Below, one piece after another: positions 1-35,866 of a stretch of DNA of 35,866 bases. The notes beneath the pieces are model-generated. The model worked only from the letters and a program-made list of their open reading frames with translations. It had not been told where the DNA came from and searched no databases. This stretch comes from a bacterium. GTDB lineage: Bacteria > Sysuimicrobiota > Sysuimicrobiia > Sysuimicrobiales > Segetimicrobiaceae. The stretch is taken from assembly GCA_035703895.1 (NCBI GenBank), contig DASSXJ010000164.1, positions 1-35,866 on the forward strand. The letters run 5' to 3'. Every line of letters begins with the position of its first letter. The stretch's first letter is position 1. The position numbers and the translations under genes are program-made.

Positions 1-227
1 ACGTGCTGCGCAACCCCGCGGGCCTTAATGATACTCTCGTGGACCTGATCAACACTGTATCTCTCGCCGACACCGCGCCGACAAAGCAGGCGGCGGCTGT
101 CTCGAACGAGGTCATGGCGCGTGTCGATATCGAGATCGGCAAAGTCGAGCGACTCACCGCAATCGAGGTCGCCGCGGTCAATCGCTTGGCCCTGGAGCGG
201 GCGGTCGAGGCGCCGAGCGGCGGCTGA
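1..227 (+). CDS. C-terminal fragment, possibly of a BNR/VPS10-type repeat glycosyl-hydrolase-like protein
   Basis: An open frame enters from the left edge and ends at TGA 225-227; about 74 residues are visible, so the real start lies outside the window. The fragment is helical and contains a segment of the type LADTAPTKQAAAVSNEVMAR followed by a conserved-looking VAAVNRL. From memory this resembles the helical tail seen after the beta-propeller of secreted BNR/VPS10 (sortilin-like) proteins annotated as glycosyl hydrolases. No catalytic or repeat motif is visible here, so the assignment rests on this tail only. It is separated from the next gene by about 320 bp and is probably not part of the catabolic operon. 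Confidence 0.4.
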   Translation, partial: VLRNPAGLNDTLVDLINTVSLADTAPTKQAAAVSNEVMARVDIEIGKVERLTAIEVAAVNRLALERAVEAPSGG

Positions 228-547
228 AGAAGCGACCTGTAGCATCGATCTCGGTTGGTCTACCAGCGCAAAATGAGTACAGTAGTCGTGCCTAGGGATT
301 AGATGTGTCCGGTAATCCGTGTCACGCTTCGGACTCATTGGATCTGCGATTGTAGTGGTCCGAGGTTCAAGTAACAGAGGTCGGCGAGCCTCGATATCAT
401 CACCGCCGGTTGCTCCGTTGGAGAGCTGGTTTGTCCAGGAGGATGTCCTAACGAGCGGCTTGTATATTGTATACAGGATGGGTCGAGGGGCGCCCCGGCC
501 TGGCGTTCCCGCGTTGAATCGATCGGCTTGGCCGAGGGGGCTCCAGC
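228..547 (+). other. Intergenic promoter region upstream of the catabolic operon
   Basis: No convincing gene lies in this 320-bp stretch; the open frames across it have no recognisable products. Its clear features are the inverted repeat at 459-477, described separately, and a strong Shine-Dalgarno GAGGGGG at 534-540, seven bases before the ATG of the Rieske gene. The TATACA inside the repeat could serve as a -10 element, which would let the bound repressor block the promoter, but no good -35 box was identified. Confidence 0.5.
459..477. promoter_or_regulatory. Putative GntR/FCD operator upstream of the Rieske gene (site 1)
   Basis: The sequence CTTGTATATTGTATACAGG holds half-sites TTGTAT and ATACAG around a 5-bp spacer; the TGTAT/ATACA core is perfectly inverted. 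It lies about 70 bp before the Rieske ATG. The same layout recurs at 17029-17047 and 21344-21362, the latter beside the gntR gene. FCD-type GntR regulators commonly bind short AT-containing palindromes of this size. Binding by the local regulator is inferred. Confidence 0.6.
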
Positions 548-1687
548 ATGCGCTACCGCCGGCAGGTCACCGGCATGGAGTACGGCAAGAGTCACTACCC
601 CGCGTACGATTCCGCCGAGTTGGGATTTCGGGGATACTGGTATCCCGTGTCCTTCTCCCGCCGCCTTCAACAGACCCCGGTCGCGATCACGCTGCTGGGG
701 GAAGAACTGTGCCTGGCTCGAGACGTGGATGGGACGGCATACTGCGTCTCAGACCGGTGTCCACACCGCGGCATTCCGCTATCAGAGGGGCAACAGGAAT
801 TTCCCGGCACCATCACCTGCCCGTACCATGGGTTCACATATGCGCTTCGGTCGGGCGAGCTCGTTGGGGTACTGACGGACGGGCCGGATTCGCCCCTGTG
901 CGGGAAGCTGCGCGTGCGCACCTATCCGGTCGAAGAGCGCGCCGGACTCGTTTGGGTATACATCGGGGACGATGCGCCCCGGCCCGTGGAGGCGGATATT
1001 CCGCAGGAGTTCCTTCATAAGCACGCTCTCGTGCTCGGCCGATTGACGGAGCGGGAGGGCGACTGGCGGCACGCGGCCGAGAACGGATTCGATGAGGGGC
1101 ACGCCAAGTATCTTCACCGGAGCTCGCTCTTCCTGTTCTTTCGGCGGGTACCGGCGTGGAGCCGGACCCGGGTCGTCACGGATAACAACGGCGTGTGGAT
1201 CTCGCGCGTGCACGACCAGATTGGATGGGAGACAGACTACCCAGGCTTGGGCCGGTGGCCGCGGTTTCGCTTCTGGCACCGGCGTGGAGCAGGTCCACGA
1301 ACGTCGATCCGGTTGCCCGGCTTGCTCCAGGTTACGTATCCGGACTGGGTGGATTTCGAGTGGTACATCCCGACCGTCGCAGGCAGGCACCTGTACGCCC
1401 AAATCGCGGTCGCGCACAGGGCCGGCCTGGGTGCGCTGCTGTACCGGCTGAAGTACTGGACATACCTCCGGCCGATCTTTCACGGTCAGTTCAACGATCA
1501 GGATGCCTGGATGGTCAGGCTCATGCGGACGCCCCCGGAGCGGCTGTATCGCCCTGACGTGTCCATCATCGCCTGGCGAAAGCTGGCGGAGACCGCACGT
1601 GCCCTCCAGACGGAGGGCCCGGCTGCGGCGATGCGCATGCCCCAGATCACCACGGAAGACGACGTGCGAGAAGAGTCGCGCGCGTAA
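548..1687 (+). CDS. Rieske-type aromatic ring-hydroxylating oxygenase, alpha subunit
   Basis: A 379-residue mononuclear-iron oxygenase component. The N-terminal Rieske domain has CPH at 71-73 and CPYH at 91-94 (ligands C71, H73, C91, H94). The catalytic domain has the NxxDxxHxxxxH iron motif at 179-190 (bridging D182; ligands H185 and H190), and a likely third ligand near D317/D319. The family inserts oxygen into aromatic or heteroaromatic substrates, or O/N-demethylates them, using electrons from a reductase. The size suits single-subunit (homotrimeric) oxygenases. No ferredoxin or reductase gene is present in the window, so electrons must come from elsewhere. ATG 548 is chosen for the GAGGGGG seven bases upstream; M10 is an alternative. 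It is the first gene of a long operon and follows operator site 1. The substrate is unknown. Confidence 0.9.
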   Translation: MRYRRQVTGMEYGKSHYPAYDSAELGFRGYWYPVSFSRRLQQTPVAITLLGEELCLARDVDGTAYCVSDRCPHRGIPLSEGQQEFPGTITCPYHGFTYALRSGELVGVLTDGPDSPLCGKLRVRTYPVEERAGLVWVYIGDDAPRPVEADIPQEFLHKHALVLGRLTEREGDWRHAAENGFDEGHAKYLHRSSLFLFFRRVPAWSRTRVVTDNNGVWISRVHDQIGWETDYPGLGRWPRFRFWHRRGAGPRTSIRLPGLLQVTYPDWVDFEWYIPTVAGRHLYAQIAVAHRAGLGALLYRLKYWTYLRPIFHGQFNDQDAWMVRLMRTPPERLYRPDVSIIAWRKLAETARALQTEGPAAAMRMPQITTEDDVREESRA

Positions 1688-1698
1688 GGGAGGGGCTG

Positions 1699-2541
1699 GT
1701 GGAGCGTCCAGTCGTCGGGGAACAAGCGGGGAAATTCATTCAGGCCGCCGGAGTGCGCCTGCACTATCATGAAATCGGCGCCGGTGAGCCGTTGATCTGC
1801 CTGCACGGCGCGGGGCCGGGGGCCAGCGCATGGAGCAACTTCAAGTCCAACGTCGGCGCGTTTGCCTCGAAACACCGAACGTATCTTGTGGACCTGCCCC
1901 AATACGGACGGTCGGACAAGGTCGTCATCGAGGGCGGGCGCCTCACGTTCACGGCCGGCGTCCTCGACGCGTTCATGGAGGCGGTAGGCTTGACCTCGGC
2001 GCACTTCGTGGGGAACTCCATGGGCGGTCAGGTGGCGCTGAAGATGGCGATCGACACTCCGCACCGCGTCAATCGCCTGGTGGTGCTGGGAGCCTCGCCC
2101 ATCTCGTTCAGCGCGTTGACCCCGCTCCCCGTGGAAGGCGTGCGTCTGATCCGCGACTACTACCGCGGGCCCGAGGGTCCCACGCAGGCCAAGATGCGGG
2201 CGCTGATGGACACCCTGGTGGCCACCTCCGGGATGATCACGGACGAGATGGTCGAAGAGCGGTACGCCGCGAGCGCGGATCCCGAGGTCGTGGCCTTGTT
2301 CACGGAAAACCCGCCGCAGAACGAGGACCTGTTCGCCCATCTGGACAAGGTCGCCGCGCCGACCCTCGTCATCTGGGGTCAGGACGATCGGTTTGGCGCG
2401 CTGGAGGTCGGGTTGTTGTTGTTGAAGCGGCTCCAACGCGCTCGAATGGTCGTCTTCCCGCGATGCGGCCACTGGGCGCATGTCGAACGCGCCGACGAGT
2501 TCAACCATCTCGTGCTCGATTTTCTCGCAGGTCGATGGTAA
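1699..2541 (+). CDS. Alpha/beta hydrolase of the meta-cleavage-product hydrolase type (MhpC/BphD-like)
   Basis: A 280-residue alpha/beta hydrolase starting at GTG, 11 bp after the Rieske gene. The oxyanion-hole region HGAGPGASAW (36-45) is typical of C-C bond hydrolases of aromatic meta-cleavage pathways. The nucleophile elbow GNSMGG places Ser107; the acid is Asp230 (WGQDDRF) and the base His258 (CGHWAHVE). The triad is complete. Such enzymes cleave the ring-opened product left by an extradiol dioxygenase. The same fold also includes N-formylmaleamate deformylase (NicD) of nicotinate breakdown, which matters because the operon is rich in amide hydrolases. The LigAB-like pair follows directly, which supports action on its product. 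Confidence 0.88.
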   Translation: MERPVVGEQAGKFIQAAGVRLHYHEIGAGEPLICLHGAGPGASAWSNFKSNVGAFASKHRTYLVDLPQYGRSDKVVIEGGRLTFTAGVLDAFMEAVGLTSAHFVGNSMGGQVALKMAIDTPHRVNRLVVLGASPISFSALTPLPVEGVRLIRDYYRGPEGPTQAKMRALMDTLVATSGMITDEMVEERYAASADPEVVALFTENPPQNEDLFAHLDKVAAPTLVIWGQDDRFGALEVGLLLLKRLQRARMVVFPRCGHWAHVERADEFNHLVLDFLAGRW

Positions 2542-2567
2542 CGTAGACTCATTCGGGAGGAAGTGCA

Positions 2568-2831
2568 ATGGGCCAGTACGAGATCAATCGCGTCCTGTTT
2601 GATTTGGTTCGGCGGCCTGATCGTCAGGAGATCCTCAAGAACCTGACGCCGTTCCTCGAAGGCTACCGCCTCGCGACCGCAGAGAAGGCCGCCTTGCTCG
2701 AACCTGGATACGGCCGCCTACTCGCGCTCGGCGCGCTTCCGAACCTTGTGTTCAAGTATTATCTCTGGCACGGCTTGCCTCCCGGCGAGTTCGCCGCCAG
2801 AGCGAAAGATGAACCGATGACCGGAGCGTGA
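2568..2831 (+). CDS. LigA-like small (alpha) subunit of an extradiol dioxygenase
   Basis: An 87-residue helical protein beginning MGQYEINRVLFDLVRRPD. It matches the LigA fold of the protocatechuate 4,5-dioxygenase alpha subunit in length and in the helical segments EGYRLATAEKAALLEPGYG and NLVFKYYLWHGL. LigA has no catalytic iron; it caps the active site of the LigB subunit, whose gene lies 37 bp downstream. ATG 2568 has GGGAGG a few bases upstream. The separate small subunit points to a class III (LigAB-type) rather than a class I enzyme. Confidence 0.8.
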   Translation: MGQYEINRVLFDLVRRPDRQEILKNLTPFLEGYRLATAEKAALLEPGYGRLLALGALPNLVFKYYLWHGLPPGEFAARAKDEPMTGA

Positions 2832-2868
2832 GCCTGCCTGAGTCTCTAGTCTAGAGGGGGGATTTGTC

Positions 2869-3687
2869 GTGGCGGAGTTGTGCCTCGGCCTGGCCACGTC
2901 GCATGTGGCGTTCATCACGCAGTCTCCGGAGATGGGCAATCCGGCGCAGGTCGAGGGATTTCGCGGCGGATACCGGAAACTCGCCCAGGCGCTGCGGGAC
3001 GCGCGTGCCGACGTGGCCGTGGTCATTTCGGGAGAACATCTGAACTACTTCTTCATCGACAACATGCCGGCGTTTTGCATCGGCGTCGCGGATGGGTTTG
3101 AAGGCCCAGCCGAACGCAGCGCGGGGATCCCCTACCGGCGCATTCCGGCATTGGCGGAGGCGGCGAGATTCTTGCTGACCACCGGCCTCGACTCGGGCGT
3201 GGATTGGGCCCGCACCGAGGGATGGGAGCTCGACCATGGGATCATGGTCCCCCTCTACATGATTGATGAGGAGGCTCGTGTGCCGATCGTGCCGGTGTTC
3301 ATCAACTGTGCAGCGCCGCCATGCCCCACCGCCCGCCGCTGCTATGCGTTTGGGGAATGGTTGCGCGATGCGATCGCGCGCTGGGATTCCTCGAAGCGGG
3401 TGGCGATCATCGCGACGGGGGGCCTCTCGCATTCCGTGGGAACCGAGCAGATGGGAAGAATCGACGAGGCGTTCGACCGCAGGTTCCTGCGCGACTTCTG
3501 CGGCGGCGATCGGCGGCAGATCGCCAACCTGACCGATGAAGAGATTGCCGCGGCCGGGAATTCCACGAGCGAAATCCGGTCGTGGATCGCGCTCGGGGGC
3601 GCGTTCGAGGAACGACCGGCAGAACTTGTCTTTTACGAACCGATCGCGGGGTTCGCCACAGGGTGTGGGCAGGTCTTGCTCCGATAG
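2869..3687 (+). CDS. LigB-like catalytic subunit of a class III extradiol ring-cleavage dioxygenase
   Basis: A 272-residue protein starting at GTG. All expected active-site residues can be placed against LigB of protocatechuate 4,5-dioxygenase: iron ligands His12 (TSHVAF), His57 (SGEHLNYFF) and Glu235 (NSTSE), and the second-sphere His123 (LDHG) and His188 (GGLSH). It should open a catechol-like or dihydroxy-heteroaromatic ring next to the diol using Fe(II) and O2. With the LigA-like subunit it should form the active enzyme, and the upstream alpha/beta hydrolase would process the product. Whether the ring is carbocyclic (protocatechuate-like) or a pyridinediol is not decided by the sequence. 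Confidence 0.88.
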   Translation: MAELCLGLATSHVAFITQSPEMGNPAQVEGFRGGYRKLAQALRDARADVAVVISGEHLNYFFIDNMPAFCIGVADGFEGPAERSAGIPYRRIPALAEAARFLLTTGLDSGVDWARTEGWELDHGIMVPLYMIDEEARVPIVPVFINCAAPPCPTARRCYAFGEWLRDAIARWDSSKRVAIIATGGLSHSVGTEQMGRIDEAFDRRFLRDFCGGDRRQIANLTDEEIAAAGNSTSEIRSWIALGGAFEERPAELVFYEPIAGFATGCGQVLLR

Positions 3688-3733
3688 CGGCACAGCCGAC
3701 GCCGTCCACCTTGCCACAGGATCGCCACGGCCG

Positions 3734-6031
3734 ATGACGTCCCGGCGCGATGCGGTGGTGGAGGCGGCGGCTCCTCCGGGACCGCCGCGCGTGCACGAAG
3801 GGGGTCCGCGCAGGTTGGAGGATTGGGAACTCCTTCGCGGCGGAGGCCTGTACGTCGATGACATCCGGCTGCGCGGCATGCTCCACGCGGCGATCTTGCG
3901 TAGCCCCGTTGCCCACGCCGCGCTCCGGCGGGTGGATGTGACGCCGGCGCTGCGATGGCCCGGCATCGTCGCCGCGCTTGCGTTCGCCGATCTGCCCCGG
4001 GAGACACCTGCGCTCCCGAACCTGCGGCCGCATCCCGCGCTTCGCGCGCGCACCGCCTTTCCACTGGCGCGCGATCGGGTGCGCTACGTCGGTGAGCCGA
4101 TCGCGGTCGTCGTGGGGACCAGCCGCTATATCGCAGAGGATGCGCTCGATTGCGTCAAGGTGGAGTATGAGGCGCTGCCAGTCGTGACCGGCCTGGGCGC
4201 CGCGGCCGAGGGCCGCCCTGCGCTGGTGCACGAGGACCTGGGATCCAATGTGGCGGCGCGGATCCGTCAGGAGACCGGCGACGTGGCCGGGGCGTTCGCG
4301 CGGGCCGATCTGGTATTGCACGACTCGTTCCACATCTCGCGGAGCACGGGCCAGGCCATGGAGACGCGCGGCGTCGTGGCGGCCGTCGACCGTGACTCGG
4401 GCGTGCTGACTGTCTGGGCGTCGTGTCAGCGCCCCCATCAGAACCGCCGTCACATCGCCGCCATGCTGGGTCTCCCGGAGGAGCGCGTCCGCGTCATTGC
4501 GCCGCACGTCGGGGGTGGATTTGGACCCAAAGGCCGGTTTTATGCGGAAGATTATCTGATCCCCCACCTCGCGCGGACACTCGGCCACCCGGTCAAGTGG
4601 ATCGAGGACCGGCGGGAACACCTGCTGACGACTACCCAAGAGCGGGAGCAGGTGCACCAGGTCTCGGTCGCCCTCGGGCGCGACGGGACGGTCCTTGGCG
4701 TACGAGACAGCTTCGTGCAGGACATGGGTGCGTACGTATCCGCCGGACTGGTGGTCCCGTTCAACACGTTGTCACTCCTCCCGGGACCGTACCGCGTCCC
4801 GGCCGTTGAAGTCGAAGCGACGTGCCTCTATACGAACCGGGTCGCCACCTCGCCGGTGCGTGGTGCCGGGCAACCCGAGGCAACCTTCGTGATGGAGCAC
4901 ATCATGGACCTGGCCGCGGCCGCGCTTCGCCTCGACCCGGCGGAGGTGCGGCGGCGGAACCTCATCGTCCCGGAGGCGATGCCCTACGCCGGGGGGCTTC
5001 GGGACATGGATGGTCAACCGATCGTGTACGACAGCGGAGACTACCCGCGGTGCCTGGCCAGGGCGCTCGAGGCGATCGGGTACGCGTCGGCCCGGCGGGA
5101 CCAGGAACGCCTGCGGGGCCAGGGTGTCTATCGTGGCATTGGGCTGGCGTGCTACGTAGAGCTGACTGGGGTCGGTCCGCAAGAAGAGGCGGTCGTTCGC
5201 GTCGACCGCGGCGGGGTGCGCGTGATCGTCGGATGCGGCTCGCAGGGACAGGGTCACCGAACGATCCTGGCGCAGGTGGCCGCGGCCGAGTTGGGCCTCC
5301 ATGCCGACGACGTCTCGGTCGTGGAAGGGGATACCGGTCTCGCCGGGGCGTCGATGGGTACCTTTGGGAGCCGGACAGCCGTCGTGGCCGGCACAGCGGT
5401 GCTGCATGCCGCCCAGGCCCTCCGGGCGAAGCTGCTCGATGAGGCCGCGGGACGGCTGAACGTGTCGAGCGCGGAGGTGACGCTGGCCGGCGGGCGCGCG
5501 TACTTGACGGAGGATCCTGGGACCAGGGTGTCGTTCAGCGGTCTGGAAGCCCGCGCCACCTTCGCGCCGAGCAGCCCGACGGTAAGCAGTGGCGTGCACG
5601 CCGTTATCGTCGAGGTGACACCGGAATCCGGCGAGGTGGTGATTTTACGATACGTGATCGTGCACGACTGCGGTCGCATGCTCGACCCCTCCCTTGTCGA
5701 AGGGCAGGTGCTCGGCGGGTTCGCGCACGGGCTCGGCGAGACACTCTACGAGCGCCTCGTCTACGACGGCGACGGGCAGCTGCTGACGACGACCTTCGTC
5801 GACTACCTTCTTCCGACGGCGGCCGAGGTGCCGGAAGTGGTGTTGGAACACATCGAGGTTCCGTCGCCGTTGAACGCCCTCGGCGCGAAAGGTGCCGGAG
5901 AGGGTGGGGTGATTCCGGTGCAGGCCGCGGTGTCGCTGGCGGTGCAGGATGCGCTGCGCCCGTTCGGCATCGCGGTCAACCGTGTCCCCCTTGCCCCGGA
6001 TATGCTGTGGCGAGCCGAGGCGGGCCGCTGA
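3734..6031 (+). CDS. Molybdenum hydroxylase large subunit (xanthine dehydrogenase/CoxL superfamily) without adjacent partner genes
   Basis: About 765 residues from ATG 3734; an open frame continues back into ligB, but conserved sequence starts only near RRLEDWELLRGGGLYVDD. The molybdopterin-binding features are present: GGGFGPK, PVRGAGQPEA, GSQGQGHRT, GSRTAVVAG and GAKGAGEGG with the catalytic Glu at about 723. The family hydroxylates carbon next to ring nitrogen, or other electron-poor carbons, with water as oxygen source. It is not CO dehydrogenase: the AYRCSFR loop with the CO-specific Cys is absent. No FAD or 2Fe-2S subunit is encoded beside it; coxM and coxS at 21413-22812, under a similar operator, are the only candidates in the window. 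The upstream ribosome site is weak, so the start is moderately certain. Confidence 0.85.
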   Translation: MTSRRDAVVEAAAPPGPPRVHEGGPRRLEDWELLRGGGLYVDDIRLRGMLHAAILRSPVAHAALRRVDVTPALRWPGIVAALAFADLPRETPALPNLRPHPALRARTAFPLARDRVRYVGEPIAVVVGTSRYIAEDALDCVKVEYEALPVVTGLGAAAEGRPALVHEDLGSNVAARIRQETGDVAGAFARADLVLHDSFHISRSTGQAMETRGVVAAVDRDSGVLTVWASCQRPHQNRRHIAAMLGLPEERVRVIAPHVGGGFGPKGRFYAEDYLIPHLARTLGHPVKWIEDRREHLLTTTQEREQVHQVSVALGRDGTVLGVRDSFVQDMGAYVSAGLVVPFNTLSLLPGPYRVPAVEVEATCLYTNRVATSPVRGAGQPEATFVMEHIMDLAAAALRLDPAEVRRRNLIVPEAMPYAGGLRDMDGQPIVYDSGDYPRCLARALEAIGYASARRDQERLRGQGVYRGIGLACYVELTGVGPQEEAVVRVDRGGVRVIVGCGSQGQGHRTILAQVAAAELGLHADDVSVVEGDTGLAGASMGTFGSRTAVVAGTAVLHAAQALRAKLLDEAAGRLNVSSAEVTLAGGRAYLTEDPGTRVSFSGLEARATFAPSSPTVSSGVHAVIVEVTPESGEVVILRYVIVHDCGRMLDPSLVEGQVLGGFAHGLGETLYERLVYDGDGQLLTTTFVDYLLPTAAEVPEVVLEHIEVPSPLNALGAKGAGEGGVIPVQAAVSLAVQDALRPFGIAVNRVPLAPDMLWRAEAGR

Positions 6032-6033
6032 GC

Positions 6034-7365
6034 GTGTCGAACATCGTGGACACGCTGACGGCACAACAGCGGCACTGGGTGGACGCCGCATGGGCCAGCA
6101 TCGACCGCGATGTCTTGGCCCGTCTGCTCACGGCGATGGTGAACATTCCGAGTCCGCCCGGCGAAGAGCGGGCGCTCGCGGAATTCATCGCCGGCCATCT
6201 GCGGGAGCACGGCCTGCGGGCCCACTGCCAGTTCCTGGACGACCAGCAGGCCAATGCCGTCGGAGTCTGCCCCGGCCGAGGCGGGGGCGCGGATCTCCTG
6301 TTGTACTCGCCAATCGACACGGCGTTCACTGGGACGGAAATTGACGATCTCCCTTGGACCGGTGCCTCCCTGCGGCCGGATCTCGTGCCGGTTGCGACGA
6401 CCCAGGATGGCTTCGTTGTGGGGCTCGGTGCGGAGAACCCCAAAGGGTACGCCGCGTGCATCATCGGGGCCGCCGAGGCCATTGCCCGAGCGGGTATCCC
6501 GCTTCTGGGGGACCTCGTCGTTGGGCTCGGCGCGGGCGGGATGCCGGCAAACGCGCCCCTCCACCGCCGCGGGCGCCGCAACATCGGCCAAGGGGTCGGC
6601 TGCGCCCACATGCTCGAGCAGGGCGTGCGCGGCGATTTTGCCCTCATCGCCAAGCCCGGGTGGACGGTATCGTACGAAGAGGTCGGCGTGTGTTGGTTCC
6701 GCATCGATGTCAAAGGCACCCTGGCATACACGGGCATGAGGCACATTCTTCCCTATCAGAACGCGATTGTGGCTGCCGGGGAGGTGACGCAGGCGCTAGA
6801 ACGGTGGTTCCCCGAGTATACCGCCCGCAACACATCGGGGGCCGTTGCACCTCAGGGAAGCATCGGTGCGATCGTCGGTGGCTGGCCGCACAAGCCGGCG
6901 TTCACGCCTGCCGTCTGTCAGATACACGTCGACCTCCGGGTGAACCCGCGGACCAGCCCGTCCGGCGTCAAGGCGCAGTTCGCGCAGGCGATGGACGAGA
7001 TCCACCGCGCCCATCCGCATCTCGACTTCGGGTGGGAGATGGTCCTGGGCATCCCCGGCAGCCATTCGGATCCCGACGGCTGGATCGTGCGGGCCGCCGT
7101 TCGCGGATGGGAAGCGCTTGAGGGAAGGCCCCACGTGGCCGAGGGGAACAAGAGCGGCGCGACCGACGCGAACATCCTCCGGCAGTGGGGTGTGCCTACC
7201 GCCCGCATCGGCATGCCGCGACCGCCGTCTTCGGGGCCGTTCGCCGGTCAGTTTTCGATGGGCGTCGTGCACCTAGAGAGCGTGTATACGCTGATCAAGT
7301 TGCTGATCCACGTCGCCGTCGATACCTGCACCAGGCCGCGTCGCGAACTCGGGCTGGAGTCCTGA
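6034..7365 (+). CDS. M20-family-like protein with a degenerate metal site
   Basis: A 443-residue protein from GTG 6034, two bases after the preceding stop; an upstream in-frame start at 6007 would overlap that gene. The fold follows M20 hydrolases, but the metal ligands seen in the intact paralogue at 9591 are replaced: the HxD motif reads YSPID (Pro93 for His, Asp95 kept), the bridging Asp of GATDAK is Asn135 (GAENPKG), and the Glu-Glu pair is absent (GAGGMP, 166-171). A His survives near the C-terminus (GVVHLES). It may therefore bind metal differently, act by another mechanism, or be a non-catalytic partner. The frame is intact and the protein looks conserved rather than decaying. It overlaps the next gene by one base. 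Confidence 0.75.
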   Translation: MSNIVDTLTAQQRHWVDAAWASIDRDVLARLLTAMVNIPSPPGEERALAEFIAGHLREHGLRAHCQFLDDQQANAVGVCPGRGGGADLLLYSPIDTAFTGTEIDDLPWTGASLRPDLVPVATTQDGFVVGLGAENPKGYAACIIGAAEAIARAGIPLLGDLVVGLGAGGMPANAPLHRRGRRNIGQGVGCAHMLEQGVRGDFALIAKPGWTVSYEEVGVCWFRIDVKGTLAYTGMRHILPYQNAIVAAGEVTQALERWFPEYTARNTSGAVAPQGSIGAIVGGWPHKPAFTPAVCQIHVDLRVNPRTSPSGVKAQFAQAMDEIHRAHPHLDFGWEMVLGIPGSHSDPDGWIVRAAVRGWEALEGRPHVAEGNKSGATDANILRQWGVPTARIGMPRPPSSGPFAGQFSMGVVHLESVYTLIKLLIHVAVDTCTRPRRELGLES

Positions 7366-7889
7366 TGTCCACCGCAGCGGCCTTCGGCGCGGCGGCGCGG
7401 GAGGTCTATGCCGCATTGAAAGGCGCGAACGTGGATTTCGCGGTGTACCTTCCCGACAGCGTGCTTTATCCCGTGACGGATTTGCTCGAGGCCGATCCTC
7501 AGATCCGTACCGTGGTGTGCTCGCGCGAGGACGAGGGTGTTGCGATTGCGGCCGGCGCTTACCTGGGAGGGCGCCGCCCCGTCGTGCTCATGGAGGGTTC
7601 GGGGATGGGCTACTGCGGCCTGATCTTGGCCCGGGCCCTCCTGCAGCGGACACCCATGCTGGTCCTGGCCAGCCACAACCGTGTGCTGGGGGAGCGCTTC
7701 GACTACCATGGGGCCACCCGGATTGTCGGCGAGGGGACCGCGGAGGGCCTCGGCATCCCGCACCTGGTCGTCCACGACGCCGGGTTGCTCGGTACGTCGG
7801 TTCGAGGAGCCATGCAAACGATCCAGGGACAGAAGATTCCCGTCTGCGTGTTCATTCCGGCGTATGTCATTCAGGGAATGGGGCCGTGA
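7365..7889 (+). CDS. ThDP-dependent decarboxylase, PYR-domain subunit (ComD/sulfopyruvate decarboxylase alpha-like)
   Basis: A 174-residue stand-alone pyrimidine-binding domain of a thiamin-diphosphate enzyme. ATG 7365 overlaps the preceding stop by one base. The cofactor-activating Glu lies in SREDEGVAIAAGAYLGG (E55/E57), and EGSGMGYC resembles the QNSGLGN loop of ComD. The partner PP domain is the next gene, overlapping by four bases. In sulfopyruvate and phosphonopyruvate decarboxylases, such pairs remove CO2 from pyruvates carrying a polar group at C3. Here the likely role is decarboxylation of a 2-oxo acid from ring cleavage; the exact substrate is unknown. Confidence 0.8.
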   Translation: MSTAAAFGAAAREVYAALKGANVDFAVYLPDSVLYPVTDLLEADPQIRTVVCSREDEGVAIAAGAYLGGRRPVVLMEGSGMGYCGLILARALLQRTPMLVLASHNRVLGERFDYHGATRIVGEGTAEGLGIPHLVVHDAGLLGTSVRGAMQTIQGQKIPVCVFIPAYVIQGMGP

Positions 7890-8515
7890 CCTACCGGGAC
7901 GTGCTCGAGGTCCTTGCGACCGCGCGCGGCGCCTGCCCCGCCATCGGTGGGCCGGGGCTGCTCTCCCGGCTGCTGTGGGCGACCGAGCGCGAGCATACCA
8001 GTATCTACCAGATGGAGCTTGGGTATCCCACCGCCGTCGCGCTGGGGCTGGCGCTGGCGCTGCCCGATGAGCGCGTCGTCGCGGTGGAAGGAGACGGGTC
8101 GATGCTTGCCGGGCTCGGTGTGCTGACGACGGCCGCGCGGTATCGTGCCCCCAACCTCGTCGTGCTGGTGTGCGACAACGGCGTGTACGGTACCGTGGGT
8201 GGAGGGACGGTGGAGAGCGCAACGCGGCACGGCGTGGATTTGGCGGCGGTGGCGGACGCCTGCGGGTGGCAGGGGACGACGGTCGTAGTTGAGACAACCC
8301 GGCAGGCCGCCGACGCCCTGTCGCGGGCCTGGCGCGAGCCCGGCCCTTGGCTCATCGTCGCACGCGTCAGCCACACGCCCAACGACCGCGCGGGCGACGT
8401 TGGCCAGATTCCCCTGGACGTCGTTGAAGGGGCGATGGCGTTCCGCCAGGAGATTTTGCGCCGCACCCGCGATGCCGGGCACGATTCTGGGTCGTGGGGC
8501 TCAGTCAGGCCGTGA
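7886..8515 (+). CDS. ThDP-dependent decarboxylase, PP-domain subunit (ComE/sulfopyruvate decarboxylase beta-like)
   Basis: A 209-residue pyrophosphate-binding domain starting at GTG 7886 within a GTGA overlap. It carries the ThDP/Mg motif: GDGS at 69-72 and, 26 residues on, Asn98 in CDNGVYGTVGG. With the preceding PYR subunit it makes one complete active site. The size and split are those of ComD/ComE rather than of acetolactate synthase, which is a single long chain. The C-terminal 30 residues (after about 180) look unstructured and precede the overlapping start of the flavoprotein gene. Confidence 0.8.
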   Translation: MTYRDVLEVLATARGACPAIGGPGLLSRLLWATEREHTSIYQMELGYPTAVALGLALALPDERVVAVEGDGSMLAGLGVLTTAARYRAPNLVVLVCDNGVYGTVGGGTVESATRHGVDLAAVADACGWQGTTVVVETTRQAADALSRAWREPGPWLIVARVSHTPNDRAGDVGQIPLDVVEGAMAFRQEILRRTRDAGHDSGSWGSVRP

Positions 8516-9594
8516 TGAACGTTTACCGTGCGCTCATTCGGCCCGCCGCATTCTTGCTGCCGGCGGAGACCGCCCACCACCTGGGATTGTGGGCGCTCCG
8601 GCAGAGCCGCGCGTGGGAGGCGCTTAGGCCGGTGTTCACGTTCGCGGACCCGGTCCTGCACCAGCACGCCGGGGGGCTGGACCTGCGGAATCCGGTGGGG
8701 GTCGCGCCGGGGTTCGACAAAGACTGCGAAGTCATGCGAGGCCTTGCCTCTCTCGGGTTCGGCTTCGTCGAGGCCGGTACCGTGATGCCGACTCCCCGGG
8801 AGGGCAATCCCGGCCCGCGCCTGCTCCGCTACGTCGATCAGGCCGCGCTGGCGAACTGCCTCGGCCTTCCCAGTCGCGGTGTGAATGGGTGCGCCGATTC
8901 GCTGCGGCGCTGGAGGGGACGTGGGCTCAGCGCCGTGCCCGTCATCGTGAGTTTCATGGGTTTCACCCTGGACGAGTACGTGGCGGGATTTCGCGCCCTC
9001 CAACCCCTGGCCGATGCGCTGGAGGTCGCGCTGCGTTGCCCCAACACGCCGGACGAGCAGAACTTCGTCTCGCGTGGGGAGTTTGCGACGCTCCTTACCG
9101 AGCTGATGCGTTTCCGCGAGAAACCGCTCTGGGTGAAGCTGCCGTCGCTGGATGTCGAGGTGGATCGTGATCATCTCGCCGATCTTGTGGAGACGAGCCT
9201 CCGCGGAGGCGTCGACGGCTTCATGGTGTCGGGAACCCGGCCGGTGGTCGAGCCGCGTCTGTCCCGCGGACGCGGCAGTCTCAGCGGGCGGCCGGTGCTG
9301 GGTCGCACGATGACGGCCGTTCGCGAGGTCTACCGGGTGACGCGCGGGCGCGCGGCCATCGTCGCACAGGGCGGGATCGGCTCAGCCGAGGATGCGTTCG
9401 CCGCGATCTTGGCCGGCGCCAATGCCGTGAGCATCTACACGCAGTTTGTCTACGAGGGGCCGGGTCTCGCCCGCCGGATCAACCGCGAACTGGTCACGCT
9501 GATGCGCGCCCACGGCGTGGCATCCATTCGGGAGCTGTGCGGGCGTGAGCAGACGATCACGGTCCGCGTGGCGCGCGAGGCGCGGAGCGGATGA
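8515..9594 (+). CDS. Dihydroorotate-dehydrogenase-family flavoprotein with altered substrate pocket
   Basis: A 359-residue TIM-barrel FMN enzyme from ATG 8515 (TGATG overlap). The N-terminus (YRALIRPAAFLLPAETAHHLGLWALR) is that of class 2, membrane-linked PyrD. Core motifs VGVAPGFDKD, EAGTVMPTPREGNPGPRLLR and AQGGIGSAEDAF fit the family. The substrate side does not: the class 2 loop normally NxSSPNTPG reads ALRCPNTPD (Cys175 at the base position, Ala172 for an orotate-binding Asn); the NRMGFNN-type loop reads NCLGLPSRG; and the NTT loop reads SGTRP. These positions contact orotate in known enzymes. Together with its place inside a catabolic operon, this suggests oxidation or reduction of another ring compound rather than pyrimidine synthesis. 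A housekeeping pyrD is not excluded. Confidence 0.75.
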   Translation: MNVYRALIRPAAFLLPAETAHHLGLWALRQSRAWEALRPVFTFADPVLHQHAGGLDLRNPVGVAPGFDKDCEVMRGLASLGFGFVEAGTVMPTPREGNPGPRLLRYVDQAALANCLGLPSRGVNGCADSLRRWRGRGLSAVPVIVSFMGFTLDEYVAGFRALQPLADALEVALRCPNTPDEQNFVSRGEFATLLTELMRFREKPLWVKLPSLDVEVDRDHLADLVETSLRGGVDGFMVSGTRPVVEPRLSRGRGSLSGRPVLGRTMTAVREVYRVTRGRAAIVAQGGIGSAEDAFAAILAGANAVSIYTQFVYEGPGLARRINRELVTLMRAHGVASIRELCGREQTITVRVAREARSG

Positions 9595-10994
9595 CCGGCG
9601 TGGGGGAGCGTCCCGTCTGTCACGCGGCCGGTTCGGGAGCGCTCGAGGACGTGTCCCGCTACATCGACGCGCAAACGGAGCGGTTCGTTGAAGACCTGCG
9701 TGAATGTGTGCGGCATCCGAGCGAAACCGGGCGGCTCGCGGACCAGCAGGCCTGTGCTGCCTACCTCGTCGCACTGGCGCGGGACGCCGGGTGGACCGCC
9801 GAGGCGATCGCGGTAGACGACCTTGCTCCGATCGTCTACGCGTCATGTCCCGGTCCGCCAGGGGGCAAACAGTTGCTGCTCTACAGTCACTACGATGTCG
9901 TCCCGGCCGGGCCCCCGGAAGAGTGGAGCCACCCCCCGTACGCCGCGACCCGCGTCGACGGCCGCGTGGTAGGTCGGGGGGCGACCGACGCCAAGGCAAA
10001 CGCTCTGGCGTTTCTGAAGGTGGTCGAGAGTTTCCGGGCGACCCGCGGGCAGCCCCCGTGCGGGCTGGTGCTCATCCTCGACGGGGAGGAAGAGCGCGGG
10101 AGCCCGAACCTCGCGGCGTTCGTGGATCGCTACCGGAACCGGCTCGGCGCGGATGCCGCCCTCTCCTTCGACGGGGCGATCGACCCTCGCGGCGTTCCCA
10201 AGATCGGGCTGGGAACGAGCGGCATGCTGTACGTGGAGCTCAGCGCCGATGGCGCGCCGACCGAGCTGCACTCGGCCGGGGCCAGACTGTACCCGAATCC
10301 CGCGTGGCGCCTTATCTGGGCGCTGGCTTCAATAAAGGCGGCGGACGAGCGCATCGTGATCGACGGTTTCTTCGACGATGTCGAGGGGCCGACGGCGCGA
10401 GACCGCGCGTTGATGGCGGCGATGTCCTGGGACGACGCACTGGTGAAGCGCGAGACGGGCGTCACTCAGTTCGTCCTCGGGACGCAAGGAGCCGAGGCGC
10501 TCGAGCGCCTGCTCTTCCAGCCGTCCGCAACTGTATGCGGAATCGTCTCCGGGTACGTGGGTGATGGGCCGAAGGGCATCGTCCCGAACCGGGCAGCCGC
10601 CAAGCTGGAGTTCCGCCTGGTCCCGCGCCAGACGCCGGACCGCGCACTCGCACTGCTCCGGTCGCACCTCGACCGGCTCGGGTTTCACGATGTCGGCGTT
10701 CGGGCGCTGGCCGCCGTTGAGACCGCGAAGACGGATCCCGACAGCGCGATCGCGCGCGCGGTGGTTGCCGCCGCCCGCACGCTCTACGGCGACCCGATCG
10801 TCAAACCCACCGAGGAGTACGCCGGCCGTCAGGGCGTGTGGCTGGGGAACCGCCTCGGGATGCCGGGCGTAGGCACGGGCATCGGCCCTCCGGGACACCG
10901 CGGGCATGCGACCGACGAGTTTGTCACGGTCGATCACTATGTCAGGGGGATAAAGTTTGCAGCCGCTATCTTCGTACAGTTCGCAGCCCTCTAG
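9591..10994 (+). CDS. M20-family metallohydrolase (amidohydrolase/dipeptidase type) with complete metal site
   Basis: A 467-residue protein; ATG 9591 overlaps the previous stop (ATGA). All M20 di-zinc features are present: H100 and D102 (YSHYDVVPAG), bridging D133 (GRGATDAKA), E166/E167 (DGEEERGSP), an Asp at 194 (SFDGA) and the terminal His in GHRGHATDEF. The dimerisation lid lies between. Members hydrolyse peptide-like, N-acyl or N-carbamoyl bonds; the layout is nearer the ArgE/DapE/CNDP group than the AllC/HyuC carbamoylase group. It is one of several amide-bond hydrolases of different fold in this regulon. Confidence 0.85.
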   Translation: MTGVGERPVCHAAGSGALEDVSRYIDAQTERFVEDLRECVRHPSETGRLADQQACAAYLVALARDAGWTAEAIAVDDLAPIVYASCPGPPGGKQLLLYSHYDVVPAGPPEEWSHPPYAATRVDGRVVGRGATDAKANALAFLKVVESFRATRGQPPCGLVLILDGEEERGSPNLAAFVDRYRNRLGADAALSFDGAIDPRGVPKIGLGTSGMLYVELSADGAPTELHSAGARLYPNPAWRLIWALASIKAADERIVIDGFFDDVEGPTARDRALMAAMSWDDALVKRETGVTQFVLGTQGAEALERLLFQPSATVCGIVSGYVGDGPKGIVPNRAAAKLEFRLVPRQTPDRALALLRSHLDRLGFHDVGVRALAAVETAKTDPDSAIARAVVAAARTLYGDPIVKPTEEYAGRQGVWLGNRLGMPGVGTGIGPPGHRGHATDEFVTVDHYVRGIKFAAAIFVQFAAL

Positions 10995-11802
10995 TGTCCT
11001 GTCGGTCCAGAGCGTCACTAAACTGTTCTTCCGATGGACGCCGCGGGGCTGGGGTGCGTTGCCTGTGTTGGAGGACGCCAGTTTTGTCGTGCGCGAGCGC
11101 GAGTTCGTCTCCGTGCTCGGCCCGAGCGGCTGCGGCAAGACCACATTGCTGCGCATCATCGCCGGGATCGAGGTGGCGGATTCGGGCGAGGTCTTGATCG
11201 ACGACAAGTTGGCGGGACCTCCGGGCCGGGACCGGTGCATCGTTTTCCAGAACTACGGACTGCTCCCGTGGCGCACGGTGCTCGGGAATGTGGAACTCGG
11301 CCTGGAAATCCACGGCTTCGACCGAGAGCAACGCCGCATGACCGCACGCAAGTACATCGACCTCGTCGGCCTGTCGGGGTTCGAACGGTATTATCCGCAC
11401 CAGATTTCCGGCGGAATGCAGCAGCGCACAGGCCTGGCGCGCGCGCTTTCCGTGGAGCCGCGGATTCTTCTCATGGACGAGCCGTTCGCCGCGGTGGACG
11501 CGCAGAAGCGCGCGCTGCTCCAGGATGAGCTGTTGCGGATCTGCGAAATGACGGGCACCACGATTCTGTTCGTCACCCACAGCCTCGACGAAGCGGTGTA
11601 CCTGTCAAATCGAATCCTTGTGTTCAGCGCACGGCCGGGGCGGCTGGTCGCCGAAGTGCCGGTGGAGCTCGCGACGCCGCGCTACGGACGAGATCTGGGG
11701 TCCGACGAGGACTTCGTCGAAGTGCGCAGGCGAGTCGCGAAGGTGCTCCACGAAAGGACGGACTACTATGAGCCCAGGCGAGATGCTGCTGCGGTCGATT
11801 GA
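10957..11802 (+). CDS. ABC importer ATP-binding subunit (SsuB/TauB/ThiZ type)
   Basis: A 281-residue ATPase. TTG 10957 is preceded by AGGGGG at a good distance and overlaps the M20 gene by 38 bases. Walker A is GPSGCGKTT, the Q-loop FQNYGLLPW, the signature ISGGMQQR, Walker B ILLMDEPF and the H-loop His in THSLDEAV. The LLPWRTVLGNVELGLE stretch is characteristic of the nitrate/sulfonate/taurine/pyrimidine-precursor import family. It energises the permease encoded directly downstream with a 35-base overlap. Confidence 0.92.
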   Translation: MQPLSSYSSQPSSVLSVQSVTKLFFRWTPRGWGALPVLEDASFVVREREFVSVLGPSGCGKTTLLRIIAGIEVADSGEVLIDDKLAGPPGRDRCIVFQNYGLLPWRTVLGNVELGLEIHGFDREQRRMTARKYIDLVGLSGFERYYPHQISGGMQQRTGLARALSVEPRILLMDEPFAAVDAQKRALLQDELLRICEMTGTTILFVTHSLDEAVYLSNRILVFSARPGRLVAEVPVELATPRYGRDLGSDEDFVEVRRRVAKVLHERTDYYEPRRDAAAVD

Positions 11803-12625
11803 CTCCGCGCCCGCGGATGACGGGCTGATCTACGGGCGCACGCCGCCCCGGCGGAAAGGGTTCCGGCTGTCCGACCATCCTCGGCTGGTCCAGGGCGCGA
11901 TCGCCGCCGCGCTCCTGGCGACGTGGGAGGTGTACGGACGGTCCCTGAACCCAATTCTGTTGAGCTATCCGACAGCGGTGGCCCGGGCGTTCGTCGAGCT
12001 GGCCCTAAACGGCCAGTTGCTGCGGGCGCTCGGGCAGAGTCTGCAGCCGCTTGCGGCCGGGTTCTTCCTCGCGGTGATCGTGGGGGTGGTGGTCGGGCTG
12101 CTGATGGGGCGCTACAAGCTCTTGCACGAGGGGCTCGATCCATTTCTCACCGCGCTGTATGCCACACCGAGCGTGGCCTTGATTCCGCTGATCATGCTGT
12201 GGTTCGGGTTCGGGTTCGCCGCGAAGGTCGTGATCGTGTTCCTCTCGTGCTTCTTCGCGATCGTCATCAACACGTACGCCGGCGTGCGCGACGTTAGCCG
12301 GGCATCGGTCGACGTTGTGCGCGCGTACGGCGCCAACGACCGTCAGATCATGACCAAGGTGATCCTGCCGAGCGCGGTCCCGTTCGTGATGGCCGGGATC
12401 CGTGTCGCGGTCGGCCGCGGGGTTATCGGCATGGTCGTGGCCGAGTTTTTTACAGCACTTACCGGCCTGGGCGCCCTGATCATCGTGTATTCGAACGCGT
12501 TCGCGACCGCCAAGCTGTTTGTTCCGATCCTGGTCCTCTCGGCCCTTGGAGTGGGATTGACGGCGGTGGCGCGGCGGGTCGAATTGCTGTTGGCGCCATG
12601 GAAGGAGACCGAGCGGGCCGGCTAG
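11768..12625 (+). CDS. ABC importer permease subunit (SsuC/TauC type)
   Basis: A 285-residue inner-membrane protein starting at ATG 11768 within the end of the ATPase gene. It has a hydrophilic N-terminus of about 40 residues and then about six membrane segments, including QPLAAGFFLAVIVGVVVGLL and AAKVVIVFLSCFFAIVI. The EAA loop reads YGANDRQIMTKVILPSAVPF, the site that docks on the ATPase. It forms the channel of the importer whose binding proteins are encoded at 12658 and 15912. No second permease is encoded, so both binding proteins probably share this one. Confidence 0.92.
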   Translation: MSPGEMLLRSIDSAPADDGLIYGRTPPRRKGFRLSDHPRLVQGAIAAALLATWEVYGRSLNPILLSYPTAVARAFVELALNGQLLRALGQSLQPLAAGFFLAVIVGVVVGLLMGRYKLLHEGLDPFLTALYATPSVALIPLIMLWFGFGFAAKVVIVFLSCFFAIVINTYAGVRDVSRASVDVVRAYGANDRQIMTKVILPSAVPFVMAGIRVAVGRGVIGMVVAEFFTALTGLGALIIVYSNAFATAKLFVPILVLSALGVGLTAVARRVELLLAPWKETERAG

Positions 12626-12657
12626 GGCCCGCAACAACGCATAGGGGGGAGGACGGC

Positions 12658-13680
12658 ATGGGACGCCGCACGGCTCACAGGCTCGTGTCGTTGGCGATCG
12701 TGATGTGGATGGGGGCCCTCGCGGGTATGGGAACGACGGCCGGGGCGGCTCCCCAGTTGATCAAAGTCCGCTACGGCCTTCCGACTGCCCCGCCCGCGAT
12801 TACCACTGTCACGCCGTACTTTGCGCTCGCGCGCGGGTTCTTCAAAGAGCTCGGGCTCGATGTGGAGATCGTGCCGCTGCCGGGCTCCGTGACGGTCGTG
12901 CGCGCGCTGCTGAGCCGGCAGGTCGACGTGGCCCTGACCGACCCTGCAACCGTCTTTCTCGCGTACGCGAACGGCGCGCCGATCAAGGTCATCTCGGGGC
13001 CCGTGGAAAAGGGCACGGACTCACTTGTGGCCGCGGGTTCGATCAAATCCATCGCCGACCTGCACGGAAAACGCTTTGCGATCTCCGAGCCAGGCGGGCA
13101 GCAGCACAGCCAGGTGAAACTTTTGGCGGCCAAATATGGGGTGAACCCCGACGACATTCAGTTTCTCTCGGTCGGCGGACCCGTCCCGCGCGTCCAGGCG
13201 CTGCTGTCGAACCGCGTGGACGCGACCACGGTGACCATCGCGATTCTGAAACCGGTGCTGGACGCCATCGACCAAGGTTCGGTGCACGTCCTGGCATCGA
13301 TGGGCGACGAATTCCCAGATTTGGCGACGGCCTACGACATCACGCGGGACGACGTCGTGAAGAATCAGGCGACGATCCTGTCACGGCTCGTGCTGGCGGA
13401 TATCCGTGGCCTTCGCTGGGCCGCGCAGAACCCCGACGCGGCAACCCTCGTCGTGGCGAAGTACATCCCGGGGGTCGATCCGTCGGTGCTGGTACACGGC
13501 GAGCGTGAGATCAGCAAGTTCTACGGAATCAATGGAGGGGTCACCGCGGCCTCGGTGCAAGGCGCGCAGCGGCTTCTCATGCAGCTTGGGGTTGTGCGGA
13601 GTGTGGTCGACGCGAACCAGATCCTCGCGCCGCAGTTCATTTCGCTGGCGATGGGGAGTTTGGGATTCGTGCACCGGTAA
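12658..13680 (+). CDS. ABC importer substrate-binding protein 1 (NMT1/SsuA-like)
   Basis: A 340-residue exported protein; ATG 12658 follows AGGGGGGAGGACGGC. The signal peptide spans about residues 1-31 (hydrophobic LVSLAIVMWMGALAGMG, then TAGAA); there is no lipobox Cys, so it is probably periplasmic or released. The mature part has the NMT1/SsuA pattern: a PYFALARGFFKELGLDVEIV opening, LTDPATVFLAYANGAPIKV and AAKYGVNPDDIQF. Family members bind sulfonates, pyrimidine precursors, phthalate-like and other small anions, so the ligand is not given by family. Its close paralogue is at 15912. Confidence 0.9.
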   Translation: MGRRTAHRLVSLAIVMWMGALAGMGTTAGAAPQLIKVRYGLPTAPPAITTVTPYFALARGFFKELGLDVEIVPLPGSVTVVRALLSRQVDVALTDPATVFLAYANGAPIKVISGPVEKGTDSLVAAGSIKSIADLHGKRFAISEPGGQQHSQVKLLAAKYGVNPDDIQFLSVGGPVPRVQALLSNRVDATTVTIAILKPVLDAIDQGSVHVLASMGDEFPDLATAYDITRDDVVKNQATILSRLVLADIRGLRWAAQNPDAATLVVAKYIPGVDPSVLVHGEREISKFYGINGGVTAASVQGAQRLLMQLGVVRSVVDANQILAPQFISLAMGSLGFVHR

Positions 13681-13746
13681 GCACGCGACGCCTTCGGGCC
13701 GGAGCCGTGCGACCGGACGGAACCGCGGAGGGAGGACGGAGCACTG

Positions 13747-14454
13747 ATGGCCGCGTGGGACGATATGCTCACCGATCGCGATCGCCGCGTCATCGAAATG
13801 AGCGGGTACGGTACACGCCGGGGGCTCGGGCAGCGCCCCGTGGTGCTCGTGGTGGACGCGCAGCAGCATTTTGTTGGGGTGCGCGGCGACATTTTTGCCT
13901 CGATCGCTGCCTATCCGACGAGCGTCGGAGACGAAGCGTGGACGGCGATCGCCCGCATCCAATTGCTGATCGCCGCTGCGCGCTCGTGCGACATTCCGGT
14001 GATGTACTCGAAGTCTGGGATCAAGGCGGGCGAGGAGTCGTTCGACAGCTTCGCCCGCAAGCGCAGACCGCCCGACGTGGCTTCCGACACGCCCACGCTG
14101 GAGATGCCGATCGTCGCCGAGATCGCTCCGCGGCCTGGTGAAGTCGTCATCGAGAAGCGTTTTCCGAGCGCGTTCTTCGGATCGCCGCTGATGAGCTTCC
14201 TGCACTCATACGGGGCGGACACGATCCTGCTTGCCGGTTTCACGACGAGCGGCTGCGTCCGGGCGACCTGCGTGGACGCGATGTCGTATAACTTCCGCGT
14301 AGGGATCGTGGCCGACGGATGCGCCGACCGCCTGCACATCGCCCACAAGGCCAGCCTGTTGGATATGCACATGAAATACGGGGACGTCCTGACCGCGGAC
14401 GAGGTGCTGGGGTACATGAAACGGGTTGGGCGCGCGTCCGCGGCGGCGCCATAG
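13747..14454 (+). CDS. Isochorismatase-fold amidohydrolase (N-carbamoylsarcosine amidase/maleamate amidase-like)
   Basis: A 235-residue cysteine hydrolase. The catalytic triad is Asp37 (VVDAQQHF), Lys137 (EKRFPSAFFGS) and Cys170 (TTSGCVRAT). The N-terminal MSGYGTRRGLGQRPVVLVVD is typical of the group that contains N-carbamoylsarcosine amidase and maleamate amidase (NicF), which release ammonia from an amide or ureido group. The start at ATG 13747 follows GGAGGGAGGACGG. It lies 66 bp after binding protein 1 and 4 bp before the UbiD gene. In this context it would remove nitrogen from a ring-opened product; the true substrate is unknown. Confidence 0.88.
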   Translation: MAAWDDMLTDRDRRVIEMSGYGTRRGLGQRPVVLVVDAQQHFVGVRGDIFASIAAYPTSVGDEAWTAIARIQLLIAAARSCDIPVMYSKSGIKAGEESFDSFARKRRPPDVASDTPTLEMPIVAEIAPRPGEVVIEKRFPSAFFGSPLMSFLHSYGADTILLAGFTTSGCVRATCVDAMSYNFRVGIVADGCADRLHIAHKASLLDMHMKYGDVLTADEVLGYMKRVGRASAAAP

Positions 14455-14458
14455 GCAG

Positions 14459-15889
14459 ATGGGATTTCGCGATCTTCGCGAATGGATCGATGCCGTGGGC
14501 CGCGCCGGCGAACTGCGGGAGGTCCGGGGCGCGCATTGGGATCTGGAAATAGGGACGATCGTCGATCTCTATCAACGGCGGATGGGCCTGCCCGCGCTGC
14601 TGTTCGATGAGATCGCCGACTATCCGGCCGGCTGGCGCGTGCTGGCCAACACGCTGACGAGCCAGTCCCGGGTCGCGCTTACCCTTGGGCTGCCCCTCCA
14701 GACAGACGCGCGGGGCATCGTGAACGCGTGGCGGCGGTACGCTCGACAATACCCGACGATCCCGTGCCGGAAGGTCTCAGACGGCCCCGTCAACGAGGTC
14801 GTGGAGACCGGCGACCGGGTGGACATTCTCCAGTTTCCGTCGCCGCGATGGCACGCCAAGGACGGAGGTCGATACATCGGCACTGGATGTCTTGTGCTCC
14901 AGCGCGACCCAGATTCGGCGTGGGTCAACGTCGGCGTGTACCGCGTCCAGGTCCACGACGGGCGTCGGGCCGGCCTCTACATCTCGCCGGGAAAGCACGG
15001 CCGGCTGATCATGGAGAAGTACTGGGCTCAGGGCCGGCCGTGCCCGGTTGCGGTCTCGCTGGGCCACGATCCCCTCGCGTTCTTCGTCGCCGGGTTGGAG
15101 GTGCCGTACGGCACCAGCGAACTCGAAGTCGTCGGTGGAGTGCGCGGCGAGCCGTCCGAGGTGCTCCAAAGCGAGTTCACCAACCTGCCGATCCCGGCGC
15201 GCAGCGAGGCGGTGCTCGAGGGAGAGATCCACCCGGACGACCGCCGCGACGAGGGTCCGTTCGGTGAGTGGCTCGGGTATTACGCCGGCGGCACGCGGCC
15301 GGCCAGCGTCATCCGGGTGACCGCGGTTCGCCGTCGGCGAGACCCCATCATGATGGGGAACTTGCCGGCCAAACCTCCCAACGACGACACGTACTATCGC
15401 GGATTCCTTCGGGCCGCAGCCGTTTGGGGCGAACTGGAGGGTGCCGGCATCCCGGGCATCTCGATGGTCTGGTGCCACGAGGCGGGCGGTTCGAGGATGT
15501 TCACGATCATCGCGCTGCGACAGATGTACGCCGGGCACGCGAAGCAGACCGCGCTGGTCGCCGCCCAGTGCCATGCCGGCGCCTACGCCAATCGCTGGAC
15601 GGTCGTGGTGGATGACGATGTGGACGCCACCAACACGAATGAGGTGCTGTGGGCGATGTGCAGCCGCGTCGATCCGCGGGAGGACGTCGATGTCCTTACC
15701 GGTGGGTGGAGCACGCCGCTGGATCCCATGAGCTATCCGCCCGACCGTCGCAATCTGAACGCGCGTCTTGTCGTTGATGCGTGCCGCCCGTTCGGACGCG
15801 AATTCCCTGAGGTGTGCACGGCGGGTCCCGAGGTCCGAGCCGAGATCGTCGCGCGCTGGCGCGACCGCCTGCCGGAGATCGCCGACTGA
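14459..15889 (+). CDS. UbiD-family prenylated-FMN-dependent decarboxylase
   Basis: A 476-residue protein from ATG 14459 (a longer reading from 14426 overlaps the amidase). The family's acid pair is present as Glu265 and Glu270 in DEGPFGEWLGYY, with Arg162 (VGVYRVQ) as the likely partner. Asn157, His180 (GKHG) and a Glu near 221 fit the metal/phosphate site for prFMN. UbiD enzymes reversibly decarboxylate aromatic, heteroaromatic and conjugated acids. The cofactor needs a UbiX prenyltransferase, which is not encoded here. It probably removes a ring carboxylate before or after hydroxylation. Confidence 0.9.
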   Translation: MGFRDLREWIDAVGRAGELREVRGAHWDLEIGTIVDLYQRRMGLPALLFDEIADYPAGWRVLANTLTSQSRVALTLGLPLQTDARGIVNAWRRYARQYPTIPCRKVSDGPVNEVVETGDRVDILQFPSPRWHAKDGGRYIGTGCLVLQRDPDSAWVNVGVYRVQVHDGRRAGLYISPGKHGRLIMEKYWAQGRPCPVAVSLGHDPLAFFVAGLEVPYGTSELEVVGGVRGEPSEVLQSEFTNLPIPARSEAVLEGEIHPDDRRDEGPFGEWLGYYAGGTRPASVIRVTAVRRRRDPIMMGNLPAKPPNDDTYYRGFLRAAAVWGELEGAGIPGISMVWCHEAGGSRMFTIIALRQMYAGHAKQTALVAAQCHAGAYANRWTVVVDDDVDATNTNEVLWAMCSRVDPREDVDVLTGGWSTPLDPMSYPPDRRNLNARLVVDACRPFGREFPEVCTAGPEVRAEIVARWRDRLPEIAD

Positions 15890-15911
15890 GACCGCGAGGG
15901 GGGTGTACGTG

Positions 15912-16940
15912 ATGACGTTCGGCCTGCGGCGATGGATCGTGTGCCTCATTGCGCTGGTCTCATCGTCGGCAGCGTTGTCCCACGGCATGCCGGTGGGAAG
16001 CGCCGCAGCCCCGTCGACCAGGGTCGTCTACGGCCTGCCGACCGCGCCACCCGGGCTCCCCGGAGGCATCGAGCCGTATTTCGCACTCGAGCGCGGGTTC
16101 TTCAAGCAGGAAGGTCTGGACGTGGAGATCGTGCCGCTGCCGGGATCTGTGACGGTCGTGCGCGCGCTGCTGAGCCGGCAGGTCGATATCGCCCTGACCG
16201 ATCCGGCCACCGTGTTCCTCGCGTACGCCAACGGTGCGCCGATCAAGATCATTTCTGGGCCCGTGGAACGGGCCACCGATGTCGTGGTGGCCGCCGGAGT
16301 GATCACGTCGGTCGCTGACCTGCGCGGAAAGCGCTTTGGGATCTCCCAGCCGGGTGGTCAAACACACAACGAGGTGAAGCTTCTCGCCGCCAAGTATGGC
16401 GTGAACCCGGACGACATCCAATATCTGGCGATTGGAGGACCCGTGCCCCGGGTTGACGCGCTGCTCGTGAACCGGGTGGATGCGACCTCGCTCACCATCG
16501 CCGTGGTGAAGCCGGTGCTCGACGCCATTGATGCGGGCAAGGTACATGTGATCGCTTCGTTGGGCGACGAGTTTCCCGATCTCCCGACAGCATACGACAT
16601 TACCCGCGACGACGTGATCAGGGAACGGCCGGCGATTCTGTCCCGACTTGTGCGCGCGGACATTCGCGGCTACCGTTGGGCGGCGCAGAATCCCGACGCC
16701 GCGGCGCAGATCGTCGCAAAATATATTGCGGGGCTCGATCCGGCGCTCGCCGCGCGCGGTGTGCGGGAGGTGAGCCGGTACTACGGGGTCAACGGCGGCG
16801 TCTCGGCCGCCTCTGTCGCGGGGGCGCAACGGTTGCTCGTCCAACTGGGGATCCTGCGCGGCGTCATCGATGTCAACCAGATCTTCACGCCGCAGTTCGT
16901 GACGCTTGCACTGGGAAGTCTCGGTGTCATGCCGCGATAG
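15912..16940 (+). CDS. ABC importer substrate-binding protein 2 (NMT1/SsuA-like), paralogue of protein 1
   Basis: A 342-residue exported protein (ATG 15912; GTG 15909 directly before it is an alternative), 22 bp after the UbiD gene. The signal peptide spans about residues 1-33 (WIVCLIALVSSSAAL, then GSAAA). It is collinear with the protein at 12658 over its whole mature length and identical in long stretches such as EIVPLPGSVTVVRALLSRQV. Differences cluster in the N-terminus (APPGLPGGIEPYF against APPAITTVTPYF) and around residues 100-130. It has no permease or ATPase of its own and probably feeds the same importer with a related ligand. It ends operon 1; a 136-bp gap with operator site 2 follows. 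Confidence 0.9.
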   Translation: MTFGLRRWIVCLIALVSSSAALSHGMPVGSAAAPSTRVVYGLPTAPPGLPGGIEPYFALERGFFKQEGLDVEIVPLPGSVTVVRALLSRQVDIALTDPATVFLAYANGAPIKIISGPVERATDVVVAAGVITSVADLRGKRFGISQPGGQTHNEVKLLAAKYGVNPDDIQYLAIGGPVPRVDALLVNRVDATSLTIAVVKPVLDAIDAGKVHVIASLGDEFPDLPTAYDITRDDVIRERPAILSRLVRADIRGYRWAAQNPDAAAQIVAKYIAGLDPALAARGVREVSRYYGVNGGVSAASVAGAQRLLVQLGILRGVIDVNQIFTPQFVTLALGSLGVMPR

Positions 16941-17028
16941 GCCGCGGCTCAGTCGTTCGCTTCGGCGTCCGGTTCCGCATTTCTCGAAGGAGAGCAATTG
17001 TGCGCGGTGGAAACATATGTGAGGCAAA

Positions 17029-17047
17029 CCTGTATCCCGTATCCAAC
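17029..17047. promoter_or_regulatory. Putative GntR/FCD operator upstream of the cyclic amidohydrolase gene (site 2)
   Basis: The sequence CCTGTATCCCGTATCCAAC has half-sites TGTAT and ATCCA around the spacer CCCGT. The spacer is identical to that of site 3, and the second half-site differs from ATACA at one base. It lies 29 bp before ATG 17077 in the only long gap of the region. A strong CAGGAGG ribosome site follows at about 17064-17070. It is the weakest of the three sites. Confidence 0.5.
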
Positions 17048-17076
17048 CCGCGGGGTCCACTGACAGGAGGCGGTCA

Positions 17077-18441
17077 ATGGCAGTAGACCTGATCGTCGCG
17101 AACGGTACCATCGTGAGTTCGGCCGCGAGCTATCGCGGTCACGTGGTGATCAAGGACGGCAAAGTCCACGAAATCATGGTGCGGGACGATCTTCCCGAGA
17201 CCAAGCGGACGATCGACGCGACGGGCCTGCACGTGCTCCCCGGACTCATTGACCCACATGTGCACTTCCGCGTGCCGGGCCTCGACTACAAAGAAGACTT
17301 CGACACCGGCTCTCAGGCGGCGGCCGCGGGCGGTATCACGACCATCATCGACATGCCGAACGTCGTCCCGCCGACGTCGAACGTCGAGGGGTTCCACGCG
17401 AAGGTCGCCTGCGCCAAAGGGACTTCGTACGTCGACTACGGCATTTACGCCGTGATCATCGAGGGCAACAGCAAGGAGATCCTTCCGCTCGCCGACGCGG
17501 GTGTCGTCGGATACAAGATCTTCCTCGGGGAGACCGTGGGCAACATCCCGGCGCCGCAGGACGGCGAAATCATCGACGCCTGGCGCATCATGGTACGGAC
17601 GGGTCTGCGGTGCGGCGTGCACGCCGAAGACAACAGCATCATCCTCTACCTTCGGAAGAAGCTTCAGGACCAAGGCCGGAAAGATCCTCTGGCCCACCTG
17701 GAGTCGCGGCCGTCCGTCGCGGAGGCCGAGGCCATCTCCCGGGCGATTCTGTTCGCGCGCGAGGCGAAGAGCAAGTTGATGATCTACCATATGAGCGCCG
17801 CCGAAGGCGTCGATCTGGTCCGGCGCGGCAAGGACAGCGGCGTCGACGTCATGGGGGAGACGGGACCGCACTATCTCATCATGGAAGGCGAGGACATGGT
17901 GCGGATGAACCTCGGGTCCATGCTGAAGATGAATCCCCCGGTGCGGTCGCGGGAGCACGCCGAGGCGCTGTGGCGCGGCCTGCTCGACGGGACGATCGAG
18001 GTTATCGGGACCGATCACTCGCCGCACACCCGGGAAGAAAAAATGTTCGACAATCCCATGGGCGACATCTGGAAGGCGATCCCGGGCTGGCCCGGCGTGG
18101 AGACCAACGTGCCACTCATGTTGACGCAGGTCAACGCCGGACGGATGAGCCTCAATCAATACGTCAAGGTGCAGGCGGAGGGCCCAGCGCGGGCGTGGAA
18201 CCTGTGGCCGCGCAAGGGGCACCTCGGCCGGGGCGCCGACGGCGACATCACGATCGTCGACATGCGAAAGGAAGGCACGATCGACCAGGACCAGCTGCAC
18301 AGCAAGAGCAAGCTGACGCCGTTCCACGGGTTCCGCGTCAAGGGCCTGCCCGTCTACACGATCGTTCGCGGCAACGTCGTGATGGAGAACGGCGAGGTCG
18401 TCGGGAAGCCGCGGGGGGAGCTGCAGACGCCGATCGTTTAG
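17077..18441 (+). CDS. Cyclic amidohydrolase (dihydroorotase/allantoinase/hydantoinase family)
   Basis: A 454-residue amidohydrolase-fold enzyme. The binuclear metal site is complete: H61 and H63 (DPHVHFR), carbamylated Lys147 (VGYKIFLG), His182 (GVHAEDN), His238 (IYHMSAA) and Asp313 (GTDHSPH). The DPHVHFRVPGLDYKEDF and AAAAGGITTIIDMPN segments are closest to allantoinase and dihydroorotase-like proteins. Such enzymes open cyclic amides, imides or ureides. It starts a short operon under operator site 2 and should open a partly reduced or hydroxylated nitrogen ring made by the Mo hydroxylases; this role is inferred. Confidence 0.9.
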   Translation: MAVDLIVANGTIVSSAASYRGHVVIKDGKVHEIMVRDDLPETKRTIDATGLHVLPGLIDPHVHFRVPGLDYKEDFDTGSQAAAAGGITTIIDMPNVVPPTSNVEGFHAKVACAKGTSYVDYGIYAVIIEGNSKEILPLADAGVVGYKIFLGETVGNIPAPQDGEIIDAWRIMVRTGLRCGVHAEDNSIILYLRKKLQDQGRKDPLAHLESRPSVAEAEAISRAILFAREAKSKLMIYHMSAAEGVDLVRRGKDSGVDVMGETGPHYLIMEGEDMVRMNLGSMLKMNPPVRSREHAEALWRGLLDGTIEVIGTDHSPHTREEKMFDNPMGDIWKAIPGWPGVETNVPLMLTQVNAGRMSLNQYVKVQAEGPARAWNLWPRKGHLGRGADGDITIVDMRKEGTIDQDQLHSKSKLTPFHGFRVKGLPVYTIVRGNVVMENGEVVGKPRGELQTPIV

Positions 18442-18476
18442 TTGCCCCGACGCCCGCGAGGGGGGAGACACGCCGA

Positions 18477-19703
18477 ATGGACACGCTGGTGGGAATCGGA
18501 ACCTCCTGGCAGATCGGATGCGCCCACGGCGAGCAGCTTGCCGAGGCCGTCGCCGCAAACCTCGGTCTCTTCTGGCGGCGCGTCGCGGCCGCCGGGATGG
18601 ACCGCGGGGCGCTGCGGGCCGGCGCCCTCGCGGAGGAGCGGCGCGCGCTGGCCGATGCCCGGTGCGAGGAGATCGCCGGGATCGCCTCCGCGGCCCGGGT
18701 CGGGTACCCTGACTTGCTCGCGTACAACATGTACCATGGGCGGGTCTACCCTGAGGAGTGCACCGTGATGTGGGCGCTGCCGGACGCGACGGCCGGCGGA
18801 CGGACGCTGTTCATGAAGAACAGCGACAAGATCGGCCGCGAGGACATGGTCGGCCCGAACTTCTACAAGAACAAGGAAATCAACATCCTCGTGGCACTGC
18901 GCCAGTCGGGGAAGCCCGCCATCATCGGCGTCGGCCAGGCGGGCGGTACGGGCCTCAAGATGGGCATCAACGACCGCGGCGTGTGCGCTGGAACCAACAT
19001 CGCGCGGACGTACGAGCTGCGCACCCGGGCCGTGACGTCGACGCAGGAGCGGGCGGTGGACCGGGCCCAGCTGGCCCGGGACGGGCTCGAGCTCACCGCG
19101 GCGATGTTGGCCACGCAGGCGATGGTCGCCCGCGTCGCGGAGTCGCCGATGGCGACCCCCGGGAACCTCGAATTTGTGGACTCCACGCGCGCGTGTGTGA
19201 TCGAGGGCTCGTACGATCGCGTGGCCGTGCAGGCGTACGACAAGGGCGCCGGGTCTAGGACCAACCGGTTCGTCACGCTGCAGGAACTCAACGATCCCAA
19301 GGATCTCTCGTCCTATTGCCGCTTCGTGCGGACGCAGGAGCTGCTCGGGGCCGTGTCGGGCCGGTTGACGCTCGACGATTTTGTGTCGTTCACCCGTGAC
19401 CACGCCAACGGTCCGGGACCGAACTCGATCTGCCGTCACCACGACGACGTCCGGTCGGAGACCACGCAGTCCGCGCTGGTCGGCGAGATCAACGGAGCTT
19501 CGCCGGCGGACAGCGTCGTCCGGGTGGCCCTCGGCAAACCGTGTCATGCGTGGCGGCACGCCGACGGGCACATCGAGCTCACGCTTCGCTTCCGGGTCGA
19601 GGATATCCCGGAGGGACTCCGCACCGGCGAAGTGTGGAAGCGGTACTGGACCGAGGAGCCGTTCGAGGCGGCGCCGGCCGCGATGGGTAAGGTATCCGCC
19701 TGA
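18477..19703 (+). CDS. C45-type Ntn hydrolase (acyl-CoA:6-APA acyltransferase-like)
   Basis: A 408-residue protein starting at ATG 18477 after GAGGGGGGAGA, 35 bp from the amidohydrolase gene. The pattern fits the acyltransferase/C45 peptidase family: the candidate nucleophile Cys95 in YPEECTVMWALPD, then GGRTLFMKNSDK with the family's conserved Asn, and later TGLKMGINDRGVC and TPGNLEFVD. Members mature by self-cleavage just before the Cys and then cut or transfer amide bonds; here the residue before Cys is Glu instead of the usual Gly. It is a further amide-bond hydrolase of a different fold in the regulon. The substrate is unknown. Confidence 0.8.
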   Translation: MDTLVGIGTSWQIGCAHGEQLAEAVAANLGLFWRRVAAAGMDRGALRAGALAEERRALADARCEEIAGIASAARVGYPDLLAYNMYHGRVYPEECTVMWALPDATAGGRTLFMKNSDKIGREDMVGPNFYKNKEINILVALRQSGKPAIIGVGQAGGTGLKMGINDRGVCAGTNIARTYELRTRAVTSTQERAVDRAQLARDGLELTAAMLATQAMVARVAESPMATPGNLEFVDSTRACVIEGSYDRVAVQAYDKGAGSRTNRFVTLQELNDPKDLSSYCRFVRTQELLGAVSGRLTLDDFVSFTRDHANGPGPNSICRHHDDVRSETTQSALVGEINGASPADSVVRVALGKPCHAWRHADGHIELTLRFRVEDIPEGLRTGEVWKRYWTEEPFEAAPAAMGKVSA

Positions 19704-19719
19704 GCAGAGGCACCGCACG

Positions 19720-20172
19720 TTGAAGTTCGAGAAGGAGCTCACGGTGGGCGTGCCTCCCGACCGCGTCTGGGCATTCCTGTGGGATGTCGAACGGGTGACC
19801 AAGTGTCTGCCGGGATGCCGCGAGGCTCGCACCGTGGTGCCGCACGAGCGCTACGAGTGCGTCGTCAGCGAGCGCGTCGGCCCGTTCAAAGTGCAGTTCC
19901 CTCTGGACATTCAAGTGCTCGAGGTCGAGGAGCACCGCCGCCTGAAGGCACAGGCCGCCGGTCGGGACTCGGCGATGGGCAGCTCGCTCAAGGTCATCCT
20001 CGACCTCACGCTCGAAGGTACGGACTCGGGGTCCAAGCTCAAGATCACGTCCGACACGAGCATCCTCGGAAAATTGGGGACCCTCGGATATGGGATCATC
20101 CAGCACAAGGCGGACGGCATCATGACGCAGTTTGCAGATGCCGTCAGACGAGAGCTGGAGACCGCGGGGTAA
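19720..20172 (+). CDS. CoxG-like SRPBCC-fold protein
   Basis: A 150-residue protein; TTG 19720 is chosen because conserved sequence (LKFEKELTVGVPPDRVWAFL) begins there and AGAGG lies 9 bases upstream. VWAFLWDVERVTKCLPGC is the signature opening of the carbon monoxide dehydrogenase subunit G family. CoxG proteins are not catalytic; in CO dehydrogenase CoxG recruits the enzyme to the membrane. CoxG-like proteins accompany many Mo hydroxylases. Here it likely serves one or more of the three Mo large subunits in the window. It ends operon 2 and is convergent with gntR. Confidence 0.85.
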   Translation: MKFEKELTVGVPPDRVWAFLWDVERVTKCLPGCREARTVVPHERYECVVSERVGPFKVQFPLDIQVLEVEEHRRLKAQAAGRDSAMGSSLKVILDLTLEGTDSGSKLKITSDTSILGKLGTLGYGIIQHKADGIMTQFADAVRRELETAG

Positions 20173-20286
20173 GCGGGACGAGCAGGCGGATCACGAGACG
20201 CCGGCCGGGCCTCGTCACGATCCTGACCACCGCCGACCTCGCCGTTATCGAGTGCTCTCAGCCGATTGAGGAATACTGGCGCTACG

Positions 20287-21084
20287 TCAGGCGCGTGTTG
20301 GGGTCTCGCGGCCACGCTTGCGGGATGGAGGCTGAGTGACGGTCTCGTTCTTTCGGCGCCGCGATCCGTTGGAACCAGGCGGCGGCGCCGGCTGACTGCG
20401 GGCGACGCGCGCCTGTCCGAAAAACGCCCGCCGGGCGTTTGCCACGTGAAGCCGGGCGGCCTGCTCCGCGGCGTCGGGATCGCGCCCGGCAATGGCCTCG
20501 AACATCGCCGCATGTTCGGCCCGGATCTCGTCCGCCCGGCCGTGCCGGGTGAGCGAGATCATCTTGCCGTGCTCGATGTACTCGGCGTATTGGGTCAGGA
20601 TGCCGACCAGGCGCCGGTTCCGCCCCATTCGGTACAGCAGCTCGTCGAACTGCGTATGGATCTGCGCCGCCCGTTCGAAGTTGTTAGCCTGCGATGCCTC
20701 GTTGATTTGTTCGAGCAGCCGCCCGAGCTCGCTCAACTCTTCGTCGGTGGCGTGCTGGGCCGCCAGCCGGGCAGCGAGGCCCTCCAGCACTTCCCGGGTC
20801 GCGTAGATCTCGTCGATATCCTGGCGGGAGAACCCGGTCACGATGACCCCGCGGCGCGACTGATACCGCACCAGTCCTTCGATCTCGAGCTTCCGAATCG
20901 CTTCGCGCACGGGGGTCCGGCTGACCTTGAACTGCTCGGCCAGATCTTCTTCGATCAGCTTCTGTCCGGTCTCGAGGCGTCCCGTGATGATCAGATGCCG
21001 AAGATGATTGAACAATAGCTCGCGAATGTTCTTGTAATCGCCCCGCCGGAGCGCGTCGATATGCGCTTCGATAGCCGTCTCCAT
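20287..21084 (-). CDS. GntR-family transcriptional regulator, FCD subfamily
   Basis: 265 residues from ATG 21084, chosen for a GGAGG six bases before it; GTG 21108 would add eight residues. The winged helix-turn-helix spans about 22-85, with recognition region DLAEQFKVSRTPVREAIRKLE. The FCD ligand-binding domain (about 90-222) has D147, H191 and H213 at places where FCD proteins bind a metal. FCD regulators respond to organic acids, often pathway intermediates, and mostly repress. After the FCD domain comes an unusual basic tail of about 38 residues rich in Arg, Pro and Ser. It is divergent from coxM, and the shared gap holds operator site 3, so autoregulation and control of the cox operon are likely. 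Confidence 0.9.
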   Translation of the reverse strand: METAIEAHIDALRRGDYKNIRELLFNHLRHLIITGRLETGQKLIEEDLAEQFKVSRTPVREAIRKLEIEGLVRYQSRRGVIVTGFSRQDIDEIYATREVLEGLAARLAAQHATDEELSELGRLLEQINEASQANNFERAAQIHTQFDELLYRMGRNRRLVGILTQYAEYIEHGKMISLTRHGRADEIRAEHAAMFEAIAGRDPDAAEQAARLHVANARRAFFGQARVARSQPAPPPGSNGSRRRKNETVTQPPSRKRGRETPTRA

Positions 21085-21343
21085 CCGCGCCTCCGGTCTC
21101 CCGCCCACGCAGGCGACGCACTAGTCGCTTTGAGGAACGCGCGCTCTACGGGCAGTATACACTAACTGTCGCGCTTTTGGGCGCGGCGGGCGCGCCTGCG
21201 GGCTGGCTCATCTTATTGGCACCATCGAAGTAGGCGGAATGAACAGCGCTGCGGCGCCAAAGTGTGAGTGGAGGGATCGAGAGATTTCCGGTCGAAGACG
21301 CATCGCGTCACGGTGGGAAGCGACGGGTGTCGGGGTCGCAAGA

Positions 21344-21362
21344 ATTGTATCCCGTATACAAT
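21344..21362. promoter_or_regulatory. Putative GntR/FCD operator upstream of coxM (site 3, best copy)
   Basis: ATTGTATCCCGTATACAAT is a perfect 7-bp inverted repeat, ATTGTAT and ATACAAT, around the spacer CCCGT. It lies 50 bp before the coxM start and in the shared region with gntR. TATACAAT within it could also be a -10 element, so binding would block transcription. It is the reference for sites 1 and 2. Confidence 0.7.
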
Positions 21363-21399
21363 CCCGCCGGATCGTCGCCAATTCGCCGAGGAACGGTAC

Positions 21400-21404
21400 G
21401 GAGG
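21400..21404 (+). promoter_or_regulatory. Ribosome binding site fixing the coxM start
   Basis: GGAGG lies eight bases before GTG 21413. It decides between this start and in-frame starts further upstream, which would run through the operator. Confidence 0.7.
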
Positions 21405-21412
21405 CACATCTC

Positions 21413-22300
21413 GTGTTGCGACGGTTCGAACTGCATCAACCCGCGACAGTCCAGGAAGCGAGCCGGCTTCGCGGTCGATATGGCGACGATGCCGGATTTT
21501 ACGCCGGAGGCACGGAGTTGCTGCTCGTCATGAAAGAAGGGCTGCTCCGGTACGGACATTTAGTCGATCTCAAGACGATCCCCAGGCTCGACGGCATTGT
21601 CCACGACGCCGGCTCGAACACATTGCGGATCGGCGCCGTCGCGACGCACACGTCTGTCGAGCGCTCGCCGGTGGTGGCGCGCCACTTTCCGCTTTTGGCC
21701 GAGGTCGAGCGCGCGGTCGCGAACGTGCGCGTTAAGAATGTGGGCACGATCGGCGGCAACCTATGTTTCGCGGAACCGCACGCCGACCCGGGGACGCTGT
21801 GCGTCGCGTGCGAGGCGATCATGCATCTCGAAGGGCCCGCGGGATGCCGGGAAGTTCCGGCTGGCGAGTTCTTCCTCGATGCGTACGAAACGGCCCGCGG
21901 GGCGGATGAGGTGTTGACGGAGGTTCGCCTGCCGGTTCCCGGGCCGCACACATGCGGCGCCTACATGAAGTTCGGATTTCACGAGCGCCCGACGCTGGGC
22001 GTCGCGGTTCTGCTGATGCTGGACACCGGTCACGCGCACGTCGCGGAGGCGCGGGTGGCGGTCGGGTGCGTTCATCCCCGTCCCACGCGCCTACGGGAGG
22101 TGGAGGTCAAGATCAAAGGGCGGACGGTCGCCGACGTGCTCCGGACGCTCGACGAGATCTCCCAGGCGGTGGACGGTACCATCACCCCGACAGACGACCT
22201 GCACGGGTCCGCGGAATACAAGACGGAGATGACCAAGGTATTCGTGCGCCGTGCAATCCGGACCGCCTGCGCGCGCTTTGACGGAGGGCACCTGTCATGA
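21413..22300 (+). CDS. coxM: Molybdenum hydroxylase FAD-binding medium subunit (CoxM-like)
   Basis: 295 residues from GTG 21413. The vanillyl-alcohol-oxidase-type FAD domain has the two hallmark motifs: AGGTELL (31-37; usually AGGTDLL) and TIGGNL (112-117). The C-terminal CO-dehydrogenase-flavoprotein domain follows. It passes electrons from the 2Fe-2S subunit to an acceptor. It overlaps coxS by the ATGA at 22297. The symbol refers to the family; the enzyme is not a CO dehydrogenase. It may also serve the orphan large subunit at 3734. Confidence 0.88.
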   Translation: MLRRFELHQPATVQEASRLRGRYGDDAGFYAGGTELLLVMKEGLLRYGHLVDLKTIPRLDGIVHDAGSNTLRIGAVATHTSVERSPVVARHFPLLAEVERAVANVRVKNVGTIGGNLCFAEPHADPGTLCVACEAIMHLEGPAGCREVPAGEFFLDAYETARGADEVLTEVRLPVPGPHTCGAYMKFGFHERPTLGVAVLLMLDTGHAHVAEARVAVGCVHPRPTRLREVEVKIKGRTVADVLRTLDEISQAVDGTITPTDDLHGSAEYKTEMTKVFVRRAIRTACARFDGGHLS

Positions 22301-22812
22301 CGGTGGCCGCTGCCGGCGGAAACGCCCGGCCGACAATGGACGTGGCAGTCACGGTAAACGGGCGCCGGCACGTCCTGAGGATCGAGCCGTGCGACCTGCT
22401 GGTCGACACGCTCCGCGACCAACTCGGACTCACCGGCACGAAGCGGTCCTGTGACGTGCAGGTGTGCGGGGCATGCACGGTACTCGTCGGGGGAGCACCG
22501 GTGAGTGCGTGTACGTATCTGACGTACGAGGCGCGGGACAAGGAGGTCCTGACGATCGAGGGGCTGGCGCAGGGCGACGCACTGCACCCGATGCAGCAGG
22601 CATTCATCGACCACGCCGCGCTCCAGTGCGGGTTCTGCACCCCGGGGATGATCCTCGCCGCGACCGCGCTCGTGCGGGAGCATCCTCGCCCGTCCGTCGC
22701 CGCGATCAAGCACTACATGCGCGGCAACATCTGCCGCTGCACGGGCTACAAGAAGATTCTCGAGGCCATCCAGGCCGCCGCCGAGGTCATCGCCCGGGAC
22801 GGGGAGCGGTAG
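22297..22812 (+). CDS. coxS: Molybdenum hydroxylase 2Fe-2S small subunit (CoxS-like)
   Basis: 171 residues. The plant-type ferredoxin cluster is bound by C52, C57, C60 and C72 (KRSCDVQVCGACTV); the helical-domain cluster is bound by C111, C114, C146 and C148 (CGFCTPGM and CRCTGY). All eight ligands are present. The usual Gly two residues before the second Cys (GxCGAC) is Gln55 here, a local oddity. The N-terminus is about 12 residues longer than usual; M14 is a possible alternative start. The subunit moves electrons from the Mo site to FAD. Confidence 0.92.
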   Translation: MTVAAAGGNARPTMDVAVTVNGRRHVLRIEPCDLLVDTLRDQLGLTGTKRSCDVQVCGACTVLVGGAPVSACTYLTYEARDKEVLTIEGLAQGDALHPMQQAFIDHAALQCGFCTPGMILAATALVREHPRPSVAAIKHYMRGNICRCTGYKKILEAIQAAAEVIARDGER

Positions 22813-22849
22813 ACGTGCCGGAGTCCCGGCCTCCTTGTCGTAAGCAGAG

Positions 22850-25246
22850 ATGATGCCGGCGCGCGGAGACTCTCCCAAACCCCAGGTCCGGGACGTTTCG
22901 GTGATGTCCTTTAACGATCGCACCGCAACCCGGACGGGCGGGACGAAGGTTGAGGAGCTGCGGCGCGGGGCGGTCGGCCGATCCGTCGTTCGGCACGACG
23001 CGCGGGAGAAGGTGACGGGTGCCGCCGAGTTTGCGACGGATGTGCGGCGGCCCGAAATGGCCCACGGCAAAGTCTGGCGGAGCCCGGTACCGCACGCACG
23101 CATTCTTCGAATCGACACCGCCGCGGCGGAGCAGGCCCCCGGGGTCATTTGCGTTGTGACTCGGGAGGATTTTGCGGGCATCGATCCCTACTATGGGCCG
23201 GTGTACAAGGACCAGCCGATTCTTGCGATCGACCGCGTCCGGTACGAGGGGGAGCCGGTCGTCGCCGTCGTCGCGCGGACCGAGCGGGAGGCCGAGGCGG
23301 CGGTCGAGTTGGTCCACGTGGAACTAGAGCCGCTCCCGTACGTCACCTCGCTCGACGAGGCCATCGCCCCCGGCGCGCCCCTGGTTCACGAGACGCTGCG
23401 ACAGGCCGGGCAGTTTCGGGACCTTGCGGCGCTCCGCCCGGTGGAGGGAACGAACATCTGCCACCTCTGGCAGTACGAGCGGGGATCCGCTGACATGCTC
23501 CTTGCCGGCGAGCGGCTCTTCGACGATACCTTTGTGTTTCCGATGGTGCACCATCTCTCGATGGAGCCCCACGTCATGATCGCGGAAGCGGACGGCGACC
23601 GCATCACGCTGTGGGGCGCGACGCAGCACCCGTTCCCGGTCCGCTATGAGCTGGCCCAAATGTTCGACGTGCCCGTCGCGTGGGTGCGGATCGTCGTCCC
23701 GTTCATCGGCGGGGCCTACGGCAACAAGTCCTATACGAAGATCGAGCCGCTTGCGGTCATGATGGCCCGGAAGGCGCGTGTCCCGGTGCGTTTCGCGCTG
23801 ACCTCTGCGGAGGCGTTCAGGACCGTTCGGGGCCCCGGCGCGCGATGCCGGATTCGGACCAAGGTCAATCCCGACGGTACGATCCTGGCCCGCCATCTGG
23901 AGGTTCTCTTCCAGGCCGGCGCGTATGCCGACGTCGGGCCCCGCGTGGCGCAGAAGGCAGGGTACACCGCGGGCGGGCCGTACCGGATCCCGCATCTTCG
24001 GATCGACAGTTGCGCGGTGTACACGAACACCGCGCCGAGCGTGGCGTTCCGCGGCTACGGGGTCCCGCAGCTCACGTGGGCATACGAGGCCCAACTGGAC
24101 GCGATCGCCGCAGCACTGGGTATCGATCGGGTCGAGATCCGCCGCCGCAACCTGCTGCGGAAAGGCGAAGAGGTCATGCCGGGGGACCGGCCCGCGGATG
24201 GCGACTTCATCGAGGGGCTGGAGCGGGCCGCCGCTGCCATCCGGTGGACGTCTCGTGGGGAGCCGGCAGAAGGGCGTGGTGTAGCGTGCACCATCAAGGC
24301 CCCGCTCGCGCCGAGCGTGTCGACAGCCATCGCCCGGCTGCACGCGGATGGCTCGGTGGGCGTGCTGTGCGGTACGGTCGAGATCGGCCAGGGCGCTCGC
24401 ACGGTGATGGCGCAGATTGCGGCGGAGGAGCTCGGCATGTCGACCGACCGCGTCCGCGCCGTGATGGTGGATACGCAAGCATCCCCGTATGATCAGGCCA
24501 CGAGCAGTAGCCGCTCGACGACGATGACAGGACAGGCGGTCCAGACCGCCGCGCGGGACCTCCGCGGCCAAGTTATTGCCATCGCCGCGCGGCTCCTTGA
24601 GGTCAATCCTGAGACGATTCAGGTGCGCGACGGGCGCGTGTGGGCCGGGACCACATCGCTGGGTCTCAACGAGATCATCGCCCGACACTACGGACTGCCG
24701 GCGGGCGAGCTGATCGGGCGGGGCACGATCCGCGGAGAGCGCGGTGGTTTGCTCGGCGGCATCGTGCCGTTCTGGGAAGCGGCGTCGGCCGCGGTCCGCG
24801 TGCGCGCCGACCCCGAAACCGGCCACGTGCGCGTGCTGGACTACGTCTCCGTCGCGGACGTGGGCCGCGCGATCAACCCGCAGCAGTGTGAAGGACAGGA
24901 CGAGGGCGGGGCCATGATGGGGCTAGGGCATACGTTCTTCGAGGAAATGCGGTACGAGGACGGTCAGCTGCTGAACGGTAGCCTGGTCGACTACCGCGTC
25001 CCGCAATTCGACGATGTACCGGACGCGCTGCAGTCCATCCTCGTCGAGAATGGCGACGGGACGGGCCCGTTCGGCGCCAAAGGCATCGGTGAGGGAGGGC
25101 TGATTCCGACGTCGCCGGCGGTGGCCTCCGCGATCTGGGAGGCAACCGGGGCGCGCCTGCATGAGTTGCCGATGACGCCGGAGCGCGTCTGGCGGGCGCT
25201 GAGGCGAACACGCCCCCGTGCGAGTGAGACGCGAGCGGAGCGATGA
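22850..25246 (+). CDS. Molybdenum hydroxylase large subunit 1 (CoxL/XdhA superfamily)
   Basis: 798 residues from ATG 22850; an ATG at 22904 is possible, as clear homology begins near AVGRSVVRHDAREKVTGAAEFA. Mo-cofactor motifs: GGAYGNKSYTK (usually GGGFGxK), VAFRGYGVPQ, TVEIGQGARTVMAQ, SSRSTTMTGQAV and GAKGIGEGG with the catalytic Glu at about 748. The FRGYG loop lacks the CO-specific Cys, so a hydroxylase of N-heterocycles, aldehydes or similar is expected. A four-base overlap couples it to a second large subunit. It shares one coxM/coxS pair with it. Confidence 0.88.
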   Translation: MMPARGDSPKPQVRDVSVMSFNDRTATRTGGTKVEELRRGAVGRSVVRHDAREKVTGAAEFATDVRRPEMAHGKVWRSPVPHARILRIDTAAAEQAPGVICVVTREDFAGIDPYYGPVYKDQPILAIDRVRYEGEPVVAVVARTEREAEAAVELVHVELEPLPYVTSLDEAIAPGAPLVHETLRQAGQFRDLAALRPVEGTNICHLWQYERGSADMLLAGERLFDDTFVFPMVHHLSMEPHVMIAEADGDRITLWGATQHPFPVRYELAQMFDVPVAWVRIVVPFIGGAYGNKSYTKIEPLAVMMARKARVPVRFALTSAEAFRTVRGPGARCRIRTKVNPDGTILARHLEVLFQAGAYADVGPRVAQKAGYTAGGPYRIPHLRIDSCAVYTNTAPSVAFRGYGVPQLTWAYEAQLDAIAAALGIDRVEIRRRNLLRKGEEVMPGDRPADGDFIEGLERAAAAIRWTSRGEPAEGRGVACTIKAPLAPSVSTAIARLHADGSVGVLCGTVEIGQGARTVMAQIAAEELGMSTDRVRAVMVDTQASPYDQATSSSRSTTMTGQAVQTAARDLRGQVIAIAARLLEVNPETIQVRDGRVWAGTTSLGLNEIIARHYGLPAGELIGRGTIRGERGGLLGGIVPFWEAASAAVRVRADPETGHVRVLDYVSVADVGRAINPQQCEGQDEGGAMMGLGHTFFEEMRYEDGQLLNGSLVDYRVPQFDDVPDALQSILVENGDGTGPFGAKGIGEGGLIPTSPAVASAIWEATGARLHELPMTPERVWRALRRTRPRASETRAER

Positions 25247-27552
25247 TCGACCGAATGTCGAACGCAGCGATGTTGGTGGTGGTCGGGCGGCCCGCCCCGC
25301 GTGTGGACGCCGTGGACAAAGTGACCGGGCGCACGGTGTATGTGTCGGAGTTCGCCGTGCCGGGCATGCTCGAGGCGCGGATTCTCCGCAGTCCGGTGCC
25401 GCATGCCCGAATCGTCCGGATCGACGCCTCCCGTGCCGAAGCGCTTCCCGGTGTGGTCACGGTGTTGACCGCCGCGGATGTGAAGGACATCGATCCGTAC
25501 TACGGCATGGCATTCAAGGACCAACCGCTCGTGGCTATCGAGCGCGTCCGCTACCAGGGCGAGCCGCTCGCCGCGGTCGCTGCCGTGGATGCGCGGACAG
25601 CGGAGGGGGCGCTCGAGTTGATCACAGTGGAGTACGACGAACTGCCCGTTGTGGCGACTATCGACGACGCGCTCACCGCCGACAGCCCGCGGCTGCACGC
25701 CGAACTCAGGCCGAGCGGGGCCTTCCGCGATCTGCGTTCGCTCCAGCCAGTCCCGGGCACGAACATCTGTCACACATACCGTCTGCGCCGGGGGGACGTG
25801 GCCGCGGCATTCGCCTCGGCGGACGTCGTGATGGAGGACGTATACACACTTCCTCCCGTGCAGCACTATTCGCTCGAGTCATTCGTCGCGATCGCCTCCT
25901 GGACGCGGGACGGGCTCGAGGTCTGGTCCTCTACGCAGCATCCGTTCCACGTCCGCCGGGAGCTGGCGCAGATGTTCGGGCTCGCGCACCAGGCGGTCCG
26001 CGTGCATGCACCGATGATGGGCGGGGCGTTCGGACAAAAGTGTTACACAAAACTGGAGCCTCTCGCCGCCGCCCTGGCGCGAAAGGCGGACCGGCCGGTC
26101 CGGGTGGCGCTCACGATTCCCGAGGCGTTCCTCACGCTGACGCGGCACGGCGCCCGGGTGCACATCAAGACTGCGGCTCGCCGCGACGGCACGCTCGTGG
26201 CGCGCAAGGCCGAATTGTGGCTCGACACCGGTGCCTATGCGGACGTCGGGCCGCGCGTCACCCAGAAAGCCGGCTACCGGTCGATCGGCCCCTACCGGTG
26301 GGCCGACCTCGAGATCGATGCGTACTGCGTCTTTACCAACAAAGTGCCCGCCGGTGCCTTTCGTGGCTACGGCGGTCCCCAGGCCGGCTGGGCGGGGGAG
26401 TCGCAGATCACCGAGCTCGCCATCGCCCTAGGACTCGATCCCGTTGAGCTGCGCCGCCGCAATCTGCTGGGCCTAGGGGAGAAATACGATCGTGCGGATA
26501 CCCCGCTCGACGGCGACATCAGAGCGCAGGTCGACTGCGTGGAACGCGTCCTCGCCGCACCCGGTGCGGTCGCCGAGGGCCGCGGCCGCGGGATCGCCGT
26601 GGGGTTCAAGGACGGCGGCGGGACGCATACGGTCTCCAACTCAATCGTGCGCCTGCACGCCGACGGCAGCGCGACAGTTGGCGCCGGCAGCGTGGAGATC
26701 GGTCAGGGGGCGCGCACCGTGATGGCACAGATCGCAGCGGAGGCGCTCTCGCTTCCGCTCGATCGGGTCCACGTGCCCGAGCCCGACACGGACATCACGC
26801 CGTACGATCAGGGCACGAGCGCCAGCCGGTCCACGACGCTGATGGGATACGCCGTCTGGCAAGCCGGCCTCGACGTTCGGCGTCAACTCACGGACATCGC
26901 CGCGGAGGCATTCGAGGCCCCCCCCGATGTGGTGCGTCTCGCAGACGGTGTTGCGTCTGCCGGGCCGCGCCGCATGACCTATGCGGAGCTTATCGCGCGC
27001 CACTTCGGCATGCCCGGCGGTGAATTGATCGGCACCGGGGTGTTCCGCCCCGGCACGTTTACCGGTCCTCTCGGCGGCTCGACCGCCTTCTGGGAGATGG
27101 GGGTGGGTGGCGCTGAGGTCGACGTGGATGTAGAGACAGGGGAGGTCCGGCTGGCCCGGTACATCTCAACCGCCGACGTCGGTCGCGCCATCAACCCCGC
27201 GCTGTCTGAGGGACAGGACGAAGGCGCGGCGATGCAAGGGATCGGGCATGCGCTTCGGGAGGAGTTGGTGTTCGAGCACGGACAGCTCCTCAACGGGGGG
27301 ATCATCGACTACACGGTCCCGACCATGGAGATGTTGCCCGATGAGTTCGCTTCAATCCTGTTTGAAAACGGCGGCGGCCCCGGACCCTACGGCGCCAAGG
27401 GGATCGGCGAAGCCGGCATCGTCGCGCCGGCGCCGGCGATTGCCGCGGCCCTGTATGCGGCCACCGGCGTGTGGGTGCGGGACCTGCCGCTGACGCCAGA
27501 GCGCGTGTGGCGTGCGCTTCGAGCCGCGCGCGAGGCGCGAAGCGCACGCTGA
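25243..27552 (+). CDS. Molybdenum hydroxylase large subunit 2 (CoxL/XdhA superfamily), tandem paralogue
   Basis: 769 residues; ATG 25243 overlaps the preceding stop (ATGA). It is collinear with large subunit 1, sharing GPRVTQKAGYRSIGPYR-like, AFRGYGGPQ, SVEIGQGARTVMAQIAAEAL, SASRSTTLMGYAV and GAKGIGEAG (catalytic Glu at about 723). All cofactor motifs look intact, so this is not a decayed copy. The two may be alternative large subunits with different substrates or partners in a mixed complex. It is more like its neighbour than like the large subunit at 3734. It ends the cox operon; 65 bp follow before the next gene. Confidence 0.88.
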   Translation: MIDRMSNAAMLVVVGRPAPRVDAVDKVTGRTVYVSEFAVPGMLEARILRSPVPHARIVRIDASRAEALPGVVTVLTAADVKDIDPYYGMAFKDQPLVAIERVRYQGEPLAAVAAVDARTAEGALELITVEYDELPVVATIDDALTADSPRLHAELRPSGAFRDLRSLQPVPGTNICHTYRLRRGDVAAAFASADVVMEDVYTLPPVQHYSLESFVAIASWTRDGLEVWSSTQHPFHVRRELAQMFGLAHQAVRVHAPMMGGAFGQKCYTKLEPLAAALARKADRPVRVALTIPEAFLTLTRHGARVHIKTAARRDGTLVARKAELWLDTGAYADVGPRVTQKAGYRSIGPYRWADLEIDAYCVFTNKVPAGAFRGYGGPQAGWAGESQITELAIALGLDPVELRRRNLLGLGEKYDRADTPLDGDIRAQVDCVERVLAAPGAVAEGRGRGIAVGFKDGGGTHTVSNSIVRLHADGSATVGAGSVEIGQGARTVMAQIAAEALSLPLDRVHVPEPDTDITPYDQGTSASRSTTLMGYAVWQAGLDVRRQLTDIAAEAFEAPPDVVRLADGVASAGPRRMTYAELIARHFGMPGGELIGTGVFRPGTFTGPLGGSTAFWEMGVGGAEVDVDVETGEVRLARYISTADVGRAINPALSEGQDEGAAMQGIGHALREELVFEHGQLLNGGIIDYTVPTMEMLPDEFASILFENGGGPGPYGAKGIGEAGIVAPAPAIAAALYAATGVWVRDLPLTPERVWRALRAAREARSAR

Positions 27553-27617
27553 GAGGTCCCGCAGATCAATATAAATCGACTGCGAAACTCTAAGATGCGT
27601 CAGGAAAGGAGCGAACC

Positions 27618-27953
27618 GTGTCGATTCTTGTCATTCAGCACCCTGTCAAGGACTTCCAGGCTTGGAAGAAGGCTTTCGATAGCGATCCAGCTGGGCGCGC
27701 GGAAAACGGCGTCACCCGACACGCGATCTACCGCCCTCACGACGATCCCAACTATGTTGTCGTGAACCTGGAGTTCCCCTCGCGTGAGCAGGCACAGAAA
27801 TTCCTCGACCGTCCTGCACTGCGCCAGGCATGGAAAGGCTTCCTGGGGCTGGACTTTGAGACGCTGGGCGGCGGTAGCCATCTCCGGTCGCGCCTCGGTG
27901 CTGAGCAATTTCAAGCACGAATCCTCGACGAGATCGAGCGAGTCGACTACTAA
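27618..27953 (+). CDS. Small protein, probably of the dimeric alpha/beta-barrel (ABM-like) fold
   Basis: 111 residues from GTG 27618 after AGGAAAGGAG. The opening SILVIQHPVKDFQAWKKAFD, followed by a second beta-strand VVVNLEFPSREQAQKFLD, follows the pattern of stand-alone ferredoxin-like alpha/beta-barrel proteins related to antibiotic biosynthesis monooxygenases. No catalytic residue can be named. It lies 65 bp after the cox operon and may be the last gene of that unit, or independent. Confidence 0.55.
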   Translation: MSILVIQHPVKDFQAWKKAFDSDPAGRAENGVTRHAIYRPHDDPNYVVVNLEFPSREQAQKFLDRPALRQAWKGFLGLDFETLGGGSHLRSRLGAEQFQARILDEIERVDY

Positions 27954-28101
27954 AGCAAGTTAAGGCCACGCCATGAGCGCAAACTTACACTGGGGAAAGT
28001 CCATTGTTCTGAACGGCAATTCGCTGGAGCGTCGCCAGGCGAGGACGGGGCCTTCGAGTGGACTGCTCATCGAGAAAGTTCTGTTATGAGGGAGGAAGAC
28101 G

Positions 28102-28131
28102 ATGATTCAGTATCGGACGGATTATGAATAA
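28102..28131 (+). CDS. Possible 9-residue leader ORF with a strong ribosome site
   Basis: GGAGG at 28091-28095 stands six bases before ATG 28102, which opens a frame of only nine codons (MIQYRTDYE) ending at TAA 28129-28131. The stop overlaps the beginning of the next gene (ATG 28124), which has only a weak ribosome site of its own. The layout suggests translational coupling. It could also be a chance ATG. Confidence 0.3.
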   Translation: MIQYRTDYE

Positions 28132-28588
28132 ACAGGACACGCCTGGCGTCATCGCCCCACCGCCGCTAATCTACCTCGCAGCCTTAATCATCGGGCTGGG
28201 CCTCGGGTACCTTGCCCCTACGTCGTTCCTTCCGCGTCATCTCGCATTCGGACTTGGCGCCGTCCTCGTCCTGATCGGCGCGTTGATTCTCGTCCCCGCC
28301 AGACGAGTGATGCTACAAGCTGGGACAGCCATTAGACCGACCGAACCGACGACCGTGCTCGTCATTACGGGACCATTTCGTTTCACCCGCAATCCCTTGT
28401 ACCTTAGCGTCACGCTCTTTTACCTGGGTATCGCTTTTGCGCTTCAATCGCTCTGGGCGCTTGCGCTGTTGGCGGTTGTGCTGGCCGTAATGCAACGCGG
28501 AGTCATTGACCGCGAGGAACGCTACCTTGAACGAAAGTTTGGCCCAGACTACCTTCGATACAAAGAGCGGGTGAGGCGCTGGATTTAA
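28124..28588 (+). CDS. Isoprenylcysteine carboxyl methyltransferase-like membrane protein
   Basis: 154 residues with about four membrane segments (about 13-33, 38-57, 92-110 and 108-128). The family core is present: GPFRFTRNPLYLSVTLFYLG, and near the end EERYLERKFGPDYLRYKERVRRWI. These shape the S-adenosylmethionine site of the ICMT/PEMT superfamily. Bacterial members of this size methylate unknown small or lipid substrates; the function here is not known. The surrounding DNA (about 27950-28820) is visibly less GC-rich than the catabolic region. Confidence 0.8.
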   Translation: MNKQDTPGVIAPPPLIYLAALIIGLGLGYLAPTSFLPRHLAFGLGAVLVLIGALILVPARRVMLQAGTAIRPTEPTTVLVITGPFRFTRNPLYLSVTLFYLGIAFALQSLWALALLAVVLAVMQRGVIDREERYLERKFGPDYLRYKERVRRWI

Positions 28589-28756
28589 GAATTGCGGCTG
28601 ATGGTCAAGTGTGTTTCCGGTGAAGTGGAAATGGGCGCTCCCATGAAAGCGCTTGTCCAGAGCACATACGCTGGACCCTGTGGTCAGTCTCCCATCGGTG
28701 CCCCTGAGTAATGCCGGGCACACATTATACGAATAGGACTCAATTACTGCACCGAG

Positions 28757-28797
28757 ATGATTAGGGAAGCATCAGCGGGGAAATAATATGATTAGGG
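28757..28797 (+). repeat. Direct repeat ATGATTAGGG, 31 bp apart, upstream of the STAS gene
   Basis: ATGATTAGGG occurs at 28757-28766 and again at 28788-28797, start to start 31 bp, or about three DNA turns. The second copy ends 25 bp before the STAS start. The 234-bp gap between 28589 and 28822 contains nothing else recognisable. A regulator bound to both copies would sit on one face of the DNA. Confidence 0.4.
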
Positions 28798-28822
28798 GGT
28801 TTTGCGAGGGAGATGATCGTCT

Positions 28823-29206
28823 ATGCTGGACCTACTCCTGGAGAAAACCGCGAGGACCCCGGCAGGACCGATCCACGTCCGCGTTCATGATACCGTGCCC
28901 ATCGTTGAAGTGACCGGCGACCTCGATCTTGGGGAAGTTCGCGCCTTCGACGATGCCCTTCAGGGGGCCTCACGCTCGAGTTCCAGAGACGTGATTGTGT
29001 CGCTCGAGAAGACGGAATACTTCAACAGTGGCGCGGTGCGCCTCATTATGCGTTTGGCCAAACGTCTCTCGGAGGAGAACCGCCACCTGCTCCTCGTCGC
29101 GCCTCGGAACCGGACGCCGAGGCGGGTGTTGGACATCGTGTACATGACATCAGATCTGCTGCCGTTCGAGTCGGTTGAGGAGGCCCTAGCAGCCGTGGCG
29201 GGCTGA
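28823..29206 (+). CDS. STAS-domain protein (anti-anti-sigma factor-like)
   Basis: 127 residues. The STAS fold is recognisable from [22 protein letters not shown] and the phosphorylation loop [18 protein letters not shown], with the candidate phospho-Ser at 69. In SpoIIAA-like proteins the residue before this Ser is usually Asp; here it is Asn68. Such proteins bind an anti-sigma kinase and release a sigma factor, but no kinase or phosphatase partner is encoded nearby. The start is preceded by GAGGGAG at 28806-28812. Confidence 0.8.
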
Positions 29207-29265
29207 TCCCAGCGGTCTTCCTGTCGCGGTCACGGAAAGAGGATCGAAGAGGCTCGAGTTCAGGG

Positions 29266-30960
29266 TTACTCTACCGAGACCACATCCAACACCTCCTCCG
29301 GGCTGGTGATCCCGAGCGCGACCTTCTCGAGGCCGTCCTGGCCGAGCGTCCACATGCCGGCCTGCTCGGCCGCCTCCTTGACTTCCGACACGGTGGCGTG
29401 CCTGGCGACCAGCGCCCGGATCGTGTCATCGACGAGCATGATCTCGAAGAGTCCGGTGCGGCCCTTGTAGCCGATTGTGTTGCAAAACTCGCACCCAACC
29501 GGCCGGAAGATGCGGGCCTCGTGCGCACCGGGACCCGTGGCGCCCCCCAGCCTCTGGAGCACTTCGGCCGGCAGCGGATGCGGTTGCTTGCACCTCTCGC
29601 AGAGGACCCGGACGAGACGCTGCGCGATCACGCCGATCAGCGACGAGGCGACCAGAAACGGCTCGATCCCCATGTCGATCAGCCGGGTCACCGCCCCTGG
29701 GGCGTCGTTGGTGTGCAACGTGCTCAGCACCAGGTGGCCGGTGAGGGCGGCATGAATAGCAATTCGGGCGGTCTCCTCGTCCCGGATCTCGCCGACCATG
29801 ATGATGTCTGGATCTTGGCGTAGGAACGAGCGCAGGCCGGTCGCGAAGGTCAGCCCGGCCTTTGGGTTCACCTGCACCTGATTGATCCCGGTGAGCTGAT
29901 ATTCCACGGGATCCTCGATCGTGATGATGTTGGACTCCGTGGAGTTGAGCCGATTGAGGATGGTGTACAGCGTCGTCGTCTTCCCGCTCCCCGTCGGGCC
30001 GGTGAGCAGGACAATCCCGTAGGGCTTTGTGATCATCGTCTCGAAGTGCCGGCGATTCTCGGCGAGGAGGCCGATCTTCTCGATCCCGACCAGGGTCGGG
30101 TTCTTGTCGAGGATCCGCAGGACGACTTTCTCACCGAACACCGTTGGGATCGTGCTTACGCGCAGGTCGATGTCGCGGTGCTCCACCTTGAGCTCGATCC
30201 GCCCGTCCTGCGGAAGCCGCCGCTCCGCGATGTCCATGTCCGCCATGATCTTCACGCGGGAAATGATGGCCGCCTTGATGTGGGTGGGCGGCGTCATCAC
30301 GTTGTAGAGCGCGCCATCGATCCGGTAGCGTACGCGCACCCGGGTTTCTTGGGGCTCGATGTGAATGTCGCTTGCGCGCTGCCGGATCGCCTGCAGGATG
30401 ATGGAGTTGACGAGGCGGACCACCGGGGCCTCGTCCACCAGGGTGCGCAACCTCGCGAGTTCCATCTCCTCGGGATCGGCCTTGATCTCCTTGATCAGGG
30501 CCTGGATGCTTTCGTCCAATGCAGGATACTGGGCCAGCATCCGCTGGAAGCTGTCGAGCGCAATGACCATGGGCTCGATCTCGTGGCCGAGAAAATGGCG
30601 GACGTCATCGAGGGCCACCACGTCGAGGGGGTCGACCATTCCGACGCTTGGCGTGCCGTTGCGAATGCCGAGGGGGAGCACCTGGTAGCGGCGCGCAAGG
30701 TGCTCCGGCAGGGCGAGCAGGGCCTGCTCGTCGGGGATGATCTCGTCAAGGTCCGCGAACTCGAGCCCCAATTGCGTGGCAATCGCCTGACTGATCCCTT
30801 TTTCTGTCCCGACCCCCATGCTCAGGAGCACCCGACCCAGGCGCTCGGGGGTCTGCTTCTGCCGCTCCACCGCCTCAGCGAGCTGCACCGATGTAATCAC
30901 GCCAGCCTCGATCAACACCTCACCCAGTAACTTCCGGCGATGCGGCATCCTGACCCTCAC
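29266..30960 (-). CDS. Type IV pilus/type II secretion assembly ATPase (PilB/GspE family)
   Basis: 564 residues from GTG 30960, with AGGAG five bases before it. An N-terminal MshEN/T2SSE-N domain (about 8-140) includes [20 protein letters not shown]. The ATPase follows: N2 domain with SDIHIEP (197-203), Walker [11 protein letters not shown] (321-330), Asp-box [10 protein letters not shown], Walker [14 protein letters not shown], His-box [15 protein letters not shown] and the zinc motif C454, C457, C490, C493. It powers assembly of pilin-like fibres at the inner membrane. It follows the PilX-like gene after 51 bp, and no other pilus gene (pilC, pilT, major pilin) is in the window. Confidence 0.92.
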
Positions 30961-31011
30961 TCCGTCTCCTGTGGGCTGTGATCCTCGTGCGTGCGGCTTC
31001 CATGCCAGGCG

Positions 31012-32568
31012 TTAGTGCACCTGCTGCCACGACACGATTGCGATCCCTTTCCCAAACGCCGTGAGGGCGAGCGGATCAAGCCGGATCACGACGCGTGCGT
31101 CCCTCATCGTGAAGCTGGGATTCGCCGTCCCCGTAGTGTCGTGGTACATGGCCCCGATCTGATCGACGGACGCCTGCGGTCCGAGCGCCATCCCATCCCG
31201 AGTGTAGACCAGCCCATCGACGACAAGCCCGCTGCCCTCGCACATCACCAGACGCCCGGACCCCGTGGTCTCGCCTCCACCGGTGCAGGCCTGCCCCGAT
31301 GCTCCGCCGGCCGGCGGCTGTCCGAAGACGAGGATGCCGGGCGTCCGGCGGCCGGATACGGTGGTGAGATCATGTCGGTTGATGAGCGTGACTTGCTTAG
31401 GAATGACGAGGTCGCCTCCCACGGCCAAGGTCACATTGCCGGCGGACCCTCCCAGGTCCACGCTCCGAAACACATTCAGGGTGCCATCGACAAAGACCGT
31501 GCCGCGCAGGTGCTCACCCGGGTGTGCCTCCAGGTACGACAGAATTCTCGAGATCTCACCAAACGTATAGAGCGAGTCCCGCTTCCCCCGCCACCCCGCA
31601 CGCGCATTGAGCGCGGCGTTCGCGACATTTCGTTCGGCCTGGACCCTGAAGGTGAAGGCATCGAGGCCCAGGAGAGGCACCGTCTCCTCTCTGAACCCCC
31701 TCACATACACACTCCGCAGATCATTGGCCTCGCGGAGATCGGCCACCCCAGGGACATCGGTCACTCGGTTTCCCACGGTGACACACGCATACGGGGTCCC
31801 ACACCGATTCGGGGTGGGCCCGGCCGCCGGCCGAGCCTTGATGAGGTCCCCCAACGCGCCGAAGACCCACGGAGCCGGATCGTCCGTAGGTGTGGGATTG
31901 TATTGGGGGCGTTCGGAAAAACCGAACAGCGCGTAGTCGGGGAACGTGCGCTCGCGCACCGATACCATGTCGATCGTATCTTCGCTCAGGGCATTCAAGC
32001 GAACATCGTTGCCGGCGAAATTGATCTCCCTAAACGAGCCGAGATTTCCCCCCATCCCGGGTGTGCCGATCTGATACGGTGCAAGGTAGGTGCGCGACGT
32101 TCCCTCGAACTGCACCTGGGATACTCCAAAGAGCGCGGTCAAGAATGGCGTTCCGGGCACACCGCAGGCACGCACCCGCGAGGAGATTGTTCTGTTGAGA
32201 TACGCCACCTGGCCGACGGCCTCAAGCGTCTTGAGGCCGGCCCCGCACGCCGTCTCGGGCCCGGTACCGGGATCCGCCCAATACGTGAACCGGCCGCCCC
32301 CGAACGACGCTGCCACGCCTTCGGCCGGCGTCGCGTACGCCGACGGATCGGCCGCTGCGGACACCTGCACCTTGGCTTCCTCGAGACCGGCTTGGGCGAT
32401 ATAGAAGGCGCGGGCCACGGCGTACTGAATGGCGGCGTGGGCCATATCGGTCGTCATCAAGCCGATCAGGGAGATGCTGATCAAGCTGACAAGGGTGGCG
32501 ACGACCAGGAGCGCAAGCATCGCCAGCCCGCATTCATGGGGTTCACGTGACGGGGCTCTGCGAGTCAT
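31012..32568 (-). CDS. PilX-like type IV pilus assembly protein with large extracellular domain
   Basis: 518 residues from ATG 32568; the frame is open to 32709, but the leader, a short basic segment before ECGLAMLALLVVATLVSLIS, fits this start. The hydrophobic helix (about 15-38) followed by AHAAIQYAVARAFYIAQAGLEEAKV is the PilX-N pattern of pilus-tip/minor-pilin-like proteins. The rest (about 70-518) is an extracellular region with beta-rich segments and about eight Cys that could form disulfides. The usual prepilin Glu at +5 is not evident. It probably forms an operon with the assembly ATPase downstream. Confidence 0.75.
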   Translation of the reverse strand: MTRRAPSREPHECGLAMLALLVVATLVSLISISLIGLMTTDMAHAAIQYAVARAFYIAQAGLEEAKVQVSAAADPSAYATPAEGVAASFGGGRFTYWADPGTGPETACGAGLKTLEAVGQVAYLNRTISSRVRACGVPGTPFLTALFGVSQVQFEGTSRTYLAPYQIGTPGMGGNLGSFREINFAGNDVRLNALSEDTIDMVSVRERTFPDYALFGFSERPQYNPTPTDDPAPWVFGALGDLIKARPAAGPTPNRCGTPYACVTVGNRVTDVPGVADLREANDLRSVYVRGFREETVPLLGLDAFTFRVQAERNVANAALNARAGWRGKRDSLYTFGEISRILSYLEAHPGEHLRGTVFVDGTLNVFRSVDLGGSAGNVTLAVGGDLVIPKQVTLINRHDLTTVSGRRTPGILVFGQPPAGGASGQACTGGGETTGSGRLVMCEGSGLVVDGLVYTRDGMALGPQASVDQIGAMYHDTTGTANPSFTMRDARVVIRLDPLALTAFGKGIAIVSWQQVH

Positions 32569-32593
32569 CGTCGTAGGAACCTGCCGAGGAGAG

Positions 32594-32623
32594 GCAGGCC
32601 AGGACCCTACGGTCCTGGCCTGC
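32594..32623 (-). terminator. Perfect 13-bp hairpin downstream of the phosphoesterase gene
   Basis: GCAGGCCAGGACC, a 4-base loop CTAC, then the exact complement. It lies between the phosphoesterase stop and the PilX-like start, both on the minus strand. There is no T-run after it in either direction, so it may act as a pause, an mRNA-stabilising structure or a factor-aided terminator. Confidence 0.5.
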
Positions 32624-32628
32624 GCGGC

Positions 32629-32646
32629 GGCGCCTCTCCGGGCGCC
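32629..32646 (-). terminator. Second, shorter hairpin in the same gap
   Basis: GGCGCC, loop TCTCCG, GGCGCC: a 6-bp perfect stem, 5 bases from the larger hairpin. Transcription leaving the phosphoesterase gene meets this one first. The pair would separate the phosphoesterase transcript from the pilus genes. Confidence 0.4.
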
Positions 32647-32662
32647 TGTTCTCCCGAGACAC

Positions 32663-34621
32663 CTAATTGTCTGCGCTAAAATCGGGGTGGGCGAAGTCGA
32701 ACAAGCCAAAGAGGTCGCTCAGGGCCGGAGTGTTGAGGGGCACGTAAGGATTGCCAATCGCCGTGACCGGATTCGGCAGATTGTCGCGGCTGCGGGTCGT
32801 GATCGGGGGCAGGCCCCAGTTTCGCTCGATAAACTTCACGATGGAGGCGTGGTCTCCGTAGAGATGTGAGACCCGTCCCCCCTTGGTGAAGGGCGAGACG
32901 ACGATCAGGGGGATACGCGGACCATCGCCAAAGTAATCCAGCGGCTCGAAGTAGCCAACGTCGTAGAGCCCGCCGCCTTCGTCAAAGGTCACGAAAACGG
33001 TCGTCTCTTTCCACAGATCAAGATTGGCCTGCAGTTCGGTGATGATCTTCTTCACGAAGCCCTCAAACAGGTCCAGTTTGGAGGACGCGGGATGGCCGTC
33101 CACCAATCCGTCCGGTTTCACGTAGGCGACGGCCGGCAGGGTGCCGTTCTGAATATCCTGGTGCAGGTTGGTCGTGTCTTTGATATGAGCCTTTCGAATA
33201 TTGGGGTCGGACATGACGTCCTTCGCGTATTGGAAGGGGTTGCATATGGGGCAGTAGGCGTTGGGTTGGTTCGCTACGGCGAGATCCCAGTGTCCGCCGT
33301 AATACACCCACGAGATGCTCTGCCCGGACAGCACGTCGCCAATGTGGCGCACTGTGCTGGGCGGCACGGTCTTGACGTTGGCGCTCAAGGTGCCGTCTGC
33401 ATTGTACTGAGGACTCTGGTTATTCAACGGGTAGAACCGCCCCTTTTGGCAATCTGGATCGATCGGTCGCGGCAACGATTTCAAGTAGGCCACGATCGGT
33501 CCCACGCCGGGGTTGGCCGTATCGGAGCAATTGCTGTACACTGCGCCGCCGCCGTCATTGGTGTAGTAGTTATTGGTCCCCGGCTGCGGGTTGGGGTCCT
33601 CGACCTGAGTGATTGGCGGCGCCATAGGGTGCCCGTTTCCATCGCTGTACCAGGGGAGATCGGCATAGCCCAGAATGAGGTGCTGCACCATCGTGCCACC
33701 CCAGACCGGTTGATGGTAGTTATCGCTCAGCGTATAGCGGTCGGCGAGAAACTTCAGGTACGGCGCATCACCCTGTTGCACGTTGTAAAAGGACATGGCG
33801 TTTGAGCCCTCTCCGGTCTGTGGGACGAATCCCGGCGGCACGAGCCTGCCGCCGTTGCCCGCCCCGATCGTGACTTCCACATAGGGCAGGAGGTCTGCCA
33901 GGCATCCATTGGGCCACTGATGCGAGATGTACTTCCGGTTGCAATCGAACTGCTGCCACATCTGGTAGAACCGGTGCGCCATGTCGCCCGTGTAGGTATC
34001 GTACTTGAGTGACGGCCCGGTTAGCTGGAACACTCCGTTGGGCAGGTTGGTGACATTCGCGATGCGGGTATCAACCGCGTTGTTTGGCAGGCCGGTGGCA
34101 CCGGTCAGCAGGAACGGATAATAGGTGGCGAACAGATCGGTTTCAGCGGTCTGTGCGGCGGCGAGGGTGGCAAACGGCCCCGGCGGCGGCGGGCCATTCG
34201 GACCGGGGGTATCACTCGCGTTCGTGGGAGCGTAGGAGGTCATTGGAGGCGGCAGCGTCTTGTAGAGTTCTTTGTTTGGAGGACTGATGATGTATTTGCC
34301 GGTTATCGTCGTGGTGTACTGGGCGGAGAGCGAGAAGTTTTCACCTGGTGTCCCGCTGTCGGTGATGACGGCGTTGGACAGCAGGTTGAACACGCTCTGG
34401 CCGGGTCGAGGCTTGTACGTGGCATAGACAGAATCGAAGGTACGGTTTTCGCCGATGATCACGATGACGTGCTTGACCGGCGTCTTGGTGGTGACGTTCT
34501 TGGGCGCTTGGGGAAACGCAGCAATCGGCGCGGCCGCGAGCACCGGCAGCACCATGAGCACGGCCAGGCCCTGCTTCAAGCGAGGTAGGCAGGTGTTCAA
34601 GTACAGTGACTTCACGCTCAC
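32663..34621 (-). CDS. Secreted phosphoesterase (alkaline phosphatase superfamily; phospholipase C/acid phosphatase type)
   Basis: 652 residues from GTG 34621 after a GGGGGG stretch. The signal peptide spans about 1-37 (hydrophobic GLAVLMVLPVLAAAPIAA). The phosphoesterase core starts with HVIVIIGENRTFDSVYATY (51-69), where Thr61 stands at the nucleophile position of the ENR(S/T)FD motif. Later motifs are TVFVTFDEGGGLYDVG, GDGPRIPLIVVSPFTKGG and DHASIVKFIERNWGLPP. The family releases phosphate from phospholipids or phosphomonoesters outside the cell. Pho-box-like repeats lie about 90-130 bp upstream. Confidence 0.88.
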   Translation of the reverse strand: MSVKSLYLNTCLPRLKQGLAVLMVLPVLAAAPIAAFPQAPKNVTTKTPVKHVIVIIGENRTFDSVYATYKPRPGQSVFNLLSNAVITDSGTPGENFSLSAQYTTTITGKYIISPPNKELYKTLPPPMTSYAPTNASDTPGPNGPPPPGPFATLAAAQTAETDLFATYYPFLLTGATGLPNNAVDTRIANVTNLPNGVFQLTGPSLKYDTYTGDMAHRFYQMWQQFDCNRKYISHQWPNGCLADLLPYVEVTIGAGNGGRLVPPGFVPQTGEGSNAMSFYNVQQGDAPYLKFLADRYTLSDNYHQPVWGGTMVQHLILGYADLPWYSDGNGHPMAPPITQVEDPNPQPGTNNYYTNDGGGAVYSNCSDTANPGVGPIVAYLKSLPRPIDPDCQKGRFYPLNNQSPQYNADGTLSANVKTVPPSTVRHIGDVLSGQSISWVYYGGHWDLAVANQPNAYCPICNPFQYAKDVMSDPNIRKAHIKDTTNLHQDIQNGTLPAVAYVKPDGLVDGHPASSKLDLFEGFVKKIITELQANLDLWKETTVFVTFDEGGGLYDVGYFEPLDYFGDGPRIPLIVVSPFTKGGRVSHLYGDHASIVKFIERNWGLPPITTRSRDNLPNPVTAIGNPYVPLNTPALSDLFGLFDFAHPDFSADN

Positions 34622-34705
34622 GTAGGCACCCCCCAGGAGTCATCGAAGAAGTCGTCGCGCACCCGGCGCCTGCGACGGCCGCGCGCATCTCCGAGGTTAC
34701 GCCTG

Positions 34706-34752
34706 CGTTGTTAAAACGAACTTGATACGTTGTTAAATGAACTTGAAATGAA
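34706..34752 (-). promoter_or_regulatory. Candidate Pho box upstream of the phosphoesterase gene
   Basis: On the minus strand, TTCATTT occurs at 34752-34746 and 34741-34735, and TTCGTTT at 34720-34714: starts 11 and 21 bp apart. Seven-base direct repeats with four-base spacers are the usual form of PhoB/PhoP sites. The region also reads as two near-copies of TCAAGTTC(A/G)TTT(T)AACAACG. It is strikingly AT-rich for this genome and lies about 90-130 bp before the phosphoesterase start. Confidence 0.55.
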
Positions 34753-34843
34753 TTTAAGCCGGAATTTCCGCGGGGACCTCAATAGAATGGCCATTTCCTA
34801 ACTGCTGACGACGATGGGTTGCGGCCTTCGGGCGGGCTTCTGG

Positions 34844-35866
34844 TTAGAACACGGAACCGTTCCGTACGTGCCCGAGGTGCAGAGGCGTGCCGGCTTCAAT
34901 GCGGCCGTCAGGCGCTTGGAAGCTCCGGGCAATCCGACTCAGGACTTGTTCGCACGCGCCGGTATCGGCGGCGGTCGTCTCACGTTCGCAGAAGCCGTAC
35001 ATCTGATAGACGTGCGTCTGCGTGACCAGCCGCGCGATGATTTCGACGTCGGTGTGTCCCGGCCGTGTGTACGTGGTGTAGAAGCTGCCGTACCGATCCC
35101 CCGGAGACGTCCTATCGGTCAACACGTGAGCGTCGCCGAGGTCCTGGAGGCTCCGGCGATGGATGTTGTCAAACGTCGCGCGGAGATCGGCTCCGGCCGC
35201 GACCGTGATACCCGGATTCCCGTATGTGGTGGGCGGACTAACGGTGAGGGCCAGACGCGAACCCGACGGCCGGTAGATTGCGTAATCGCTGTAGGCGGTC
35301 CGGTACTCGACCGTCATGTCGCTCGGCACCGTGAGGGTCACCTGGATCCTGTCGAGGCGCGCCGCCACCCAGCCGCCAGGCGCCGGCTGGCCCGACACGG
35401 CCGGCTGAGACGGCTGGACCGCCGACGGGCCCCCACCGGGATGCGCCGCCTTCCAATCGCGCCACACATTCGGCAGCAAAGGCTGCCGTGTCGAGGAAAC
35501 CGAGCGCACATACGCAAGACCATCGGCGGCCGCGCGACGCACCGCGGGGCTCGCGTCTCGATGGTTCATGACGTCGTCCGTGAACGTCTTTTCGGCGTTC
35601 TGCGCCCACTTAAGCCCGTCCGAGGTGTTGCCCGCACCGAACGCCGATGCCGCCGCGCCTCCGATCCCATACGCCGCCCAGTAGAACAATTGTGGATCCT
35701 CCCACTTGCGCTGAACGATATTCATCAACGTGCAAGCGGCGTAATTTGAGGCGGCATCGTTGAACGCTTTCACCGCAGCCGCGTATTGCCGGTTCTCCTG
35801 CAAACGATACGCCGAGATCATCGTCGGCGACATAACGCTGGACGAGAGCGTATCGCATGTTTCCTC
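34844..35866 (-). CDS. Hypothetical protein, N-terminus cut by the window edge
   Basis: The frame is open to the right edge (340 residues visible); ATG 35833 is internal or an alternative start. The first about 120 residues are helical, with NRQYAAAVKAFNDAASNYAAC and LKWAQNAEKTFTDDVM suggesting a TPR-like segment. A Pro/Gly-rich linker (PGGGPSAVQPSQPAVSGQPAPGG) follows, and then a domain of about 170 residues with alternating beta-strands (DRIQVTLTVPSDMTVEYRTAYSDYAIYRPSG). I do not recognise the family. The open reading on the opposite strand (34814-35749) has no recognisable protein and is a shadow. Confidence 0.6.
   Translation of the reverse strand, partial: EETCDTLSSSVMSPTMISAYRLQENRQYAAAVKAFNDAASNYAACTLMNIVQRKWEDPQLFYWAAYGIGGAAASAFGAGNTSDGLKWAQNAEKTFTDDVMNHRDASPAVRRAAADGLAYVRSVSSTRQPLLPNVWRDWKAAHPGGGPSAVQPSQPAVSGQPAPGGWVAARLDRIQVTLTVPSDMTVEYRTAYSDYAIYRPSGSRLALTVSPPTTYGNPGITVAAGADLRATFDNIHRRSLQDLGDAHVLTDRTSPGDRYGSFYTTYTRPGHTDVEIIARLVTQTHVYQMYGFCERETTAADTGACEQVLSRIARSFQAPDGRIEAGTPLHLGHVRNGSVF

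Follow-up and report, generated by a model that had tools for sequence, protein, structure and literature searches.

The 27-kb stretch at positions 548–27552 of the window (the whole 35,866-nt stretch of DNA analysed, from an uncultured bacterium) appears to encode a genuine, so far uncharacterised pathway that degrades a ring compound, probably one with nitrogen. At a probability of about one half, its genes would form a single GntR/FCD-controlled catabolic regulon of separable modules, acting on a carboxylic acid that is N-heteroaromatic and probably aryl-fused or aryl-bearing; both the substrate and the order of steps are what we infer from the genes. Two recurrent gene modules, both apparently undescribed, are combined here: one joins UbiD, Mo hydroxylase, isochorismatase and importer, the other car-type genes and an M20 protein devoid of metal ligands. 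A candidate operator ties both into one regulon, in a lineage seemingly without isolates. All families named by a sequence-only reading of this DNA are present, with profile scores far above chance, including three Mo hydroxylase large subunits, a Rieske oxygenase, LigAB, UbiD, ComDE and the hydrolases; corrections touch the function, not the presence, of the first M20 protein, the amidohydrolase and the dihydroorotate dehydrogenase (DHODH)-like protein. The island is modular. That it is catabolic and brings along an importer and a regulator, as that reading held, is supported, and an operator-like site is common to all units. Homologues of carAa, carC, carBa and carBb are the first four genes of module A (548–10994). 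Module B comprises the ABC importer, isochorismatase, UbiD, CoxMSL, CoxG and the GntR regulator; its UbiD, importer and isochorismatase genes come after module A on the same strand. All genes described below lie on the plus strand, except that of the regulator. The window contains no gene for a Rieske reductase or ferredoxin, for UbiX or for a CoA ligase, and no RNA elements were found by Rfam.

Three transcription units, 548–16940 (a plus-strand run with gaps of ≤127 bp), 17077–20172 and 21413–27552, are marked by three shared palindromes, with the palindrome TGTATNNNNNATACA lying 39–80 bp upstream of each. The copy TGTATATTGTATACA (461–475) has no mismatch and precedes the Rieske gene by ∼80 bp; TGTATCCCGTATCCA (17031–17045) has one mismatch and lies ∼39 bp upstream of the gene at 17077; the perfect palindrome ATTGTATCCCGTATACAAT (21344–21362, with the site at 21346–21360) has no mismatch and lies ∼60 bp upstream of CoxM. 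For this site with 7-bp arms, spotted by eye and tested afterwards, chance would give ∼0.13 matches per whole window to TGTATNNNNNATACA with at most one mismatch, and 0.04 matches to ATTGTATCCCGTATACAAT with up to three. At the same tolerance of one mismatch, TGTATNNNNNATACA occurs in 8 of 1997 upstream windows of other loci, some of these being homologous sites. Similar palindromes occur in promoters of homologous loci of G023, a Bacillota MAG and Nocardioides daejeonensis. The L045 locus, with a GntR protein of 49% identity, has no good palindrome, its best candidates carrying two mismatches; no promoter inverted repeats of ≥12 bp were found. Since the site is common to all three units, it argues for one regulon, with the palindrome as a candidate operator for the GntR protein.

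The beginning of module A resembles the carbazole genes. The Rieske oxygenase alpha subunit (548–1687; PF00355 and PF11723) has carbazole 1,9a-dioxygenase as its closest solved structures and is 33–36% identical to CarAa of pCAR1/pCAR3, a distance too great to settle the substrate. It possesses the CxH...CxxH motif, the 2-His-1-carboxylate iron site and the PF11723-type catalytic domain, and its segments CPHRG...CPYHGF, FDEGHAKYLH and FNDQDAW align with CarAa. The alpha/beta hydrolase (1699–2541), of the family of meta-cleavage-product C–C hydrolases, scores 262 bits for HsaD and 215 bits for BphD, both under the equivalog cut-offs, and is 28–30% identical to CarC. The LigB/CarBb-type extradiol dioxygenase (2869–3687; PF02900, 124 bits) shares 32–33% identity with CarBb and 53% with a Defluviicoccus homologue. 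Alignment with LigB and MhpB shows that its iron ligands and catalytic His are kept, in the segments TSHVAF, GEHLNYFF, LDHGIMVP, GGLSHSV and SEIRSWI. A LigA/CarBa-like small subunit of class III extradiol dioxygenases (2568–2831), not among the genes named in the sequence-only reading, scores 20.4 bits with PF07746, slightly under the 25.3 cut-off, at a fitting gene position; it is 32% identical to one CarBa of KA1 and 36% to its Defluviicoccus homologue.

The large subunit CoxL1 (3815–6031, start approximate), which has no FAD or Fe–S genes of its own, finds its closest solved structures in CO dehydrogenase-type CoxL (8uem) and quinoline 2-oxidoreductase. Its active loop reads PVRGAGQPE, not the AYRCSFR of form I, and it scores 753 bits against a cut-off of 950 (NF040766) and 462 against 991 (TIGR02416). 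With the form I loop missing and the curated cut-offs not reached, CO oxidation is rejected. The next protein (6007–7365), proposed earlier as an M20 amidase, turns out to be an M20-fold protein of the 5-nitroanthranilate aminohydrolase clade that has lost its metal ligands. That enzyme (5K8M–5K8P) is its closest solved structure (1e-78 with a profile, TM 0.80); compared with it, Pro, Gly, Lys and Phe stand in place of the metal-site His and Glu and of Arg289, with Phe at the R289 position, and SPIDT, ENPKG, AGGMP and AKPG occupy the positions of the ligand motifs (HxD, D/N, EE or E, E/D, H). A second M20 hydrolase (9591–10994) has its metal motifs intact. Between the two lie a ComD-like TPP-binding subunit (7365–7889; PF02776, and TIGR03845 at 71 bits, below cut-off), a ComE-like TPP catalytic subunit of a 2-oxoacid decarboxylase (7886–8515; PF02775, with TIGR03846 and TIGR03297 below cut-off) and a divergent class-2 DHODH-like flavoprotein (8494–9594). 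The latter is present as predicted, but as a divergent second copy, a paralogue of the canonical pyrD, with 200.2 bits versus 361 for the canonical copy of the same genome. In its PNTP loop Cys replaces the catalytic Ser (NxSSPNTPG becoming ALRCPNTPD), and orotate-binding Asn residues are lost (ATNT becoming VSGT). These missing residues, with the canonical copy elsewhere, speak against a role as quinone-type PyrD.

Module B starts with ABC importer ATPase and permease genes of the TauBC/SsuBC type (11065–12625, approximate), and has two NMT1/THI5-like binding proteins (12685–13680 and 15903–16940, both approximate; PF09084, 106 and 109 bits). Sulfonate uptake is rejected, as TauB/SsuA family scores fall under cut-off and sulfur genes are missing from the window. 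The isochorismatase-fold amidohydrolase (13747–14454) is CSHase/NicF-like, with N-carbamoylsarcosine amidohydrolase (26st) as its closest solved structure, others including 3ot4 and 3uao; the Asp–Lys–Cys triad is kept in relatives. The UbiD-family prFMN decarboxylase (14459–15889; TIGR00148, 272 bits, above cut-off) is closest to 7pda among solved structures, and its YR and EGPFGE motifs, with the active-site Arg and two Glu, are kept across relatives. In the second unit, a C45 Ntn-hydrolase (18477–19703, approximate; NF040521, 116 bits, above cut-off) is 62% identical to a G023 homologue. It is followed by a CoxG/SRPBCC protein (19720–20172, approximate; PF06240), 53–84% identical to CoxG proteins adjoining dihydroorotase and pyrD in relatives. 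The GntR/FCD regulator (20287–21108, minus strand; PF00392 and PF07729) is 50–56% identical to the regulators of Bacillota MAG L034 and of G023. The third unit encodes the Mo hydroxylase FAD subunit CoxM (21413–22300, start approximate; PF00941, 145 bits), the 2×[2Fe–2S] subunit CoxS (22297–22812; PF01799, 115 bits) and the large subunits CoxL2 (22850–25246, with a VAFRGYG loop) and CoxL3 (25243–27552), so that a single CoxM/CoxS pair serves two or three large subunits. Both large subunits score under every xanthine dehydrogenase (XDH) cut-off and carry Ser or Cys at the position of the purine-binding Glu after GGGFGGK; purine hydroxylation is rejected on these grounds.

The cyclic amidohydrolase of dihydroorotase type (17077–18441), previously regarded as a pathway enzyme, is the dihydroorotase of its family by descent, residues and synteny. 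All members of the HYD clade have the three carboxylate-binding residues (Arg of HxHxR, Asn of MPN, His of TDxxPH). TIGR00857 has three matches in this genome, of which this protein alone has the full signature, neither of the two paralogues having the set as a whole, and TIGR00856 has none; pyrB is found at C292 and the canonical pyrD at C132. In relatives, the orthologue belongs to the de novo pyrimidine genes and adjoins the canonical pyrD; compared with that arrangement, the gene studied here has parted from its pyrD neighbour and gained the operator-like site of the catabolic regulon, a palindrome absent in front of the orthologue in island-less relatives. Because the orthologue sits beside pyrD in these relatives, a housekeeping role is assigned, and the gene is most likely the PyrC of the cell, here behind the island's operator-like site. 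It is therefore no evidence for an N-heterocycle step, and it illustrates how a pathway prediction can go astray when a housekeeping gene sits within a catabolic island.

None of the other genomes examined was found to have the complete set of island genes. The Rieske, hydrolase, LigA, LigB and M20a genes recur together in Defluviicoccus, in the order ISO-M20a-RO-ABH-LigA-LigB and with 27–53% identity, and all of these except LigA recur in three actinomycetes, with MhpD/E-type genes close by. Module B recurs across several phyla, in actinomycetes, Bacillota and also G023, with UbiX adjoining in several cases. Module A recurs without adjacent module B, and vice versa, so the expectation that the three parts are kept together elsewhere, which the sequence-only reading had itself chosen as a refutation test, was not borne out by this neighbourhood comparison. 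In G023 the pathway genes run on into pyrE and pyrD.

Of the substrate classes, N-heterocycles are the likeliest, because the Rieske, LigAB and hydrolase genes correspond to those of the carbazole set and the Mo hydroxylase and isochorismatase have relatives in a Variovorax cluster. The earlier proposal of a catabolic island acting on such a compound is supported in part, without the conserved linkage, the cyclic amidohydrolase step and the first M20 amidase. That the substrate contains nitrogen is probable from homology, namely that of the isochorismatase, of the Mo hydroxylases and of the car-type genes. The ABC system would import the acid, and the Mo hydroxylases would hydroxylate the N-ring beside the nitrogen. 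The carbocycle would be dihydroxylated by the Rieske enzyme and meta-cleaved by LigAB. Shortening of the side chain would fall to the alpha/beta hydrolase together with the ComDE-type decarboxylase. UbiD, using prFMN from a source outside the island, would decarboxylate the hydroxylated ring acid, and the isochorismatase and intact M20 hydrolase may release the nitrogen. The dihydroorotase, as a housekeeping PyrC brought under the operator, need have no part in the pathway. A further reading, in which the regulon would degrade a benzo-fused N-heteroaromatic 2-carboxylate of the quinaldate or kynurenate type, is the least probable of the readings considered. Rieske enzyme and LigAB would open the carbocycle, ComDE would decarboxylate a 2-oxoacid side chain, CoxL1 would oxidise an aldehyde, and the DHODH-like and dihydroorotase-type enzymes would reduce and open a pyridone carboxylate to an amino acid. 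For several of the enzymes in the kynurenate route, no genes are known to have been assigned.

Single control of both modules has to be weighed against two independent catabolic loci lying side by side, module A for aromatic meta-cleavage and module B for hydroxylation and UbiD decarboxylation of a pyridine-type acid, with no intermediate exchanged. Such an arrangement is possible, if rather doubtful: each module is found alone in other genomes, and within the phylum sample LigB and M20a are both confined to this genome (LigB being in 0 of 42 others), but both modules are preceded by the same palindrome, and UbiD, importer and isochorismatase continue the strand of module A with gaps of ≤127 bp. 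It is unlikely that the substrate is a carbocyclic aromatic acid with no nitrogen in its ring. The Mo hydroxylases would then work in the manner of 4-hydroxybenzoyl-CoA reductase or of an aldehyde dehydrogenase, and UbiD in that of phenylphosphate/hydroxyarylate (de)carboxylases. The alpha subunit of 4-hydroxybenzoyl-CoA reductase is indeed the best NCBIfam match of CoxL2 and CoxL3 and the best PDB match of CoxL3, and phenylphosphate carboxylase beta is the best NCBIfam equivalog for UbiD, under cut-off. Against this, the window has no CoA ligase, an isochorismatase of the CSHase/NicF group accompanies module B in several phyla, and the closest annotated plasmid neighbours of CoxL3 include an FAD monooxygenase and isochorismatase cluster. 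Still less probable is a pyrimidine or orotate-like route, with Mo hydroxylases making or modifying a pyrimidine acid, a DHODH-type enzyme reducing it, dihydroorotase opening it and isochorismatase removing a carbamoyl group. The dihydroorotase residues, the DHODH-type gene inside the island, the pyrE and pyrD continuation in G023 and the closeness of the isochorismatase to N-carbamoylsarcosine amidohydrolase would all fit. However, of 80 UbiD loci in other phyla only 2 have pyr genes nearby, about as expected by chance, the dihydroorotase, whose orthologue lies beside pyrD in island-less relatives, is explained as housekeeping, and the DHODH copy of the window is devoid of orotate-binding asparagines.

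Among known systems, the car genes of pCAR1/pCAR3 (carAa-carBa-carBb-carC) hold in one operon the same four families as the start of module A: a homotrimeric-type Rieske oxygenase, small and large class III extradiol subunits and a C–C hydrolase. In pCAR3 a GntR regulator lies nearby, as in the island. The island differs by identities of only 28–36%, by the hydrolase coming second, by the absence of ferredoxin and reductase, and by the CoxL1, M20, ComDE and DHODH-like genes that come after the car-type set; no M20-fold protein was seen in car loci. The nic maleamate pathway and plasmid 3 of Variovorax sp. SRS16 combine, like the island, a Mo hydroxylase, an isochorismatase-fold amidase and an alpha/beta hydrolase. 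Membership in the nicotinate (nic) pathway itself, with its 6-hydroxynicotinate monooxygenase and 2,5-dihydroxypyridine dioxygenase, is not supported, as the annotated genes of the window include no FAD monooxygenase and no further ring-cleaving dioxygenase. The SRS16 cluster contains the closest annotated plasmid relatives of the Mo hydroxylase and isochorismatase genes (CoxL3 45%, adjoining an isochorismatase; CoxS 60%; isochorismatase 36%), together with an FAD monooxygenase, an alpha/beta hydrolase and an M29-type protein. In comparison, the island has UbiD instead of the FAD monooxygenase, has LigAB, and has no gene like that of the M29-type protein. Were its substrate identified, module B could come to define a route that relies on UbiD where known pyridine-acid pathways decarboxylate oxidatively. 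Literature searches on UbiD with Mo hydroxylase and isochorismatase, on PDB 7PDA and on quinoline clusters returned nothing relevant. An uncharacterised actinomycete cluster, ABC-ISO / CoxG-CoxM-CoxL-CoxS-hydrolase-UbiD-IclR-UbiX (Actinophytocola, Saccharopolyspora, Streptomyces), has neither Rieske nor LigAB genes, one large subunit rather than two, IclR in place of GntR, and a UbiX gene; it shares with the island the importer type, isochorismatase, CoxG, CoxMLS and UbiD.

The island at 548-27552 is a real, uncharacterised catabolic regulon made of known kinds of enzyme; its gene content, its catalytic residues where stated, the recurrence of its modules and a shared palindrome were observed directly. 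Family-model searches of the window recovered every gene family named by the sequence-only reading, each at its place. On the plus strand, genes for a Rieske oxygenase (RO), an alpha/beta hydrolase (ABH), LigA, LigB, CoxL1, a first M20 protein (M20a, 6007-7365), ComD, ComE, a DHODH-like protein (8494-9594) and a second M20 protein (M20b, 9591-10994) form module A (548-10994). They are followed by an ABC ATPase, a permease, binding protein 1, an isochorismatase (ISO), UbiD and binding protein 2, then by a cyclic amidohydrolase (HYD, 17077-18441), C45 and CoxG. A minus-strand GntR gene lies between CoxG and the plus-strand CoxM, CoxS, CoxL2 and CoxL3; importer, ISO, UbiD, CoxMSL, CoxG and GntR make up module B. 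Throughout 548-16940 gaps are ≤127 bp and many genes overlap. The 87-codon LigA-like gene preceding LigB, absent from the earlier list, falls short of its family cut-off (20.4 versus 25.3 bits); the assignment is supported by its position, length and Defluviicoccus homologue. Neither a reductase or ferredoxin for the Rieske enzyme nor UbiX is encoded in the window, which is contig C164 of a 4.38-Mb assembly of 337 contigs. The substrate would be an N-heteroaromatic acid, with import, hydroxylation, ring cleavage, decarboxylation and nitrogen release as the proposed order of steps.

Module A is, judged by sequence relationships, a car-type module. The solved structures nearest to RO are carbazole 1,9a-dioxygenases, and the annotated operons of carbazole plasmids pCAR1 and pCAR3 contain the same four families as the start of the module. 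Identities to the car counterparts (pCAR1/pCAR3) are 33-36% for RO, 28-30% for ABH and 32-33% for LigB; LigA reaches 32% with one KA1 CarBa but matches neither of the two remaining CarBa significantly. Alignment shows that LigB retains the Fe and catalytic positions. Sysuimicrobiota comprises one class and one order (PMC11604079); in the phylum sample (43 genomes, all from one order), LigB occurs in the window's genome only. The M20a gene, used as marker for module A, is rare (1/386, 3/396 and 1/398 genomes in three samples) and, where present, mostly accompanied by RO and LigB. Defluviicoccus bin129 has the run ISO-M20a-RO-ABH-LigA-LigB (identities: M20a 52%, RO 50%, ABH 46%, LigA 36%, LigB 53%). 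Three actinomycetes carry RO, ABH, M20a and LigB; genes of MhpD/MhpE type, recognised by eye, lie nearby. On plasmid p1 of Cupriavidus necator C39, M20a is accompanied by RO, and MhpB/C/D/E-type genes are found across the start of the record. Two Chloroflexi homologues of M20a are without RO. Among 38 genomes selected for their UbiD, 3 have M20a (E ≤ 1e-85), versus 2 of ~1177 others (Fisher p = 2.7e-4); the association is no more than suggestive, since the UbiD genomes were not sampled at random.

M20a had been counted as an amide hydrolase in the argument for a pathway, a role at odds with its replaced metal-binding motifs. A profile of ten homologues ranks 5-nitroanthranilate aminohydrolase first (1e-78), with other M20 enzymes far behind, and the fold search with an AlphaFold2 model (mean pLDDT 84) agrees (TM 0.80). 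In the RO-associated proteins, SPIDT replaces the HxD motif, NPKG the DxKG motif, GGMP the Glu-Glu pair and KPG the next acidic ligand, and Phe stands at the Arg289 position; the motifs of M20b are intact. M20a is thus either an enzyme of new chemistry or a non-catalytic partner. Such M20 proteins of the 5-nitroanthranilate aminohydrolase clade, devoid of metal ligands, are 42-53% conserved in several phyla alongside genes for Rieske and extradiol enzymes (loci L158, L159, L165, L166 and L142, besides the window's own).

The cyclic amidohydrolase also drops out as pathway evidence: by descent, residues and pyrD synteny, HYD is the family's predicted dihydroorotase. It occurs in 9/9 near-complete family genomes (68-87% identity) and at 75% in G023, a genome of another family of the order; the two family genomes without it are 64-68% complete. 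Its clade, split from paralogues with a tree support of 1.0, has in all members the Arg, Asn and His by which dihydroorotases bind the carboxylate of their substrate. This set is missing from the genome's two other pyrC-like proteins, one of which scores 279.3 bits against a family cut-off of 279.05; no class II pyrC was found in the 26 genomes searched, and pyrB is single-copy, at C292. In G005, G008, G009 and G010, HYD has CoxG and the only canonical pyrD as neighbours; pyrD is adjacent to HYD in G002, 2.8 kb away in G001 and within ~3 kb in G011. Since relatives' HYD adjoins both genes and the window's CoxG is 84% (G009) and 71% (G005) identical to theirs, HYD and CoxG derive from an ancestral pyrC-coxG-pyrD locus, where the Mo-hydroxylase genes may have been inserted in the window's lineage or lost from relatives. 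Downstream of the island, a phospholipid-methyltransferase-like gene (28124-28588) has a 53% homologue in G001 (L122, 4735-5199) near HYD and beside pyrD, which supports the site as the ancestral pyr locus. In several family genomes canonical pyrD stands beside a CODH-like CoxL gene (L129, L122, L120, L136, L137). Among the loci examined, the C45 Ntn-hydrolase (18477-19703) adjoins HYD only in the window and G023 (62%); its plasmid relatives are haloarchaeal. The DHODH-like gene was rejected as canonical pyrD, that copy being C132:2033-3079; the DHODH-like product has an altered PNTP loop and altered orotate-binding positions.

That the island forms one unit holds on regulatory grounds, through the shared palindrome, but not by gene neighbourhood, as modules A and B recur apart. 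In the CoxM promoter lies a perfect palindrome, ATTGTATCCCGTATACAAT (21344-21362), for which 0.04 matches would be expected at ≤3 mismatches; this site was noticed first, the remaining sites serving as test. Its core TGTATNNNNNATACA, at ≤1 mismatch, has only two further sites in the window (~0.13 expected by composition), 80 bp upstream of RO (no mismatch) and 39 bp upstream of HYD (one mismatch). Such matches occur in 8 of 1997 upstream stretches of 120 bp from other loci, homologous sites included. The core lies in the homologous promoter of G023, with two sites between HYD and UbiX/GntR, at the ISO/GntR divergence of a Bacillota MAG (L034) and twice in the homologous promoter of Nocardioides; L045 (GntR 49%) has candidate sites at two mismatches only. 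It is absent within 300 bp of HYD in the eight relatives tested. Taken together, these observations support a common control of module A, module B and HYD in this genome via a putative operator. Because no site precedes the ABC genes, the RO transcript probably also covers the importer, ISO and UbiD.

Module B is, as gene neighbourhoods indicate, recurrent. Neighbours at 80 named UbiD loci include CoxS-like genes (23), ABC ATPase (22), UbiX (9), ISO (8) and GntR (5). Combinations like the window's occur in Nocardioides daejeonensis, one Bacillota MAG (UbiD 56%, ISO 56%, GntR 50%) and several actinomycetes, with ABC, ISO, CoxG, CoxM, CoxL, CoxS, hydrolase, UbiD, IclR and UbiX variously arranged. 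An actinomycete cluster (L093, L103, L106) comprises ABC importer, CoxG, CoxM, CoxL, CoxS, a PcaD-like hydrolase, UbiD and IclR, with ISO and UbiX also in L093 and L106; no paper describing it was found. G023 has the run HYD, C45, CoxG, CoxM, CoxS, CoxL2, UbiD, PNPOx and CoxL3, followed by pyrE and pyrD; UbiX and GntR are transcribed divergently. On its contig C7 (L020/L019) the Mo-hydroxylase/UbiD genes lead straight into three others, pyrE, pyrD and one for a DNA ligase; genes of pyrimidine biosynthesis may therefore share a transcript with catabolic genes. The closest plasmid-borne relatives of CoxL3 include Variovorax clusters with SRPBCC, CoxM, CoxS, FAD monooxygenase and ISO. That of SRS16 additionally encodes an M29-type 'leucyl aminopeptidase', which matches none of the family models, and an alpha/beta hydrolase; the aminopeptidase annotation is one that 2,5-dihydroxypyridine dioxygenases carry. 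Downstream of the island, the minus strand (29266-34621) encodes, adjoining a gene without family match (31012-32520), a GspE/PilB-type ATPase (29266-30948), as well as a phosphoesterase-family protein, apparently unrelated to the island.
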